Assembly (NCBI RefSeq): GCF_001724715.1
Contig: NZ_MEFG01000012.1
Span: forward strand, 62,001 to 126,000
DNA length: 64,000 nt
Direction of reading: 5' to 3'
Source of the DNA: Sphingomonas sp. SCN 67-18
Lineage (GTDB): Bacteria > Pseudomonadota > Alphaproteobacteria > Sphingomonadales > Sphingomonadaceae
The notes under the pieces are model-generated. The model was not told the DNA's origin. It saw nothing but the letters and a program-made list of their open reading frames with translations, and did no database searches. Shown piece after piece: positions 1 through 64,000 of this stretch. Within the stretch, counting starts at the first letter, position 1. Every line of letters starts with the position of its first letter. A program made the position numbers and the translations under genes.

Positions 1-257
1 CGCTGGGCCAGGACGGGCTGATCGCGGACGCGGCCTGGCCCGCCGTGGACCCTGCCCTGCTGGTCGACGATCAGGTGACGGTCGCGGTCCAGATCAACGG
101 CAAGCTGCGCGACACACTGGCCGTTGCCAAGGGCACACCGCGCGAGACGCTGGAGGCGATGGCGCTGGCATCGGACAAGATCGTCCGCTCACTGGACGGC
201 GCGACGCCGAAAAAAGTGATTGTCGTTCCGGACCGTCTGGTCAATCTGGTCGCATGA
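1..257 (+). CDS. leuS: Leucyl-tRNA synthetase, C-terminal end (partial)
   Basis: This is the last 85 or so residues of leucyl-tRNA synthetase, which charges tRNA-Leu in the cytoplasm; the 5' part lies before the window. The frame is open from base 3. The C-terminal domain signature VAVQINGKLRDT is followed by a hydrophobic end with KKVIVVPDRLVNLV, as in bacterial LeuRS. The stop overlaps the lptE start by four bases (ATGA), so the two are probably translationally coupled, an arrangement also known in other proteobacteria. Confidence 0.93.
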   Translation, partial: LGQDGLIADAAWPAVDPALLVDDQVTVAVQINGKLRDTLAVAKGTPRETLEAMALASDKIVRSLDGATPKKVIVVPDRLVNLVA

Positions 258-754
258 TCCGCTCCGCCGCCCTGCTGGTCGCGCTGGCGCTGCTCGCCGG
301 CTGCGGGCTTCGTCCGCTCTACAGCGGCGGATCGTCCGGCACGGTGGCCCAGTCGCTGGGCCGGGTCGAGGTGGCGGAAATCCCCGGCCGGGCAGGCTGG
401 CTGGTCCATAATGCCCTGAACGACCGGTTCGGCGCGGTCGCGCAGGGTGCCCCCCGCTACCGGCTGGAAGTGGAGCTGGACGACCAGATTTCCGGCTTCG
501 GCGTGCGATCCGACGATGCGGTGACGCGCGAGCAACGCACGCTGCGGGCCCGTTACCGGCTGATCGACGCCGGCATGGGCACGGTGGTGCTCGACGCGAC
601 GGCCGGATCGGACGCCGGCATCGACGTGGTCAGTTCCGAATATGCGACGATCGCGGCCGAGAACACCGCGCTGGAGCGGCTGGCCCAGGTGGTCGCGGAC
701 CAGATCGTCGCCCGCGTCGCGCTTTACGCATCGCGCGCGCCGGCATCGCAATGA
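254..754 (+). CDS. lptE: LPS-assembly lipoprotein LptE
   Basis: LptE is the outer-membrane lipoprotein that plugs the LptD barrel and helps insert lipopolysaccharide. The 166-residue product starts with a lipoprotein signal: hydrophobic residues 4-14 and lipobox LAGC with Cys17. GLRPLYSGG directly after the Cys is typical of alphaproteobacterial LptE. Its place between leuS and holA is the conserved one for this gene. It overlaps leuS by four bases. Confidence 0.9.
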   Translation: MIRSAALLVALALLAGCGLRPLYSGGSSGTVAQSLGRVEVAEIPGRAGWLVHNALNDRFGAVAQGAPRYRLEVELDDQISGFGVRSDDAVTREQRTLRARYRLIDAGMGTVVLDATAGSDAGIDVVSSEYATIAAENTALERLAQVVADQIVARVALYASRAPASQ

Positions 755-773
755 AGCGCCGGGCCGGCCGGCC

Positions 774-1799
774 GTGAAGGCCAATCGCGGCCAGATCGAG
801 CGGGCGCTGGACGCGCCGACCCCCGATATCCGCCTGTTCCTGCTCCACGGCCCGGATGAATCGGGGTCGCGGGCGCTGGCCGAGCGGCTGGCGCGCGCCA
901 TGGGTGCTGATGCGGAACGGATAGACCTGGATGGCAGCGCCGTTGCCCGCGATCCGGCTCTGCTCGCCGACGAGGCGGCATCCATGTCCCTGTTCGGCGG
1001 GCCGCGCCACATCCGGCTGAAAATCAGCGGCGACGAGGCGCTGGACGCCATCGAGGCGCTGCTGGAGGCCGAACAGGCGGGAAATCCGGTCGTCGCGGTG
1101 GCCGGGGCGCTGAAAGGCACGTCGAAGCTGCTGAAGCGCGCGCTGGCCGCCGCCAACGTCATGGCCTTTGCCAGCTATGTGCCCGAAGGCGCGGATGCCG
1201 ACCGGATGGCGATGGCGCTGGCCCGCGATTCCGGGCTGCGGATGACGGCGGACGTCGCTCGCCGGGTGGTGGACGCGACCGGGGGGGACCGCGCGCTGTT
1301 GACCCGCGAGATCGAGAAGCTGGCCCTGTATGTCGATGCCGCGCCGGAGCGGCCGGGCGAGATCGGCCATGACGCGCTGGACGCGGTGGGCGTGGACAGC
1401 GGCGATGGCGACCTGTCCCGGCTGGTCGACGGCGTGATGTCCGGCCAGCCGGACGCCGCCGTGCGGGAACTGGAGCGGCTGGCGGTGGAGGGAATCGAGG
1501 GGATGCCCCTGATCCGCGCGGTGTTGCGGCGCATCTTCACGCTGATGCCGCTGCGCAGCGAAATTGACGGCGGCGCATCGGTGGACGACGTCATGGCGTC
1601 ATCCGGCAAGGCGCTGTTCTGGAAGGAAAAGCTGGTGATTTCCCGGCAGGTGCGCCGGTGGGATTCGCCCCGCCTCGCCATCGCCCAGTCCCGCTTGCTG
1701 GAGGCCGAGCGCCAATTGAAATCCGCCGGAACGGCCGGGCCGATCCTGGTCGCGGCGGAACTGGTGGCGATCAGCCGCGTCGCGGCCCGGCTGCGCTAG
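774..1799 (+). CDS. holA: DNA polymerase III subunit delta
   Basis: HolA is the delta subunit of the clamp loader, which opens the beta clamp. The 341-residue product has the expected length and family features: an N-terminal LFLLHGPDESG segment (the degenerate P-loop region) and a C-terminal collar domain. The open frame extends further upstream inside lptE, but family alignment begins at the GTG at 774 (KANRGQIERAL), 19 bases after the lptE stop. The 3' end overlaps convergent parB by four bases. Confidence 0.9.
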   Translation: MKANRGQIERALDAPTPDIRLFLLHGPDESGSRALAERLARAMGADAERIDLDGSAVARDPALLADEAASMSLFGGPRHIRLKISGDEALDAIEALLEAEQAGNPVVAVAGALKGTSKLLKRALAAANVMAFASYVPEGADADRMAMALARDSGLRMTADVARRVVDATGGDRALLTREIEKLALYVDAAPERPGEIGHDALDAVGVDSGDGDLSRLVDGVMSGQPDAAVRELERLAVEGIEGMPLIRAVLRRIFTLMPLRSEIDGGASVDDVMASSGKALFWKEKLVISRQVRRWDSPRLAIAQSRLLEAERQLKSAGTAGPILVAAELVAISRVAARLR

Positions 1800-2713
1800 A
1801 TCGGCTCGCCGGTCAGCCGCTGGCAGATCATGTCGAGCTGGTCGAGCGTGGAATAGCCCAGGCTCACCGTGCCGCCCTTCTTGCTGTGGGCGATCTTCAC
1901 CTTCAGGCCCAGCAGATCGCCCAATTGCCGTTCCAGCGCGGCGACGTCCGAATCGAGGCTTTTATATTCGATAGCGCCCTTGCGCTTCGGCTGCGCGGGC
2001 GCGCCGCCCTTCGCGTCGCGGGCCAGCCGTTCCGTCTCGCGCACCGATAGCCCACGCTCGATCACCGTGCGGGCCAGCGCCTCGGGGTCAGCCGCCGTCA
2101 CCAGCGCGCGCGCCTGCCCCATGGACAGCCGCCCGTCCGTCACCGCGCCGCGCACGAAGGACGGCAGGTCGAGCAGGCGCATCAGATTGGCGATGTGGCT
2201 GCGCGATTTGTGGACCAGCCGCGCCAGCGCCTCCTGGCTGTGGCCGAACCGGTCGATCAGTTTGCGATAGGCGTCTGCCTCTTCGATGGCGTTCAGGTCT
2301 TCGCGCTGGATATTTTCGACCAGCGCGATCTCCAGCGTTTCCGCCTCGTCGAAATCACGAACGATAACAGGGACATGGTGCAGCTGCGCCCGCTGCGCGG
2401 CGCGCCACCGCCGTTCGCCGGCGACGATCTGAAAGCCTTCGCCAAAGGGACGGACGACGATAGGCTGGATCAGCCCGCGCGCGGCGATGGACTTGGCCAG
2501 TTCGGCCAGCGCCTCCTCGTCGAAATGGCGGCGCGGCTGCTCCGGATGCGGCTTGATATCCGCCACCGCAACCAGCCGGACGCCGGGAGAGCGGCCGTCA
2601 TTCGCCGCAACCGGCTCCTCGCGCGCCACTTCGCCCAGCAGGGCGGAAAGGCCGCGGCCAAGGCCGGTCGGGCGCCGCTTGGACGGGGGGCGGGTTTCCT
2701 CGATGTCGCTCAT
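1796..2713 (-). CDS. parB: Chromosome-partitioning protein ParB
   Basis: ParB binds parS sites near the origin, slides on DNA as a CTP-dependent clamp and works with ParA in segregation. The 305 residues show the N-terminal GLGRGLSALLGE box, the CTP-binding domain with GERRW near residue 99, a central helix-turn-helix (SQEALARLVHKSRSHIANLMRLL) and a C-terminal dimerisation domain. The start overlaps the parA stop by four bases. Three parS-like palindromes lie within 3.3 kb upstream. Confidence 0.96.
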   Translation of the reverse strand: MSDIEETRPPSKRRPTGLGRGLSALLGEVAREEPVAANDGRSPGVRLVAVADIKPHPEQPRRHFDEEALAELAKSIAARGLIQPIVVRPFGEGFQIVAGERRWRAAQRAQLHHVPVIVRDFDEAETLEIALVENIQREDLNAIEEADAYRKLIDRFGHSQEALARLVHKSRSHIANLMRLLDLPSFVRGAVTDGRLSMGQARALVTAADPEALARTVIERGLSVRETERLARDAKGGAPAQPKRKGAIEYKSLDSDVAALERQLGDLLGLKVKIAHSKKGGTVSLGYSTLDQLDMICQRLTGEPI

Positions 2714-3492
2714 GCCGCTTCCGCCTTGCGCGGCAGCCGGCCGATCAGTTCGCGGGCAAGCGCAATATAGGCCTGCGATCCGGTGCAGCGATAATCATAG
2801 ATCAGCCCGGGCACGCCATGGCTGGGCGCCTCAGACAGGCGAACATTGCGGGGAATGACGGTATCGAACACCACCTTGCCCAGGCAGGTGCGGACATCCT
2901 CCGCCACCTGCTCGGTCAGCTTGTTGCGCCGGTCATACATGGTCAGCGCAACGCCCAGGATGGAAAGATCCGGGTTGAAGCGCACCCGGATGCGCTCGAC
3001 GGTCTGCAGCAGCTGGCTCAGCCCCTCCAGCGCGAAGAATTCGCATTGCAGCGGCACCAGCAGCATCTTGGCAGCCACCATCGCGTTGATGGTCAGCAGG
3101 CCCAGCGAGGGCGGGCAATCGATAAGGCATATGTCCCACCGCCCGGCGGGCGCGTCGCGCAACGCGATTTCGAGCCGGTTGGTGCGCTGCTCATAATCGA
3201 CCAGCTCGATTTCCGCGCCGGAGAGATCGACGGTGGAGGCGATGATATCCAGCCGGGGCACCTTGGTGGCGATGATCGCGTCGGTCAGCGTGCAATCGCC
3301 GGTGAGCAGATGATAGCTGGACCAGACCCGCTCGGACTGGTGGACGCCAAGCCCGGTGGAGGCGTTCCCCTGCGGATCGAGGTCGATCAGCAACACGCGC
3401 CACCCCGTCGCGGCCAGCGCGGTGGCGAGGTTGATCGCGCTGGTGGTCTTGCCGACGCCGCCCTTTTGATTCGCCACGCCTATGCAGATCAT
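2710..3492 (-). CDS. parA: Chromosome-partitioning ATPase ParA
   Basis: ParA is the Walker-type ATPase that moves ParB-parS complexes over the nucleoid. The deviant Walker A motif KGGVGKTT is at residues 10-17, and the switch motifs LIDLDPQGNAS and CLIDCPPSLG follow. At 260 residues it is the standard chromosomal Soj/ParA. It overlaps rsmG by four bases on one side and parB on the other, giving the conserved rsmG-parA-parB operon. Confidence 0.96.
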   Translation of the reverse strand: MICIGVANQKGGVGKTTSAINLATALAATGWRVLLIDLDPQGNASTGLGVHQSERVWSSYHLLTGDCTLTDAIIATKVPRLDIIASTVDLSGAEIELVDYEQRTNRLEIALRDAPAGRWDICLIDCPPSLGLLTINAMVAAKMLLVPLQCEFFALEGLSQLLQTVERIRVRFNPDLSILGVALTMYDRRNKLTEQVAEDVRTCLGKVVFDTVIPRNVRLSEAPSHGVPGLIYDYRCTGSQAYIALARELIGRLPRKAEAA

Positions 3493-4115
3493 CGGGTTCC
3501 CTTCCGGCGAACATGACTGGCGACGATGATTGCGGAGTCGCGATCAGTGACGCTCTGTTCCACGTGGAACGTACCTTGCCATGCTTTGCGCGCTTCTTCC
3601 AGTTCGGAAACGGCGCTTCGGCCCTTTGGCAGCACCCATTTGACGCTCGATCCGCCCAAAACGGGACTGAGCGCGAAGCATTTGTCGAGCGCCGCGAAGG
3701 CGCGGGCGGTTATGGTATCGAACGGCGGCCCGGCATAGCTCTCCGCCCGTCCGCCATGGACGGCGACAGACCCCGCCAGACCCAGCATGTCGACCGATTT
3801 CCGAAGGAATTCGACCCGGCGGGCGCGCGTTTCGATCAGCGTCATCGGCGCGCCCGTGACGAGCGCGATAACGATGCCGGGAAAGCCCGGCCCGGAGCCG
3901 AGATCACCCCAGCGGCCGTCGAAATGGCCCAGCCAGGCGAGTTGCGCGGAATCGACGATGTGGCGGTTCCAGATCTCCGCCTCTGTGGGCCGGCCGATCA
4001 GATTCTGGTTGCGGTTCTCGGCGATCACCAACGCGGCGAACGCGTCCAACCGGTCGATTGTTTCACGTGGAACATTGCGCGCGCTGAGCCAATCGCGTGC
4101 TTCCGCCTCGGTCAT
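3489..4115 (-). CDS. rsmG: 16S rRNA (guanine527-N7)-methyltransferase RsmG
   Basis: RsmG (GidB) methylates N7 of G527 of 16S rRNA using S-adenosylmethionine. The SAM-binding loop [10 protein letters not shown] is at residues 71-80 of 208, and [12 protein letters not shown] is the family signature before it. The gene overlaps mnmG upstream and parA downstream by four bases each. Two parS-like palindromes (3556 and 4059) lie inside its coding sequence. Confidence 0.95.
3556..3571. other. parS-like centromere site 1
   Basis: TGTTCCACGTGGAACG matches the bacterial parS consensus TGTTNCACGTGNAACA in all but the last base. It lies within rsmG, about 0.8 kb upstream of the parB start, where ParB would load. 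Confidence 0.85.
4059..4074. other. parS-like centromere site 2
   Basis: TGTTTCACGTGGAACA matches the parS consensus fully outside the two variable positions. It lies within the first 60 bases of the rsmG coding sequence. Confidence 0.88.
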
Positions 4116-5950
4116 GCCGCCTTGCGCTTCGAATGGGCGAGGATGATCGCCAGCGCCGCCGGGGTGACGCCCCTGATCCGTTGCGCGGCGGCGAGATCGC
4201 CGGGCCGCGCCGCTTCCAGCCGTTCGACCATTTCAGTCGAGAGACCGGGGATCGCCGCATAGTCGATGGCCGGATTTATGCTCAGCGCCTGATTGGCTCT
4301 GAGCGCGCGGATTTCCGCCTCCTGCCGCGCCACATAAGGCGCATAGCGGCCGTTCTGGATAAGCTCCTCGAGAACCGCAGGGTCAAGCGCGGCCAGCGCC
4401 GGATCGACCGCGAGAAGCTCCGCGAGCCCCACGTCCGGAAAGCAGAGCCAGCTTGCGAGCGTCCGGGATTCGCGGGGCAAGGCGGGAACGGACAGGCGGG
4501 CGGCGGGCGTCACCGCGTCCAGCCGATCGGCGCCCTCCGCCAGTGCCGCCTGGTGCCGGGCGAACCAGTCCAGCCGCTCCGGGCCGACGCAGCCGGCGGC
4601 GATGGCGATCGGCGTCAGCCGGGTCGATGCATTGTCCGCGCGCAGCCTCAGCCGATATTCGGCGCGGGCGGTCAGCATCCGATAGGGTTCGGTGACGCCC
4701 TGCAGCACGAGATCGTCGATCATTACGCCGATATAGCTATCGGTGCGGTCAAGGATCAGCGGCGCCCTGCCCAGCGCGGCCGCCGCCGCGTTGAGCCCGG
4801 CGACCAGCCCCTGCGCCGCCGCTTCCTCATAGCCGGTGGTGCCGTTGATCTGCCCGGCGCAGTAAAGGCCGCCCAGCGCCCGCAGTTCCAGCGTGGGCGC
4901 CAGCGCGCGCGGATCGATATGGTCATATTCGACAGCATAGCCGGGCTGGGCGATCTCGGCCGCCTCAAGCCCCTCGATGGTCCTGACGAAGGCCTGCTGC
5001 ACGTCCGTGGGCAGGGAGGTGGAAATGCCGTTGGGATAGACCAGCCTGTCGTCCAACCCCTCCGGTTCGAGGAAGATCTGGTGGCTGTCGCGATCCGCGA
5101 ACCGGACCACTTTGTCCTCTATGGACGGGCAATAACGTGGCCCCCGCCCCTGAATCGCCCCGCCATAAAGCGGTGATCGGTCGAAGGCATCCGCGATGAT
5201 GGCGTGGGTGCGTGCATTGGTGCGGGTGATGCCGCAAGATAGCTGGGGCGCCGCGCGCCCCGCGGACAGCGGCGACATGGTCCATCGCTCGCCATCCGAA
5301 GGCTGGCGGTCGAGCCGGCTCCAGTCGATGCTGCGGGCGTCCAGCCGGGGTGGCGTTCCGGTCTTCAGCCGCGCGATCGGCAGCGCCAGGTCGCGCAGCT
5401 GATCCCCCATCCGCGCGGCGCTCGCCTCTCCCACGCGACCCCCGGCGGAAATGGATTCGCCGCAGAACATGCGCGCGTTGAGGAAGGTGCCGGTGGCCAG
5501 CACCACCGCCGGCGCGTCGATCCGGCTGCCGTCGCCCAGCATGAGGCCCGCGACGCGGCCATCCGCAATGACCAGCGCCGCTGCTTCGCCTTCGACGATA
5601 TCCAGGCCCGGCTGCGCGGCGAGCAGATGCTGGATCGCGTCGCGGTAGCGCCGCCGGTCCGCCTGCACCCTTGGTCCGCGCACCGCCGCGCCCTTGGACG
5701 CGTTGAGCATTCGGTAATGGATCGCCGCATAGTCGGCCGCGCGCGCGATCAGCCCGTCAAAGGCGTCAACCTCGCGCACCAGATGACCCTTGCCCAGCCC
5801 GCCGATCGCCGGATTGCACGACATCACGCCGATCGACGCGCGCGAAAAGCTGACCAGCGCCACGCGCGCGCCCATGCGCGCCGCAGCCGCAGCCGCTTCG
5901 CACCCGGCATGGCCGCCGCCGACCACGATCACGTCATAATGCTGCGCCAT
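4112..5950 (-). CDS. mnmG: tRNA U34 carboxymethylaminomethyl-modifying enzyme MnmG
   Basis: MnmG (GidA) is the FAD- and NADH-dependent partner of MnmE in forming cmnm5U34 in tRNAs. The 612 residues begin with the FAD-binding motif [12 protein letters not shown] (residues 9-20) and include the family signature [21 protein letters not shown] place the start at the ATG at 5950 because the extra upstream codons look like non-coding sequence and the dinucleotide-binding strand must be N-terminal. It overlaps rsmG by four bases; an 81-base gap separates it from mnmE. Confidence 0.95.
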
Positions 5951-6010
5951 GGGCGTGCGCCTAGGCCAGCCGTGCCCGCCTGTCAAAAAACTTCCCCCGC
6001 GCGGCCGCAC

Positions 6011-6026
6011 TGTTCCACGTGGAACA
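6011..6026. other. parS-like centromere site 3 (perfect palindrome)
   Basis: TGTTCCACGTGGAACA is a perfect 16-base palindrome fitting the parS consensus exactly. It lies in the short mnmE-mnmG gap. With the sites at 3556 and 4059 it makes a cluster of three in 2.5 kb. Confidence 0.92.
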
Positions 6027-6031
6027 ACGGG

Positions 6032-7321
6032 TCATTTGCCGATGCAGAAAGCCCCGAACAGCGCATCGAGCATCTCCTCCGTCCCGGCGCTCCCGGTCAG
6101 CCGGTCGAGCACAGCGCGCGCCTCCCGCAGATGCTCCGCCCGGATCAGATCGTCGCCCGCTGCGATCACGCCGTCCAGTTGTGCGGCGACAGCCGCGACC
6201 GCATCGCGCTGCCGCCGGGAGAGCGCCACCTCGCCCTCGCCGGGCAGCAATGTCGCCGCCTCGTCCAGCACGATGCGGATCAGCCGGTCCAGGCCGGTGC
6301 CGTCATGCGCGGACAGAGGCAGCGCACCGGCGGGCGGATGCTCGCGCCCCGGCATGTCGCAACGCGCATGGACGCGGATGACGCGCGCAGCCCCGGCGGG
6401 CGGCTCCGCATCGCCCAGCCAGAGCAGGATATCCGCCACCGCCGCCGCCCGCGCCGCCCGGTCGATCCCGATCCGCTCGATCGCGTCGCTGCTGTCGTCG
6501 CGCAGCCCCGCCGTGTCGCTGAACAGGAAGGCGACGCCGCCAAGGCTCACCGGCGCCTCGACAATATCCCGCGTCGTCCCGGCGATGGGCGATACGATGG
6601 CTGCATCCCTGCCGATCAACGCATTGAGAAGCGTCGATTTTCCGGCATTTGGCGGCCCCGCGATGGCGACGCGCACGCCATCATGGAGCCGCTCCGCCGG
6701 AGGCCTGGCGAGAAGGCCGCTCAGCTCGCCGTGCAGCGCCCGCGCCTCCGCATCCACCCGGTCGTCGGAGGGCGCGACGTCACTCTCATCGGCAAAGTCC
6801 AGCGCCGCCTCGACGAGCGCGGACAGCACAAGCAGCTGCGCCTGCCAGCGCGCGACCAGCCGGCTCAACCCGCCGCCCGCCACTGCCTGCGCGGCCCGGC
6901 GCTGCGATTCCGTCTCCGCGCGCAGCAGATCGGCCAGCCCCTCGACCTCGGTCAGGTCCATCCGGCCATTTTCAAATGCCCACCACGTGAACTCTCCGGC
7001 GCGGGCGGGGCGAATGCCGGCCAGCCCGGCCAGCGCCGCCTGCACGGCGGAAACGACCGCCCGCCCGCCATGCAGGTGAAATTCGACCATGTCCTCACCG
7101 CTGACAGAGGCTTTGGCGGGAAACCACAGCACCAGCCCCCGATCCAGCACGTCGCCGCTTGCCGGGTGGCGGATCGTGCGCAGGGCGGCGTGCCGGGGCG
7201 GCGGACAAGGCCCGGCCATCGCCTCCAGCGCGGCCACGGCGTGCGGGCCGCTCAGGCGGACGACGGCGATCGCCGCCGGCGGCTGCCCGCTCGACAGCGC
7301 GAAGATCGTGTCCGCGCTCAC
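6032..7321 (-). CDS. mnmE: tRNA modification GTPase MnmE
   Basis: MnmE (TrmE) binds GTP and, with MnmG, modifies the wobble uridine of several tRNAs. It has an N-terminal tetrahydrofolate-binding domain (DTIFALSSGQPPAAIAVVRLSG), a central G domain with P-loop GPPNAGKST and TAGLRD, and the C-terminal CIGK that carries the essential Cys. The GTG start at 7321 gives 429 residues and lies nine bases after the stop of the upstream DUF6489 gene. Longer starts would run into that gene. Confidence 0.95.
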   Translation of the reverse strand: MSADTIFALSSGQPPAAIAVVRLSGPHAVAALEAMAGPCPPPRHAALRTIRHPASGDVLDRGLVLWFPAKASVSGEDMVEFHLHGGRAVVSAVQAALAGLAGIRPARAGEFTWWAFENGRMDLTEVEGLADLLRAETESQRRAAQAVAGGGLSRLVARWQAQLLVLSALVEAALDFADESDVAPSDDRVDAEARALHGELSGLLARPPAERLHDGVRVAIAGPPNAGKSTLLNALIGRDAAIVSPIAGTTRDIVEAPVSLGGVAFLFSDTAGLRDDSSDAIERIGIDRAARAAAVADILLWLGDAEPPAGAARVIRVHARCDMPGREHPPAGALPLSAHDGTGLDRLIRIVLDEAATLLPGEGEVALSRRQRDAVAAVAAQLDGVIAAGDDLIRAEHLREARAVLDRLTGSAGTEEMLDALFGAFCIGK

Positions 7322-7329
7322 GCCCGGAA

Positions 7330-7563
7330 TCAGCCGCGCTTCCCGCCGATCTGGTCGAACATCTGCTGCCACAGCTTCAACCCGGCCTCGCCCATCGGCG
7401 CCCAGCCCTTCATCATGGTTTCCAGCGTCTCGGGCGCGATGCCGCCCTTCATCGTGTCGAGCAGCGACGAGACATAGGCGTCATGCACCGGGGTCAGGTC
7501 CGGCAGGCCCAGAAAGCGCCGTGCCTCCTCGGGCGTGCAATCCACCTCGACATTCACCTTCAT
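7330..7563 (-). CDS. DUF6489 family small protein
   Basis: This 77-residue protein (starts MKVNVEVDCTPEEARRFLG) is a small conserved alphaproteobacterial family of unknown function, usually next to mnmE. It is acidic at the start and amphipathic later (MKGWAPMGEAGLKLWQQMFDQIGG), somewhat like phasins. It has no signal peptide or membrane segment. It is nine bases upstream of mnmE on the same strand and so probably co-transcribed. Confidence 0.8.
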   Translation of the reverse strand: MKVNVEVDCTPEEARRFLGLPDLTPVHDAYVSSLLDTMKGGIAPETLETMMKGWAPMGEAGLKLWQQMFDQIGGKRG

Positions 7564-7613
7564 CGCCGCTTCTCCTTGAGCCGCCGCCTTCGCCCCTGCT
7601 AGGCTCGGCGCTC

Positions 7614-8093
7614 ATGACATATGCACATTCCCAGGCCCTTATCGCAACGCCCATCGGCATGGTCCGGCTGAGCGGCGACGGCAGCGTGCTGACGCGCATC
7701 AACATCGAATCGGGCACGGCGCGCGAAATCGCGGCTGGCGACCCATTGCTGGCGGAAGCGGCGGCGCAGCTGCGGGCCTATTTCACGGCGGGGCTGACTG
7801 ATTTCGACGTGCCGCTCGCCCCGCCCGCATCGCCGCGCGGACAGGTGCTGCGCGATGCGATCCGCTCCGTCGGCTATGGCGACACGCTCGGCTATGGCGC
7901 GCTCGCCCGGCAGGCCGGGTCCGGCCCGCGCGCGGTGGGCCAGGCCTGCGCCCGCAACCCTTTTCCCATCATCATCCCCTGCCACCGCATCCTCGCGGCC
8001 GGGGGGCAGCTGGGCGCCTATTCGGCCGGAGACGGCCCGATCACCAAGGCCTGGCTGATTGCCCACGAACAAAAGAAAGGCGCACGAAAATGA
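7614..8093 (+). CDS. Methylated-DNA-[protein]-cysteine S-methyltransferase
   Basis: This enzyme transfers the methyl group of O6-methylguanine to its own cysteine and is used up in the process. The PCHRI motif at residues 122-126 contains the acceptor Cys123, and SVGYGDTLGYGALARQAGSGPRAVGQACARNP is the helix-turn-helix region. The ATG at 7614 gives 159 residues, a normal length for the single-domain form. It overlaps the next gene by four bases. Whether it is Ogt-like or a transferase-like homologue cannot be decided, but the catalytic Cys is present. Confidence 0.9.
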   Translation: MTYAHSQALIATPIGMVRLSGDGSVLTRINIESGTAREIAAGDPLLAEAAAQLRAYFTAGLTDFDVPLAPPASPRGQVLRDAIRSVGYGDTLGYGALARQAGSGPRAVGQACARNPFPIIIPCHRILAAGGQLGAYSAGDGPITKAWLIAHEQKKGARK

Positions 8094-8788
8094 CCATGAC
8101 CCGGATCGACACGCTCAACCATGACGGGGCCTTTTCCGCCTATATCGCCCGGCCGGAAGGGACGCCCAAGGCCGCGATCATCGTCATCCAGGAGATATTC
8201 GGCGTGAATCCGGGCATCCGGCAGAAATGCGACAATTGGGCCAGGGCGGGCTACCTTGCGCTTGCGCCGGACCTGTTCTGGCGGATCGAGCCGGACGTTC
8301 AGCTGGACCCCGACGTGCCGGAACAGTTCAGGACCGCGCTGGGCCTGATGGGCAAGTTCGATCAGGACAAGGGCATCGCCGATATCGAGGCGACCATCCA
8401 CGCGGCGCGGGCGCTGCTCGGCGGACCGGGCAAAGTCGGCTGCGTCGGCTATTGCCTGGGCGGGCGGCTGGCCTTCATGACCGCGACGCGCACCGACATC
8501 GATGCGTCGGTCGGCTATTATGGCGTTGGGATAGACGGGCTGCTGGGCGAGAAGCACGCCATTGCCCGCCCGGTGCTGCTGCATGTGCCGACCGCGGACC
8601 ATTTCGTGCTGCCCCCGGCGCAGGAGGCGATGCACGCCGGGCTGGACGATCATCCCAAAGTCGTGCTGCACGACTATCAGGGGCTGGACCACGGCTTTGC
8701 GACCGAAACCGGCAAGCGCCGCGACGATGCGGGCGCAAGGCTGGCGGACGGCCGCACCGAGGCCTTCTTTGCAGAGGCGCTGGCATGA
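8090..8788 (+). CDS. Dienelactone hydrolase family protein
   Basis: This is an alpha/beta-hydrolase of the dienelactone hydrolase family (232 residues), cytoplasmic and without a signal peptide. The nucleophile elbow is GYCLGG with Cys122, and the other triad members are probably Asp170 (TADHF) and His201 (GLDHGF). VIQEIFGVN near residue 33 is the usual family signature. The substrate is unknown, and no aromatic-ring pathway is next to it. It forms an overlapping three-gene unit with the repair gene before it and the quinone oxidoreductase after it. Confidence 0.88.
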   Translation: MTMTRIDTLNHDGAFSAYIARPEGTPKAAIIVIQEIFGVNPGIRQKCDNWARAGYLALAPDLFWRIEPDVQLDPDVPEQFRTALGLMGKFDQDKGIADIEATIHAARALLGGPGKVGCVGYCLGGRLAFMTATRTDIDASVGYYGVGIDGLLGEKHAIARPVLLHVPTADHFVLPPAQEAMHAGLDDHPKVVLHDYQGLDHGFATETGKRRDDAGARLADGRTEAFFAEALA

Positions 8789-9762
8789 GCGACTCCTGGC
8801 GGATGGTGGTCCGCGCGCCGGGCGGGCCGGAGGTCATGGAGCGGGAGCCCATGTCCATTCCCGTGCCCGGCGCGGATGAGATCGTCGTCCGCAACAGCGC
8901 GATCGATGTCAATTTCATCGATATCTATCACCGGACCGGCCTTTATCCCCGTGCCTACCCGTCCGGAATCGGGCAGGGCGGGGCCGGCGAAGTCGTTGCG
9001 ACGGGTGCGAACGTCCACACCCTCTCCAAGGGCGACCGGGTCGTCTATCTGAACGACGGCAGCTATGCGACGCATGCTCTCGCCTCGGCGGATCGCGCCT
9101 TCCGGCTGCCGGAAGGTCTGGACGCGGAGACCGCGGCGGCGTCCCTTCTGAAGGGGCTGACCAGCTGGATGCTGATCGAAAAATGCGCGCGGGTCGTGCC
9201 GGGGCAGAGTGTACTCGTCCATGCGGCGGCGGGCGGCGTCGGCTCGATCGCGGTGCAGTGGCTGAAGGCGGCCGGCGCAACGGTGATCGCGCATAGCGGC
9301 ACGGCGGAGAAAGCGGATATCGCATCCCGGCTTGGCGCGGACCACTCGCTCTGCGGTCCGCTCGACGCGCTTGCCCAGCAGGTCCGTGCATTGACGGACG
9401 GGCGCGGTGTCGACGCGGTGCTGGACGGCGTCGGCGCGGCAAGCTGGGATGCGTCGATCGGCAGCATCGCCAGGCGCGGCATCATGATCAGCTATGGCAA
9501 TGCCAGCGGGCCGGTTCCGCCGGTCGCGCCGCTGGTGCTGACCCGGGCCGGATCAATCTTCCTGACCCGCCCGACCCTGTTCGACTGGATCGAGCGCGCC
9601 GGGGACCGCGACGCGGGGTGGCAGGCGCTTTCGGCCATGCTGGTCGGCGGAAACATCCGCATCGACATCGGCCAGCGCTTCCCGCTGGCGGATGCGGCGA
9701 GCGCGCACCGGGCGCTGGAGGCCCGCCAGACGATCGGATCGACCCTGCTTATCCCGTCCTGA
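8785..9762 (+). CDS. Quinone oxidoreductase (zinc-free MDR family)
   Basis: This 325-residue protein belongs to the medium-chain dehydrogenase/reductase superfamily, quinone oxidoreductase branch, which uses NADPH to reduce quinones. The N-terminal domain carries NFIDIYHRTGLYP, a typical QOR motif. The nucleotide-binding motif is HAAAGGVGSIAVQWLKAAGA, and zinc-ligand cysteines are absent. The ATG at 8785 overlaps the previous stop by four bases. Confidence 0.9.
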   Translation: MSDSWRMVVRAPGGPEVMEREPMSIPVPGADEIVVRNSAIDVNFIDIYHRTGLYPRAYPSGIGQGGAGEVVATGANVHTLSKGDRVVYLNDGSYATHALASADRAFRLPEGLDAETAAASLLKGLTSWMLIEKCARVVPGQSVLVHAAAGGVGSIAVQWLKAAGATVIAHSGTAEKADIASRLGADHSLCGPLDALAQQVRALTDGRGVDAVLDGVGAASWDASIGSIARRGIMISYGNASGPVPPVAPLVLTRAGSIFLTRPTLFDWIERAGDRDAGWQALSAMLVGGNIRIDIGQRFPLADAASAHRALEARQTIGSTLLIPS

Positions 9763-9769
9763 ACGGGGT

Positions 9770-10480
9770 TCAACCGACCAGCGTCAGCACCCCGACGCTG
9801 GGGTCGACCAGCCCGTCATAGATCATCTTGCCGGCGACATAGAGGATCACGAGCAGGCCGATATAGGCGATCCAGCGGTGCCGCTCGATATATTTGGCCA
9901 ATATGTTCGCGGCGACGCCCATCAGCGCGACGGAGAGGATCAGGCCGATGATGAGGATGCCGGGGTGGTCGCGCGCCGCGCCGGCCACGGCCAGCACATT
10001 GTCCAGGCTCATGCTGACGTCCGCCACGGCCACCGCCCATGCGGCCTGGCCGAAGCTTTTCGCCTGGCGGATGCCGGAGCGTTCGTCGCCCTCGATCTCC
10101 GGCGAGCCCCCGCTGGCGCCGGCGGCGGCCGGGTGAAGCTCACGGTACATTTTCCACGATACCCAGAGCAGCAGCAGGCCGCCCGCGAAGACGAGCCCGA
10201 CGATCTGGAGCAGCTGGGTGACGAGCAGCGCGAAGATGATGCGGAGCACCAGCGCGGCGCCGATGCCGATCAGGATCACCTGCCGGCGCTGGTGGGCGGG
10301 GAGGCCCGCCGCCAGTGCGCCGACGACGATGGCATTGTCGCCGGCCAGCATGATGTCGATCATCAGCACCTGGCCGAAGGCGGCCAGCGCGGCGGGGGAA
10401 CCGATATTGCTGAAATCGGCGACGATGTGATCCCACATCGTGCCCAGCCCCACGGCATTGCTGATCAGCAGGTCAAGCAT
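9770..10480 (-). CDS. TerC/YjbE family integral membrane protein
   Basis: This 236-residue membrane protein with about seven hydrophobic segments belongs to the TerC superfamily, YjbE branch, whose members are linked to metal ion (manganese) export or metallation of exported proteins. The two signature repeats are MLAGDNAIVVGALAAGLP and ADVSMSLDNVLAVAGAA, with acidic residues inside membrane helices. It lies directly downstream of rho on the same strand, 22 bases away. The start could also be the internal Met at codon 15. Confidence 0.87.
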   Translation of the reverse strand: MLDLLISNAVGLGTMWDHIVADFSNIGSPAALAAFGQVLMIDIMLAGDNAIVVGALAAGLPAHQRRQVILIGIGAALVLRIIFALLVTQLLQIVGLVFAGGLLLLWVSWKMYRELHPAAAGASGGSPEIEGDERSGIRQAKSFGQAAWAVAVADVSMSLDNVLAVAGAARDHPGILIIGLILSVALMGVAANILAKYIERHRWIAYIGLLVILYVAGKMIYDGLVDPSVGVLTLVG

Positions 10481-10502
10481 GGTCCGCCAACGCCCCCGAC
10501 GA

Positions 10503-11759
10503 TCAGGAGTTCATCGAATCGAAGAAATCCTCGTTCGTCTTCGAATCCTTCATCTTGTCGAGCAGGAATTCCATCGCGTCGATGGTGCCCATCTGCATCA
10601 GGATGCGGCGCAGCACCCACATCTTGCTGAGCTTGCCCTTGTCGACCAGCAATTCCTCCTTGCGGGTGCCGGACTTGCCGACATCCAGCGCCGGGAAGAT
10701 GCGCTTGTCCGCAATCTTGCGGTCGAGCACGATTTCCGAATTGCCGGTGCCCTTGAATTCCTCGAAGATCACTTCGTCCATCCGGCTGCCGGTGTCGATC
10801 AGCGCGGTGGCGATGATGGAGAGCGAGCCGCCCTCCTCGATATTGCGGGCCGCGCCGAAGAAGCGCTTCGGCCGCTGCAGTGCGTTGGCGTCGACGCCGC
10901 CGGTCAGCACCTTGCCGGATGACGGCACCACAGTGTTGTAAGCGCGGCCGAGCCGGGTGATCGAATCGAGCAGGATGACGACATCCTTCTTGTGCTCGAC
11001 AAGGCGCTTGGCCTTTTCGATCACCATTTCGGCGACCTGCACATGGCGCTGCGCCGGCTCGTCGAAGGTCGAGGAGATCACCTCGCCCTTCACGCTGCGC
11101 TGCATGTCGGTCACTTCCTCGGGCCGCTCGTCGATCAGCAGCACGATCAGGAAGACTTCCGGGTGATTGTCGGTGATCGCCTTGGCGATGTTCTGCAGCA
11201 GCACCGTCTTGCCGACGCGGGGCGGCGCGACGATCAGCGCGCGCTGGCCCTTGCCCTGCGGGCTGACGATGTCGATGACCCGGGCCGATTTGTCCTTGAT
11301 GGTCGGATCGACCGTGTCCAGGCTCAGCTTCTCGTCCGGGTAGAGCGGGGTGAGGTTGTCGAAATTGACGCGGTGGCGGACGGCGTCCGGATCGTCGAAA
11401 TTGACCGCGGTGAGCTTGGTCAGCGCGAAATAGCGTTCGCCATCCTTGGGCCCGCGGATCTCGCCTTCCACCGTGTCGCCGGTCCGCAGCCCGAATTTGC
11501 GGACCTGGTTGGGCGAGATGTAGATATCGTCCGGCCCGGCCAGATAATTGGCCTCCGGGCTGCGCAGGAAGCCGAAACCGTCGGGCAGCACCTCGATAGT
11601 GCCCAGCCCCATGATCTGCTCGCCATTTTCCGCCTCGACCTTCAATATGGCGAACATCAGGTCCTGCTTGCGCAGCGTCGATGCGCCCTCAACACCCAGT
11701 TTTTCGGCCGTTTCGACCAGTTCAGCGGGCGTTTTCTTTTTCAGGTCTTTGAGATGCAT
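10503..11759 (-). CDS. rho: Transcription termination factor Rho
   Basis: Rho is the hexameric RNA helicase that ends transcription at Rho-dependent sites. It has the N-terminal Rho domain ([21 protein letters not shown]), the RNA-binding cold-shock-like domain ([21 protein letters not shown]) and the ATPase core with Walker A APPRVGKT and the conserved [15 protein letters not shown]. The ATG at 11759 gives 418 residues and starts at the conserved LKDLK; the upstream extension is not conserved. Between it and hemJ is a 136-base leader. Confidence 0.97.
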
Positions 11760-11895
11760 CGGTCGTCCCGGAAGATGGATGGATTTGACGCGATCGGATC
11801 GGATTGACAACGATGGCGAAAATCGAACGCGCAGCACGAACGGCGTCGCGGATCTACCGGCGTTAGGCCGCTGTTTTGGTCAAGTCAAGCCGGGG

Positions 11896-12339
11896 TCAGA
11901 AGGGCCGCACGATCACCAGGATGACGACGATGGCCACGGTGATGCCGGGAATTTCGTTCATCATCCGCAACCGCCGGTCGCTCATCGGCCGCTCGCCGCG
12001 CGCCAGCTTGCGGCCATAGCCGACCGCCCAGCCGTGGAATCCTGAAAACAGCAGCACCACCAGGAATTTCAGGTGAAACCAGTGCATAGAGAAAGCATCG
12101 ACGTTCAGCGCCAGCGCGATGCCCAGCACCCAGACGATGATCATCGACGGGTTGATGATGATCTTGGTCAGCCGCCGCTCGCGCTCCGCCCATTTGCGGT
12201 CTTCTTCCGACCCGACGGCGCATTCCTGATGATAGACGTAGAAGCGCGGCAGCATGAACATGCCGGCCATCCAGAAAATCACGAAGATGATGTGGGCGGC
12301 CTTCACCCACAAATAGGATTCACCAAGGAAACCCGCCAT
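11896..12339 (-). CDS. hemJ: Protoporphyrinogen IX oxidase HemJ
   Basis: HemJ is the membrane-bound protoporphyrinogen oxidase used by most alphaproteobacteria in place of HemG/HemY. This 147-residue protein has four hydrophobic segments and the family pattern YLWVKAAHIIFVIFWMAGMF with a conserved His in the first helix. It lies one base after the hemE stop, so the two haem-pathway genes form one operon. Confidence 0.92.
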   Translation of the reverse strand: MAGFLGESYLWVKAAHIIFVIFWMAGMFMLPRFYVYHQECAVGSEEDRKWAERERRLTKIIINPSMIIVWVLGIALALNVDAFSMHWFHLKFLVVLLFSGFHGWAVGYGRKLARGERPMSDRRLRMMNEIPGITVAIVVILVIVRPF

Positions 12340-12340
12340 C

Positions 12341-13393
12341 CTATGTCCCCCGGACCTGCGCGATCACCGCCGCGACATGGTCGATCGGCGTATCGGGCAG
12401 AATGCCGTGGCCGAGGTTGAAGATATGCGGCCGATCCGCGAAGGCCGCAAGGATGGTCGCGACGGATTTTTGCAGCGGCGCGCCCCCGGCGATGAGCGCC
12501 AGCGGGTCGAGGTTGCCCTGCACCGGCATGCCCGCCGGGATCTCGCCATTGGCCCAGACCGGATCGACCGTCTCGTCTATGCCGACCGCATCAACCCCGG
12601 TTTCGCGCGCATAGGCCGGCAGCTTGCCGCCCGCGCCCTTTGGAAAGCCGATGATGGGCGTGCCGGGGTGGCGCGCCCGCACCGCCGCGACGATGCGGGC
12701 GGTGGGCGCGATGACCCAGCGTTCGAACTGGGCTGGAGACAGGCTGCCGGCCCAGCTGTCGAACAGCTGCACCGCATCGACCCCGGCCTCGATCTGCCCG
12801 CACAGATAATCGACGGTCAGCGAGGCAATCGCGTCGACGATCGCCTGGAACGCTTTCGGGTCGCGATAGGCGTAGCGTCGGCTTTCCGCCTGTTCGCGGC
12901 TGCCCTGCCCGGCGACCATATAGGTGGCGACCGTCCACGGGCTGCCGGCAAAGCCAAGGAAGGTGGTTTCGCCCGGCAGGCCGCGGCGCACCAGCCGCAC
13001 CGTCTCATAGACCGGCGAGAGCCGCTGCGGCACCGGCGCCAGCTCCGCCAGCGCACGATCGACCAGCGCCGGGGCGAGGCGCGGCCCCTCGCCCACGCCG
13101 AACGTCAAATCCTGCCCCATGGCGTGCGGGATGACGAGAATGTCGGAAAAGAGGATCGCGCCGTCGAAGCCGAAACGGCGGATCGGCTGCAGAGTCACCT
13201 CCGCGGCCGCCGCGCTGTCATGGACGAGTTCCAGGAATCCGCCTTTTTCGGCCCTCAGCGCGCGATATTCCGGCAGATAGCGCCCGGCCTGGCGCATAAG
13301 CCAGATCGGCGGCACATCGCGCCGTGCGCCGCGCAGCACGCCAAGCAGCGGGCGATCCGTCTCGCCGGCCTGCGCTAACCGAAGCTTCTCCAT
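12341..13393 (-). CDS. hemE: Uroporphyrinogen decarboxylase
   Basis: HemE removes four carboxyl groups from uroporphyrinogen III in haem synthesis. The signature WLMRQAGRYLPEYR is at residues 31-44, and GFAGSPWTVATYM follows. At 350 residues it has full length. In Caulobacter and Rickettsia hemE borders the chromosomal replication origin; here its upstream gap carries DnaA boxes. Confidence 0.96.
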   Translation of the reverse strand: MEKLRLAQAGETDRPLLGVLRGARRDVPPIWLMRQAGRYLPEYRALRAEKGGFLELVHDSAAAAEVTLQPIRRFGFDGAILFSDILVIPHAMGQDLTFGVGEGPRLAPALVDRALAELAPVPQRLSPVYETVRLVRRGLPGETTFLGFAGSPWTVATYMVAGQGSREQAESRRYAYRDPKAFQAIVDAIASLTVDYLCGQIEAGVDAVQLFDSWAGSLSPAQFERWVIAPTARIVAAVRARHPGTPIIGFPKGAGGKLPAYARETGVDAVGIDETVDPVWANGEIPAGMPVQGNLDPLALIAGGAPLQKSVATILAAFADRPHIFNLGHGILPDTPIDHVAAVIAQVRGT

Positions 13394-13545
13394 CTCTATC
13401 CTTATAGAATATTGAAAATTGCAGATGATAGTTGCGGCGTGGATGGCGGGATTTATGCGGAACGCCCGATAAAGCCAACAGGTTGACTCCGCCCGCGGTG
13501 CCGCGCGGCCCGGATTCGCGCAATTCGTCCCCGGTTTTCAACCAC

Positions 13546-13554
13546 TGTGGATAA
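13546..13554 (-). promoter_or_regulatory. DnaA box (perfect TTATCCACA)
   Basis: TGTGGATAA on the plus strand is TTATCCACA on the minus strand, the consensus DnaA box. It is followed by an A-rich run. Confidence 0.85.
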
Positions 13555-13656
13555 AAAAGCCCGCCTGTTGAAAAGCCTGTGCGGCAATGCGGCGGTGCGG
13601 GCATGAATCGATCGCTTGCGGCCTTCGCCCGACATCCGCTAGCTCCGTCCACTGAC

Positions 13657-13665
13657 TTATCCACG
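13657..13665 (+). promoter_or_regulatory. DnaA box (one mismatch)
   Basis: TTATCCACG differs from the consensus only in the last base. It ends 11 bases before the ppsR start codon, so DnaA binding here could also affect ppsR transcription. Confidence 0.7.
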
Positions 13666-13676
13666 GAGATGTTCGA

Positions 13677-14504
13677 GTGACGACGCGCCTGCATCTCCAT
13701 CTCCTGTCCGATTCCACGGGCGAGACGCTGGAGAATATCGCAAAGGCGGCGCTTGCCCAGTTCGACGGCGTGGAGACCATCCGCCATTTCTGGCCGATGG
13801 TGCGCTCGGAAACCAATCTCGAACGCATTCTTGCCGAAATCGCGCAGAATCCGGGCCTGGTGCTGTTCACGCTGGTGAACAGCGAAACCCGGCGGATGCT
13901 GGAGGCGCGGTGCCGGGCGCTCGGCCTGCCGGCGGTCGCCGCGCTTGATCCGGTCACTGATGCGCTGTCCAGCCTGCTCGGCCAGACGGCAAAGGCCCGG
14001 CCGGGCCGCCAGCACATACTCGACGCCGCCTATTTCGCCCGCGTCGACGCCATCCAGTTCACCATCGCCCATGATGACGGCATCGGCGCTGAGGATTGGG
14101 AGGATGCGGATCTGGTGCTGGCCGGCATCTCGCGGACATCGAAAACGCCGACCTCCATCTATCTCGCCAATCGCGGCTACAAGACGGCGAACATCCCGGT
14201 GGTGGTGGAATCGCCGCCGCCGGAACGCCTCTACCGGCTGAAGAACCCGCTGGTCGTCGGGCTGACCACCAGCGCCGACCGGCTGGTGCAGGTGCGCCGC
14301 AACCGGCTGTTGTCGCTCAACCAGGCGCCCGAAACCGCTTATGTCGACCAGGATGCCGTCGCGCGCGAGATCAGCTTCGCGCGGCGCATTTTCTCCGACA
14401 ATGGCTGGCCGGTGATCGATGTCACCCGGCGTTCCATTGAGGAGACGGCGGCGGCGATCATCAATCTGGTCAATGAGCGCGATGCGCGGACGGTGCGGCA
14501 ATGA
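13677..14504 (+). CDS. ppsR: Pyruvate,phosphate dikinase / PEP synthase regulatory protein
   Basis: This is a DUF299 bifunctional kinase/pyrophosphorylase that controls pyruvate,phosphate dikinase or PEP synthase by ADP-dependent phosphorylation of a Thr. The signature DSTGETLENIAKAAL is at residues 12-26 and the nucleotide loop GISRTSKTPT at 150-159. The start codon is GTG. It is the first gene right of the candidate origin, as in Caulobacter, and overlaps maf by four bases. Confidence 0.92.
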   Translation: MTTRLHLHLLSDSTGETLENIAKAALAQFDGVETIRHFWPMVRSETNLERILAEIAQNPGLVLFTLVNSETRRMLEARCRALGLPAVAALDPVTDALSSLLGQTAKARPGRQHILDAAYFARVDAIQFTIAHDDGIGAEDWEDADLVLAGISRTSKTPTSIYLANRGYKTANIPVVVESPPPERLYRLKNPLVVGLTTSADRLVQVRRNRLLSLNQAPETAYVDQDAVAREISFARRIFSDNGWPVIDVTRRSIEETAAAIINLVNERDARTVRQ

Positions 14505-15097
14505 CGCTGATCCTCGCCTCGCAAAGTGCCGGCCGCCGCGCGATGCTGAACGCCGCCGGGGTGCCGCATGACGCCATGGCGGCGGGCGTCGATGAAGATG
14601 CCGCCAAGGCGTCGCTTCGCGCCGGCGGCATCAGCGCCCGCGACCTTGCCGATGCGCTGGCGGAGCTGAAGGCGGTGAAGCTTTCCCGCCGCCACCCCGC
14701 CGCGCTGGTGCTCGGCTGCGATCAGACGCTGGCGCTGGACGACGGCCGACTGCTCGACAAGGCGCCGGATCGGGCCGCCGCCGCCGCGCAATTGCGGGCG
14801 CTGTCGGGGCGGACGCACAGCCTTTACAGCGCGGCGGTGATCGCGGAGGGCGGCGAAGCGGTGTGGCGGTCGGTCGATCGTGCGAAGATGACGGTGCGGC
14901 CGCTCAGCGACGCCTTCATCGACGATTATCTGGACATGGACTATGCCAATGCTGCGGGCTGCGTCGGCTGCTATCGCATCGAGGGGCCGGGCGCGCAGCT
15001 GTTCAGCCGGGTCGAGGGCAGCCAGTTCACCATCATCGGCCTGCCGCTGCTGCCGCTGCTCGATTATCTGCGTATCCGGGGGATGCTGACGTCATGA
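14501..15097 (+). CDS. maf: Maf family nucleotide pyrophosphatase
   Basis: Maf proteins hydrolyse non-canonical or modified nucleoside triphosphates and are linked to septum control. This 198-residue protein begins LILASQSAGRRAMLNAAGV, matching the Maf substrate loop, and carries GCDQTLALDDGRLLDKA with the catalytic acidic residue. It overlaps ppsR before and aroE after by four bases each. Confidence 0.9.
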   Translation: MTLILASQSAGRRAMLNAAGVPHDAMAAGVDEDAAKASLRAGGISARDLADALAELKAVKLSRRHPAALVLGCDQTLALDDGRLLDKAPDRAAAAAQLRALSGRTHSLYSAAVIAEGGEAVWRSVDRAKMTVRPLSDAFIDDYLDMDYANAAGCVGCYRIEGPGAQLFSRVEGSQFTIIGLPLLPLLDYLRIRGMLTS

Positions 15098-15915
15098 CGA
15101 CAGGGGCCATCCCCTATGCCGAGGTGATCGGGGATCCGATCGCCCACAGCAAATCGCCGGTCATCCATAAATTCTGGCTGGATGCACTGGGCCTGCCCGG
15201 CGATTATCGCCGCGCCCATGTGACGAGCGAGGGGCTGGCCGATTATTTCGCCCGCCGCGCCGCCGATCCGCAGTGGCGCGGCTGCAACGTCACCATCCCG
15301 CACAAGCAGGCGGTGCTGGCGCATGTCGAGGATCGCGGCGGCGTGGGCGACAGCATCGGCGCGGTCAACTGCGTGCTGCGCCAGCCCGACGGCGCGCTGA
15401 TCGGCACCAACAGCGACGCCGCTGGATTCTATGCACCGATCGCCGATCTCGATCTTGCCGGGCGGCCGGTGGTGGTGGTGGGCGCGGGCGGCGCGGCGCG
15501 GGCGGTGCTGTTCGCCTTGTCGCGCGCCGGCGTCGGGCCGGTGACGCTGCTCAACCGCAATGTGCTGAAGGGCGCGGCGCTGCTCGCCCATTTCGCGCTG
15601 GCCGGCGATGCGCTGCCGCTCGGCGCGCCGCTGCCGCCGGCCGCGCTGCTGGTCAACGCCAGCGCGCTGGGCATGAGCGGATCGCCGCCGCTGGCGCTGG
15701 ATCTCGCGCCCCTGCCCGATGACGCCGTCGTCTACGACATCGTCTATGCGCCGCTTGAAACGGCACTGCTCGCCGATGCGCGGGCGCGCGGGCTGGACAC
15801 CATAGACGGGCTGGACATGCTGATCGGCCAGGCCGCGGTGGCGTTCGAGCTGTTCTTCGATGCCGCCCCGCCGCGCGAGCGGGACGAAGATCTGCGCGCG
15901 CTGCTCACGCCATGA
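15094..15915 (+). CDS. aroE: Shikimate dehydrogenase
   Basis: AroE reduces 3-dehydroshikimate to shikimate with NADPH in aromatic amino acid synthesis. VIGDPIAHSKSP (residues 11-22) binds shikimate, NVTIPHK at 65-71 has the catalytic Lys71, and VVGAGGAARAV is the NADP-binding loop. The ATG at 15094 gives 273 residues and overlaps maf by four bases; the frame is also open upstream, but that part lies in maf. Confidence 0.95.
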   Translation: MTTGAIPYAEVIGDPIAHSKSPVIHKFWLDALGLPGDYRRAHVTSEGLADYFARRAADPQWRGCNVTIPHKQAVLAHVEDRGGVGDSIGAVNCVLRQPDGALIGTNSDAAGFYAPIADLDLAGRPVVVVGAGGAARAVLFALSRAGVGPVTLLNRNVLKGAALLAHFALAGDALPLGAPLPPAALLVNASALGMSGSPPLALDLAPLPDDAVVYDIVYAPLETALLADARARGLDTIDGLDMLIGQAAVAFELFFDAAPPRERDEDLRALLTP

Positions 15916-16553
15916 TCGTCATCGGCCTCACCGGATCGATCGGCATGGGGAAATCCACCGTCGCCGGCATGTTCGAGGCCGAAGGCGTGCCGGTGTTCGA
16001 TGCGGACGCCGTGGTCCACCGGCTGCAGGGGCCGGGCGGTGCGCTGGTCGGGCCGATCGGCGCGGCCTTCCCCGGCACCGCCGGGCCGCAAGGGGTGGAC
16101 CGGCCGGCGCTGGGCCGGGCGGTGTTCGACGATGCCGGGGCGCTGGCCCGGCTGGAGGCGATCGTCCACCCGGCGGTCTTCGCGGAGCGGCAGGCCTTTC
16201 TTGCGCGCCATGCGGAGGCGGTGGCGGTGGTGCTGGACATCCCCCTGCTGTTCGAAAAGGGCGGTGCGGAGGCGGTCGACCTGGTCGTGGTGGTGTCCGC
16301 GCCCGCCGCGGTGCAGCGCGCCCGCGTGCTCGCCCGGCCGGGCATGACCGCCGAACGGCTGGACCATATCCTCGCGCTGCAGGTGCCGGACGCGGAGAAA
16401 CGCGCCCGCGCCGACATCGTCATCGACACCGGCGGCGCGCCGGAATCGACGCGCGCGGCAATTCATGCGCTCGTGACTTGTTTAACGCAGCACAGAAGCC
16501 GATATCATGAGGAATGCGTGAAATTGTCTTTGATACCGAAACAACCGGACTGA
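15912..16553 (+). CDS. coaE: Dephospho-CoA kinase
   Basis: CoaE catalyses the last step of coenzyme A synthesis. The P-loop GLTGSIGMGKST is at residues 5-16, followed by FDADAVVH; the CoA-domain motif IPLLFEKGG is also present. It overlaps aroE by four bases. Its 3' end overlaps the dnaQ start by 40 bases in another frame, longer than the other joins in this operon. Confidence 0.94.
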   Translation: MIVIGLTGSIGMGKSTVAGMFEAEGVPVFDADAVVHRLQGPGGALVGPIGAAFPGTAGPQGVDRPALGRAVFDDAGALARLEAIVHPAVFAERQAFLARHAEAVAVVLDIPLLFEKGGAEAVDLVVVVSAPAAVQRARVLARPGMTAERLDHILALQVPDAEKRARADIVIDTGGAPESTRAAIHALVTCLTQHRSRYHEECVKLSLIPKQPD

Positions 16554-17230
16554 GCCCCGCCGAAGGCCACCGGATCGTCGAGATCGGCTGTGTCGAACTC
16601 ATCAACCGCGTTGAAACGGGCCGCGTCTACCACGCCTATTTCAACCCCGAACGATCGATGCCGCCCGAAGCGCAGGCGGTCCACGGCCTGTCGGAACTGT
16701 TCCTTTCGGACAAGCCCCTGTTCAGCGACAGCGTCGAGGACCTGCTCGATTTCCTCGAGGACAGCCCGCTCGTCGCCCATAATGCGAGCTTCGATTTCGC
16801 CTTCCTCAATTATGAACTGGGCCAGTGCGGGCGGCTGCATGTCGGCATGGCGCGGATGATCGACACGCTGGCGCTGTCGCGCGCCAAAAATCCCGGCGCC
16901 AAGCACAGCCTGGACGCGCTGTGCAGCCGTTACGGCGTCGATCGCAGCCACCGGGTGAAGCATGGCGCGCTGCTCGACGCGCAATTGCTGTCCCAGGTCT
17001 ATGTGGAACTGACCGGCGGCCGCCAGATCGGCCTGCTGCTGCGCGAGGAGGCGGAAGACATCGCCGCCGCGCTGACGCCCGGCTCGTCCTTCACGCCCCC
17101 TGTCGCGCCCATGCCCGCGCGCCCGCACCACGCCAGCCAGGAGGAGCGCGAACGGCACGCAGCCTTCGTCGCCACCCTGTCCGACCCGCTGTGGGCGAAC
17201 GGGCCGATGGCGCTGGAGCGCGCTGGTTGA
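16514..17230 (+). CDS. dnaQ: DNA polymerase III subunit epsilon (proofreading exonuclease)
   Basis: DnaQ is the 3'-5' proofreading subunit. The DEDDh exonuclease motifs are visible: FDTETTGL at residues 6-13, HNASFDFAFL, and HGALLDAQ. At 238 residues it has normal length, with a C-terminal tail that would contact the alpha subunit. It begins inside the end of coaE. Position next to coaE near the origin is conserved in alphaproteobacteria. Confidence 0.95.
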   Translation: MREIVFDTETTGLSPAEGHRIVEIGCVELINRVETGRVYHAYFNPERSMPPEAQAVHGLSELFLSDKPLFSDSVEDLLDFLEDSPLVAHNASFDFAFLNYELGQCGRLHVGMARMIDTLALSRAKNPGAKHSLDALCSRYGVDRSHRVKHGALLDAQLLSQVYVELTGGRQIGLLLREEAEDIAAALTPGSSFTPPVAPMPARPHHASQEERERHAAFVATLSDPLWANGPMALERAG

Positions 17231-17283
17231 CGGTATCCGGGGTGCGGCCTACACGCCGCCCTCATTTTTGAAGGAGGACTTGA

Positions 17284-17865
17284 ATGGAGATCCGCGTTTC
17301 GGGCCATCGGGTCGACACCGGCGACGCGCTGCGCGCCCATGTCGACAGTCGGCTTCAGGCGATCGCCGACAAATACTTCTCGCGTGCGTTGTCCGCCCAG
17401 GTGACTTTCGGCAAGGGCCCGCACGACTATCGCTTTTCCTGCCAGATCGTCGCGCATGTCATGCAGGGCGTGATCCTGAAAGGCTCCGCCGAGGGCACTG
17501 AGGCGCATCCCGCCTTCGACGCGGCCGCCGACAAGATCGAAAAGCAGCTGCGCCGCTACATGCGCCGGTTGAAGGACCGCAATGCCGGCGCGCCGGTGCT
17601 CGAGATCGCGCTGCCGGAGGGCAATGCCGGCTACACCGTGTTCGATGGCGGCGATATCGAGGAAGAACCGTCGGATCACCCCGCGATCATCGCCGAAACG
17701 CGGGTCGACGTGCCGGATGCCAGCGTGTCGGATGCGGTGATGATGCTCGATCTGCGCAATACCAATGCCCTGCTGTTCAAGAATAGCGGCACAGGGGCGT
17801 TCAACATGGTGTACAGGCGTGACGATGGGACGATCGGCTGGGTGGAGCCGCAGCGCGCAAGCTGA
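17284..17865 (+). CDS. hpf: Ribosome hibernation promoting factor, long form
   Basis: Long HPF inactivates ribosomes in stationary phase by dimerising them. Residues 1-105 form the S30AE domain (MEIRVSGHRVDTGDALRAHV) and the C-terminal domain (about 130-193, with NALLFKNSGTGAFNMVYRRDDG) mediates dimerisation. A strong Shine-Dalgarno (GGAGG) lies seven bases before the ATG. It lies 80 bases upstream of ptsN, the usual neighbour. Confidence 0.94.
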   Translation: MEIRVSGHRVDTGDALRAHVDSRLQAIADKYFSRALSAQVTFGKGPHDYRFSCQIVAHVMQGVILKGSAEGTEAHPAFDAAADKIEKQLRRYMRRLKDRNAGAPVLEIALPEGNAGYTVFDGGDIEEEPSDHPAIIAETRVDVPDASVSDAVMMLDLRNTNALLFKNSGTGAFNMVYRRDDGTIGWVEPQRAS

Positions 17866-17945
17866 TCCACCGGCTTTCCGGTCGCATTTTGATGATCGCC
17901 GGGCCGTATTCCCAAGCTGAATATGGCCCGGCCAGCGGATTTGAC

Positions 17946-18413
17946 ATGAACGAACTTTCCGATCTCCTCCAGCCCGGCGCCGTCGTCGCCGACCTGCCCG
18001 TCGCCAACAAGAAGGGGCTGTTCCAGCAACTCGGCGCGATTGCCGAGCGCGTCCTCGAGGTGGAGGGCAAGCTGGTCATCGAGCGGCTGAGCGAGCGCGA
18101 ACGGCTGGGCTCCACCGGCTTCGGTGGCGGCGTCGCCATTCCCCACGGCAAGATCGAGGGGCTGACCAGCGTGAAGGCCGCCTTCGTCCGGCTGGAAAAG
18201 CCGATCGATTTTCAGGCGATCGACGACATGCCGGTCGATCTCGTCTTCATGCTCCTTTCCCCGCCCGATGCGGGGGCCGAGCATCTGAAGGCGCTGGCCC
18301 AGGTCAGCCGCCGGCTGCGCGACCGGCCCTTCGTCGCCAAGCTGCGCGGCGCGGTGACCACCGATGCGCTCTATGCGCTGTTCGCGAGCACCGAAACGCG
18401 CGATGCCGCCTGA
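17946..18413 (+). CDS. ptsN: Nitrogen-regulatory PTS enzyme IIA (PtsN)
   Basis: PtsN is the terminal phospho-acceptor of the nitrogen PTS and regulates, among others, potassium and stress functions. The phosphorylated His67 is in the motif GFGGGVAIPHGK. The ATG at 17946 matches the family start (MNELSDLL) and gives 155 residues; a start 57 bases earlier is possible but not conserved. The end overlaps the next gene by 11 bases. Confidence 0.92.
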   Translation: MNELSDLLQPGAVVADLPVANKKGLFQQLGAIAERVLEVEGKLVIERLSERERLGSTGFGGGVAIPHGKIEGLTSVKAAFVRLEKPIDFQAIDDMPVDLVFMLLSPPDAGAEHLKALAQVSRRLRDRPFVAKLRGAVTTDALYALFASTETRDAA

Positions 18414-18879
18414 CCCGGGCAAATTGTCCGCGGCGGGAGAAGCCGCGCATTTCCGGGCTCTGGAATCGCTTTATCAGGCCGCGCCGATCAACCGGCTGTT
18501 CGAATCGAAGCTGGAAATCCTTGAAAGCGGCTTTGCCCGCATCCGGTTTGAGGTCGACAGCCGGGTTCATCACGCCGCGGGGGCCGCGCACGGCACCAGC
18601 TATTTCAAGATGCTGGACGATGCCGCCTTCTATGCCGCCAACAGCCTGGTGACGGATCGCTTCCTCCTCACCACCGCCTTCAACCTTCTGTTCACAAGGC
18701 CGATCGTTGCCGGGCCGGTGGTGGCCGAAGGGCGCTGGGTCAGCGGCAGGCGCCGTGTCTATGTCGCCGATGCGCGGCTGATCGACGCCAGCGGAGAGGA
18801 GGCCGCGCGCGGCACCGGCACCTTCATGCGATCCCGCATCCCGCTTGCCTCCCTGCCCGGATACCAGCCGGCATCGTGA
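18403..18879 (+). CDS. PaaI-like hotdog-fold thioesterase
   Basis: This 158-residue protein looks like a PaaI/hotdog acyl-CoA thioesterase: the helix segment HHAAGAAHGTSYFKMLDDAAFYAANSL has the pattern of the hotdog active-site helix, with strands (TTAFNLLFTRPI, VVAEGRWVSGRRRVYVADARL) after it. The substrate is unknown. The start overlaps ptsN by 11 bases and the end overlaps the DUF1491 gene by four bases. Confidence 0.78.
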   Translation: MPPDPGKLSAAGEAAHFRALESLYQAAPINRLFESKLEILESGFARIRFEVDSRVHHAAGAAHGTSYFKMLDDAAFYAANSLVTDRFLLTTAFNLLFTRPIVAGPVVAEGRWVSGRRRVYVADARLIDASGEEAARGTGTFMRSRIPLASLPGYQPAS

Positions 18880-19217
18880 GCCAGCGCCTGACCAGCCGGA
18901 TGCTCGTCAGCGCCCTGCTCCGCCGGGTGAGCGGCGCGGGCGGCACCGGGGCGGTCTTGCGGCGGGGCGACGAGCAGGCCGGCGCGGTGCTGCTGATGTG
19001 CATGGAGAGGGGCCGGCTGACCAGCCTCATCGAGCGGGTGGCGGACATGGGCGGCGGCTATCGCTGGGCCGATTGCGGGCCGGAGGACCGCGCCGACGGT
19101 TCCGCGGTTCAGGCATATCTCGACAGGCGGCAGGCGCGCGATCCGGATTTGTGGATCGTCGAACTGGATATCCCGCAAGCCGAACGGTTCGCCGCTGAAA
19201 CGATCGTCGGCGCTTGA
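18876..19217 (+). CDS. DUF1491 family protein
   Basis: This 113-residue protein of unknown function is found across alphaproteobacteria. Residues 28-48 hold the usual RGDEQAGAVLLMCMERG pattern, and DPDLWIVELDIPQAERF near the end is typical. It starts with GTG, overlapping the thioesterase stop by four bases. It has no signal peptide or membrane segment. Confidence 0.82.
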   Translation: MSQRLTSRMLVSALLRRVSGAGGTGAVLRRGDEQAGAVLLMCMERGRLTSLIERVADMGGGYRWADCGPEDRADGSAVQAYLDRRQARDPDLWIVELDIPQAERFAAETIVGA

Positions 19218-19377
19218 CTTTGTTGCACTGCGACATGATTGCGCGGTCGATACCAATGCGTCGGATCATTGCGTCGTATTTTCTTCGCGGATGATAACGC
19301 AGTCGGGTGGAAGATCAGGGATGCCCGGTTTTTATGCATCCTCAGTCGATCGACCAACCGCAATATGCTGATGTTGA

Positions 19378-20046
19378 ATGAGTTTCACCCTACGCGCCGC
19401 GAGCATCGCGGCTGTGGCACTTTCCATGCTGGCGGCCCTCGCGGCCACCGCGCCTTCTTTTGCGCTGGATTCGGCAACCACGCCGGTCAGCGCCCAATCC
19501 CTCAACGATGTGACGCGCGCCACGGTTCCGGCTCTGCCCGTTGATCCGGCCGCGATTTCCGGAAACGACAAGGTCGTTTTCGCCAGGACGTCCGAAGTCG
19601 TCCAGAGCATTTCCCGCGATGATGCAGCCGCCGCCGTCAGCCTGGCGTCGCTTGTCGCCAATTATGACATGAACACCCCGCGCGACCGGGAAGACGAGTG
19701 CCTGGCCGGCGCCGTCTATTTCGAATCGAAGGGCGAATCGCTCGACGGGCAGCTCGCGGTTGCGCAGGTGATCATCAACCGGGCGAGCTCGGGCCGCTTC
19801 CCGCGCTCGCTCTGCTCGGTGGTGTTCCAGCCCAGCCAGTTCTCCTTCGTGCGCGGCGGCGATTTTCCGCCGATCGACCGGTCCAGCCGCGCCTGGCGCG
19901 AGGCAGCGGCCATCGCCCATGTCGCGAGTGAGGATTTGTGGGACAGTTCCGTGTCGGACGCGCTGTTCTTCCACGCCAGCCATGTCTCGCCGGGCTGGCG
20001 CAAGCAGCGCATCGCCCGGGTCGGCAACCACGTCTTCTACCGCTGA
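19378..20046 (+). CDS. Cell wall hydrolase (SleB/Hydrolase_2 family), exported
   Basis: The N-terminus (about 29 residues, ending SFALD) is a signal peptide, so the protein acts in the periplasm. Residues 100-222 are the SleB-type peptidoglycan hydrolase domain: CLAGAVYFESKGESLDGQLAVAQVIINRASSGRFP, then FSFVRGG and a final ALFFHASHVSPGW. The catalytic Glu is in YFESKGE. It has its own 160-base upstream gap, in which I see no clear promoter. Confidence 0.9.
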   Translation: MSFTLRAASIAAVALSMLAALAATAPSFALDSATTPVSAQSLNDVTRATVPALPVDPAAISGNDKVVFARTSEVVQSISRDDAAAAVSLASLVANYDMNTPRDREDECLAGAVYFESKGESLDGQLAVAQVIINRASSGRFPRSLCSVVFQPSQFSFVRGGDFPPIDRSSRAWREAAAIAHVASEDLWDSSVSDALFFHASHVSPGWRKQRIARVGNHVFYR

Positions 20047-20108
20047 CGCGCGGCCGCCCCGGCGACCCGGCCTTTTCTTTGTTCCCGTGATGTTCTAGAA
20101 ATCGGGCG

Positions 20109-20606
20109 ATGCAGCGCCCGGTTTCGCCCGCCCTTGCCCTCTGCGAGTCGCCCATGCTGGCGACGGACGTTGCGCGCGGCGTGTGCCGGCTGCTGTTCCG
20201 GCACGATCTGATCGCCATCGCGGAAGTGCCGCTGGGCAATGGCCGGCGGGCCGACCTGATGGCCATCGATTCGCGCGGCCACATCGTCATCGTCGAGATC
20301 AAGGTGTCCCGCGCCGACCTGCTGGGCGACGCGAAATGGCCGGAATATCTGGATTATTGCGATCGGTTCTTCTGGGCGGTGCCGCAGGGATTCGGTGTCG
20401 ATCCGTTCGAAACGCAGGCTTTCCAGCCCGATGTGGCGGGATTGATCATCGCTGATCGTTATGACGCGGCGATCATGCGGGAAGCGGCGGTCCGCCCCCT
20501 GTCGGCATCGCGCAGGCGGGCGGAAACGCTGCGCTTCGCCCGCCGCGCCGGCCGCCGGCTGATCGACCATCTCGACCCGGATTGCACCGCCGCCTGGCAG
20601 GACTAG
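20109..20606 (+). CDS. mmcB: MmcB family DNA repair protein
   Basis: MmcB homologues are predicted PD-(D/E)XK nucleases that protect against mitomycin C in Caulobacter. The core is visible: AEVPLGNGRRADLMAIDSRGHIVIVEIKVSRADLLGD, with Asp in RADLMAID and the E-I-K dyad as likely metal ligands. The product has 165 residues. It is a single gene, convergent to the ankyrin gene with a 17-base gap. Confidence 0.88.
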   Translation: MQRPVSPALALCESPMLATDVARGVCRLLFRHDLIAIAEVPLGNGRRADLMAIDSRGHIVIVEIKVSRADLLGDAKWPEYLDYCDRFFWAVPQGFGVDPFETQAFQPDVAGLIIADRYDAAIMREAAVRPLSASRRRAETLRFARRAGRRLIDHLDPDCTAAWQD

Positions 20607-20623
20607 CGCCGGGGCGGGGGGCC

Positions 20624-21250
20624 TTAGAGGCTCGGTCCCGCCGCCTTGGGACGCGGCTTGGCCTTGATCTCGTCCATCAGCTTCAGGATCGCCTCCGAAC
20701 GGCCGTCGCGCTTGGCATAATCGCGCGCGGACATGCCGGCGATGGTGTCGGCCTTGTCCGGGTTGGCGCCGGCGGTGAGCAGCAGCCGCACCAGCGCATT
20801 GTCGCGCCGCTGGGCCGCCATGATCAGCGCGGTCTCGCCGCTGCCGTTGGTCGCATCCACGGCCGCGCGGCGGCCGATCAGCAGGTCCGCGCCCTCGGGA
20901 AAGCCAAGCTGGGCGGTGATCATCAGCGGCGTGTTGCCGTCATTATCCTTGATGTCGACGCGCGCGCCCTTGCCCAGCAAAAAGCCCATCCACGCGGTGT
21001 CGCGCCGCTTGGTGGCGATGTGCAGGGCGGATTCGCCGGTGGACTTGTCGCGCGTGTCGATGATCGACGATCCGCCGCTGCCCAGCAGATCGGTGGCCTT
21101 CGCCCCGTCGCGGTCGCGCACCGCCTTCAGGAAATTATAGCTGTCGGAAAATTGCGCCGCCGCGGGGCTGGAAACCAGAACGGCCAGCGCCGCCGCGCCC
21201 AGCGAAAACAGGCCGGCATAACGCCGCCAATATGAACGCACCGTCGCCAT
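20624..21250 (-). CDS. Exported ankyrin-repeat protein
   Basis: The 208-residue product has a signal peptide (hydrophobic region about 13-31, cut near SPAAAQ) followed by four ankyrin-type repeats, for example [39 protein letters not shown] and [17 protein letters not shown]. The repeats suggest a periplasmic protein-protein contact role; no partner is evident. The ATG at 21250 is chosen because it starts directly before the signal peptide. Confidence 0.87.
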
Positions 21251-21308
21251 AAGCCGCAAACCCCGTCTTTCACCGCGCACTATCTTGCAACCTTGCGCTT
21301 AGCAAAGC

Positions 21309-21941
21309 ATGGCTGGCGCTGTCATGAACGAACTTTTCCAGATCCGCCCGTTCGCGCGTCTCTGCGCGGTCGCCCTGATGCTTGGCGTGGCCGCCTGCGG
21401 CCAGCCGTCCGCGACCGGCGCGGGCGCGGAACCGCCGCTGGCCGGGGCCAGCATCGGCGGTCCCTTCTCGCTGATCGACCAGGACGGCAAGGCCGTTACC
21501 GACCGCGATTTCGCCGGCAAGTTCCGCCTGATGTATTTCGGATACAGCTTCTGCCCGGACGTCTGCCCGGTCGACCTGCAAAAGCTGATGGCCGGCTATC
21601 GCCTGCTCGAGCAGCGCGCGCCCGAGCTGGCGGCGCGGATCCAGCCGGTCTTCGTGACCGTCGATCCCGCGCGCGATACGCCCGCGGTGCTCAAATCCTA
21701 TGTCGCCGCCTTCCACCCCAGGCTGATCGGGCTGACCGGCACGGAGGCGGAGATCGCAGACGTCACCCGGCGCTATGCCATCGTCTTCCGGCGCGACGAT
21801 GCCAAGGGCACCACCGATTATCTGGTCGACCACAGCCGCCAGACCTATTTGTTCGGCCCCAAGGGCGATCCCATCGCCCTCATCCCGCAGGACGGCACGC
21901 CGGAGGCGATTGCCGACGAACTGCAACGCTGGGCCAAGTGA
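21309..21941 (+). CDS. SCO1/SenC family copper-binding lipoprotein
   Basis: SCO proteins deliver copper to cytochrome c oxidase or act as thiol-disulfide oxidoreductases. The copper-binding residues are visible: CPDVC with Cys82 and Cys86, and His175 in DYLVDHS. A signal with lipobox GVAAC (Cys30) suggests membrane anchoring. No oxidase genes are near. It overlaps the next gene by four bases (GTGA). Confidence 0.93.
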
Positions 21942-22375
21942 CGACAGGGCGCTTCTGGGAAGACAAGCCCCTGGAGGCGCTGGACCGCGCGGAATGGGAA
22001 TCCTTGTGCGACGGCTGCGGCAAATGCTGCATCCACAAGCTGGAAGATGACGAGACGGGGGAGCTTTACCCCACCAATGTCGCCTGCAAGCTGCTGGACC
22101 GGCATAGCGGCCGCTGTTCGGATTATCGCCACCGCCGCGCCTATGTGCCCGAATGCGTCCGCCTGACGCCCAAATTGCTGCGCGAGCTGGACTGGCTGCC
22201 GGAAAGCTGCGCCTATCGCCTGCGCGCGGAGGGCAAACCGCTGTACGACTGGCATCCGCTGATCAGCGGAGACCCGGAATCCGTCCACCGGGCCGGGCAG
22301 TCGGTGCGCGGCTGGACGATCTCGGAAATCGATGCCGGCGATCTGGAATCCCACATTGTCGACCGCCTCCTCTGA
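21938..22375 (+). CDS. YcgN family cysteine-cluster protein (UPF0260)
   Basis: This 145-residue protein of the YcgN/UPF0260 family has the pattern [14 protein letters not shown] near residue 25 with further Cys in [19 protein letters not shown] and ESCAYR, which looks like a metal or iron-sulfur site. The function is unknown. It starts with GTG overlapping the SCO1-like gene. Confidence 0.9.
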
Positions 22376-23066
22376 ATTCCGCATCGGGGCGGACGCCCGG
22401 CCGTTGACCGTGGTGCGCAGCCGGGCGGCGCGGCGGATGCGGCTGAGCGTCGACCCGCGCAACGGCACCATCCGCCTCAGCCTGCCCGCGCGCGCGGGCC
22501 TGAAAGCCGCGCTGGTCTGGGTCGAGGCGCAGCGCCCGTGGATCGAGCGGCAACTGGGCCGCCTGCCCGCGCCCCGGCCGATCCTTCCCGGCGCGGAGAT
22601 CGCGCTGGGCGATGAGCTTCTGGCCGTCGACTGGGCGGCGGACCGGCCGCGCGCGGTGCGGCGGGATGGCAGCCGCCTGGTCGTCGGCGGGCCGGAGGAT
22701 GCGCTGTCCGGCCGCGTGCTGCGCTGGCTGAAGCGCGAGGCGCTGGACGTGCTCAGCCGCGAAAGCCGGGAATTCGCCGCGCAGGCAGGCGTGGAGATCG
22801 GCCGGATCGGGGTGGGCGATCCGCGCTCGCGCTGGGGGAGCTGCGCGGCCGGCGGCGATATCCGCTACAGCTGGCGGCTTATCATGGCGCCGGCCTTCGT
22901 GCGCCGGGCCACCGTGGCGCATGAGGTGGCGCACCGCGTGCACATGAACCACGGCCCCGCCTTTCACGCGCTGGTCGCGGATCTGCTGGGGAGCGATCCC
23001 GCCCCTGCCCGGCAATGGCTGCGCGTCAACGGCGCTGCGCTTCACTGGGTGGGACGGGGATCCTGA
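22332..23066 (+). CDS. YgjP-like zinc metallopeptidase (DUF45)
   Basis: This is a SprT/YgjP-type metallopeptidase with the family motif RSRWGSC (residues 165-171) and the zinc site HEVAH at 197-201, with His207 as a third ligand. It has no signal peptide, so it is probably cytoplasmic. The ATG at 22332 overlaps the previous gene by 44 bases; a TTG at 22356 would reduce this. The last 25 bases overlap the convergent PBP1A gene. Confidence 0.88.
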
Positions 23067-25147
23067 ACCCGGGGCGTCGCCGCCTTGGGCGTGGCGGCGG
23101 GGGCCGGCGGCGGGGTTGACGGCGTCGGCCGCGCCTGCGGCTGGGGCCGGGTGCTGCGGCCGGTTACTTCGTCGATCCAGTTCTGGTCGAGCCGGCTCGG
23201 CGCGATGATGTCGCCCCCCTGCGGCGCGGCGACAGGCGGATCGGGCGGCGTGCCGACCGGCAGGCCATTCTCGTCAACCAGCTGGTTCTCGGTCGGCTCG
23301 CCGAAATAGGCTTCGTCGTCCGGCTCCTCCTGCCATTCCGGCAGGGTGACTTCGGTGTCGAAATTCTCCACCGGCCGCTTCGCCACCGCCGTCCGCATGA
23401 AATCGGCAAAGGCCTGCGCCGGCGCGCGTCCGCCCTGCAGGCCGGGCAGCGCCCTGGCATCGTCGCGGCCCATCCATATGCCGGTGGTGAGGCCGCTGGA
23501 GAAGCCCAGGAACCAGCCGTCCTTGTTGGAAGAGGTAGTGCCGGTCTTGCCCGCGACCGGCCGGCCGATCTGCGCCGCCCGCCCGGTGCCGGTGTTGACC
23601 GCGGTTTGCAGCAGGTCCGTCATCTGCGCGGCGACGGTGGGCGCCACCAGCACGCGCGACGTATCCACCTTGTGCTCATAGAGCAGCTCGCCGTTCAGCT
23701 TGGTCACCTTGGTGATGCCGAAGGGCACCACGGCGACGCCCTTGGCGCTCACCGATGCGAAGGCGCGGGTCATGTCGATCAGGCGGACGTCGGACGTGCC
23801 CAGCACCATGGACGGGTGGGTGTTGACCGGCGTGGTGATGCCGAAACGGCGGGCCATGTCGGCAATGGTGCCCAGCCCCACGTCCATGCCGATCTTCGCG
23901 GCGATGGTGTTGATCGAATAGGCAAAGGCAGTGCGCAGCGTCACCTCGCCGGAATTGCGGCGGGAATTGTTGCGCGGGCTCCAGCCGTTGATCGTCACCG
24001 GCTCGTCGACCAGCGTGTCGTCCGGCGTGTAGCCCGCCTCCAGCGCGGCCAGATAGACGAACAGCTTGAACGACGATCCCGGCTGGCGGACGGCCTGGGT
24101 GGCGCGGTTGTAGATCGACGACACATAGTCGCGCCCGCCCACCATGGCGCGCACCGCGCCGTCGCGGTCCATCGCCACCAGCGCGCCCTGTGCGCCGGCG
24201 GGCGTGTTCGCGCCGATGGCCTTGTCGGCGGCGCGCTGCATGGCGGGGTCAAGCGTGGTCCACACCTCGATCGGCGCCGTCGCCTCGTCGATGATCGTAT
24301 CGAGCTGGGGCAAGGCCCAGTCGGTGAAATAGCGCACGCTGTTGCGGTTCGGCTCCTCGGCCAGCTTGACGTTGGCCGGATCGGCAGCCGCTGCCTGCGC
24401 TGCCGTGATCGTCCCGGCATCCTGCATCACCTGCAGCACCACGCCCGCGCGGCCCAGCGCCGCTTCCGCATCCGCGGTGGGGGAATAGCGCGACGGCGCC
24501 TTGACCAGCCCGGCTATTACCGCCGCTTCGGACAGGGTCAGGCGATTGCCCGGATGGCCGAAGAATTTGCGGCTGGCCGCGTCGATGCCATAGGCGCCGC
24601 CGCCGAAATAGACCTTGTTCAGATATAGCTCGAGGATCTGGTCCTTGGAGAATTTGCGCTCCATGGCCAGCGCCAGCAGCCATTCGCGGAATTTGCGGCC
24701 GAAATTGCGCGAATTGGTGAGGAAGATGTTGCGCGCCAACTGCTGGGTGATGGTCGATCCGCCCTGCACCCAGCGGCCGCGCTGCAGCCGGACCTTGGCC
24801 GACCGCGCGATGCCGATGGGATCGACGCCCAGATGCGACCGGAATCGGCGATCCTCCACCGAAACCATCGCATCCACCATCACCCTGGGGATGTCCTCAT
24901 AATCCAGCCAGTCGCCGAAGCTGGGGCCGAGCGAGACGAGCACGCTGCCGTCCGCGGCGCGCACCCGGATCATCTGGCCGTTGGGCGAGGACTTCAGCTC
25001 GTCATAGGTGGGGAGCGACGATGCCTGGATGTAAACCGCGAGAATCAGGGCGATCAGGGCCGCCAACCCGGCGAAGAAGCCGATCTTGATGATCTTGACG
25101 ATCACGCCCCGGGCCGGGGTTTTCTTGGAACGGGTTCGTGTCGCCAT
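23042..25147 (-). CDS. mrcA: Bifunctional penicillin-binding protein 1A
   Basis: This class A PBP polymerises and crosslinks peptidoglycan. After a cytoplasmic tail and a membrane anchor (about 20-42), the transglycosylase domain carries VEDRRFRSHLG with catalytic Glu98 and GGSTITQQLARN. The transpeptidase domain has Ser358 in SSFK, SIN at 411-413 and KTG at 534-536. A Pro/Ala-rich C-terminal tail of about 70 residues follows. At 701 residues it is typical for Sphingomonadales. Confidence 0.95.
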   Translation of the reverse strand: MATRTRSKKTPARGVIVKIIKIGFFAGLAALIALILAVYIQASSLPTYDELKSSPNGQMIRVRAADGSVLVSLGPSFGDWLDYEDIPRVMVDAMVSVEDRRFRSHLGVDPIGIARSAKVRLQRGRWVQGGSTITQQLARNIFLTNSRNFGRKFREWLLALAMERKFSKDQILELYLNKVYFGGGAYGIDAASRKFFGHPGNRLTLSEAAVIAGLVKAPSRYSPTADAEAALGRAGVVLQVMQDAGTITAAQAAAADPANVKLAEEPNRNSVRYFTDWALPQLDTIIDEATAPIEVWTTLDPAMQRAADKAIGANTPAGAQGALVAMDRDGAVRAMVGGRDYVSSIYNRATQAVRQPGSSFKLFVYLAALEAGYTPDDTLVDEPVTINGWSPRNNSRRNSGEVTLRTAFAYSINTIAAKIGMDVGLGTIADMARRFGITTPVNTHPSMVLGTSDVRLIDMTRAFASVSAKGVAVVPFGITKVTKLNGELLYEHKVDTSRVLVAPTVAAQMTDLLQTAVNTGTGRAAQIGRPVAGKTGTTSSNKDGWFLGFSSGLTTGIWMGRDDARALPGLQGGRAPAQAFADFMRTAVAKRPVENFDTEVTLPEWQEEPDDEAYFGEPTENQLVDENGLPVGTPPDPPVAAPQGGDIIAPSRLDQNWIDEVTGRSTRPQPQARPTPSTPPPAPAATPKAATPRVQDPRPTQ

Positions 25148-25202
25148 CGCAGGACAAGCGATTTACGCGTTATCACCGTCGCTCACAAGCGGCCTCTTGA
25201 AG

Positions 25203-25604
25203 TCACGCCGCGTCGCGCGGCTCGAACTCCAGCGAGGCGCTGTTCATGCAATAGCGGTTGCCCGTCGGCCCCGGTCCGTCGGGAAAGACATGGCCGAGAT
25301 GGCCGTCGCACCGCGCGCAGCGCACCTCCACCCGGCGCATCCCGTGGGACGCGTCGACATGTTCGATTACCGCATCATCGGACGCGGGGGCGGTAAAGCT
25401 GGGCCAGCCGGACCCGGAATCATATTTGGTTCTGCTGTCGAACAATTCGGCGCCGCAACCGGCGCAAAAATAGGCCCCGTCCGCCTTCATGTCGTTGTAG
25501 CGGCCGGTGAAGGCGCGCTCCGTGCCGGCTTCGCGCAGCACATGATATTGTTCGGGGCTCAGGCGCTTGCGCCATTCGGTTTCGGAGAGGTCGAGCTTGT
25601 CCAT
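25203..25604 (-). CDS. msrB: Peptide-methionine (R)-S-oxide reductase MsrB
   Basis: MsrB repairs oxidised methionine in proteins. Four zinc-binding cysteines (47, 50, 96, 99) and catalytic Cys119 in NRYCMNS are all present, with the substrate-binding [12 protein letters not shown]. At 133 residues it is a normal cytoplasmic single-domain form. It stands alone between PBP1A and the polyketide operon. Confidence 0.95.
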
Positions 25605-25643
25605 GGCGTGAATGTGGGTTGCGCGGCAGGCGCGTTCAATGGC

Positions 25644-26744
25644 TCAGGCGTCGATCCGCGTGGCCCGCGCCAGCAGCCGGGCAAGCCCCGGTGCCGCCCG
25701 CATCGCCGCCGCCAGCACGGGCGCGACGGCGGGGCGTTCACCGATGGCGCGCAGCCCTTCCGCGGTGCGGACCGGTCCGCGCAGCCGCCGCGCCAGCGCG
25801 CGCTGATAAGCCTGTGCGGCGTCCGGCCCGCCGGTGATCAGCATGCGGGCGGCCCGGGTTCCGCTGGCGATGGCGATGCCCACCCCCTCGCCCGCCAATG
25901 ACGCTATGACGCCAGCCTGGTCGCCCAGCCGGAAAAGCCCCGGCGCGGTGTCGCGCGCGCGCCAGCCATAGGGCACCGCGCCGACTGCATCGAAACCGGG
26001 CAGCGGCGGCGCGGCGGCCAGGCGCTCCGCCAGCGCAGGGGCCTCTGCGGCGATGGCGGCGAGCAGCGCCTCCGGCTTGCCCCCCGCCTCGGCAAGGCGG
26101 GATTTGCGGACGGCCATGCACAGATTGGCGCGGCCATCCTCCTGCAACAGCAGCCCGGCATAGCCGCGATCGAACAGATGCAGCTCGATCACGCCCCTTA
26201 TCGCTCCCGACAGGCCGGACCCCGCCGCCAGATGGAGCCGCAGGCCGAGCGCGGGGTCGTCGCCCGCCGCCTCGCGCGGCCGGGGCAGGCCGCGCAGATC
26301 ATGCTTTCCCGTCGCCAGCAGCAGCGCATCGGCCCGGATGGTGCCGCCATCCTCCAGTCGCACATGCCGCTCTGCATCGGCTTCGCGCACCGCCACCCCG
26401 CGCTCCACCCCGGCCCCGCTCCGCGCGGCAAGCGCCAGCAGGGCCGAATCGAGCGCATGGCGGGAAAGGCCCACCGCCCCCGCCGGCAGCAGGGCCTCCG
26501 CCCGGTGCCGCCCGGCGAACAGCCTGACCCGATCGATCGGCACGCCGCCCAGCGCGCCACGGTCCAGCCCCAACCTGTCGAGCGCGGCGAGGGTGTGCCA
26601 GCTGAGGAACCCGCCGCACAGCGCATCGCCCGCCTCGCGCTCCCGCTCGACCAGCAGCGGTTTCACCCCGGCGCGGGCGAGCAGGATCGCCGCCGTCGCC
26701 CCCGCCGGCCCGCCGCCGACGATCAGCGCAGCCGCGCGACGCAC
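25644..26744 (-). CDS. FAD-dependent oxidoreductase of the polyketide operon
   Basis: This 366-residue flavoprotein of the geranylgeranyl-reductase/aromatic hydroxylase family has the FAD motif LIVGGGPAGATAAILLARAG at the N-terminus, ADALLLATGKHD, and the second FAD motif LGDQAGVIASLAGEGVGIAIASG. I place the start at the GTG at 26744, just before the dinucleotide fold; it overlaps the methyltransferase by 22 bases. As the third gene of a type III PKS operon it probably hydroxylates or oxidises the polyketide ring, like SrsC in the Streptomyces griseus srsABC operon. That role is inferred from context. Confidence 0.87.
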   Translation of the reverse strand: MRRAAALIVGGGPAGATAAILLARAGVKPLLVEREREAGDALCGGFLSWHTLAALDRLGLDRGALGGVPIDRVRLFAGRHRAEALLPAGAVGLSRHALDSALLALAARSGAGVERGVAVREADAERHVRLEDGGTIRADALLLATGKHDLRGLPRPREAAGDDPALGLRLHLAAGSGLSGAIRGVIELHLFDRGYAGLLLQEDGRANLCMAVRKSRLAEAGGKPEALLAAIAAEAPALAERLAAAPPLPGFDAVGAVPYGWRARDTAPGLFRLGDQAGVIASLAGEGVGIAIASGTRAARMLITGGPDAAQAYQRALARRLRGPVRTAEGLRAIGERPAVAPVLAAAMRAAPGLARLLARATRIDA

Positions 26745-27421
26745 AGCCGGAACGGGAAATAGCGCACCGCCCGCGCCCCCGGCGGAATCCCGGCGGCGGC
26801 CAGCAAAGGCGGCCATTCGTCCGGCCGGTGGGATCGGGCGATCGAAAGCCGCCCGTCATGGCGGACGATGGGGTGCCAGCCGAACAGCGCGGCGAGCAGC
26901 GGAAAGCCATGATAGGCGAAGCGATGGCGGTGCAGATCGTTGATGAACCAGCCCAGCCGGCCATGCGCCTCCATGAAGCGCAGGAAGGCGATCAGCTGCT
27001 CCTCGCTCATATGATGGGCGACGAGGCTGCTGATCACCACGTCCCATGGCTCGTCCGCCAGCGCGGCATAATCGCCGGTGCGATAGTCGATCACCATCCC
27101 CGCGGGCGTCGCGGCGGCGGCGGACGGGGCGCTGTTGGGGTTCAGATCGATGCCGACCAGCGTCGCCGCGATGCCGCGCTTCTCCGCCCAGCGCGCGATG
27201 GCCCGCAGCATGTCGCCCTGGCCATAGCCGACATCGAGCAGGCGCAGCGTCGTGCGGCCCTGCATGGCGCGGGCCAGAAAATCCAGCGTCGGCCGCGCCG
27301 CCAGCGTCACCCGGTTGACCGTCGCCAGCCCGGCCAGCACCGCCGCATAGACCCGGGGATCGAGATCGGGCGCGTCCATCCGCTCCTCCTCGATCGTGCG
27401 GCGGGAAAGGTCGCGGCTCAT
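26723..27421 (-). CDS. SAM-dependent methyltransferase of the polyketide operon
   Basis: This class I methyltransferase (232 residues) has the SAM-binding motif LRLLDVGYGQGDMLRAIARWA, the acidic ribose-binding LVGIDLNPNSAP, and DVVISSLVAHHMSEEQL. The ATG at 27421 overlaps the PKS stop by four bases, which fixes the start; longer versions run into the PKS gene. The likely job is O-methylation of the polyketide product, as for SrsB. This is inferred. Confidence 0.88.
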   Translation of the reverse strand: MSRDLSRRTIEEERMDAPDLDPRVYAAVLAGLATVNRVTLAARPTLDFLARAMQGRTTLRLLDVGYGQGDMLRAIARWAEKRGIAATLVGIDLNPNSAPSAAAATPAGMVIDYRTGDYAALADEPWDVVISSLVAHHMSEEQLIAFLRFMEAHGRLGWFINDLHRHRFAYHGFPLLAALFGWHPIVRHDGRLSIARSHRPDEWPPLLAAAGIPPGARAVRYFPFRLCVARLR

Positions 27422-28476
27422 GCGGCGGAAAACCGGAAACCCTCGGCGGCCAGGCCGGGGCCGAAGGCCAGCGCAAGGCCATGGGCGGGCGGCGCGCCCC
27501 GCATCAGCCGCGCCAGCACGAACATCAAGGTGGCGGACGACATATTGCCATTCTCCCTCAGCACCGAGCGCGAGGCGTCGAGCGCGGCGGGGCCAAGCCC
27601 CAGCCCATGTTCGACCGCATCGAGTATCGATCGTCCGCCGGCATGGACCGCCCATCCGTCTATCGCTGCCACCGGCGTCTCGCCGATCAGCGCGCGGCGC
27701 ACCGGCGCCTCCGCCAGCGCCTCCGCGATCCGCCCCGGCACCTCGCCGGACAGGTGCATGGCAAAGCCCTGGTCGCCGATCGCCCAGCGGATCAGCCCGG
27801 CCGAATCGGGCAGGGTGAGGGCGAAGGGCGCATCCATGGCCAGCCCCGCTGGCTCCGCCGTCACCAGCGCGGCCGCCGCCCCGTCCCCGAATTGCAGCGC
27901 GGCGAGCAGCGGCTCGATCTCGCTCACATCCTGCAGGTGCAGGGTCGACAGCTCGACGGTGATCACCAGCACCCGCGCCGCCGGATCGGACCGGACGATG
28001 TGGCGGGCGCTGCGCAGCGCCGCGACCGCCGCATAACAGCCCATGAAACCGACCAGCAGCCGCTCAACATGCCCGCCCAGCCCCAGCCGATCCGCGACGA
28101 TCTGGTCGATCCCCGGCGCGACGAAGCCGGTGCAGCTGGCGACGACAAGGTGGGTGATGCCGTCTAGCTCGCCCTCCAGCGCCGCGACCGCATCCAGCGC
28201 CAGCACCGGCGCCGCCTCGGCATAAATCGTCATGCGCGCCGATGTCGGCGGCAACGCGGAGGCGGCGTAGAATCCGCCGGGGGAAACCGGCGATCCGCCC
28301 CCGTCCGTGGGCGCCAGCACCGACCAGCGATGGTCGATCCCCGCCCGCGCGGCCATGCGGTCGAACAGCGCCCGCGCGCGCGGATCGCCCAGCCGCTGCC
28401 GCGCCCATGCGATGAACGGCTGGTGGATATCCTGTGCGGGAATGGCCGTCCCGATGGCATTGATGAAAGCGGGCAC
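27418..28476 (-). CDS. Type III polyketide synthase
   Basis: Type III PKS enzymes are homodimeric ketosynthases that extend a starter acyl-CoA with malonyl-CoA and cyclise the chain. The catalytic triad is visible: Cys115 in VASCTGFVAPGID, His278 in WAVHAGG and Asn311 in ENGNMSSAT. The GTG at 28476 gives 352 residues and starts at the conserved first strand (PAFINAIGTAIP). ATG codons at 28530, 28542 and 28569 would add up to 31 residues and remain possible. Bacterial relatives make alkylresorcinols or alkylpyrones; the starter cannot be read from sequence. Confidence 0.92.
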   Translation of the reverse strand: MPAFINAIGTAIPAQDIHQPFIAWARQRLGDPRARALFDRMAARAGIDHRWSVLAPTDGGGSPVSPGGFYAASALPPTSARMTIYAEAAPVLALDAVAALEGELDGITHLVVASCTGFVAPGIDQIVADRLGLGGHVERLLVGFMGCYAAVAALRSARHIVRSDPAARVLVITVELSTLHLQDVSEIEPLLAALQFGDGAAAALVTAEPAGLAMDAPFALTLPDSAGLIRWAIGDQGFAMHLSGEVPGRIAEALAEAPVRRALIGETPVAAIDGWAVHAGGRSILDAVEHGLGLGPAALDASRSVLRENGNMSSATLMFVLARLMRGAPPAHGLALAFGPGLAAEGFRFSAA

Positions 28477-28644
28477 GCGACATTGTCCAGGCGGCAACCG
28501 GGCCGCGCCGTGGACGCGATAATGCCGCATTTCCAAAGGCATTGAAAGCGGAGGATGCGGGGCCGGCAAGCGGATGGCCGCGAGCCGACGGAGCGGGACG
28601 GTCTTACCTGTTCAACATCTTTGACGGCAGCTTCCGGACACCGG

Positions 28645-30408
28645 TTAAAGGCGATCCATTCTGAGCCAGCGCCGGTCGCCGAGCCAAGCTCGCGTGAGCG
28701 CCGCCTGGGCAGCCGCGGCCTCGGCGCGATGGCCGAGCGCGTGCTCGGTCTTGGTGAGACCATAGAGCGCCCACCCGTTATTCGGTGCGCGCGCCAGCGC
28801 GGTGCGGAATGCCGTGCGCGCCTCTTCGAACCGGCCGGCGCGGAAAAGGGCGGCGCCGAGCGACTGGTGCACGGGATAGTACCAATAGGGCGGCTCCATG
28901 TAGGGAATGCCCGCTTCGGTCGCGGCCGCGGCCTCGAAGGCCTCCACCGCCGCGTCAAGCCGGCCGGCGGCCAGCGCCCAGCGGCCCTGCGCGACTTGTT
29001 CGGCGAGGATCAGCAGGTCGCGCGCCGGAACGCCCTGATCGACCAGCGGCTGGACACTGGCCCCCGCCCTGATCGTGCGCAGGGCTGCGAGCTCGCGCTC
29101 GAATTCCGCCCGGTTCCGTGTGGCCGCCCGCGCCACCGCCCGCGCATAATGGCGGATCGCGACGACATAGGGCAGGCGGGCATCCGCCTCAGGCAGGGCG
29201 AGGATCTGCGCGGGCGCGGCGAACTGCGCGAAGGCCATATAAGGAGCGGCGTGGACCGGCTGAAGCCAGCCGAGCTGCACGGAGACGCTTGGGTCGAGGA
29301 GTTGCGCCAGCCGCCGCGCCTCGTTTGTCGCGGTCGCCATGTCGCCGGCCATCTGCGCCGAAGCGACGATGAAATGGACGTTATGCGGGTAATAGCCGAA
29401 CCGATAGGCGGGGTTCGGCCCGGCCGTCGCCAGATAGGCTTCGTCGGCCCGGATGGCGGCAATGTTGGTCCGGATGGAATCCGCGAAACGGCCCAGCCGG
29501 AAATAGATATGCGACGGCATATGCACGAGGTGGCCGGCGTTGGCGATATCCGAGGCGGCAAGCCGGTCGGCGGCTGCCTCGGCGCGGGCGGGATCGGTCG
29601 CTTCGAGCAGGTGGATGTAAAGATGCTGCGCCTGCGGATGCCCGGGGTTTCGCGCCAGCACTGCCTCGACCTGCCGGATCGCTTCGCCGATCCGCGGCTT
29701 CGGGGTACGCCCGTCCGCCTCCCAATAGTCCCAGGGCAAGGTGTTCATCGCGGCTTCGGCGGCGATCACGGCGACGTCATCGTCGGCGGGAAAACGTCCG
29801 GCGGCGACGTGCATCGCATCGGCATAGCCCGCCTCGGTCCCGGCGCGGTCGTCGCCAGCATACCGGCCCCGCAGCGCCTCGATCAGCGCCCGCTCCGTTG
29901 CCGAGGCGCCCGCGCGCAATGCCATCGCGCGAGAAACCGCCGCGCGCGCCTGGGGCAGCGCCTCGGGCGTCATCGGCGCGTTGATATTCGGGCCGAGGGC
30001 ATAGGCCTCGCCCCAGAAGCAGATCGCGCAGCCGGGATCGCGCCGTTGACCGGCCTGGAACTCGCCGATCGCCGCCTCGTGATTGAAACCATAAGCGAGC
30101 AGCAGTCCGCGCCGGACATGCTCGCGCACCGCCGGATCGGCGCTGGTCACCTCCAGCCGGATCGCATCCATGGCAGGAAAGGCGGAACCGGGCTCAGATG
30201 TCGTGCTCTGCGTGAACTGGGCAGCAAGGCGCAGCCGTGCTTTGAGTCCCCCCTCGCCGCCCGGGCGGCCGCACAGTCCGAGCGCGAGCCTGGTGGGGTC
30301 AAGCGCGGCAATCGTCTCGGATGAGATTGAACGCGCCGGGGAAGGCTGATCGCCCGTAAGGCCGACCGCGACGATGAACATGAAGGACGGCAGGACCAGC
30401 TTGTTCAT
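28645..30408 (-). CDS. Exported TPR-repeat protein
   Basis: This 587-residue protein has a signal peptide at the ATG at 30408 (MNKLVLPSFMFIVAVGLTG) and then helical repeats of TPR type, for example AHGHLVHMPSHIYFRLGRFADS-like segments and a clear C-terminal pair SLGAALFRAGRFEEARTAFRTAL. A cysteine pair (DPGCAICFWGEAYALGPNIN) lies near residue 130. Such proteins occur in many environmental bacteria; I do not know the function. It has no operon partner, and its upstream gap has 326 bases. Confidence 0.83.
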   Translation of the reverse strand: MNKLVLPSFMFIVAVGLTGDQPSPARSISSETIAALDPTRLALGLCGRPGGEGGLKARLRLAAQFTQSTTSEPGSAFPAMDAIRLEVTSADPAVREHVRRGLLLAYGFNHEAAIGEFQAGQRRDPGCAICFWGEAYALGPNINAPMTPEALPQARAAVSRAMALRAGASATERALIEALRGRYAGDDRAGTEAGYADAMHVAAGRFPADDDVAVIAAEAAMNTLPWDYWEADGRTPKPRIGEAIRQVEAVLARNPGHPQAQHLYIHLLEATDPARAEAAADRLAASDIANAGHLVHMPSHIYFRLGRFADSIRTNIAAIRADEAYLATAGPNPAYRFGYYPHNVHFIVASAQMAGDMATATNEARRLAQLLDPSVSVQLGWLQPVHAAPYMAFAQFAAPAQILALPEADARLPYVVAIRHYARAVARAATRNRAEFERELAALRTIRAGASVQPLVDQGVPARDLLILAEQVAQGRWALAAGRLDAAVEAFEAAAATEAGIPYMEPPYWYYPVHQSLGAALFRAGRFEEARTAFRTALARAPNNGWALYGLTKTEHALGHRAEAAAAQAALTRAWLGDRRWLRMDRL

Positions 30409-30734
30409 CGTGGCTTCCCCGTTGAAGCAATCGACTCGCCTGACGGTAAAGCACATCGCATCCCAAACCAAGCTCGGTTGGCCTTCCCGACAGCCGCGAC
30501 AACGGGCGCGTTGAAAATCGCCAGCCGCTCAAACGCAGCGAATAGGCCTTGGCGTTTTTCCTCGGTTACCGACCGGGTACATCCGGCCATTTCCGGACGC
30601 GCAAGTGCAATGGGTCGGAATCGCTGGCCCCATAGGCGTTCACGCTGCATTATCACCGGAAAAATACCAGAGAAGCGGACCCCGTAATCTCGATCCTGAA
30701 AGCGGGATGGAGCTGATTTATCTGGGAAAATCAT
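30409..30734. other. Intergenic gap without recognised gene
   Basis: This 326-base stretch lies between the TPR gene and the tRNA. I see no convincing reading frame, RNA gene, repeat or terminator in it. It should contain the promoter of the TPR gene (leftward). Confidence 0.6.
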
Positions 30735-30811
30735 TGGTCGGGGAGAGAGGATTCGAACCTCCGGCCCCTGCCTCCCGAAGGCAGTGCTCTACCAGGCTGA
30801 GCTACTCCCCG
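30735..30811 (-). tRNA. tRNA-Pro (anticodon CGG)
   Basis: The 77-base gene folds as a full cloverleaf on the minus strand. The acceptor stem is CGGGGAG/CTCCCCG, the D-arm contains AGCTCAGCCTGGTAGAGC, the anticodon stem is CTGCC/GGCAG with loop TTCGGGA (anticodon CGG), and the T-arm contains GGTTCGAATCC. The 3' CCA is encoded. It reads CCG proline codons, which are frequent in this GC-rich genome. Confidence 0.96.
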
Positions 30812-30902
30812 ACCGATCGGGCGGTGGACCGCCCGAGAAGCAGAGGCGGGTCTATAGATGGTGGATCGCGCGCTTACAAGCGGCTCATTTGCCTGCGGGG
30901 GA

Positions 30903-32204
30903 TCAATTGCCGCGCGCGGCGATCATTTCCGCGATGCCGGTGAATTTTTCACGTGGGCTGCCGGCGCGGGCGCGGGCGACTTCGGCGGCCTCGATCTTCT
31001 GCCAGTCGCGGAAGGTGACGATATCCACCTGCCGCGCATCGAGCAGCGCATCCAGCCCGGCGCGGCCGGCCTTGTCACCGCCGGCGCGGGTATCGGCGGC
31101 GATCGCGTCGACGATGGCATAGCCGTCCGGCCGGTTGGTGCCGATCGTCCCGGTCGGCCCGCGCCTCGCCCATCCGACGCAGTAGAGGCCGGGCAGGATC
31201 CGCCCCTCGTCATTGGCGAAGCGCCCGCGGCCATGTTCATAGGGCACGCCTTCGATGGGCGGGGTCCGATAGCCGATGCAGCTGACCACCAGCCCGCAAT
31301 CGATGCTGTACGTTTCGCCCGTGCCCACCGACCGCATATCCTCGGTCAGCCGGGTGCGTTCCACGATCATCCGCTCCACGCGGCCGTCGCCTTCGATGGC
31401 CACCGGCATGGCGTAGAAATCGAAATCGATCGTCACCGGCTTGGTGGAGGGCGGCAGCGCGGCGAATTCGCGCAGATGGCCGACGGCCTTGCGCATGCCC
31501 GGCTCCAGCAGCGCATCGTCCACCGGCGACGGGAAATCGGCCGGGTCGACGCGGGGCGCGGCGCGTTCGAGATGGCCCAGCTCGCCCAATTCCTTCGGCG
31601 TCATGGCAATCTGGTGCGGCCCGCGCCGGCCGAGCACGCTGATCTGCCGGATGGACGCATTGCCCAGCGCCTCGAAAGCATGGGCGACGATGTCCGATCC
31701 GACGAACTCCGTCGGCGCCTTGGCCAGGATTCGCGCCACGTCGAGCGCGACATTGCCGTTGCCGATGATCGCCGCGCCATGGGTGTCCAGCGGCGGGGCG
31801 AGGTCCGCATATTCGGGGTGGCCGTTATACCAGCCGACAAAGGCGGCGGAGCCGATCACGCCGGGCAGGTCGCTGCCCGGAATCTCCAGCGGCCTATCCG
31901 CCGGGGCGCCCGTCGCCAGCACGACGGCGTCGTAAAGCTCCATCAGTTCCGCGATGCTCACGTCCGGGCCGACGCTGACATTGCCGACAAAGCGGACATT
32001 GTCGCTCAGCGCCACCGTCTCGTAGCGCCGGGCGACCGCCTTGATCGACTGATGGTCCGGCGCGACGCCGAAACGGATGAGGCCATAGGGCACCGGCAGG
32101 CGGTCGATCACATCGACGCGGACGGCGTCCCCGAATGCCTTCTGGCATGCTTCAGCGGTGTAATAGCCCGCAGGCCCCGATCCGACGATGGCGATGTGAC
32201 GCAT
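30903..32204 (-). CDS. Ferredoxin/adrenodoxin-type NADP reductase (FprA-like)
   Basis: This 433-residue flavoprotein resembles adrenodoxin reductase and mycobacterial FprA, which transfer electrons between NADPH and ferredoxins. The FAD motif is IVGSGPAGYYTAEA (residues 6-19), followed by DRLPVPYGLIRFGVAPDHQ, the NADP-binding IIGNGNVALDVARIL and the C-terminal WARRGPTGTIGTNRPDG. No ferredoxin or P450 gene is adjacent. Confidence 0.93.
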   Translation of the reverse strand: MRHIAIVGSGPAGYYTAEACQKAFGDAVRVDVIDRLPVPYGLIRFGVAPDHQSIKAVARRYETVALSDNVRFVGNVSVGPDVSIAELMELYDAVVLATGAPADRPLEIPGSDLPGVIGSAAFVGWYNGHPEYADLAPPLDTHGAAIIGNGNVALDVARILAKAPTEFVGSDIVAHAFEALGNASIRQISVLGRRGPHQIAMTPKELGELGHLERAAPRVDPADFPSPVDDALLEPGMRKAVGHLREFAALPPSTKPVTIDFDFYAMPVAIEGDGRVERMIVERTRLTEDMRSVGTGETYSIDCGLVVSCIGYRTPPIEGVPYEHGRGRFANDEGRILPGLYCVGWARRGPTGTIGTNRPDGYAIVDAIAADTRAGGDKAGRAGLDALLDARQVDIVTFRDWQKIEAAEVARARAGSPREKFTGIAEMIAARGN

Positions 32205-32286
32205 AGGCTGGCCTCTCCCGCGTTTTGGGGGATGCTAGCAAGAAGCGCAGGCGTGGCAAGTCGGTTGAAATGGAAGCCGGAAACGG

Positions 32287-32325
32287 CCGGAGCGGCGGCC
32301 GGGCATGGCCCGCACGCCGCTCCGG
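32287..32325 (-). terminator. Hairpin downstream of the CsgG-like gene
   Basis: An 11-base perfect stem (32287-32297 with 32315-32325) encloses a loop that can itself pair. It lies 10 bases after the stop of the leftward CsgG-like gene. The following T-rich tail is weak, so termination is likely but not certain. Confidence 0.5.
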
Positions 32326-32334
32326 ATCCGGTCC

Positions 32335-33108
32335 TTATTTCGCCTTCGGCGCCGCCGCGGCGGCATTTTCCGGAAGGCCGCCCAGCTGGGTCACCAGCTT
32401 GGTATAGGCGTCGAGATAGGCGAGCACGATCACCTGGCCGATCTCGGTATTCTGGTAGCCACCGCCGCCGGCCGCGGCGAAACCGCTCATCCAGCCGGCC
32501 CCGCCGCCGCCGCCGAAGCTGAGGTCGGACTTGCGGGCATAGCCCTCGACCAGCGCCTCTTCCTCGGTGGTGCGGGCGTTGACGACGGAAAGCGTGACGT
32601 TCGCTTCCTTCTTCTTCACCGAAATGCCGCCGGCGAGAGCGCCGAGCGTCGACCGGCCAAGGAAGCCGCCCAGCACCGCGCCCACGGCGTTGCCGCCGGA
32701 ATTGCGGTTGGAGCTGACGATGTCGGGCTGCAGGAAATAATCCGCCGCCTTCACCTGGCCCTTGCCGAGGTTCGAGCCGGCCTGGAGTTCGCCGCTGTCG
32801 GCCATGGCGCGTTCCATATTGCGGCTGGCCATGCTGCGTCCGCGGTTGACCAGGCCGAAACAGCCGGATTTCTGAACGAAAACCTTGATGATGGCTTCCG
32901 GGCTGCCCAGATTCAGTTCGCGCCACCACTGGTTGTCGGGATCGACGATCGCGATGGTGCCGAGCCGCTTGGTGCAGATCGGAATTTCCTGCTGGCCCTT
33001 GTCCTGCGCCTGACGGCCGGATGAGCCCTTGCTGCTCTGTGCCAGAGCCGGTCCGGCCGAAAGCGCGACCGCGCCGGCCAGAAGAATCGCAATTGCTTGT
33101 TTACGCAC
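32335..33108 (-). CDS. CsgG/HfaB-like exported protein
   Basis: The 257-residue product has a signal peptide (RKQAIAILLAGAVALSAGPALAQ) and a CsgG-like domain with GTIAIVDPDNQWW and GRSMASRNMERAMADSGELQ; CsgG relatives form secretion channels or envelope assemblies. Unlike CsgG it has no lipobox Cys, so it is probably soluble in the periplasm or embedded differently. The GTG at 33108 is chosen because AGGGGGA lies eight bases upstream and the signal peptide starts there. Gly-rich segments (GGGGGAGW) occur near residue 200. Confidence 0.75.
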   Translation of the reverse strand: MRKQAIAILLAGAVALSAGPALAQSSKGSSGRQAQDKGQQEIPICTKRLGTIAIVDPDNQWWRELNLGSPEAIIKVFVQKSGCFGLVNRGRSMASRNMERAMADSGELQAGSNLGKGQVKAADYFLQPDIVSSNRNSGGNAVGAVLGGFLGRSTLGALAGGISVKKKEANVTLSVVNARTTEEEALVEGYARKSDLSFGGGGGAGWMSGFAAAGGGGYQNTEIGQVIVLAYLDAYTKLVTQLGGLPENAAAAAPKAK

Positions 33109-33316
33109 CTTTTGTCCCCCTGCCTCGCGATCGAGGCGCCCACCGCCGTGCCTTGCATTTTTGCGCGAGTGCACGTGGTTCCAATACTGTGCGACCTTGC
33201 CTGCTTATCTCGCAACGCCGGGTCGAGTTCAAGCGGCGATCGACGGTTGGCTTTGGCAAGTCGCGCGCGCGATGCTATCGGCGGCGGCCACTCCTTGCCC
33301 GAAAGCGTAGAATCCA

Positions 33317-35125
33317 TTGTCGACCCCGCTGAACAAGATTCGGAATTTCTCGATCATCGCGCATATCGACCATGGCAAATCGACCCTGGCCGATCGCCTG
33401 ATCCAGACCACCGGCGGCCTTTCCGAACGGGAAATGTCCGCCCAGGTGCTGGACAATATGGATATCGAGAAGGAACGCGGCATCACCATCAAGGCGCAGA
33501 CCGTGCGCCTGAACTACACGGCCGCCGACGGCGAGACCTATGAGCTGAACCTGATGGACACGCCGGGCCATGTCGACTTCGCCTATGAGGTGTCGCGCAG
33601 CCTGGCCGCGTGCGAGGGCGCGCTGCTGGTGGTGGACGCGGCGCAGGGCGTGGAGGCGCAGACGCTGGCCAACGTCTATCAGTCGATCGAGCACGACCAT
33701 GAGATCGTGCCGGTCATCAACAAGATCGACCTGCCCGCCGCCGAGCCGGAAAAGGTGCGCGCGGAAATAGAGGACGTCATTGGCCTCGACGCATCGGAGG
33801 CGGTGCTGGCCAGCGCCAAATCCGGCATCGGCATCGGCGAGATACTGGAACAGATCGTCACCAAGATCCCGCCGCCAAAGGGGGACCGCGACGCCCCGCT
33901 GAAGGCGATGCTGGTCGACAGCTGGTACGACCCCTATCTGGGCGTCGTCATCCTCATCCGCGTCGTCGACGGGGTGATCAAAAAGGGCCAGCAGATCAAG
34001 TTCATGGCCACCGGCACCCAGCATCTGGTGGACCGGGTGGGCTGCATGCGCCCCAAGATCGAACCGCTGCCGGAGCTTGGCGCGGGCGAAATCGGCTTCA
34101 TCACCGCGCAGATCAAGGAAGTGGCGCAGACCGCCGTCGGCGACACCATCACCGATGCAAAACGCCCCGCCGCCGAGCCGCTGCCCGGGTTCAAGGAAGT
34201 GCAGCCGGTGGTGTTCTGCGGCCTGTTTCCGGTCGACGCCAATGATTTCGAGAAGCTGCGCGAAAGCATCTCCAAGCTGCGGCTGAACGACGCCAGCTTC
34301 AGTTTCGAGATGGAGACGTCCGCCGCGCTGGGCTTTGGCTTCCGCTGCGGGTTCCTGGGGCTGCTGCATCTGGAGATCATCCAGGAGCGGCTGACCCGCG
34401 AATATGATCTGGACCTGATCACCACCGCGCCCAGCGTGGTCTATCATGTCGCGCTCAACCATGGCGGCGGCGTGATCGAGCTGCACAACCCCGCCGACAT
34501 GCCGGACCCGAGCCGCATCGAGAGCATCGACGAGCCGTGGATCGAGGCGACCATCTATGTGCCCGACGAATATCTCGGGCCGATCCTGAAACTGTGCCAG
34601 GACCGGCGCGGCATCCAGAAGAACCTGACCTATGTCGGCGGGCGGGCGCAGCTCACCTACGAACTGCCGCTGAACGAGGTGGTGTTCGATTTCTACGACC
34701 GGCTGAAATCGATCAGCCGGGGCTATGCCTCGTTCGACTATCACCAGATCGGCCACCGGCAGGGCGATCTGGTGAAGATGAACATATTGGTCAATTCCGA
34801 GCCGGTGGACGCGCTGAGCATGATCGTCCACCGCGCCGCCGCCGAAGCGCGCGGGCGGCACATGTGCGAGCGGCTGAAGGACCTCATCCCCCGCCATCTG
34901 TTCAAGATTCCGGTGCAGGCGGCGATCGGCGGCAAGGTGATCGCCCGCGAAACCATTGCCGCGATGCGCAAGGACGTGACCGCCAAATGCTATGGCGGCG
35001 ACATCAGCCGCAAGCGCAAGCTGCTCGACAAGCAGAAAGAGGGCAAGAAGCGGATGCGCGAATATGGCAGCGTCAGCATTCCGCAGGAGGCCTTCATCGC
35101 CGCGCTGAGGATGGGCGAGGAATAA
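33317..35125 (+). CDS. lepA: Translation elongation factor 4 (LepA)
   Basis: LepA is a ribosome-dependent GTPase that helps translation under stress or subunit maturation. The G1 motif AHIDHGKST is at residues 15-23; DTPGHVDF and NKIDLP follow, and the C-terminal LepA domain ends with [18 protein letters not shown]. At 602 residues it is full length. The start codon is TTG: an in-frame stop lies six bases upstream, and family proteins begin exactly here ([13 protein letters not shown]). Confidence 0.96.
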
Positions 35126-35137
35126 CCCCCGCCCGCA

Positions 35138-36424
35138 TCAGTGCCCGGCGATGTGGCGCTCCAGCGCGTCGGACGCCGCGCCCGCCGCCGCCCACAGATC
35201 GGGCGTCAGCAGGTCGGCGGGGGCGATGCGGTCCGGCCACCAGCGATCGACCAGCGCCTGCAGCCCGTCTATCCGCGCCTCGCTGAGCAGGAAGGCCGGG
35301 TCTACGCCGTCCAGCGCGGCGCGCGGCATCGGCACGCGCAGCCGCAGGCAGGCCGGGCCGCCGCCATTGCGCATGCTGCCGCGCACGTCGACGACGATGG
35401 CGCGGCGGACCGGGTTGTCGCCTGCCAATATCCGTTCCACCGCCGCCCAGGCGCGGCCATGGTCCTTCACCTCGCGCGGCAGGATGAGCGCGGCGCCGCC
35501 TTCCGGCAGGCTCACCAGCTGCGAATTGAACAAATAGGTCTTCACCGCCTCGTCCAGCCCGATGCCGTCGATGCGGATCAGGTGCAGGCCGGGCATCGCG
35601 GCGCTCATCTGCGCTTCGGCCGCCGCGCCGTCCTCGAATGCGTCGGCGTGGAACAGCACCACCGTCTCGTTGGCGACGGCGACGACATCATTGTGGAAAG
35701 CGCCTGCCTGCACCGCGCGCCCGGCCTGCGGCAGGAACAGCGCGCCGCCCGGCTTCAGCCCGGCAAGCCGGGCCACGGCCTCGCCCGCGCGGCGGCTCTG
35801 CCGGGCCGGGAAATCGCCTTGCTGTGCCTCGCCATAGACGAAGATGTTGACGCCGGCCGCGCCATGGGCCGGGGCGATCCGCATATGGTTGGCCGCGCCT
35901 TCATCGCCCAGGTGCCGCGCCGGGCGCAGCGGGGGGTGGACGGCAAAGCGGGCGCTGTCGCGGAACACGCGGGCCAGCATGGCGAAGGTCTCGTCCGCCT
36001 CGACGGCGCGGTGCATCATCGTCGCCAGATTGGCGGTGACCAGATGGACCCGGCCGTCGCCGCTGTCCGGCGCGGCGATCACCGTGGCGGCATTGGCCGT
36101 CCACATCGACGAGGCGGAACTGAGCCTGACCAGCAGGGCGGGGTCTTCCCGCGCCGCCTGCGCGCAGCGTTCCGCGGGCGATCCGCCAAAGCCCAGCGCC
36201 GCCAGCCGGTCCGCCGCGGGCCGCCGCTGGGGCGGGAAAAAGCCCTGCACCAGCCCCAGCCGGATCAGCTGGCGCATTTTTTCCAGCCCCTCTATCGCCG
36301 CCGCGCGCGGCTGGGATTCGCTGCCGCCGTTGAGCGCGCTTGCCACATTGCCGGGGGACAGCGCGGCGAAATTATGGGTGGGGCCGACCAGCCCGTCGAA
36401 ATTGACCTCGATATGGTCGCTCAT
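35138..36424 (-). CDS. astB: N-succinylarginine dihydrolase AstB
   Basis: AstB converts N2-succinylarginine to succinylornithine, CO2 and ammonia, step 2 of the arginine succinyltransferase pathway. It starts [23 protein letters not shown] as in the family. The expected triad is present: Glu175 (GDEGAANH), His244 (FHNDV) and Cys359 (NGGGPACLR). The ATG at 36424 overlaps the astD stop by four bases and gives 428 residues. It marks the left end of the catabolic island. Confidence 0.95.
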
Positions 36425-37848
36425 CGCGCGCCGCCATCCAGATAGGCGCTCAGGTCCGGCGCGGCGCCGGCCAGCGACGCGGCCTCCGCGCTGGCCACCG
36501 GATAGGCGCAATAATCGGCGGCGTACCAGGCGCTCGGCCGGTGGTTGCCCGACGCACCGGTGCCGCCGAACGGCATGTTGGAGGCCGCGCCGTTGGTCGG
36601 CCGGTTGCGGTTGACCACCCCCGCGCGCGAGCGGGCGAGGAAACGCGCCCACAAGGCGTCGTCCGCGCTCAGCAGCGCGGCGGACAGGCCGTAGGCGGTG
36701 CGGTTTGCCGTGGCGATCGCGGTTTCGAAATCGGGGACGCGGAACAGCTGGAGCACGGGCCCGAAAATCTCCTCGTCGTCGCGCGCGGCCTCGCTCATGT
36801 CGATCAGCACCGGCGCGCGGAACGCCCGGCCGGGCAGCGCGGCGGGCGCATCGCCCAGCAGCGTGCCGCCCTGCGTGGTCAGCCGCTCAATGCCCCGGTC
36901 CACCGCCGCCGCCGCATCGGCGGAGATCAGCGACCCCATGAAGGGTTGCGGGTCCGCGTCCCACCGCCCGATCCGCAGCCGCGCGGCCAGGGCCAGCGTG
37001 GCGTCGACCGTCGCACGGCCCTCTGCACTGTCCGGCACGATCAGCCGGCGCGCGCAGGAGCAACGCTGCCCCGCCGTCAGGAAGGCGGACTGGACGATGG
37101 CCGCCGCCGCCGTCTCGGCATCGCCGTCCCACGCGATCAGGGGGTTGTTTCCGCCCAGTTCGAGCGCCAGCATGAAGCCCGGCCGCCCGGCGAAATGCTG
37201 CTGGAAATGCAACCCGGCGCGCGCCGACCCGGTGAACAGCAGGCCGTCTATCGCGCAATCGACCAGCGCCGCGCCGGTTTCCCGGCCGCCCTGGACGAGT
37301 TCCAGCACGCCATCCGGCAGCCCGGCCTCGCGCCACAGGCGGACCAGCATCTCGCCCACCGCCGGGGTCAGTTCGGACGGCTTGAACACCAGCGCATTGC
37401 CGGCCAGCAGCGCGGGGATGATGTGGCCGCTGGGCAGGTGGGCGGGGAAGTTGAACGGCCCCAGCACCGCCAGCACGCCGTGCGGGCGATGCCGCAGCAC
37501 GCTTTCGCCAAAGGCGGCGGGGGAACGGCGTTCGCCCGCGCGCTCGGCCTGCGCGGCGATGGAGATGTCCACCTTGCCGGCGACGCCCGCCGCCTCGGTG
37601 CGGGTTTCCCAGAGCGGTTTCCCGGTTTCCCGCGCGATCAGCGTCGCCAGTTTCCCGGCATCGCCACGCACCAGATCGCCGAAGCGCCGGGCGACGGCGA
37701 TGCGCTCGTCCAGCGGCGTTTCCGCCCAGCCGGGCTGGGCCGCGCGCGCCCGCGCCACCGCGGCGGCGCAGGCGGCCGCGCTGTCGGCCCGCCCCTCCCA
37801 AACCAGGCTGTCGTCCGATGGACAGGTCGATCTGAAAGGGACGTCCAC
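36421..37848 (-). CDS. astD: Succinylglutamate-semialdehyde dehydrogenase AstD
   Basis: AstD oxidises succinylglutamate semialdehyde to succinylglutamate, step 4 of the AST pathway. The aldehyde dehydrogenase catalytic residues are Glu230 (LELGGNNP) and Cys263 (GQRCSCARR), with the [12 protein letters not shown] motif. It has 475 residues and a GTG start. A regulon palindrome (37871-37886) lies 22 bases upstream. Confidence 0.94.
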
Positions 37849-37870
37849 GATTGCACTCCTCGGCCAATGA

Positions 37871-37886
37871 TGTCACATTTCTAACA
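37871..37886 (-). promoter_or_regulatory. Island operator site 1 (astD/lysR gap)
   Basis: TGTTAGAAATGTGACA (read on the minus strand) fits TGTYA-N6-TNACA. It is 22 bases before the astD start and 55 before the lysR start, so it could act on both. One of six such sites in the island. Confidence 0.7.
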
Positions 37887-37941
37887 GCCTCGATCCGCTC
37901 ATTTCCAACGAGATTGCGGCAATTGCTTATGAGGATATGGA

Positions 37942-38862
37942 ATGAATGACCTGCGCCGCCGCCTGCTCCCGCCCATCGGCGTGCTGCAGAGTTTCGTGAT
38001 CGCGGCGCGGCATGAAAGCGTGTCGGTGGCGGCGCGCGAGACGGGGCTGACGCAGAGCGCGGTCAGCCGCCAGATCGCGCAGCTGGAAGAGATTGTCGGC
38101 CGCCCGCTGTTCCGCCGCTCCGGCCGGCGCATCGTGCTGACCGATGCGGGCGCGGCCTATGCCGGCGCGCTCGGCCCCGCCATCGATGCCATCCGCCGCG
38201 CGACGGGCGAGGCAATGGCCAAGCGGCGCGACGGTGAGTTCACCATCGCCACCCTGCCCAGTTTCGGGATGCGCTGGCTCGCCCCGCGCCTGCCGCAGCT
38301 GACCAGCGCGCACCCCGAGATGGTGGTCAACATCGCCGCCCGTTCCGAGCCGTTCGAGCTGGCGGCGAGCGGTTTTGACGCGGCCATCCATTATGGCCGG
38401 CCGGACTGGCAGAACGCCGCGCACGACCTGCTTTTCCCCGAGGAGTCGGTGCCGGTGTGCGCGCCGGCCTTTCTGGCGGCCCACCCCATCCGGCGCGCGG
38501 CGGACCTGATCGGCTGCCCGCTGCTCGGCCAGTCGCTGCGCCAGTCCGCCTGGGAAGACTGGTTCGCGCTCAACGGGGTGACCGGCCCGGTGAAGCTTTC
38601 CGGCCGGTTCGACCATTTCATGATGCTCGCCCAGGCGGCGGTTTCGGGCGGCGGCGTGGCGATGATGCCGCGCTTTCTGGTGGAGCAGGAACTGGCCGGC
38701 GGGGCGCTGGTCATCCCGGTCGATCGGCCGCTGCAAAGCCGGCTCGCTTATTATCTGGTCTATCCGCACGATCGGCTGGGCTATCCGCTGTTCCGCCTGC
38801 TGCGCGACTGGATCGTGGCGGAAGCGGCGCGGATGCGGCCCGGGGCGGCGAGCGCGGGCTGA
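37942..38862 (+). CDS. LysR family transcriptional regulator (GcvA-like)
   Basis: This 306-residue regulator has an N-terminal winged helix-turn-helix (GVLQSFVIAARHESVSVAARETGLTQSAVSRQIAQLEE) and a C-terminal ligand-binding domain of the GcvA type (FDAAIHYGRPDW). GAGG lies seven bases before the ATG. It is divergent from astBD and is a plausible local activator; its ligand is unknown. It ends in a region of repeats and gene remnants. Confidence 0.92.
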   Translation: MNDLRRRLLPPIGVLQSFVIAARHESVSVAARETGLTQSAVSRQIAQLEEIVGRPLFRRSGRRIVLTDAGAAYAGALGPAIDAIRRATGEAMAKRRDGEFTIATLPSFGMRWLAPRLPQLTSAHPEMVVNIAARSEPFELAASGFDAAIHYGRPDWQNAAHDLLFPEESVPVCAPAFLAAHPIRRAADLIGCPLLGQSLRQSAWEDWFALNGVTGPVKLSGRFDHFMMLAQAAVSGGGVAMMPRFLVEQELAGGALVIPVDRPLQSRLAYYLVYPHDRLGYPLFRLLRDWIVAEAARMRPGAASAG

Positions 38863-38930
38863 ACCGCCGGGCAGGCGGCCGCCGGGCGCTGGTCGGGTTG
38901 CGGGGCACGCGGCGGTGGGACACTGGCCGG

Positions 38931-38962
38931 GTTGCCGGGTTGCCGGGTTGCCGCGTTGCCGG
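38931..38962 (+). repeat. Four tandem copies of an 8-base unit
   Basis: GTTGCCGG is repeated four times head to tail, with one change in the third copy. It lies in the non-coding gap between lysR and the serine hydrolase gene. A degenerate copy (GGTTGCGG) occurs just before it. Confidence 0.85.
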
Positions 38963-38973
38963 GCATGCGGGGA

Positions 38974-39042
38974 CCGGGCGTAGTCCGGGCTGCCCACGGG
39001 CGGATGCGCCACTGGTCCCCACGCCCTTCGCCATCCCGGCGG
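38974..39042 (+). pseudogene. Relic copy of part of the downstream serine hydrolase gene
   Basis: These 69 bases are about 90 percent identical to 40167-40234 inside the following serine hydrolase gene, with six substitutions and one inserted base; the last 26 bases match exactly. The matching codons encode residues about 351-374 (around ADAPLAPTPFAIPA). The copy has no open frame of its own. It looks like the remnant of a second, decayed serine hydrolase gene or of a partial duplication. Confidence 0.7.
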
Positions 39043-39079
39043 GCGGACGATTACAGGCTTGCCAGCAAATGGACCTTCA

Positions 39080-39095
39080 TGTCATAAAATTGACA
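39080..39095 (+). promoter_or_regulatory. Island operator site 2 (serine hydrolase)
   Basis: TGTCATAAAATTGACA is a near-perfect palindrome fitting TGTYA-N6-TNACA. It ends 19 bases before the ATG of the serine hydrolase at 39115, directly before the purine-rich ribosome-binding site. Confidence 0.7.
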
Positions 39096-39114
39096 TGAGA
39101 GGGGAAAAGTCATT

Positions 39115-40728
39115 ATGATATCCAGGCGCACGATGCTCGCGGCGGGAGCCGCATTGCCGGTTCTCGCAATGTCCCGCCCGGGCCGGGCGCAGCCTTTCGG
39201 GCCGCAACCCAGTCTCGCCGCCGCCATGCTCGCCGATTGCCGGGATTACGGCCTTCCGGGCATGGCGACCGCCACGCGCGACGCGGCGGGCGCATCCGCT
39301 TCAGCCTATACCGATGCCGGCTTCACCGATGCGACCCTGTTCGAGATCGGATCGATCAGCAAGTCGCTGGTGGCGATCGCCATCCACCGGCTGGTCGATG
39401 ACGGGCGGTTGGCGCTGGATGCGCCGGTGCAGCCGATCGTGCCGGACCTGCCCTTGCCCGACGCCGCGATCACGCTGGTCCAGCTGCTCGACCATGCCGC
39501 CGGCCTGCCGGACGGCGCGCCGCTCTTTCCCCCCGTGCCGGGCGGGCGCTTGTGGACCGGCTATGCGCCGGGCGCGCGGTTCAGCTATTCCAACACCGGC
39601 TATATGCTGCTGGGCGCGGTGCTGGAGGCGGCGGCGGGCCAGCCCTTCGCGGTCGCGCTGCAGCGGCTGGCGCTGGACCCGATCGGCATGGCGTCTTCCG
39701 TCCCGGTGCTCCGCGCGGCGGACCGGGATCGCTTCGCCACCGGCCATATGATGGCCTTTCCCGCCCGCGCGGCCCGGCCCCATGCGCCGCTCGCCGTCGC
39801 GCCCTGGGTGGATATGGACGACCCGGCCGGATCGGTGGGGGCCACCATGCCGGACATGGCGCGCTACATGGCCTTTCTGGCGGCGGCGGCCAACGGGCAG
39901 GCCAATGGCGTGCTTTCGCCCCGCGCCACCCGCGATTTCGCGATGCGCGACGGCGTTGCCGATCCGGAGGCCGCGCCCGACGCGCGCTATGCCAGCGGGC
40001 TGATCCACCGCGTGATGGCGGGCCGCCGGGTGATCGAACATACCGGCGGTATGTTTTCCTTCTGCGCGTCGATGACCATCGATCTGGCGAGCGGGGCGGG
40101 CTGCTTTGCCGGCACCAACGTGTCGCTGGGCGGCTACCGCCCGCGCCGCATCTCCCGCGAGGCGAGCCGGGCGCTGGCCGGGCTGCCCCCGGCGGATGCG
40201 CCGCTGGCCCCCACGCCCTTCGCCATCCCGGCGGACTGGAAAGGCGCGGGCCGCTGGATCGCCGCCAATGGCGACGTGCTGGCGCTGGACCGCGGCGGCT
40301 GCAGCTTCGCGGGCAAGAGCGCCGGGCTGTGGAGCGGCGGGAGCGGGCTGGTGACCGACCATCCGGCGCTGGCCGACTGGCCGATCGAGACGGATGGCGA
40401 CGGCCTGTGGTGGCGTGATCGGCGCTTCATGCGGTCGCGCCCCGCCCCGGCGCAGCCGACGCCGCCCGCGCTCGCCGCGCTGGAGGGCGTCTATGTCACC
40501 AACGATCCCTGGTATGCGGGCGGCATTGCCGTCATCGCGCGGCGCGGGGCGCTGCACATCGCCGGCGTCGGCGCGCTCGCCGCCCATGCCGACGGCAGCT
40601 GGCGCTTCGACGATCCGGCGCTGGCCTGCGAGCGTTTCTGGTTCGAGAATATCGTCGGCGGGCGGCCGCAGCAGCTCAATGTTTCGGGGAACCTGCTGCG
40701 GCGGGCCGCGCACCGGCGGGACTGGTAG
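39115..40728 (+). CDS. Exported serine hydrolase, beta-lactamase/D-aminopeptidase type
   Basis: The N-terminus has a twin-arginine-like signal (SRRTMLAAGAALPVLA). Residues about 35-340 form a class C beta-lactamase/D-aminopeptidase fold with nucleophile Ser80 in SISK, Tyr158 in YSN and HTGG at 309-312. A second domain of about 190 residues (lipocalin-like, as in D-aminopeptidases) follows. D-aminopeptidases of this fold cut N-terminal D-residues, which suits the island, but substrate is inferred. The 3' end overlaps the convergent S9 peptidase gene by 53 bases. A segment around residue 360 has a relic copy upstream of the gene. Confidence 0.86.
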   Translation: MISRRTMLAAGAALPVLAMSRPGRAQPFGPQPSLAAAMLADCRDYGLPGMATATRDAAGASASAYTDAGFTDATLFEIGSISKSLVAIAIHRLVDDGRLALDAPVQPIVPDLPLPDAAITLVQLLDHAAGLPDGAPLFPPVPGGRLWTGYAPGARFSYSNTGYMLLGAVLEAAAGQPFAVALQRLALDPIGMASSVPVLRAADRDRFATGHMMAFPARAARPHAPLAVAPWVDMDDPAGSVGATMPDMARYMAFLAAAANGQANGVLSPRATRDFAMRDGVADPEAAPDARYASGLIHRVMAGRRVIEHTGGMFSFCASMTIDLASGAGCFAGTNVSLGGYRPRRISREASRALAGLPPADAPLAPTPFAIPADWKGAGRWIAANGDVLALDRGGCSFAGKSAGLWSGGSGLVTDHPALADWPIETDGDGLWWRDRRFMRSRPAPAQPTPPALAALEGVYVTNDPWYAGGIAVIARRGALHIAGVGALAAHADGSWRFDDPALACERFWFENIVGGRPQQLNVSGNLLRRAAHRRDW

Positions 40729-42835
40729 CGTCCGCCGCCGGAACATGGCGGCGCAGGAAATCCTCGATCGCGCCGATATAGCGTTGCTGGTTGGCCATCA
40801 GCCGCAGCGCATGGGCCTCGCCCGGAAAGATCACCGCCTCCGGCGCATGGCCGCGCCGGTCCAGCTGCTGGTAGAGTTCGATGGTCTGGCGCAGCGCGGC
40901 GGATCCGTCTGCGTCGCCGTGCAGCAGCAGCAGCGGCTCATTGCCCCAATGGTCGAGCTGGCTGAGCGAACTGCTGGCCCAGGCGATGCGCTCCACCGCC
41001 ATCCGTTCCGGCAGGTTCAGCGGCAGCGGGCCGCCGCTGTCGCTTTCCATCTCATAGACCCAGTCGGCGACGCCGGCGGAATCGATCCCGGCGGCGAAAA
41101 TGTCGGACCGGGCCAGCGCCGTCGCCACGATATGCCCGCCATAGCTGTGGCCATAGGCGATCATCCGCCGGGGATCGACGAAGGGCAGCGTCTCGGCGGC
41201 CTGGCGCGCGGCGGCGATGAAATCGTCGACATCGTCATTGCCCTTGGCGCCGTAGGCGGCGGGTTCCCGGAAGGCGAGGCCATAGCCGGTGCCTGAGCGA
41301 TAATTGACGCTCAGCACATGATAGCCGCGCGTCAGCAGATAGCGCAGCACCGGCGGATAGCCGAAAAAGCTCTGCCAGACCGGATAGGCCTTGTCGCGCG
41401 ATCCGCCATGGGCGTGGACGATGAGCGGGGCCTTGCCGTCCGCCGGGGCCTGCAGCGATCGATAGAGGGTGGCGTGGACGGTGACGCCGTCCGGCCGGGC
41501 GACGGTCAGCGGCTGGGCGAGGCCGAGCAGGCCGGCGATGCGCGGCGCGGCGGCGCTGGGGGTGGAGACGGCCATGCCCGCATCCGCCAGCGCGCCGACG
41601 CGCAGATGTTCGGGAATGAGGGCGCTCGCCTCGCGCCAGGCGATCCGGCCGTCGTCCAGAAATTGCGGGCCGCTGCGCATCACGCCGCGCGCCGCCGGCT
41701 TGAGCGGCGCGGCGCTGCCCAGCCGGTAAAGGTCCAGACGGTCCGGGTCCGCGCGCGATGGGGCGGCATAGACCAGCGTTCGCCCGTCGGGCGACAAGGC
41801 GGCGCCGTCCACCTCCACCTGCGGGTCGCTGAGCAGTTTCGGTTCGCCGGCACCCGGCGTCCAGCCGTAGAGGGCGCGAAAGCCGGTGCGCTCCCACGGG
41901 AAGACCAGCCGCCCGTCCGCCATGCGGAACAGGTTGGCACGGGCGAACACATCCTCGCCCTCCGCCTGGAACCCGGTCGAATGCTGGCCGGGGCCGCGCG
42001 GCGCCTGCCACTGGTGCAGCATCGCGCCGCTCGCCGGGTCGGCGACGATCAGCGCGAACGGCGCATGGCTGCTGACATCCTCGAACCGCCATGCGCGCGG
42101 TTGCGGCGCCATCCGCATGAAGGCCAGCTGCCGCCCGTCGGCGGACCAGACCGGATTATGGTCGGCGCCCAGGCCCGGCGCCATGAACCGGCCGGCGCGG
42201 CGCGCCACGTCGATCACCGCGACGAAGCTGTAGTCGCCCCGGCCCGCGTCGGATCGATCGACGACATAGGCCAGCCGGCTGCCGTCCGGGGACCAGGCGA
42301 GCCCGCCCACCCGGCTGCGCGCGGTGAGCAGCCTTTGCGCGGCCGCCGGGTCGTCCGCCGGCATCAGCCAGATCTCCTTGCCGCGCGTGAACGCGATCTG
42401 CCGTCCGCCCGGCCCGGCCGTGAAGCCGCTCGCCCCGTCCATCGCCGGCACCGCCGTGGCGCTTCCGTCCAGCGTGACCAGATGGCTTTGCGGCTGGGTG
42501 GGGTCGGGCAGGTTGGCCGGGTTCTGGCGGCTGCCCCGGCGGAACAGGATGCGGTCCGGCCCGCCGAGGAACGCCAGCAGGCGGATCGGCTCGCCATCGT
42601 CGGCGCGGTAATCGGTCAATCGCGACACCACGCCGGACGGTGCACGGTACAGGATGTTTTCCGTGCCGCCCACGCGCTCCACCCAGGCGATGCCGCCGCC
42701 GGGGCCGGGCAGGCTTTCCGTCACGTCGGGGACGGTGAGCACCTCGTCCAGGCTCAGCGGTGCGCCGTCGATTGCCGCCGCAGCCCCGGCGGGCAGCGCC
42801 CAGAGCAGGAGGGCGGGCAGGGCCGCCCATCGCAT
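40676..42835 (-). CDS. Exported S9 family prolyl-oligopeptidase-like peptidase
   Basis: After a signal peptide (MRWAALPALLLWALPAGAAAA) come WD-like repeats of a beta-propeller (GLAWSPDGSRLAYV, NPVWSADGRQLAFM) and a C-terminal alpha/beta-hydrolase domain. The triad is Ser in GHSYGG, Asp in HGDADGSA and His in GEAHALRL. Such enzymes cut oligopeptides in the periplasm. The ATG at 42835 is chosen because it starts the signal peptide and leaves room for the operator at 42871. The product has 719 residues. Confidence 0.92.
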   Translation of the reverse strand: MRWAALPALLLWALPAGAAAAIDGAPLSLDEVLTVPDVTESLPGPGGGIAWVERVGGTENILYRAPSGVVSRLTDYRADDGEPIRLLAFLGGPDRILFRRGSRQNPANLPDPTQPQSHLVTLDGSATAVPAMDGASGFTAGPGGRQIAFTRGKEIWLMPADDPAAAQRLLTARSRVGGLAWSPDGSRLAYVVDRSDAGRGDYSFVAVIDVARRAGRFMAPGLGADHNPVWSADGRQLAFMRMAPQPRAWRFEDVSSHAPFALIVADPASGAMLHQWQAPRGPGQHSTGFQAEGEDVFARANLFRMADGRLVFPWERTGFRALYGWTPGAGEPKLLSDPQVEVDGAALSPDGRTLVYAAPSRADPDRLDLYRLGSAAPLKPAARGVMRSGPQFLDDGRIAWREASALIPEHLRVGALADAGMAVSTPSAAAPRIAGLLGLAQPLTVARPDGVTVHATLYRSLQAPADGKAPLIVHAHGGSRDKAYPVWQSFFGYPPVLRYLLTRGYHVLSVNYRSGTGYGLAFREPAAYGAKGNDDVDDFIAAARQAAETLPFVDPRRMIAYGHSYGGHIVATALARSDIFAAGIDSAGVADWVYEMESDSGGPLPLNLPERMAVERIAWASSSLSQLDHWGNEPLLLLHGDADGSAALRQTIELYQQLDRRGHAPEAVIFPGEAHALRLMANQQRYIGAIEDFLRRHVPAADATSPAGARPAAAGSPKH

Positions 42836-42870
42836 GGTTCCACGATTGAAATATCTCATAGACACAGTTA

Positions 42871-42886
42871 TGATATAAAAATGACA
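42871..42886 (+). promoter_or_regulatory. Island operator site 3 (S9 peptidase / PLP enzyme gap)
   Basis: TGATATAAAAATGACA fits the island palindrome with one change in the left arm. It lies between two divergent genes, 35 bases from the S9 peptidase start and 57 from the PLP enzyme start. An ATG inside it (42881) is in frame with the PLP enzyme but has no ribosome-binding site. Confidence 0.6.
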
Positions 42887-42943
42887 TTCTGCCTATCCGA
42901 AAATTCACCCGGCCCGATCACGTCCGGCGCGGTTGCCGCCGGA

Positions 42944-44068
42944 ATGCCCATTGCCGCCCTGCCAACCCCCATGCTGTTGATCGACAAGGATAAAATGGCC
43001 GCCAATATCGCGCGGATGCGCGCCCAGCTGGCCGGCACGGGCGTCATCTTCCGCCCGCATGTGAAGACGGCGAAGGCGCCCGATGCGATCCGCGCCCTGT
43101 TCGACGGGGCGACCGGGCCGATCACCGTCTCCACGCTGAAGGAGGCCCGGCTGTTCGCCGAGGCGGGGTTTGACGACATCGTCTATGCGGTCGGCATCGT
43201 CCCGGCGCGGATCCCCGACGTGCTGGCGCTGGCCGACCGCGGCGTGGCGATGCGGATCATCCTGGACGAGCCGGGCGTGGCGGCTGAGGTGGCGGCGCTG
43301 GTCCCCGCCGGGCAGGCCAATATCGGGATTTTGGCGGAGGTGGATTGCGACGGCCATCGATCCGGCGTCGATCCCGATGGCGACGCGCTGCTGCGGATCG
43401 GCGAGACGCTGGCGGCGCGCGGGCTGTTCGCCGGGGTGTTGACCCATGCGGGCGGCAGCTATCAATGCGCCGGGGCGAATGCGATCGCCGGCCATGCCGA
43501 GCTGGAGCGCGCCGGGCTGGCGCGGGCCGGGGAGCGGCTGCGCGCGGCGGGCCTGCCCTGCCCGGTGCTCAGCATGGGATCGACGCCGACCGCGCTGTTC
43601 GCCCGCTCCTATGCCGGGATGACGGAGGTGCGCGCCGGGGTCTATATGTTCCAGGATCTGGTGATGGCCGGCATCGGCGTCTGCGCGCCTGGGGACATTG
43701 CCCTTTCCGTGCTGTGCTCGGTCATCGGCTATCGCCCGGCGGCGGGGCAGATCGTGCTCGATGCCGGCTGGATGGCGCTCTCGCGCGATCGCGGCACCGC
43801 GGCGCAGGCGGTGGACCAGGGCTATGGGCTGGTCGCCGACGAAAATGGCGCGATCATCGACGGGATGATCGTGATGGGCGCCAACCAGGAACATGGGCTG
43901 GCCGGATATCGCGACGGCGCGCCGGTCGATCCGGCCCGTTTCCCCATCGGATCGCGGCTGCGCGTGCTGCCCAACCATGCCTGCGCCACCGGGGCGCAGC
44001 ATGACCGCTATCTGCTGGTCGACGGCGGCCATGTCGACGCGGTCTGGCCGCGCTTTTCCGGCTGGTAA
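42944..44068 (+). CDS. D-serine dehydratase / D-threonine aldolase-like PLP enzyme
   Basis: This is an alanine-racemase-fold PLP enzyme of the D-threonine aldolase/D-serine dehydratase (DSD1) group. The PLP lysine is in RPHVKTAKAP, and the C-terminal metal site NHACAT has His and Cys two residues apart, as in eukaryotic DSD. The family start is PIAALPTPMLLIDKDKM, so I use the ATG at 42944 (374 residues); the ATG at 42881 would add 21 residues and lies inside an operator. RidA follows after four bases, which favours a dehydratase. Confidence 0.85.
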   Translation: MPIAALPTPMLLIDKDKMAANIARMRAQLAGTGVIFRPHVKTAKAPDAIRALFDGATGPITVSTLKEARLFAEAGFDDIVYAVGIVPARIPDVLALADRGVAMRIILDEPGVAAEVAALVPAGQANIGILAEVDCDGHRSGVDPDGDALLRIGETLAARGLFAGVLTHAGGSYQCAGANAIAGHAELERAGLARAGERLRAAGLPCPVLSMGSTPTALFARSYAGMTEVRAGVYMFQDLVMAGIGVCAPGDIALSVLCSVIGYRPAAGQIVLDAGWMALSRDRGTAAQAVDQGYGLVADENGAIIDGMIVMGANQEHGLAGYRDGAPVDPARFPIGSRLRVLPNHACATGAQHDRYLLVDGGHVDAVWPRFSGW

Positions 44069-44072
44069 GGCG

Positions 44073-44477
44073 ATGCGGTCGATCCTCTGCCCGGACGCGA
44101 CGCCGCCGCACGGCCATTATGCCCATGCCGTTGTGCATGGCGGCGTCGTCTATCTGTCCGGCATATTGGGCAATGGCGCGGGTGTTGAGGGCGCGCCGCC
44201 GCCGCCGGTCGACGCGCAGGCCGCCTATTGCCTGGACCAGATCGCGCACATTCTGGCGGCGTCGGGATCGGCGCTGGACCATGTGCTGAAACTGTCCGTC
44301 CATGTCGCCGACCTTGCCGACTGGCCGCGGATCGACGCGCTGTGCCGCGACCGTTTCGGCGCGCATCGCCCGGCGCGCATCGTCGTGCCGTGCGGCGGCG
44401 GCCTGCGGCTGGGATCGCGCATAGAGATGGACGCAATCGCCGCTTGCATCGCCCCTCCGATGCTGTTAGAAAAATAA
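44073..44477 (+). CDS. RidA family imine deaminase
   Basis: RidA proteins hydrolyse reactive enamine/imine intermediates such as 2-aminoacrylate released by PLP-dependent dehydratases. The 134-residue product has the trimeric family pattern: VVYLSGILG, the catalytic Arg in RPARIVVP, and the final RIEMDAIA. It lies four bases after the D-serine dehydratase-like gene and so would remove its product. Its stop codon lies inside operator site 4. Confidence 0.88.
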   Translation: MRSILCPDATPPHGHYAHAVVHGGVVYLSGILGNGAGVEGAPPPPVDAQAAYCLDQIAHILAASGSALDHVLKLSVHVADLADWPRIDALCRDRFGAHRPARIVVPCGGGLRLGSRIEMDAIAACIAPPMLLEK

Positions 44478-44479
44478 CA
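44464..44479 (+). promoter_or_regulatory. Island operator site 4 (deacylase-dgcN-permease unit)
   Basis: TGTTAGAAAAATAACA is the best match to TGTYA-N6-TNACA. It overlaps the ridA stop and ends 40 bases before the deacylase start, so it could drive a second promoter within this rightward gene series. Confidence 0.72.
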
Positions 44480-44519
44480 TCAACTTAAAGAAGTCGATTG
44501 ACGTTCATAGGAGGGGTGG

Positions 44520-46040
44520 ATGCGGAATTGGTTGGGATGGTGCGCCCTCCCCCTGGTGATGGCCGCCGCGCCATCCTCCGCCGCCGGAACGGGCGGCCTG
44601 CTGATCGTCCATGCCTCCATCGTCGACGGCACCGGCGCCGCCGCCCGCCCGGGCGCGGTGCGGGTGGTGGACGGCATCATCCGCTGCGTCGGCACATGCC
44701 GCGCCGCGCGCGGCGACCGGCGGATCGACGCGGCCGGGCTGGTGCTGGCGCCGGGCTTCATCGACACCCACAGCCATCATGATCGCGGGCTGGCCGAACA
44801 GCGCGACGCCGCGCCGGTGACGGCGCAGGGCGTGACCACCATCGTCGTCGGCCAGGACGGGTTCAGCGATTTGCCGCTGTCCGGCCAGTTCGCGCAGTTC
44901 GAGGCGAAGCCGTCTGCGGTGAACATCGCCTCCTATGTCGGCCATGGCAGCGTCCGCGAGGCGGTGATGGGCGCCGATTCGAAACGCCCCGCCCGCCCGG
45001 ACGAGATGGAGCGGATGAAGGCGCTGGTCGCCGAGGCGATGGACGCGGGCGCGCTGGGCCTGTCCACCGGGCTTGAATATGAACCGGCAATCTATTCGAC
45101 GCGCGAGGAGGTGCTGGACCTCGCCCGCGTCGCGGCGGCGCACCACGGGCGCTACATCAGCCATATGCGCAGCGAGGATGTCGGCCTGGACGACGCGGTG
45201 GGCGAATTGCTCGCCATCGGCCGGGCGACCGGGATGCCGGTGCAGATCTCGCACCTGAAGATCGCGATGGTCGACAAATGGGGGCAGGCCGGGGCGCTGA
45301 TCAAGCGCCTCGACGCCGCGCGGGCGGAAGGGATCAACGTCACCGCCGACGCCTATCCCTATGCCTGGTGGCAGTCGGGCCTCGACGTGCTGCTGCCCGC
45401 GCGCGACTTTAATGACGTCAAGGCGGCGCAGTTCGCGCTCGATCATCTCGCCCCGCCGGAGGGGCTGGTGTTGTCGGAATTCCCGCCCGATCCCTCGCTG
45501 GTCGGCAAATCGGTGGCGGATGTCGCCAAGTTGCGCGGCATTTCCCCGGCGGAAGCATTCCTCGCGCTCAACCGCGAGGCGGCGGCCAAGGGGCAGGGCA
45601 GCAGCGTGATGGGCCATTCCATGGCGGACGATGACGTGGCGGCGCTGATCGGCTGGGCGCACAGCAACATCTGTTCGGACGGCCAGCTGGTCGACCTGCA
45701 TCCGCGCGGATCGGGCTCCTTCCCGCGCGTGTTCGCCTGGCTGGTGCGCGACCGCAAGCTGCTGACGGTGGAAGCGGCGGTGCACAAGATGACCGGCCTC
45801 GCCGCCGAGCATATGGGCTTCGCCGATCGCGGCCGGATCGCCCCCGGCATGGCGGCCGATCTGGTGCTGTTCGACCCCGCGACCATCGCGGACGGGGCGA
45901 CTTTCGAACATCCCGCCGCGCGCCCGGCCGGCATCCGGTCCGTCTGGGTCAACGGCGTGATGGTGATGGACAATGGCACGCCCACCGGGGCGATGCCGGG
46001 CCGCGTGGTGCGCCGTGCCGACGCGCCCGCAAAACGCTGA
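44520..46040 (+). CDS. Exported N-acyl-D-amino-acid deacylase family amidohydrolase
   Basis: This amidohydrolase (506 residues) has a signal peptide (about 22 residues, ending PSSAA) and the metal-binding patterns FIDTHSHHDRG, PVQISHLK and TADAYPYAWWQSG of the D-aminoacylase group, which hydrolyse N-acyl-D-amino acids. In classical D-aminoacylase a Cys bridges the metals in a GNCG motif; here the corresponding place reads VGQDGFS, with Asp instead. Substrate specificity may thus differ. It is the first gene of an apparent operon with dgcN and the permease. Confidence 0.87.
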   Translation: MRNWLGWCALPLVMAAAPSSAAGTGGLLIVHASIVDGTGAAARPGAVRVVDGIIRCVGTCRAARGDRRIDAAGLVLAPGFIDTHSHHDRGLAEQRDAAPVTAQGVTTIVVGQDGFSDLPLSGQFAQFEAKPSAVNIASYVGHGSVREAVMGADSKRPARPDEMERMKALVAEAMDAGALGLSTGLEYEPAIYSTREEVLDLARVAAAHHGRYISHMRSEDVGLDDAVGELLAIGRATGMPVQISHLKIAMVDKWGQAGALIKRLDAARAEGINVTADAYPYAWWQSGLDVLLPARDFNDVKAAQFALDHLAPPEGLVLSEFPPDPSLVGKSVADVAKLRGISPAEAFLALNREAAAKGQGSSVMGHSMADDDVAALIGWAHSNICSDGQLVDLHPRGSGSFPRVFAWLVRDRKLLTVEAAVHKMTGLAAEHMGFADRGRIAPGMAADLVLFDPATIADGATFEHPAARPAGIRSVWVNGVMVMDNGTPTGAMPGRVVRRADAPAKR

Positions 46041-46055
46041 ATGACAGAGGACCGA

Positions 46056-47060
46056 ATGCGACCCCCATTTCTGCTTTTCCTGGGCGCCGCGCCCGACATC
46101 GGCTGGGCGAAGACCGCATCCGGCCTCGCGCAATGGCGGGGGGAGGATTGCGCCGGCCAGTATCGCCTGCCGGGCTGCGGGGTCGATCTGGGCCTGCCCG
46201 ACATGGATTTCGCCACGGCGCGCGCAGCCGGGGTGCATACGCTGGTGGTGGGCATCGCCAATGACGGCGGCTTCATCGTCGATGCATGGGTGCCGCATCT
46301 GGTGGCGGCGCTCCATGCCGGGCTTGATCTCGCCGCCGGGCTGCACGAGCGGCTGGCCGACCATCCGGAGATCGCGGCGGCGGCGCGGGCCAGCGGCCGC
46401 TCCCTGCTCGACCTGCGCCACCCGGACCGGTCCTTCCGCCCCGGCATCGGCCGGAAGCGGCCGGGCAAGCGGCTGCTCACCGTCGGCACGGACTGCGCCG
46501 TGGGCAAGAAATACACCGCGCTCAGCATCGAGCGGGAAATGAGCGGCCGGGGGATGGCCGCCACCTTCTGCCCCACCGGGCAGACCGGCATCATGATCAC
46601 CGGGCGCGGCGTCGCCATCGATTCGGTGGTGGCGGATTTCATCTCCGGCGCGGCGGAGTGGCTGTCCCCGGCCGCCGATCCTCAGCACTGGCACCTGATC
46701 GAGGGGCAGGGCGCGCTGTTGCACCCGGCCTATGCCGGGGTGACGCTGGGGCTGGTCCATGGCAGCCAGCCCGACGCCATCGTCGTCTGCCACGAGGCGG
46801 GCCGGCTGGAATTGCAGGGCTATGAGGGCGATTTCGCCTGCCCGTCGCTGCGCGCGGCGCTGGACGTGCATGTCGCGGCCGCCCGGCTCACCAACCCCGC
46901 CGCCCGGGGCGCGGGGGTCAGCATCAATACGTCCGCGCTGGACGAAGCGGCGGCGCGTGCCGCGCTGCGCCGCGCCGAGGACGAACTCGGCCTTCCCGCC
47001 TGCGATCCCGTGCGCTGGGGCGCCGGGAACATCGTCGACCATCTCGTCGAAAGCTTCTGA
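46056..47060 (+). CDS. dgcN: DUF1611 family N-acyltransferase, DgcN-like
   Basis: This 334-residue protein belongs to DUF1611; the characterised member DgcN N-acetylates D-glutamate so that DgcA can epimerise it. A P-loop-like motif VGTDCAVGKKYTALSIEREM lies near residue 150, followed by PTGQTGIMITGRGVAID and LIEGQGALLHPAY. The ATG at 46056 has GAGG five bases upstream and fits the family start; an in-frame ATG at 46041 adds five residues. The permease gene follows after one base. DgcA is encoded 14 kb away in the same island. Exact acyl donor and substrate here are inferred. Confidence 0.83.
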   Translation: MRPPFLLFLGAAPDIGWAKTASGLAQWRGEDCAGQYRLPGCGVDLGLPDMDFATARAAGVHTLVVGIANDGGFIVDAWVPHLVAALHAGLDLAAGLHERLADHPEIAAAARASGRSLLDLRHPDRSFRPGIGRKRPGKRLLTVGTDCAVGKKYTALSIEREMSGRGMAATFCPTGQTGIMITGRGVAIDSVVADFISGAAEWLSPAADPQHWHLIEGQGALLHPAYAGVTLGLVHGSQPDAIVVCHEAGRLELQGYEGDFACPSLRAALDVHVAAARLTNPAARGAGVSINTSALDEAAARAALRRAEDELGLPACDPVRWGAGNIVDHLVESF

Positions 47061-47061
47061 C

Positions 47062-48486
47062 ATGAACGATGCCACGGCCCAGGTGCAAGACGAACCAACC
47101 CTCCGTCCGCACCTGGGGTTATGGCACCTCATCGCGGCTGGGGTGGGCGCCACCATCGGTTCCGGCATCTTCGTCATCACCGGCACGGCCGCCGCCCAAT
47201 ATGCCGGCCCGGCCATCACCATATCCTTCGTGCTGGCGGCCATCGTCTGCCTGTGCACCGCCTATTGCTATGGCGAGCTGGCCGGGCTGCTGCCCAAATC
47301 GGGCGGGGCCTACAGCTATGCGCTGGCCAGTTCCGGCCCGTTGATCGGCTGGACGGTGGGCTGGTGCCTGGTGCTGGAATATCTCGTCGCCTGCTCGACG
47401 GTGGCGGTCGGCTGGTCCAGCTATTTCGTCGATCTCACCGCCAGCATCGGCCTGCCCATACCGGAATGGATCGCCGCCGCGCCGATCAATTTCGACAAGG
47501 CGGGCAATCCGGTGGCGACGGGCGCGGTGTTCAACCTGCCGGCCGCGCTCATCGTCGGGCTGGTGACGGCGCTGCTGATCGTCGGCATCAAGGAAACCAA
47601 CCGCGCCAACATCGCCATGGTCATCATCAAGGTGGGGATCATCCTGCTCGTCGTCGGCTTCGGCGCGGCCTATGTGCATGCGGAACATTTCACCCCCTAC
47701 ATCCCCGACAATGCGGGCAGCTATGGCGAGTTCGGCTGGAGCGGGGTGCTGCGCGGCTCGGCGGTGATCTTCTACGCCTTTCTGGGCTTCGACGGCGTAT
47801 CGACCAGCGCGCAGGAAAGCCGCAACCCGCAACGCGACATCGGCTGGGGCATCATCGGCGCGCTGGCCGTGTGCACGGTCCTCTATGTGGCGATGGCGCT
47901 GGTGATGACCGGCATGGCGGATTATCGCACGCTCAACGTCGCCAACCCGGTGTCGGTGGCGCTGGCGGCGGCGGGCGGCGATCTGGACTGGCTGCGCTCG
48001 CTGGTCAATATCGGCGTGGTCATCGGCCTCGCCTCGGCCATCCTGATGGGCCTCTACGGCCAGAGCCGCATCCTCTACGTGATGGCGCAGGACCGGATGG
48101 TGCCGCCCATCTTCGCCCGCATCGCGCCAAAATTCCGCACGCCCGCGCACGGCACGGTCATCGTCGGCGTCGCCTGCGCGCTGATCGCCGGGCTGTTCCC
48201 CATCGATATATTGGGCGAGCTGGTGTCGATCGGCTCGCTGCTCGCCTTCGCCTTCGTGTGCTGGAGCGTCATCGTGCTGCGCCGCCGGATCCCGGACGCG
48301 CCCCGCCCGTTCCGCGTGCCGCTGTCCCCGCTGGTGCCGATCATCGGCATCCTCAGCAACCTCTACCTGATGTTCAGCCTGCCGTTCGACACATGGATCC
48401 GGCTGGTGCTGTGGATGGCGGTGGGGATGGCCTTCTACATCTTCTATTCCCGGCCCCGGCGCCAGGCGGACGGCCTGTCCGCCTGA
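47062..48486 (+). CDS. APC family amino-acid permease
   Basis: This 474-residue inner-membrane transporter has about 12 hydrophobic helices and the APC signature LWHLIAAGVGATIGSGIFVITG at residues 19-40, which binds the amino-acid backbone. FYAFLGFDGVSTSAQESRNPQRDI is the conserved middle motif of cationic amino-acid transporter relatives. It probably takes up the amino acids released in the periplasm by the island hydrolases. It follows dgcN after one base and ends before a strong hairpin. Confidence 0.92.
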   Translation: MNDATAQVQDEPTLRPHLGLWHLIAAGVGATIGSGIFVITGTAAAQYAGPAITISFVLAAIVCLCTAYCYGELAGLLPKSGGAYSYALASSGPLIGWTVGWCLVLEYLVACSTVAVGWSSYFVDLTASIGLPIPEWIAAAPINFDKAGNPVATGAVFNLPAALIVGLVTALLIVGIKETNRANIAMVIIKVGIILLVVGFGAAYVHAEHFTPYIPDNAGSYGEFGWSGVLRGSAVIFYAFLGFDGVSTSAQESRNPQRDIGWGIIGALAVCTVLYVAMALVMTGMADYRTLNVANPVSVALAAAGGDLDWLRSLVNIGVVIGLASAILMGLYGQSRILYVMAQDRMVPPIFARIAPKFRTPAHGTVIVGVACALIAGLFPIDILGELVSIGSLLAFAFVCWSVIVLRRRIPDAPRPFRVPLSPLVPIIGILSNLYLMFSLPFDTWIRLVLWMAVGMAFYIFYSRPRRQADGLSA

Positions 48487-48496
48487 CGTCCCACTC

Positions 48497-48533
48497 CCCG
48501 GCGGACAGGCTTTTCATCGGCCTGTCCGCCGGG
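48497..48533. terminator. Bidirectional hairpin terminator
   Basis: A perfect 14-base stem (48497-48510 with 48520-48533) with a nine-base loop TTTTCATCG lies between the convergent permease and aminotransferase genes. It can serve both. Confidence 0.75.
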
Positions 48534-48545
48534 CGGGGAAAGGGT

Positions 48546-49748
48546 TCAGGCCGCCTGCCTGTCCCAGCGTTCGCCGGCAAGGTCCAGCGTCGCGGCGAAG
48601 CGGGCCACCGCTTCGTCCGCTTCCGCCTCGCTGAGATTCAGCGGCGGCAGCAGGCGGACGCAATTGTCGCCGCCGCCGGCGACCAGCAGCAGCTTCTCGC
48701 GCGCCATCGCCATGAACTCGCGGTTGTTGCCGGTCAGCTTGACGCCGATCAACATGCCCTTGCCGCGCACGTCGACGATCAGCCGGGGGTAACGGGCCGC
48801 CAGCCCTTCCAGCCCGGCGCGCAGCCGGGCCGCCACCTCCACCGTCCGGTCGAGGAAGCCGGGGGCGGCGATCAGGTCGAACGCCTCATTGGCCACCGCC
48901 ATGGCGAGCGGATTGCCGCCGAAGGTGGATCCGTGCGCGCTCACCCCCATGCCGCTGGCCGCTTCCTCGCTGGCGGCGCAGGCGCCGACGGGAAAGCCGC
49001 CGCCCAGCGCCTTGGCGATCGCCATGATGTCCGGCGTCGCATCGTCGAACCACTGGTGGGCGAACAGCTTGCCGGTGCGGCCCATGCCGGACTGCACCTC
49101 GTCATAGATCAGCAGCACGCCGGCATCGGTGCAGGCGCGGCGGACGGTGGCCAGCCATTCGCCGGTCAGCGCCCGCGCGCCGCCCTCACCCTGCACCGGC
49201 TCGACGATGACGGCGGCGGTGGTCGGCGCGGCGATGGCGGCGAGCAGCGCCGGCATGTCGTCGATGGAAAGCTGGATATAGCCCGGCAGATGCGGGCCGA
49301 AGCCGTCCAGATAGGTGGTGTTGCCCGATGCGTTGACCGCGGCATAGCTGCGGCCGTGGAAGGAGCCGGCGAAACCGATGATGTCGATTCGCTCCGCCCG
49401 GCCCTTCGCCGCCTGATATTTGCGCGCCATCTTCAGCGCGCATTCGATGGCTTCCGTGCCGCTGTTGGCGAAAAAAACGGTGTCCGCAAAGCTGGCGTCG
49501 ATCAGCTTCGCCGCCAGGCTGTCCTGCCCGGGAATGCGGAAGATGTTCGAAATATGCCACAGCTTGCCCGCCTGGCGCGACAGCGCATCGACCAGCCGGG
49601 GGTGGGCGTGGCCCAGCGCGTTGGTGGCGATGCCGGCGACGCAATCGAGAAAGCGGCGGCCGTCGTCCGCGACGATCCACGCGCCCTCGCCATGGGTGAA
49701 GACGGGTTCCGCGCGATTATAGACGGGGAGAAGGGGTGTGATGGTCAT
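48546..49748 (-). CDS. Class III aminotransferase, acetylornithine/succinylornithine type (AstC/ArgD-like)
   Basis: This PLP enzyme (400 residues) has the class III features: FANSGTEAIECALKMARKY, FHGRSYAA, LLIYDEVQSGMGRTG and the PLP lysine in MAIAKALGGGFPVGA. It resembles ArgD/AstC, the omega-aminotransferases for N-acylated ornithine, and would supply AST step 3 beside astA, astB and astD. It is, however, seven bases downstream of a D-2-hydroxyglutarate dehydrogenase-like gene in an operon with a DUF1338 protein. A role in making 2-oxoadipate from 2-aminoadipate or a related substrate is an alternative. Confidence 0.85.
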   Translation of the reverse strand: MTITPLLPVYNRAEPVFTHGEGAWIVADDGRRFLDCVAGIATNALGHAHPRLVDALSRQAGKLWHISNIFRIPGQDSLAAKLIDASFADTVFFANSGTEAIECALKMARKYQAAKGRAERIDIIGFAGSFHGRSYAAVNASGNTTYLDGFGPHLPGYIQLSIDDMPALLAAIAAPTTAAVIVEPVQGEGGARALTGEWLATVRRACTDAGVLLIYDEVQSGMGRTGKLFAHQWFDDATPDIMAIAKALGGGFPVGACAASEEAASGMGVSAHGSTFGGNPLAMAVANEAFDLIAAPGFLDRTVEVAARLRAGLEGLAARYPRLIVDVRGKGMLIGVKLTGNNREFMAMAREKLLLVAGGGDNCVRLLPPLNLSEAEADEAVARFAATLDLAGERWDRQAA

Positions 49749-49755
49749 GGCCGGG

Positions 49756-51177
49756 TCATCCTTGGTTCCGGGTTTGCGATAGGGGAATGGCCGCTGCCGC
49801 CGGGGCGGGCAGGAACTGGCTGGTGACGCGCGCCGAAAGCTGCTGCACCGCCGCCGGGGTCAGCCGCTCATAATGGCGGATGTTGCGGGGGCCGACGCCA
49901 TGTTCCGCGCTGAAGCTGCCGCCCAGCCGGTTGACGACCATATCGAAGACGAAGGTGCGCACCGCGTCCGCCAGCCCGGCGGGCATCGGCCCGGCGGCGG
50001 TCGGCCACACCATGTTGAAATGCAGTCCGCCGTCCCCGATATGGCCGAAATCGTGGATTTGCAGCCCGGGCCAGCGCCGGGCCACCTGATCGATCAGCAG
50101 CGCGCGATCCTCCATGATCGCGCCGCGCCGCACCGCGATGTCGCAGGCGATCACCTGGCCGCGCGCGCGGATGCCCTCCGGTATGGCGTGGCGGATCGCC
50201 CAGTGGCGGCCGCCGCCGTCCACCACCGCGTCCAGCACCTGCGCGTCGGGGCCGGTCATGCGCGGCTCGCACCACAGCGCCAGCGCCTCCTCCAGCATGT
50301 CGGAATCGCACAGCGCGTTGCCGGACAGTTCGACCATCACGGCATAGGCGTCGGGCAGGCCGGGGAAGGGCGGGCGAAGCCCCGGCACATGATCGAACGC
50401 CGCCTGCATCGCGCGGGGGGACATGCCCTCGAACGCGGTCAGCAGTGTGCCGAACCGCCGTTCGGCATCGGCGAGCAGGGCCGGGGTGGCGCGCGGATCG
50501 GCCAGCGCCAGCATGGCCGTCACCTGATGCTGGGGCGCGACATCCAGCGCCACCGTGGCCCCGGTGACGATGCCGGTGGCGCCGCCCGCGCCGATGAACA
50601 GCTGTTTCAGGTCAAGCGCGCTATTGTCCTTCCACAGGCCGCGGCCGAGCTGCACCACCGTGCCGTCTCCGCACACCGCCTCCACCGCCAGAACGTGCCG
50701 GCGCATGTCGCCATGGCGCAGCAGCCGCGCGCCGCCCGTGTTGGTGGCGATCATCCCGCCGATCGCCGGGTCGGCGCCCAGGTCGATGGGCAGGAAAAGG
50801 CCGTGCGCCATCGCGGCGGCGTTCAGCGTGGACAGGCGCACGCCCGCGCCCACCTCCGCCGTGCGGTTCAGCCGGTCGATCTTCGGCGCGGCGTTCAGCC
50901 GGTCGGTGAGCAGCACGATCTGGCGGCCGCTCTCGTCGGCGCAGCCGCCACCCGACAGGCCGGTGCCCGCGCCGCGCGGCACCACCGCCGCGCCGTGCGC
51001 CCGGCACAGCGTCACCAGCCGCGCCACCTGGCCGGTGTCGCCGGGGCGGACGGCGCAGAGCGGCCTGCCGGTCGCGCCGCGCCCATCCTGCGCCAGCGCC
51101 GCCAGTTCGGCGGGGTCGACGATCACATGCCGCTCGCCCAGCAGGGCGACCAGCGCAGCGATGAGGTCGCCCGCCAT
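49756..51177 (-). CDS. FAD-linked D-2-hydroxyacid dehydrogenase (D-2-hydroxyglutarate dehydrogenase-like)
   Basis: This 473-residue flavoenzyme of the GlcD/D-lactate dehydrogenase family has the FAD-binding PCMH domain (VVPRGAGTGLSGGG near residue 66; NTGGARLLRHGDMRRHV) and the C-terminal metal-binding part with FGHIGDGGLHFNM and EHGVGPRNIRHY. The DUF1338 gene lies directly upstream with a one-base overlap (TGATG). DUF1338 enzymes make D-2-hydroxyglutarate, so this is most likely the dehydrogenase turning it into 2-oxoglutarate. The start at 51177 is fixed by that overlap. Confidence 0.88.
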   Translation of the reverse strand: MAGDLIAALVALLGERHVIVDPAELAALAQDGRGATGRPLCAVRPGDTGQVARLVTLCRAHGAAVVPRGAGTGLSGGGCADESGRQIVLLTDRLNAAPKIDRLNRTAEVGAGVRLSTLNAAAMAHGLFLPIDLGADPAIGGMIATNTGGARLLRHGDMRRHVLAVEAVCGDGTVVQLGRGLWKDNSALDLKQLFIGAGGATGIVTGATVALDVAPQHQVTAMLALADPRATPALLADAERRFGTLLTAFEGMSPRAMQAAFDHVPGLRPPFPGLPDAYAVMVELSGNALCDSDMLEEALALWCEPRMTGPDAQVLDAVVDGGGRHWAIRHAIPEGIRARGQVIACDIAVRRGAIMEDRALLIDQVARRWPGLQIHDFGHIGDGGLHFNMVWPTAAGPMPAGLADAVRTFVFDMVVNRLGGSFSAEHGVGPRNIRHYERLTPAAVQQLSARVTSQFLPAPAAAAIPLSQTRNQG

Positions 51178-52211
51178 CAGGCCGCCGCGCGGGTGACGGC
51201 AAAGATGCCGGTGGCGTTGCCGCTGTCGAAGGCCAGGTCGATCCGCCCGGTCGCCGGGTCGATGTCGCGGGTGATGAATTCGTAGAAGGAGCCGGGCACC
51301 TCGCGGTCCACCACGGCGCCGTCGTGGTCGCGGAAGCCGCGCAGCACCGGGTCGGCGCGAAAGGCCGTCTGGTGCACGCGGCCGCTGGCCGAATGCTCGA
51401 CCGCCGCCTTGACCGGATAATCGAGCTGCCGCAGCCGGCGCGCCACCGCGTCGACATCGCTCACCCGTTCGGTCGCATGGTTGAAGGCATTGCCTTCCGT
51501 CGCGATCCACGCCGCCTCGGCGGAGCGGGATTTCAGCAGCGCATAGTCGGCAAGCGCGGGCAGGTCGTGGCTGCGCGAAAAGGCCGCCGCGATCACCGGC
51601 AGCAGGCCCTGCGCCTGCGCGAGGCTCAGCCAGCCCCGGCGCTCCAGCAAGGCCAGCACGGCCTGCGTCGCGGGGTCGATGGGGTCGCGGCTCGTCCCGA
51701 ACAGCCGGGCCGCGCTTTCGCCGAATTCAGCGTCGAACTGCGCGACATGCAGTTCGCTGACGAAGAATTGCGGCACCTCCGCCGGCAGGGATTGGTGGCG
51801 AAAGGCATGGCCGGTCATGTGCAGGCGCGGCAGCGGATATGATTCCGCCACCCGGTAGCCCAGCGGCCGCAGGATGCGCGCAAAGGCGTCCGCGCCGCCC
51901 GGCAGCGCGCCGGTGCCCCCGGCCGGAAAGCGGATCGTGCGGACCGCGCCATGGTCCAGCGTCCGGCCGCGCCCGGCCGCCCGCTCCGCCATCACCCAGC
52001 GCCGCGCGGTCGGCACCCGGTCCAGCAGCTCGGCAAAGAGGACGATGTTCAGCGCCATAGCAATCATCCCCCCCTCCACCCGCTCCGGCGCGGCGTCGGT
52101 GAACAGGCTGTCGGCCAGCGCCAGCCCGGTCATCGCCCCGGCCGTCCGGTCCTTGCCCAGCACCGTGCCAACCAATGCCGCCAAAAGCGCCCTGCCGTCC
52201 TGAATCGTCAT
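51177..52211 (-). CDS. hglS: DUF1338 protein, 2-oxoadipate dioxygenase/decarboxylase (HglS-like)
   Basis: HglS, a DUF1338 Fe(II) enzyme from Pseudomonas putida, converts 2-oxoadipate to D-2-hydroxyglutarate in lysine catabolism. This 344-residue protein has the family pattern MTGHAFRHQSLPAEVPQFFVSELH near residue 130 with metal-ligand His candidates, and EGNAFNHATERVSDVDAVA near 240. It is followed by the matching D-2-hydroxyglutarate dehydrogenase. AAAGGGG precedes the ATG. Function is inferred from family and neighbour. Confidence 0.85.
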   Translation of the reverse strand: MTIQDGRALLAALVGTVLGKDRTAGAMTGLALADSLFTDAAPERVEGGMIAMALNIVLFAELLDRVPTARRWVMAERAAGRGRTLDHGAVRTIRFPAGGTGALPGGADAFARILRPLGYRVAESYPLPRLHMTGHAFRHQSLPAEVPQFFVSELHVAQFDAEFGESAARLFGTSRDPIDPATQAVLALLERRGWLSLAQAQGLLPVIAAAFSRSHDLPALADYALLKSRSAEAAWIATEGNAFNHATERVSDVDAVARRLRQLDYPVKAAVEHSASGRVHQTAFRADPVLRGFRDHDGAVVDREVPGSFYEFITRDIDPATGRIDLAFDSGNATGIFAVTRAAA

Positions 52212-52281
52212 GAATGCCCCTTTCCTTCAGGCCCGCCCCGATGCGCCTCGCGCGGGCGGAAAGCCATCAATGGTTCGGCAG

Positions 52282-53616
52282 CTATTCTTTCCGTTTTGGA
52301 ATATGCGAGGGGGCGGGCGGGAGCAGCCTTTCCAGCGCATCGGGCAGGGTGGCGCGCCACTGGATGATGTCGTGCCCGCCGCTATATTCGGAATAGTGAA
52401 CGTCATAACCGTGCGCGCGCAGCACATGGTGCATCATGCGGTTGGGGATCAGCATCAGCGCGCCTTCCCAGCGCCCGACATTCATGTCGATGCGGATATC
52501 GGCCCGGGGTGCGGTGGCATAGCGTTCGATCAGCCAGCCCATATCGGCATCCGGCCCGGCGTCGATCGGCAGGTCCGCCTGCGCTTCGTCCCGGTCCGGT
52601 CCGCAGCAGGCCGGATACCACCAGAGCGACGCCGACTGGGCGATGACATTGCCGAATATGCCGGGATGTTCGAGCGCGCTGTGCAGCGCCGCCAGCCCGC
52701 CATAGCTGGACCCGGCGACCACATTGTCGGCCGTATCGGCGGACAGCGGATAGCGGGCGCGGACGAAGGGGATCAGCTCGTCGGCGATGAAGGCCTGGAA
52801 GGGCGCATTTGGCGGCAGATCGCGTCCGCGCCGCGCATCGTCCATGGGGCTGACCAGCAGTGCGACGGTCGGCCGGATGCGCCCGGCGGCGACCAGCGCG
52901 TCGAGCATGGAGGGCAGCCGCCCGGCGATGCGATAGCTTTCCCTGTCGAAGATCAGCAGCAGCCCCGGCGCGGCCGCGCGCTCGACGCCGCGCGGCACGT
53001 ATACGGAAACGGCGCGCGCCTCGCCCAGCGCCTTGCTGTCGATCCGGTAATCGGTCCAGCGCCCTTGCGGCGGCGCGGCGAACAGCGCCTGCCGGTCGGC
53101 GGCGGCGGGGCCGGACAGCCAGGAAAGGCGGCGGATGCGGCCGTCTTCGCCCTGCTCCTCATAGCTTTGCCGCGCCATCGGATCGGCCAGATAGTCGCGC
53201 CCGCCATCCTCACCCTCGTCATGCCAGACCGCGTCGGGGCGGGGCGCGGCGCGCGCGGGCGTGACGAAATAATAGGAGAAGGCTGCATCCGCCGGCAATT
53301 CGCGGACCAGATAGTGGATGTCCGTCCCGGCCAGCCTTTCCAGCGGCGCGACGTCCCGCCGCTCATCCAGCAGAAAGCCCGCGCTGAGCGCGACGGCACC
53401 GTCCCCCGCCTGCCGCCACAGGAAGGTGACGCGCATCCGGTCCGGCTTGCCCGGCACCGGCTCGACCAGCGGCAGGCGGTCCGCCTGCGCACGCCAGAAG
53501 GCATCCGCCGCGGCCGGCATATCGATCCCCGCCAGCACGGCGGGCGGAGCCGCGCGCCCCGGCATGGTCGTCAGGGCCAGCGCCAGCGCAGCCAGCAACC
53601 CGGCCCGGCGGATCAT
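52282..53616 (-). CDS. Exported Fes-like esterase (enterochelin esterase family)
   Basis: The 444-residue product has a signal peptide (MIRRAGLLAALALALTTMPGRA), an N-terminal domain like that of enterochelin esterase (VTFLWRQAGDG, YYFVTPARAAPRPD) and an alpha/beta-hydrolase domain with nucleophile GSSYGG and a final His in YSGGHDIIQW. Fes-type enzymes cleave siderophore esters, but this one is exported and sits in a peptide-catabolic island. It may cut ester or amide bonds of depsipeptides. It overlaps the upstream serine hydrolase by four bases. Confidence 0.85.
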   Translation of the reverse strand: MIRRAGLLAALALALTTMPGRAAPPAVLAGIDMPAAADAFWRAQADRLPLVEPVPGKPDRMRVTFLWRQAGDGAVALSAGFLLDERRDVAPLERLAGTDIHYLVRELPADAAFSYYFVTPARAAPRPDAVWHDEGEDGGRDYLADPMARQSYEEQGEDGRIRRLSWLSGPAAADRQALFAAPPQGRWTDYRIDSKALGEARAVSVYVPRGVERAAAPGLLLIFDRESYRIAGRLPSMLDALVAAGRIRPTVALLVSPMDDARRGRDLPPNAPFQAFIADELIPFVRARYPLSADTADNVVAGSSYGGLAALHSALEHPGIFGNVIAQSASLWWYPACCGPDRDEAQADLPIDAGPDADMGWLIERYATAPRADIRIDMNVGRWEGALMLIPNRMMHHVLRAHGYDVHYSEYSGGHDIIQWRATLPDALERLLPPAPSHIPKRKE

Positions 53617-55007
53617 GCGCCGCTCAGCCGGATGCGGCCGCGCCGGTCGATCGCGACGATCCAGTCCATATAGCCGCCGCGCGCGATGCCGTAGAGGCGC
53701 TCCGCCCCTTCGATGGCGACGAGCTGGACCTGCTCGTCGTCGGCCAGCGGCCCGCGCTCGACGGCATGGGCGCGCTGCTGGGCGGTGGAGCCGTCGCTGG
53801 CATAGCCGCCGGCGAGATGACGGGCCAGCCGGGCGCGGTCCGCGCGGGTGCGGGCCGGATCGCTGTCGGCGATCGGCTCATAGGGGGCCAGCGCCGGATC
53901 GATCAGCCCGGCGATGCGCGGCGCCCAGCCGGCCGGATAGCCGCGCTCCAAATTGGTGCAGGCCATGATCGCCAGCCCGTCGTCGGGCCAGCGGCCGATC
54001 CACGCGCCGAAGCCGTTCCACACGCCGCTATGCGCCACCAGCCGGTGCCCGCGCACCATGCGGGTGGCCAGCCCCGCGCCGTAATTTTCGAGCGGGTAAT
54101 TGCCGTCGGGAAAGGGTGTCGCCGTCTCGATGGCGCGTTGCGCCTCGGCGGAGATCAGCCGGTTCGCGGCGACCGCGCCTTCCCATGCGATCAGATCGTC
54201 GGCGTTGAACAGCAGGCTGCCGTCGCCGAACTGGTTGATGCTGCGCGAGACGGGGTCCGGCCGCCGGGGCTGGCCGGCCTCGTCGCTCGCATAGCCCTGC
54301 GCCCGTCCCGGCAGGATGGCGTAGATGTCGTCCACCCGCGCGCTCGCCATGCCGGCCGGGGCGAAGACATGGCGCTTCATATAATCGGCGAAGCTCATCC
54401 CGCTCGCCTGCGCGACGATGAAGCCGAGCAGCACATAGCCGGTGTTGGAATAACGGAATTTCGTGCCGGGCGCATATTCCAGCGGCCAGGCGCCGACCGC
54501 GTCGATGAAGGCGTCCGGCGTCCATTCCAGCGCGATGCGGAAATCGGGAACGTCGTCATAATCCTTCAGGCCGGCGCGGTGGCGCATCATCTGGTCTATG
54601 GTGATGCCCGCCCAGCCGGCCGGCGCGCGCGGCAGGTGGCGCGCCACCGGATCGTCCAGCCGCAGTCGCCCGGCCGCCGCCAGCTGCATGATCGCGGTGG
54701 CGGTGAACATCTTGCCGGTGGAGCCGGAGCCGTAGAGATGCTCGGGCCGCGCCGGGGCGGCCAGCTCAAGATGCGAAAGCCCATAGGCCTTGCGGACCAG
54801 CACCCGCCCCTTCAGCATCACCACCAGCAATGCGCCGGGGATGTTCCGCTCCGCCATCGCGCGCGTCACAATGGCGTCCACCGCGGTTTCCGACAGCGCG
54901 CCGGCAGGCCCGTCCGCCAGCGTGGCGGCGATCGACGGCCCCGCGATCAGCGCGGCGCCGGCCGCCCCTGCGGATGCCAGCATGGCCCGGCGTGATATGT
55001 CTTTCAC
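53613..55007 (-). CDS. Exported serine hydrolase, beta-lactamase family
   Basis: This 464-residue protein has a Tat-like signal (KDISRRAMLASAGAAGAALIAG) and the class C beta-lactamase fold with Ser96 in STGK (residues 96-99), YSN in FRYSNTGY and HSG in VAHSGVWNG. A C-terminal domain of about 100 residues follows. The GTG at 55007 has GGAGG eight bases upstream. It starts a leftward unit that could extend through the esterase to the DUF1338/aminotransferase genes. Operator site 5 is 48 bases upstream. Confidence 0.86.
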   Translation of the reverse strand: MKDISRRAMLASAGAAGAALIAGPSIAATLADGPAGALSETAVDAIVTRAMAERNIPGALLVVMLKGRVLVRKAYGLSHLELAAPARPEHLYGSGSTGKMFTATAIMQLAAAGRLRLDDPVARHLPRAPAGWAGITIDQMMRHRAGLKDYDDVPDFRIALEWTPDAFIDAVGAWPLEYAPGTKFRYSNTGYVLLGFIVAQASGMSFADYMKRHVFAPAGMASARVDDIYAILPGRAQGYASDEAGQPRRPDPVSRSINQFGDGSLLFNADDLIAWEGAVAANRLISAEAQRAIETATPFPDGNYPLENYGAGLATRMVRGHRLVAHSGVWNGFGAWIGRWPDDGLAIMACTNLERGYPAGWAPRIAGLIDPALAPYEPIADSDPARTRADRARLARHLAGGYASDGSTAQQRAHAVERGPLADDEQVQLVAIEGAERLYGIARGGYMDWIVAIDRRGRIRLSGA

Positions 55008-55055
55008 CCGTTTGCCTCCTCCCCTAAGCAAGGCATGACGCTTGCTTTACAGGCT

Positions 55056-55071
55056 TGTTACATTAATAACA
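55056..55071 (+). promoter_or_regulatory. Island operator site 5 (serine hydrolase / rpiR gap)
   Basis: TGTTACATTAATAACA is a near-perfect palindrome fitting TGTYA-N6-TNACA. It lies between the divergent serine hydrolase and rpiR-type regulator genes and so can control both, including the regulator itself. Confidence 0.72.
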
Positions 55072-55103
55072 TCCATGGCACAATGTGCTGAATCGAGGAT
55101 CGG

Positions 55104-55982
55104 ATGCAGGACCTTTTCGCGCGACTTGAGGCGGAGAATGCGAATTACACCGCCGCCGAACGCCAGATCGCGCTGTTCCTCCTGAACAATCGCGAGCTGA
55201 TCCCGTTCGAAACCGCCGCATCGGTGGCCGCCCGGCTTGACGTTAGCGCGGTGACAGTGGGGCGCTTCTGCCGGATGCTGGGGTTCCGCCATTTTCGCGA
55301 GCTGAAGGAACAGCTTCGCGCCTCCGCCAACCTGCCCTGGCTGCAGGGCGCGGACTTCCAGCAGTTCCTTTCCGTGTTCAGCGACAGCGATACGCGGCGC
55401 AAGACGCTGGAGCGCGAAATCGAGCTGACCGTGGCGGTTTACGAACGCTCGCAGAACAAGATCTGGCAGGACGCGGTGGCCGCCATCGCCCGGGCCGGGC
55501 GCATCCAGATCGTCGGATTCCAGACGGAACGCGGGATTGCCGCGATGTTGGCGCACAACCTGCAATATGTGCGCCCGGGCGTGGAGCTGATCGACGGATC
55601 GTCAGGCCATTTCGCCGACGTGCTGCTGGACGAGCCGGACAACCGCTGCCTGATCATGATCGATATCCGCCGCTATTCCAGCCAGTCGCGCCTGCTCGCG
55701 GAAAAGGCGCACGATGCCGGGCTGCCGATGGTGATATTGACCGACACGCTGTGCGACTGGGCACCGCGCCTCACCTCGCACGTGCTGACCGCGGACAGCG
55801 ACGGTGCCCTGTTCTGGCAATCGTCGATGCCGATGGTCGCGCTGGTCAACCTGCTGGTCAACGACGTGGTGGGGCAGGGCGGTGGCCGTGATGTCGAGCA
55901 CCGGCTGGAACGGGTCAGCAAGCTTTATGACGAATTCACCGGCTATGTCCGCGCCGGGCGCAACCGCGGCGGAGGCGCATGA
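55104..55982 (+). CDS. RpiR family transcriptional regulator
   Basis: RpiR regulators join an N-terminal helix-turn-helix to a C-terminal SIS domain that binds phosphosugars or other small acids. In this 292-residue protein the DNA-binding part is FETAASVAARLDVSAVTVGRFCRMLGFRHFRELKEQL (residues about 34-70), followed by a SIS domain starting near 120 (RIQIVGFQTERGIAAMLAHNL). GAGGA precedes the ATG. It is the best candidate to bind the six palindromes, one of which is 32 bases upstream; family members commonly bind such palindromes. It overlaps the M24 gene by four bases. Confidence 0.93.
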   Translation: MQDLFARLEAENANYTAAERQIALFLLNNRELIPFETAASVAARLDVSAVTVGRFCRMLGFRHFRELKEQLRASANLPWLQGADFQQFLSVFSDSDTRRKTLEREIELTVAVYERSQNKIWQDAVAAIARAGRIQIVGFQTERGIAAMLAHNLQYVRPGVELIDGSSGHFADVLLDEPDNRCLIMIDIRRYSSQSRLLAEKAHDAGLPMVILTDTLCDWAPRLTSHVLTADSDGALFWQSSMPMVALVNLLVNDVVGQGGGRDVEHRLERVSKLYDEFTGYVRAGRNRGGGA

Positions 55983-56638
55983 CCCGGCCGGAGGAAGCGA
56001 ACGGCCCGCATTTCGACTGGGCGGGGATGCTGGAGGCGCGCACGCGCACCCGGCAGGCCGTGGCGGATATCGCGGCGGGCATCGAAGTGGGCATGGACGA
56101 GGACGAGGCGCAGCGGGTCGCCCGCGCCGTGCTGAAGGCGGCGGGGCTGCTGCGCGGCTGGCACGGCATCTTCGTGCGTTTCGGCAGCAATACGCTGAAA
56201 TTCTACGGTGAGCCGTCGGAGCCGGGCATCAGGCTGGGCGCGGACGACATCTTCATCGTCGATATCGGCCCGGTCTGGCGCAAATGGGAAGGGGATGCGG
56301 GCGACACCTTCGTCACCGGCGGCGATCCCGACATGGCCCGCGCCCGGCGCGACGTGCGCGCGCTCTATGACGAGACGGCGGCCCATTGGCGGGCGGAACG
56401 GACCAGCGGCGCCGCGCTCTACGCCTTTGCGGAGGCGCGGGCGCGGGCGCTGGGCTGGCGCCTGAACCTCGATCTGGGCGGCCATCGCCTGTCCGATTTT
56501 CCCCACGCGCTGATCCACCGTGGCGAATTGAAGGATACCGCTTTCGTGCCCGCCAGCCGTGCGTGGGTGCTGGAAATGCACATCCGCCATCCCGAGCGCC
56601 CGTTCGGCGCCTTTTACGAGGATCTGCTGCTGGATTGA
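55979..56638 (+). CDS. M24 family metallopeptidase-like protein
   Basis: This 219-residue protein resembles the pita-bread peptidase family (Xaa-Pro aminopeptidase/creatinase). Metal-ligand-like Asp residues occur in FIVDIGPVWRKWEGDAGDTFV, and the second half has GGHRLSDFPHALIH and an acidic EMHIRHPE. It lacks the N-terminal domain of classical Xaa-Pro peptidases. It is between the regulator and astA in one overlapping unit; its substrate is unknown. Confidence 0.8.
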   Translation: MTRPEEANGPHFDWAGMLEARTRTRQAVADIAAGIEVGMDEDEAQRVARAVLKAAGLLRGWHGIFVRFGSNTLKFYGEPSEPGIRLGADDIFIVDIGPVWRKWEGDAGDTFVTGGDPDMARARRDVRALYDETAAHWRAERTSGAALYAFAEARARALGWRLNLDLGGHRLSDFPHALIHRGELKDTAFVPASRAWVLEMHIRHPERPFGAFYEDLLLD

Positions 56639-56653
56639 ACGCAGCGATCCGCA

Positions 56654-57670
56654 ATGGAGCGAATGATGATGATGGTCCGGCCCGCCTCGGCGCGGGATGT
56701 CGATGGAATGTACCGCCTGGCGCGCGCCGCCGGCCCCGGCCTGACCAATTTGCCGCCGGACCGCGACGCGCTGGCCGAGCGGATCGCCTGCAGCGAGCGG
56801 ACGCTGGCCGGGGCGGTCGCCGCGCCCGGCGACCAGCAGGTGCGGCTGGTGCTGGAAGCGGACGGCGCGTTGCTGGGCGTCGCCGCGATCTGGCCGCGCA
56901 TCGGGCAGGACCGCCCTTTCTACAGCTATCAGCTGAGCGAGCTTTCCCACCTGTCCCGCTCCACCGGGCGGCGGGTGGCGCACCGCATGTTGACGCTGGT
57001 CAGCACGTTGAGCGGCGCGAGCGAGGTCGGCGGGCTGCTGCTCGATCCGGCGGCGCGGGGCAGCGGGGCGGGCAAGCTGCTGGCGCGCAGCCGCTATCTG
57101 TTCATCGCCCGCCACCGGGCGCTGTTCGCTGACCGCGTCGTCGCGGAGCTGCGCGGCTATCAGGATGCAGAGGGCCGCTCGCCCTTCTGGGAAGCGGTGG
57201 GCCGCCCCTTTTACGATCTCGATTTCGAGGAGGCGGACCGGCTTTCCGGCATTCCCGACCATCCGATCATCGAGGAGCTCGGCCCCAAATATCCGCTTTA
57301 TGTGAACATGCTGCCCCGCGCCGCGCGGGATGCGATCAACCGCCCGCACGACCAGGGCTGCGCCGCGCTGGCGATGTTGCGGGCGGAAGGATTTTCGTTC
57401 GGCAATTTCATCGACATCTTCGATGCCGGGCCGACGGTGGTGTGCGACACCGCGCAGATCCGCAGCATCGCCGGCGCGCGGGCGGTGACGCTGGAGGCCG
57501 GGCGGCCGGGCGACGGCGCGCCGGCCCATCTCGTCGCCGCCGGGGCGCAGGCGGATTTCCGCTGCACCATCCTGCCGGTCGACCCGACGGGGGCGGTGGC
57601 GCGGATCGACGGGGCGGCGCTGGCCGGGCTGGGCGGGGCGCAGGCCGAAGCCCACGCCCTGCCGCTCTGA
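56654..57670 (+). CDS. astA: Arginine N-succinyltransferase AstA
   Basis: AstA transfers succinyl from succinyl-CoA to arginine, the first AST step. Conserved segments match the family: VRPASARDVDGMYRLA, LLLDPAARGSGAGKLLARSRYLF (acyl-CoA-binding GNAT loop), VVAELRGYQDAEGRSPFWEAVGRPF and GFSFGNFIDIFDAGPTVVCD. Any of several ATGs in the first 20 bases may be the start; the first gives 338 residues. It is separated from astBD by 19 kb but lies 15 bases after the regulator-peptidase unit. Confidence 0.92.
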   Translation: MERMMMMVRPASARDVDGMYRLARAAGPGLTNLPPDRDALAERIACSERTLAGAVAAPGDQQVRLVLEADGALLGVAAIWPRIGQDRPFYSYQLSELSHLSRSTGRRVAHRMLTLVSTLSGASEVGGLLLDPAARGSGAGKLLARSRYLFIARHRALFADRVVAELRGYQDAEGRSPFWEAVGRPFYDLDFEEADRLSGIPDHPIIEELGPKYPLYVNMLPRAARDAINRPHDQGCAALAMLRAEGFSFGNFIDIFDAGPTVVCDTAQIRSIAGARAVTLEAGRPGDGAPAHLVAAGAQADFRCTILPVDPTGAVARIDGAALAGLGGAQAEAHALPL

Positions 57671-57677
57671 CCCGGGT

Positions 57678-60011
57678 TCAGAAACGCACGCTGCCGCTCA
57701 GCCAGAAGGTGCGCGGCCGCATGGTGAAGCGCGACACATAGGGGTCGCGATAGGGTGAGTTGGTCGCGTTGAAGAAGCGGCCGATATCGGCATAGGTGTC
57801 GAACAGATTGTCGACGTCCAGCCGCACCGTCCAGCGGTCCGTGCCCAGCCGGATGCCGGCGGTGCCGAACATGTAGGACCGCATCCGCAGGTAATTGTCG
57901 TTGGCGCGCAGGCCGCTTTCCTCGTCCGGGTCCGGCACGTCCGGCCCGAAATCGGCATAGCTTCTGCCGGTATAGGTCAGCACGCCGTTGAACCCGAATT
58001 TCAGGTCGCCGCCGACCGCCCGTTCATAATCCAGCGTCAACGATCCGGCATGGCGGGGCACGAAGGGCACCTGCTGCCCCTTCTGGCCGAGGAAATCGAT
58101 GCTTTCCTCCAGCTTGGTGTCGGTGAAGCCGTATCCCAGCCCCAGCGACAGGCCCGGCGCGATCAGGTTCCGGCTGCTGATCTCCAGCTCGAAGCCCTTG
58201 CTCGACGCCTTGCCCGCATTGCCGCTGAGCGGAAAGCCGAGCGAGGTCTGCACCTGCGTCTGGATGTCCTTCCAGTCGATATAATAAGCCGCGCCGCTGA
58301 CATAGAGCCGGCGGTCGAGCAACGACGCCTTCGCGCCCAGCTCATAGCTCCAGATGGTGTCCGGCTTGTACTGGAACTGGTCCGGGGTGATGCCGGTATT
58401 GGCGCCCACCGAATTATAGCCGCCGGGGCGGTAGCCCTGCGCCACCGTGGCATAAAGCAGCGCGTCGTCGGTCAGGTTGTAGGAGGTGTTGAACCGCAGC
58501 ACCGTGCCCTTGTCGGCGGACCGGCCGTTGGACACTTCGTCGGGCAGCGGCGCGGTGCGGGCGGTGCCGCTTTCGTCCCGGGCATCCTCGCCGAAGAACT
58601 GGTCGATATTATAATCGTCGGAAAAGGACGAATAATCGAAATAGCGCAGCCCGACGGAAAACTGCCATTGCGGGGTGATGCGATAGCCGAGCTCGCCGAA
58701 CAGCGCCCATTGCCGGGCGCCCGCAGACGAGACGCTGAGATATTCGGCGGGGTCGGTGAGCGCGAAGCCCAGTATATTGTCCTCGAAATCGCTCTGGCCG
58801 GCGAAGGGCAGGGTGATCGTCTCCTGCAGGTTCAGGTGGGTGCGCTCGCGGTTGTAATAGCCGCCCAGCACGAAGGAGAAGGGGCTGTCGCCCTTCGACA
58901 CCAGCCGCACTTCCTGCGTGAAATGTTTCGATTTGTCCCGCGTCGCGGAGGTGATGTTGAATTCCGGCAGGTCGGCGGGGTCGAGGAAGCTGCCGAAGAT
59001 GACGTCGCGGATATAGGTGGTGCTGTCGCGCCGCGTATGGCCGTTGAACCAGCGGTTCGACGTGGACGAGGTCAGCTGCGCGCGGCCGAGGTCGAGCGAC
59101 ACGGTGAGGTTGCCGATATGCTGGTTGCGGACATAGCGGCCCTCAAAGGCTTCGCTCACCGCGAAACGGCCGAGATCCTCGCCCACCAGGTTGCGCGATC
59201 CGGTTTTCAGGAACTGCCCGTAATAGGTGGCGGTGATGTCCAGCGTCTCGGTGGGTTTCAGCAGCAGCGCGGCGCGGGCAGAGAAAGTGCGGTCCCAGTC
59301 GACGTCCTTGCGCCCCGTCTGGATGTTGTCGACGAAGCCGCCATTGTCGAAATAGCCCAGGTTGACGCGCAGCGCCGCCTTGTCCGTGGCCAGCGGCAGG
59401 TTGACCATGCCGGCGGCCTTCCAGCTCTCGTCCCCGCCGCGCGTGGTGGCGATGCCGGCTTCGGCCGATCCCTCGAACCGGTCGAGCTGCGGCCTGCGGG
59501 TGATGTAGCGCAGCGTGCCGCCGATCGCGCCGCTGCCGTACAGCGTACCCTGCGGCCCGCGCAGCACCTCGACCCGCTCGATGTCGATCACGCTCAGGTC
59601 GAGATCGTTGGGAATCTCGACATCGTCGACATAGATGGCGGTGGTCCGCGAGGTCTGGTTGCCGCCGGTGCGCAGGCCGCGCAGCACCAGGTCAGACCCG
59701 GAATTGGCGCCGCCGTCGATAAAGCTCGCGCCCGGCACAGTGCGGAGGAAATCGACCATCCGCTCCACGCCCTGCGCGGCCAGGTCGTCGCCCGATATCG
59801 CCTGGATGTTGAAGGGCACGTCCTCGATGCGTTCATCGCGCCGGGTGGCGGTGACCACGATCTCGCCCGGATCGGCCGCCTGCTGGGTGGGCGTGGATTG
59901 GGCAGGCGCAGACTGGGCCTGCGCCATGCCGGGCGCCGCCCACGCCAGGAGCGACGTGGCCGCCGCCATGGCGATGCGCTGTCGATGCCGGGTGCGTCGA
60001 TTGTCGATCAT
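57678..60011 (-). CDS. TonB-dependent outer-membrane receptor
   Basis: The 777-residue product has a signal peptide (ending GMAQAQS), a TonB box region (GEIVVTATRRDERIEDVPFNIQAIS), a plug domain (YGSGAIGGTLRYITRRP) and a long beta-barrel ending in aromatic VRF. It would import the island's substrate, presumably a peptide or siderophore-like compound. GGGGAGG lies eight bases upstream of the ATG. Operator site 6 lies 73 bases upstream, in the gap shared with dgcA. Confidence 0.94.
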   Translation of the reverse strand: MIDNRRTRHRQRIAMAAATSLLAWAAPGMAQAQSAPAQSTPTQQAADPGEIVVTATRRDERIEDVPFNIQAISGDDLAAQGVERMVDFLRTVPGASFIDGGANSGSDLVLRGLRTGGNQTSRTTAIYVDDVEIPNDLDLSVIDIERVEVLRGPQGTLYGSGAIGGTLRYITRRPQLDRFEGSAEAGIATTRGGDESWKAAGMVNLPLATDKAALRVNLGYFDNGGFVDNIQTGRKDVDWDRTFSARAALLLKPTETLDITATYYGQFLKTGSRNLVGEDLGRFAVSEAFEGRYVRNQHIGNLTVSLDLGRAQLTSSTSNRWFNGHTRRDSTTYIRDVIFGSFLDPADLPEFNITSATRDKSKHFTQEVRLVSKGDSPFSFVLGGYYNRERTHLNLQETITLPFAGQSDFEDNILGFALTDPAEYLSVSSAGARQWALFGELGYRITPQWQFSVGLRYFDYSSFSDDYNIDQFFGEDARDESGTARTAPLPDEVSNGRSADKGTVLRFNTSYNLTDDALLYATVAQGYRPGGYNSVGANTGITPDQFQYKPDTIWSYELGAKASLLDRRLYVSGAAYYIDWKDIQTQVQTSLGFPLSGNAGKASSKGFELEISSRNLIAPGLSLGLGYGFTDTKLEESIDFLGQKGQQVPFVPRHAGSLTLDYERAVGGDLKFGFNGVLTYTGRSYADFGPDVPDPDEESGLRANDNYLRMRSYMFGTAGIRLGTDRWTVRLDVDNLFDTYADIGRFFNATNSPYRDPYVSRFTMRPRTFWLSGSVRF

Positions 60012-60084
60012 TGTTCATCCCTCCCCTTGCTATGCTCCTTGCCCGGCCGCGGTCTGCGCGCGGTCCGTAACGGTTGCATATCAC

Positions 60085-60100
60085 TGTTAGAAAGATTACA
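60085..60100 (+). promoter_or_regulatory. Island operator site 6 (TonB receptor / dgcA gap)
   Basis: TGTTAGAAAGATTACA fits TGTYA-N6-TNACA. It lies in the 147-base gap between the divergent TonB receptor and dgcA genes. Confidence 0.72.
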
Positions 60101-60158
60101 CCACCATATAAATGCTGTTTTTGTGGCATAGCCCGATGCCGAGCCCCGAGGAGTTGCG

Positions 60159-61175
60159 ATGACCACCGCCAGCGCGCCCGCGCAATGCCCTTCTCTTCAT
60201 ATATTTGCGGAAAATCTTCCGCTGCATGAGCCGTTCCGCATTTCGCGCATGGCCTTCCATCACAGCCAGGTGGTGGTGGCGGAGATTTTGGCGGGCGACC
60301 ATGTCGGGCGCGGCGAGTGCGAACCGCATGAGAGCGACCCTGTCGAGCGGGACCGGGTGATGGCGGCGCTCTGGGCGTTGTCCGGCGCCGTCGCGGACGG
60401 GCTGGACCGCGCCGCGCTGGCCGCCCTGCTGCCCGCCGGGCCGATCCGCAACGCGCTGGACTGCGCCTTGTGGGATCTGGAGGCAAAGCAGCGCGGCACC
60501 AGCGTCGCCGCGCTGGCCGGGCGGCCGGCCCCGGTGGCGCTGCCCACCGTCTTCACCCTTGGCATCGATACGCCGCGCGCGATGGCGGAAAAGGCGGAGC
60601 GCATGGCCGCCTGGACCCGGCTGAAGATCAAGCTGGGCGGCGAGGAGAATGCGCTGGACCTGGAGCGGGTCGCCGCCGTGCGCCGCGCCCGTCCCGGCGC
60701 GGAGCTGATCGTCGACGCCAATGGCGGTTGGACGATGGATATTTTGCGGCAGATGGCGCCCGCGCTGGCCGGGCTGGGCGTGGCGCTGATCGAACAGCCG
60801 CTGCCGCCGGGCAAGGATGCGCCGCTGGCCGGTTATGCCAGCCCGGTGCCGTTGTGCGCCGATGAAAGCTGCCTTGATCGAAGCTCCCTGCCGGCGGTGG
60901 TCGGCCGCTATGCCTATATCAATATCAAGCTGGACAAGACCGGCGGGCTTACGGAGGCGCTGGCGCTGTCCGACGCGGCGGAGGCGGCCGGGCTGGGCAT
61001 CATGGTCGGCTGCATGACGGGCACCTCGCTGGCGATGGCGCCGGCCCATCTCGTCGCCCAGCGCGCGCGCTTCATCGATCTGGACGGGCCCCTGCTGATC
61101 GGCTGGGACCGGCGGCCCGGCATGCGCTATGAAGGCGGCATGGTCCACCCGGCGGAGCCTGCCCTGTGGGGCTGA
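60159..61175 (+). CDS. dgcA: Enolase-superfamily N-acyl-D-amino-acid racemase/dipeptide epimerase (DgcA-like)
   Basis: This 338-residue protein belongs to the muconate-lactonising/dipeptide epimerase branch. Catalytic residues are in order: KIKLGG (first Lys), VDANGGW, IEQPLPP and CADES (metal ligands Asp, Glu, Asp), and IKLDKTGG (second Lys). DgcA epimerises N-acetyl-D-glutamate after DgcN; relatives act on N-succinyl amino acids or dipeptides. GAGGAG precedes the ATG. The amidase overlaps its end by 10 bases. Substrate here is inferred. Confidence 0.86.
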   Translation: MTTASAPAQCPSLHIFAENLPLHEPFRISRMAFHHSQVVVAEILAGDHVGRGECEPHESDPVERDRVMAALWALSGAVADGLDRAALAALLPAGPIRNALDCALWDLEAKQRGTSVAALAGRPAPVALPTVFTLGIDTPRAMAEKAERMAAWTRLKIKLGGEENALDLERVAAVRRARPGAELIVDANGGWTMDILRQMAPALAGLGVALIEQPLPPGKDAPLAGYASPVPLCADESCLDRSSLPAVVGRYAYINIKLDKTGGLTEALALSDAAEAAGLGIMVGCMTGTSLAMAPAHLVAQRARFIDLDGPLLIGWDRRPGMRYEGGMVHPAEPALWG

Positions 61176-62563
61176 GCCTGGCGGATTATGTCCGCTGCGA
61201 CGCGACCGAGCTGGCGCGTCTCATCAAGGCCGGGGATATCGCCCCGGACGATCCCGCCAGGGCCGCGCGGGCGGCCATCGAAACCCTCAATCCCGCGCTG
61301 AACGCCATCGTGTCGATGGAGCCGGACCTGCCGCCCGATGCGCTCGACGGGCCGTTTGCGGGCGTGCCGATGCCGCTCAAGGATTGCGTCGGCTTTCTGG
61401 AAGGGCAGGCCTACAGCTTCGGCAGCCGGCTTGCCCGCGGCACCGTCGCCCGGCGGAGCAGCAGCATCGTCGCCCGCCTGCGCGCTGGCGGCTTTCACCT
61501 GCTGGGCCTCACCAACGTCCCTGAATTCTCGTCCGTGGTCACCACCGAATCGCTGCTGCACGGCCCGGCGCACAATCCGTGGAAACCCGGCTATTCGACG
61601 GGCGGGTCCAGCGGCGGCGCGGCGGCGGCGGTGGCGGCGGGCATCGTCCCCGTCGCCTATGCCAATGACGGGGCCGGATCCATCCGGGTGCCGGCGGCCT
61701 GCTGCGGCGTCATCGGGCTGAAGCCCAGCCGGGGCCGCATCCCCACCGGGCCGGACAAGAATGATTTCTGGCATGGCCTGATGGCGCATGGCGTGGTCAG
61801 CCGCACCGTGCGCGATACCGCCGCGATCATCGACTGGTGCGCCGGGATGGATGTCGGCGCGCCCTATGTCGCGCCGCCGCTGGCCCGGCCCCTGTCGGCG
61901 GAGATCGGCCTGCCGCTGGAGGGGTTGCGCATCGCGTGGAGCACGGCATCGTCCTACGGCACGCCGGTCGACCCCCATTGCGCTCGGGCGGTCGAGCGGC
62001 TGGCGGGGCAGCTGGAGACGATGGGCTGCGTGCTGATACAGGCGCAACCCGCCATTGACGGGCGTGCGATGCTGGCCGATGTCGCGACGCTGATCGGCAT
62101 CAGCCTCGCGGCCGACATTCCCGATTTCGCGGCCCGGCTCGGCCGCCCGGCCGATGCGACGATGGTGGAACGCAACAATCTCGCCTGGGCGGAGCGGGGC
62201 GCCGCCACCCCTGCGCCTGAGCTGCAGAAGCTGCTCTACCGCTTCGGCGCCATCGGGCGGGCGTTGGGCCGTTTCTTCGCCGACGGCTTCGACATGCTGC
62301 TCACCCCCGTCACCGCCCTGCCCCCGCCGCCGCATGGCTGGCTCGACGCCAATGGCGAGGATCTCGATGTCTATATCGACCGCTGGTGGCGTTTCTCGCC
62401 CTTCGCCTCGCTCGCCAACGTTGCGGGCGCGCCCGCCATCGCCCTTCCCGCCGGCCGCGCCCCGGACGGCCTGCCGCTGGCGGCGATGCTGACCGCGCCC
62501 TACGGCGCGGACGGCCTGCTGATCCGCGCCGCCGCCGCGCTGGAGGCGGGCGCGCCTGCCTAG
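61166..62563 (+). CDS. Amidase (amidase-signature family)
   Basis: This 465-residue amidase has the Ser-cis-Ser-Lys triad: Lys72 in MPLKDCVGF, the Gly/Ser stretch GYSTGGSSGGAAAAVAAG at 142-159 with Ser148/149, and Ser172 in GAGSIRVPA. It has no signal peptide, so it probably acts on an amide inside the cell, perhaps deacylating the N-acyl amino acid that DgcA makes. It starts with GTG inside the end of dgcA and marks the right end of the island. Confidence 0.9.
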   Translation: MGLSLADYVRCDATELARLIKAGDIAPDDPARAARAAIETLNPALNAIVSMEPDLPPDALDGPFAGVPMPLKDCVGFLEGQAYSFGSRLARGTVARRSSSIVARLRAGGFHLLGLTNVPEFSSVVTTESLLHGPAHNPWKPGYSTGGSSGGAAAAVAAGIVPVAYANDGAGSIRVPAACCGVIGLKPSRGRIPTGPDKNDFWHGLMAHGVVSRTVRDTAAIIDWCAGMDVGAPYVAPPLARPLSAEIGLPLEGLRIAWSTASSYGTPVDPHCARAVERLAGQLETMGCVLIQAQPAIDGRAMLADVATLIGISLAADIPDFAARLGRPADATMVERNNLAWAERGAATPAPELQKLLYRFGAIGRALGRFFADGFDMLLTPVTALPPPPHGWLDANGEDLDVYIDRWWRFSPFASLANVAGAPAIALPAGRAPDGLPLAAMLTAPYGADGLLIRAAAALEAGAPA

Positions 62564-62683
62564 CGCCGGCTCCAATTGGCCGTCGCGGGCGGCCGACGCT
62601 GGCGGACGGGTTCAAAAAAAAGGAAAAATTTGCCGTCCGGCGTGGCCGGTGCTGTGCGCTTTTGCGTCTGGCACGTATTACCC

Positions 62684-63226
62684 ATGCGATGTGCTCAAAC
62701 GGAGAAGCGGGTCCTGCTCGGCAAGCGAAGCCTTGAAATCGATGTTGAGGTTCGGCGTTGGCGCCCCGCGCTCATGTCGTTCTTCCTCAAGCGCGTGCAC
62801 GACAGGGCGGAAGCGGAAGACCTGACGCAGGACACGTTCGCGCGGCTGCTTGGCGGCGAGGCCCGGCAAAGCGGCCTGCACGCGGGCTATATCTTCCAGA
62901 TCGCGGCCAACCTGCTGCGCGATCGCGCCCGGCATGGCCGGGTCCGCAGCGACCAGGCGGATGCGGTGCGCCAGCTTTACGGGCAGAGCGTCGATTTCCT
63001 CGATCCGGAGCGGATCGCCGCCGCCCGGAGCGTGATGGCGCAGCTGCTCCGGTCGCTCGGCGACCTGCCGGTGCGGACGCGCGCGATCTTCATCCTCAGC
63101 CGGGTCGAGAATATCGAGAAGAAGGCGATTGCGGAAAGCTTCGGCATCTCCCCCAGCGCCGTCGAGAAACATGTAGCGCGTGCAATGTCCCATCTCATGG
63201 CGTGCGCGAGGGGGATGAACAGATGA
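62684..63226 (+). CDS. ECF RNA polymerase sigma factor (FecI-like)
   Basis: This 180-residue sigma-70 family factor of the ECF group has region 2 with DRAEAEDLTQDTFARLL and region 4 with RVENIEKKAIAESFGISPSAVEKHVARAMSHL. The ATG at 62684 gives a usual length for FecI-like factors. It overlaps the FecR gene by four bases. Such pairs answer to a TonB receptor signal, whose gene would normally be just after fecR, beyond this window. Confidence 0.9.
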   Translation: MRCAQTEKRVLLGKRSLEIDVEVRRWRPALMSFFLKRVHDRAEAEDLTQDTFARLLGGEARQSGLHAGYIFQIAANLLRDRARHGRVRSDQADAVRQLYGQSVDFLDPERIAAARSVMAQLLRSLGDLPVRTRAIFILSRVENIEKKAIAESFGISPSAVEKHVARAMSHLMACARGMNR

Positions 63227-64000
63227 GCCACGCCGCGCCCCATGGCAGCCCGGACGAACTGGCGGCGATCTGGTGCCAGCGCCTGGAATCGGGCGACATG
63301 GACATTGCGGAGCATCGCGCCTTTGACGACTGGCTGGCTGGCGATCCCGCCAATCTGGCCTTGCTGGAGGAGGCCGCCATCATCTGGCACGGCGCGCGCG
63401 AATTCGCCGACAGTCCGGAAATGATCCGCTATCGCGCGGAAGCGGTGGAGGAACTGCGCCAGGCCAATGCCCGGCGCTGGTCGCGGGCGCTGGGCTGGCG
63501 GCGCTGGGCCGGGATCGCGGCCTGCCTCGTCATCGCGCTCGGCCTGCTCGCTTATGCCCTGCACGATCCCTATACGGCCTATACCACCGGCATCGGCGAG
63601 CGCCGGGTGGTGCTGCTCGACGACGGCACGCGGCTGACGCTGGACGGGTCGACCCGCGTCGACGTGCGGATGGACAGGGAAAGCCGCCGGCTGAGGCTGG
63701 TCGCCGGCCGCGCCAAATTCGACGTCGCGCACGATCCGCTCCGCCCGCTCAGCGTGCTGGCGCGCAACCGGCTGACCGTGGCCATCGGAACCTCCTTCAG
63801 CGTCGAGCTGTTGCCCGGGCAGGTCCGCGTCGTCCTGTATGAAGGGCGGGTCGAGGTGATGGCGCAGCCGGGTAGCGGGGTGCCCCGACCCATATTGACC
63901 CATGCCAGCGGCGCGGCCGGGCTGACCTCCGGGCGCGAACTGATCGCCTCCACCGCGACCGCCGCGACGCGGGTGGCGCCCCTCAACGTTCAGCAATCGC
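63223..64000 (+). CDS. FecR family anti-sigma factor (partial, cut by window end)
   Basis: The open frame continues beyond base 64000. The first 90 residues hold the FecR N-terminal domain (AIWCQRLESGDMDIAEHRAFDDWLAGDPANLALL), a membrane helix (AGIAACLVIALGLLAYAL) and then the FecR periplasmic domain (GERRVVLLDDGTRLTLDGSTRVDVR). It would hold the ECF sigma factor at the inner membrane. Start and overlap with the sigma gene fit FecIR pairs. Confidence 0.88.
   Translation, partial: MSHAAPHGSPDELAAIWCQRLESGDMDIAEHRAFDDWLAGDPANLALLEEAAIIWHGAREFADSPEMIRYRAEAVEELRQANARRWSRALGWRRWAGIAACLVIALGLLAYALHDPYTAYTTGIGERRVVLLDDGTRLTLDGSTRVDVRMDRESRRLRLVAGRAKFDVAHDPLRPLSVLARNRLTVAIGTSFSVELLPGQVRVVLYEGRVEVMAQPGSGVPRPILTHASGAAGLTSGRELIASTATAATRVAPLNVQQS

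Follow-up and report, generated by a model that had tools for sequence, protein, structure and literature searches.

What controls the genes for D-glutamate, arginine and peptide catabolism that lie together in one island of this Sphingomonadaceae genome, that of Sphingomonas sp. SCN 67-18? An earlier note on the 64-kb stretch of DNA analysed here (the window) had listed six 16-bp palindromes in it and proposed one regulon, with the RpiR-family protein encoded at 55104 as the binder. Cross-genome co-occurrence, control loci and the decay of an operator where no RpiR was found now back this proposal, and this RpiR protein is strongly supported, on sequence comparison, as the predicted binder of the six sites. 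We consider it highly likely that the palindromes are RpiR operators, holding the island shut until an inducer releases RpiR, and the same sites very probably travel with RpiR between bacteria.

A pattern scan of the window recovered the six sites at exactly the positions listed (Table 1). Five of them (37871, 39080, 44464, 55056 and 60085) fit TGTYA-N6-TNACA exactly, and the one at 42871 carries a single left-arm change. The first site had been assigned to the minus strand; its coordinate stands, while the strand label means little because the site is palindromic. With up to one mismatch allowed, the window contains 14 strand matches, corresponding to seven places, whereas 100 dinucleotide shuffles of the window gave a mean of 2.8 and a maximum of 7, none reaching 14. 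Each of the six sites lies 19-73 bp from the start codon or codons that it faces, namely those of astD/lysR, the S12 hydrolase, S9/PLP enzyme, the deacylase, S12b/rpiR and TonB/dgcA. That a site precedes every transcription unit, as had also been claimed, holds only if the minus-strand genes for S12b, the esterase, HGLS, the FAD oxidase and the transaminase form a putative single operon, which is plausible. The right arm of operator 2 falls within a promoter-like TTGACA and operator 3 overlaps a promoter-like -10 (42869-42874); that just two of the six overlap a consensus-like promoter counts against reading them as operators.

Table 1. Genes of the island and predicted operators, in window coordinates.
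Feature	Position	Strand	Remark
astB, N-succinylarginine dihydrolase	35138..36412	-	start approximate
astD, succinylglutamate-semialdehyde dehydrogenase	36421..37848	-	
Operator 1 TGTCACATTTCTAACA	37871..37886	.	divergent gap astD(-)/lysR(+)
LysR regulator, GcvA-like	37942..38862	+	under curated cut-off; rival binder
Operator 2 TGTCATAAAATTGACA	39080..39095	.	upstream of S12 serine hydrolase
S12 (beta-lactamase fold) serine hydrolase	39115..40728	+	
S9 peptidase	40676..42835	-	ATG at 42835 from sequence
Operator 3 TGATATAAAAATGACA	42871..42886	.	gap S9 peptidase(-)/PLP enzyme(+)
PLP enzyme, D-serine dehydratase / 3-hydroxy-D-aspartate aldolase-like	42944..44068	+	start from sequence
RidA-like protein	44070..44477	+	start approximate
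Operator 4 TGTTAGAAAAATAACA	44464..44479	.	over ridA 3' end, upstream of deacylase-dgcN-permease
Amidohydrolase, probable N-acyl-D-amino-acid deacylase	44520..46040	+	
DgcN-like	46041..47060	+	466 bits vs cut-off 480
Amino acid permease	47065..48486	+	start approximate
Acetyl/succinylornithine-type transaminase	48546..49748	-	AstC role proposed
FAD-linked oxidase, GlcD-like	49756..51180	-	start approximate
HGLS-type 2-oxoadipate dioxygenase/decarboxylase	51177..52211	-	
Enterochelin-esterase-like hydrolase	52282..53616	-	
Second S12 serine hydrolase (S12b)	53613..55031	-	
Operator 5 TGTTACATTAATAACA	55056..55071	.	gap S12b(-)/rpiR(+)
RpiR-family regulator (HTH_6 + SIS)	55104..55982	+	proposed binder; PF01418, PF01380
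Candidate intragenic operator CGTTAGCGCGGTGACA	55241..55256	.	HTH codons of rpiR
M24-family protein	55979..56638	+	
astA, arginine N-succinyltransferase family	56654..57670	+	
TonB-dependent receptor	57678..60011	-	
Operator 6 TGTTAGAAAGATTACA	60085..60100	.	gap TonB receptor(-)/dgcA(+)
dgcA, N-acetyl-D-Glu racemase	60159..61175	+	
Amidase	61166..62563	+	

Among the island's enzymes, DgcA (420.8 bits, cut-off 400) and AstD (624.2 bits, cut-off 579.3) score above their equivalog cut-offs. AstA (335 bits) and AstB (522.6 bits) exceed their subfamily cut-offs (284 and 452) and stay below the equivalog ones; similarly, the transaminase lies above the acetylornithine-type subfamily cut-off and below that of the AstC model. 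The scan of the island genes showed no AstE. Microcystin breakdown was considered as a role, because Sphingosinicella microcystinivorans (G241) has an orthologous island, and was rejected: PF07364, which we take to be the MlrC-type family, had no match in the own genome or in two of the three relatives searched, and its four matches in S. microcystinivorans all lie on contigs other than the island's.

Across the 3.22-Mb genome the exact pattern TGTYA-N6-TNACA occurs at nine places, five of them within the island, and the stricter TGTYA-N6-TRACA at five, of which four are in the island and one is 5.7 kb away from the gene of a second RpiR (on contig C13). The earlier note had named scattered, equally good matches as the finding that would speak against a regulon; the one-mismatch pattern sits at control level (47 places versus 50 for a reversed control pattern; 64 versus 77 in the relative G200) and therefore predicts no sites by itself. 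In four family genomes with a close RpiR, the strict pattern occurs 21 times against 7 for the reversed control; in 16 other family genomes without one, the counts are 44 and 44.

Outside the window, two AT-rich candidates, with no clear island connection seen, lie at C12:129652 (score about 20-21), after a TonB receptor gene, and at C15:68076 (about 21-22), between DUF3667 and aldehyde dehydrogenase genes. These may be further targets, as may a match in C16, the own genome's other dgcN region without RpiR nearby, which scores 18.7, 21.2 or 22.8 depending on the matrix and was not among the controls described below; the C16 match counts against the proposal. A match in C34 (L009) was discarded as another motif, since it precedes an XRE-like gene and its arms are repeated upstream.

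The link to RpiR was examined with weight matrices. A matrix built from the six window sites alone, other genomes being unused, gave a best score of at least 20 at each of the seven further GC-rich loci whose RpiR is 67-80% identical: G200, G241, G084, L057, L059, L060 and, at 20.0, the C13 paralog of the own genome. None of the 20 control windows, 20 kb each, centred on dgcN and without RpiR, reached that score (best 17.1). Four AT-rich RpiR loci (L053-L056, 38-42% GC) reached 19.9-24.1 and are uninformative because several similarly high matches occur elsewhere. A matrix from the other genomes ranked the six window sites first to sixth in the 64 kb (22.0-29.5 bits; seventh 13.9), a test that is partly circular because its training sites were chosen by likeness to the window pattern. 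Leave-out matrices scored at least 20 in 11 of 12 RpiR loci, the C13 paralog falling to 17.6 under this wider matrix, whereas none of the 20 controls reached 20 (one scored 17.3). Their training sites were likewise selected for resembling the window pattern, with an identical G084 site retained for G200, and we therefore rely on the window-only matrix.

Smaller controls of ±1.5 kb around dgcN, scored at 25 of 30 loci (L090-L094, from four RpiR-bearing genomes and a cut contig of G276, were omitted), were abandoned: at that size L090, the dgcN locus of the window itself, shows no site either, which makes the comparison unfair. For the 20-kb controls we selected 18 of the 25 and added two other dgcN copies of G200. 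Gene counts in the searched genomes are to be read as "at least" values, and absences as holding at the thresholds named.

Comparison of orthologous islands, which the earlier note had suggested, indicates that operators occupy homologous positions (upstream of the deacylase and of rpiR, and at TonB/dgcA and S9/PLP) and that the sites are co-inherited with RpiR; operator 4 is the most frequently conserved position among the compared loci. A Steroidobacteraceae MAG (L057) has five matches (18.6-24.6) in or at five corresponding gaps. In G200, a single contig of 4.53 Mb, four of five strict sites, including an intragenic one, fall in a 10.9-kb region around rpiR, and the six other dgcN genes listed there have no strict site within 20 kb; the counterpart of operator 3 there is TGTCATTTTTCTATCA. 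An RpiR of another family, 42% identical, has TGACAGAAAACTATCA about 97 bp upstream of its aligned start. The own second RpiR (C13) is 78% identical, and the strict site 5.7 kb from it also favours the proposal, even though no dgcN homolog was found in the 40 kb there. Against the proposal, that site lies ahead of a gene with a sulfotransferase domain and a TonB receptor gene, not of rpiR. Also against it, a Sphingopyxis island (L059, RpiR 80% identical) has no site within one mismatch, carrying only two decayed sites and, at dgcA, the variant TGTAAATTATATTACA, and in G084 just two of eight strict sites lie at the island. Looser dyads at 12 more distant RpiR loci, scored with no chance control, had N6 spacing in five, only other spacings in three and were absent from four. 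The relative G082 resembles a small natural experiment on how an operator decays when its regulator is absent: it keeps astD-lysR-PLP-ridA-transaminase at 81-92% identity and has no RpiR match at E<=1e-20, and its astD/lysR operator, TGCCACATTTCTAACG, has an intact spacer and one change in each arm.

The best reading is an autoregulated local RpiR repressor, with both repression and autoregulation inferred. The protein matches PF01418 (HTH_6, N-terminal; 43.7 bits, cut-off 28.3) and PF01380 (SIS, C-terminal; 31.2 bits, cut-off 25). SIS domains of the RpiR/MurR family carry canonical phosphosugar-binding residues; alignment of this RpiR reveals conserved GFQTERG and RRYS stretches and no obvious SxSGxT. 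An RpiR dimer would bind TGTYA-N6-TRACA beside or over promoters and keep the island, rpiR itself included, switched off. An accumulating intermediate of D-glutamate or N-acyl-D-amino acid breakdown would then bind the SIS domain and release RpiR, the inducer probably being D-glutamate or an N-acyl-D-amino acid. Genes for uptake (TonB receptor, permease) would be induced together with those that hydrolyse peptides and amides (S9, two S12, M24, esterase, amidase), convert D-Glu via acylated intermediates (deacylase, DgcN, DgcA) and succinylate arginine (AstA, AstB, AstD and transaminase).

That RpiR binds these sites to activate the island, or to regulate it in both directions, and is no simple repressor is unlikely, even though the RpiR-family proteins GlaR and NanR are described as activators and RccR acts in opposite ways at two site types (PMC5489143). 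The sites lie near start codons, two overlap promoter-like hexamers and one faces rpiR, and OngR, from a cluster of similar make-up, is described as a repressor (PMC9537276).

The LysR protein encoded at 37942, whose gene adjoins operator 1 and whose NCBIfam matches include the GcvA (260.4 bits, below the cut-off of 288) and DsdC models, would in a second alternative be the binder and master activator. We hold this very improbable. No TGTYA-N6-TRACA within one mismatch occurs at 22 other family LysR-homolog loci (about 3.9 kb each), one of them 92% identical, and none of these scores above 12.7 with the window-only matrix. In G200 some 385 kb separate the homolog (58% identical) from the island, and in G241 and G084 the homologs (57-58%) are on contigs other than the island's; the island stretches of G200, G241, L053-L057 and L060 showed no lysR match, and that of G084 only a 21% match. 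A LysR box, T-N11-A, cannot share the dyad centre because the 16-bp dyad is centred between bases. LysR is also disfavoured because the 92% identical LysR of G082, where no RpiR was found, accompanies an operator that has lost one base per arm. Least probable is a CRP/FNR-type global regulator, whose consensus TGTGA-N6-TCACA has equal length and 5-6-5 spacing, but the own genome's strict sites are confined to the island and the vicinity of the RpiR paralog, strict sites exceed the reversed control only in genomes with a close RpiR, and the scan of the island genes revealed none of CRP type.

The RpiR operator reading may extend into rpiR itself. The seventh place in the window, at 55241 and absent from the earlier list, lies inside the rpiR coding sequence; it is not in the top 16 matrix matches of the window. 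Six homologs retain the palindrome, through rare codons, in the part of rpiR that encodes the HTH. We tentatively suggest, as a possibility short of even chances, that rpiR carries a seventh operator within its helix codons, the codons for DVSAVT spelling TGTYA-N6-TRACA, and that island and operators travel together between proteobacterial classes as a self-regulated cassette. If so, a single stretch of DNA would both encode the DNA-reading part of RpiR and be read by it.

A DgcN/DgcA-type D-amino-acid island thus gains a predicted regulator and an exact 16-bp operator. At least 81 of 298 family genomes have dgcN-like genes (E<=1e-60); as these are so common, a diagnostic operator is of help in predicting the copies that share their regulation with peptide uptake and arginine breakdown. 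The island encodes a DgcN-like protein and DgcA, as in the DgcN-DgcA pathway of D-glutamate catabolism (Yu et al. 2023, cited in PMC12363236), for which we found no regulator or operator in the accessible text. Open-access literature, whose coverage omits the 2023 paper and so leaves absence unproven, yielded neither a named RpiR regulator for D-Glu nor a description of this operator. DguR is named in a paper on LysR regulators.

The closest NCBIfam match of the window RpiR is SapR of Burkholderia (150 bits, far under the cut-off of 500), which shares HTH_6 and SIS but is described as a surface-protein regulator, with no operator in the accessible text (PMC9884982). OngR is an RpiR-family repressor whose cluster, for oxidised chitin in strain ACAM 620, likewise includes RidA, a putative D-aminoacylase and a putative D-amino acid deaminase; its substrate, however, is a sugar acid, dgcN, dgcA and ast are absent from the eight genes listed for it, and the text available gives no OngR operator (PMC9537276). 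HexR and RccR, RpiR-family regulators of Pseudomonas, likewise read pseudo-palindromes with TGT...ACA arms, TTGT-N7-8-ACAA and TGTAGT-N3-ACTACA respectively (PMC5489143). They differ from the island RpiR (28.1 bits against the HexR model, cut-off 296) in their own arms and spacing, central carbon targets and KDPG ligand. With this operator style already known from HexR and RccR, the regulon is new and its kind familiar.

A pattern scan of the window recovers all six 16-bp candidate operators at exactly the coordinates that the earlier note had assigned to them. At one mismatch or less, the window holds seven places (14 strand matches), the seventh within rpiR; shuffled controls average 2.8 strand matches with a largest value of 7, and 0 of 100 reach 14. 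Across the 3.22-Mb genome (G000, with the window at C12:62001-126000), TGTYA-N6-TNACA occurs at 9 places, five of which are in the island. A weight matrix trained on sites from other genomes ranks the six sites 1–6, with scores of 21.6–29.0 against a maximum of 20.55 in fifty block shuffles, and places the hit ranked seventh far lower.

Because these training sites had been chosen for resemblance to the window pattern, a matrix built from the six window sites alone was run on other loci. Its best scores are 27.6 in family genome G200 (five matches of at least 22), 29.4 in locus L060 (three of at least 22), 24.6 in the Steroidobacteraceae MAG locus L057 (four of at least 20), 22.6 in both G241 and G084, 21.9 in L059 and 20.0 at the C13 paralog, the second RpiR of this genome. 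None of 20 control windows (20 kb around dgcN without an RpiR ortholog) reaches 20, the best being 17.1, and nothing exceeds 10.5 in L039, a separate G084 piece with the 3′ end of rpiR. The AT-rich loci L053–L056 (20.3, 20.3, 24.1 and 19.9) carry no information, since other matches score nearly as high. The region of this genome's second dgcN on contig C16, outside the control set, scores 18.7 with this matrix and 21.2 with the all-site matrix; operator-like dyads lie there with no RpiR gene nearby, possibly as trans targets or by chance.

Comparison of orthologous islands, which the earlier note had proposed, reveals sites at homologous places. Of the five matches in L057, one is at S9/PLP and the others precede S12, dgcN, rpiR and dgcA. 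Of 298 family genomes, 17 show an RpiR match at E<=1e-20: a close ortholog in four (own genome counted) and a protein of 39–47% identity in the remaining 13. Nine named records carry RpiR at 68–80%, among them Hyphomonadaceae and the Steroidobacteraceae MAG, and two of these records coincide, by length, with contigs G241:C3 and G084:C35. In sum, the evidence points to a real, conserved and largely island-local regulon. We note that L057 holds much of the island plus operators outside Alphaproteobacteria, with dgcN lacking the preceding deacylase, which, provided that the MAG is correctly binned, points to horizontal transfer. Besides the second RpiR (78% identical), the C13 region encodes a TonB receptor and a homolog of astA (66%). 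A strict site (TGTYA-N6-TRACA) there precedes a sulfotransferase-domain gene; a degenerate site lies ~30 bp upstream of the second rpiR.

The earlier note had proposed RpiR as the binder, with LysR as the other candidate. In the four genomes with a close RpiR, the strict pattern occurs at 21 places against 7 for its reversed control. It stands at chance level, 44 against 44, in 16 further genomes of the family, of which 12 lack any RpiR match at E<=1e-20 and four have a distant RpiR. In G084, six of eight strict places are off the island. As for LysR, G082 has a 92% identical protein together with part of the island and no RpiR match at E<=1e-20, and the operator at the same spot keeps its spacer CATTTC intact and has lost one base per arm; 0 of 22 other LysR-homolog loci carry a site at one mismatch or less. 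The G082 locus is a reduced island, astD-lysR-PLP-ridA-transaminase without rpiR. RpiR is the well-supported predicted binder from sequence comparison. The dgcN-like genes form a large paralog family (at least seven each in G200, G241, G084 and G252; two in this genome), and 0 of 19 listed copies outside the island in G200, G241, G084 and this genome lie within 20 kb of a strict site.

Among twelve loci with distant RpiR proteins (39–47% identity), a near-rpiR scan for TGWYA-N-TRWCA dyads, which had no chance control, found N6 dyads in five (L040, L041, L044, L045, L062), other spacings only in three (L064, L065, L066) and none in L042, L043, L061 and L063; L043 contains a 16-mer that departs from the main pattern by one mismatch at most. 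Three of L046–L051 (38–42% identity), namely L046, L047 and L049, carry a one-mismatch 16-mer directly upstream of rpiR, and the other three carry none there. The recognition helix differs in L062 (VSEPSV against VSAVTV), which, judging from few clades, would hypothetically fit a T-to-A change at the third arm base.

Features of the island and related loci
Feature	Position
Candidate operators	37871, 39080, 42871, 44464, 55056, 60085
Unit astB-astD	
Unit lysR	37942..38862 (+)
Unit S12 hydrolase	
Unit S9 peptidase	
Unit PLP enzyme-ridA	
Unit deacylase-dgcN-permease	
Unit S12b-esterase-HGLS-FAD oxidase-transaminase	
Unit rpiR-M24-astA	rpiR 55104..55982 (+)
Unit TonB receptor	
Unit dgcA-amidase	
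HGLS, FAD oxidase, transaminase	48546-52211
Palindrome in rpiR HTH codons	55241-55256
Same, other genomes and loci	G200:C1:2735069; L060:4966; L052:10138; L038:470; L033:50
Dyads near second dgcN	L122 (G000:C16:45000-64000), 17729 and 3006-3060
Second RpiR region	L123 (G000:C13:50000-62000)
Reduced island	L126 (G082:C31:128001-147000)

Units were grouped by reading strand and spacing; if these groupings are right, six sites serve ten units, four of the sites in divergent gaps. DgcN scores slightly under its curated cut-off and DgcA over it. An HGLS-type 2-oxoadipate dioxygenase adjoins a GlcD-like FAD oxidase and a transaminase, a set that suggests lysine/2-oxoadipate breakdown via D-2-hydroxyglutarate. 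A search for promoter-like hexamers gave overlaps at sites 2 and 3 and nothing at sites 1, 4, 5 and 6. RpiR comprises HTH_6 and SIS domains. Alignment with homologs reveals no obvious phosphosugar motif in the SIS region; GFQTERG and RRYS stretches, common to the aligned homologs with minor changes, take its place, which may leave room for a ligand of amino-acid type.

G200, G241, G084 and L060 carry the intragenic palindrome without a mismatch, the window and the C13 paralog with one. Across six aligned homologs (window, C13 paralog, G200, G241, L060 and a partial G084), 144 residue columns are invariant, and T51 is the sole four-fold-degenerate one with A or T as third base in all six. Its codon is ACA in 6/6 and that of V50 is GTA in 5/6; both codons are rare in 21 window genes, where 422 threonine codons include 7 ACA and 628 valine codons include 4 GTA. 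The palindrome is not kept in L059 and L057, and L053–L056 are too AT-rich for judging it. Since its centre is GC-rich, its matrix scores are low (8.2–8.4 in G200, G241 and L060; 6.8 in G084) and the six homologs are related, we consider an operator inside the rpiR codons a tentative candidate, somewhat doubtful.

An open-access literature search, beyond whose reach the primary DgcN paper lies, returned no account of the operator or of an RpiR regulator of dgcN. The predicted regulon is ordinary in kind and new in content. HexR and RccR also have TGT...ACA palindromes (PMC5489143), and OngR is an RpiR repressor whose cluster has RidA, a D-aminoacylase and a D-amino acid deaminase (PMC9537276).
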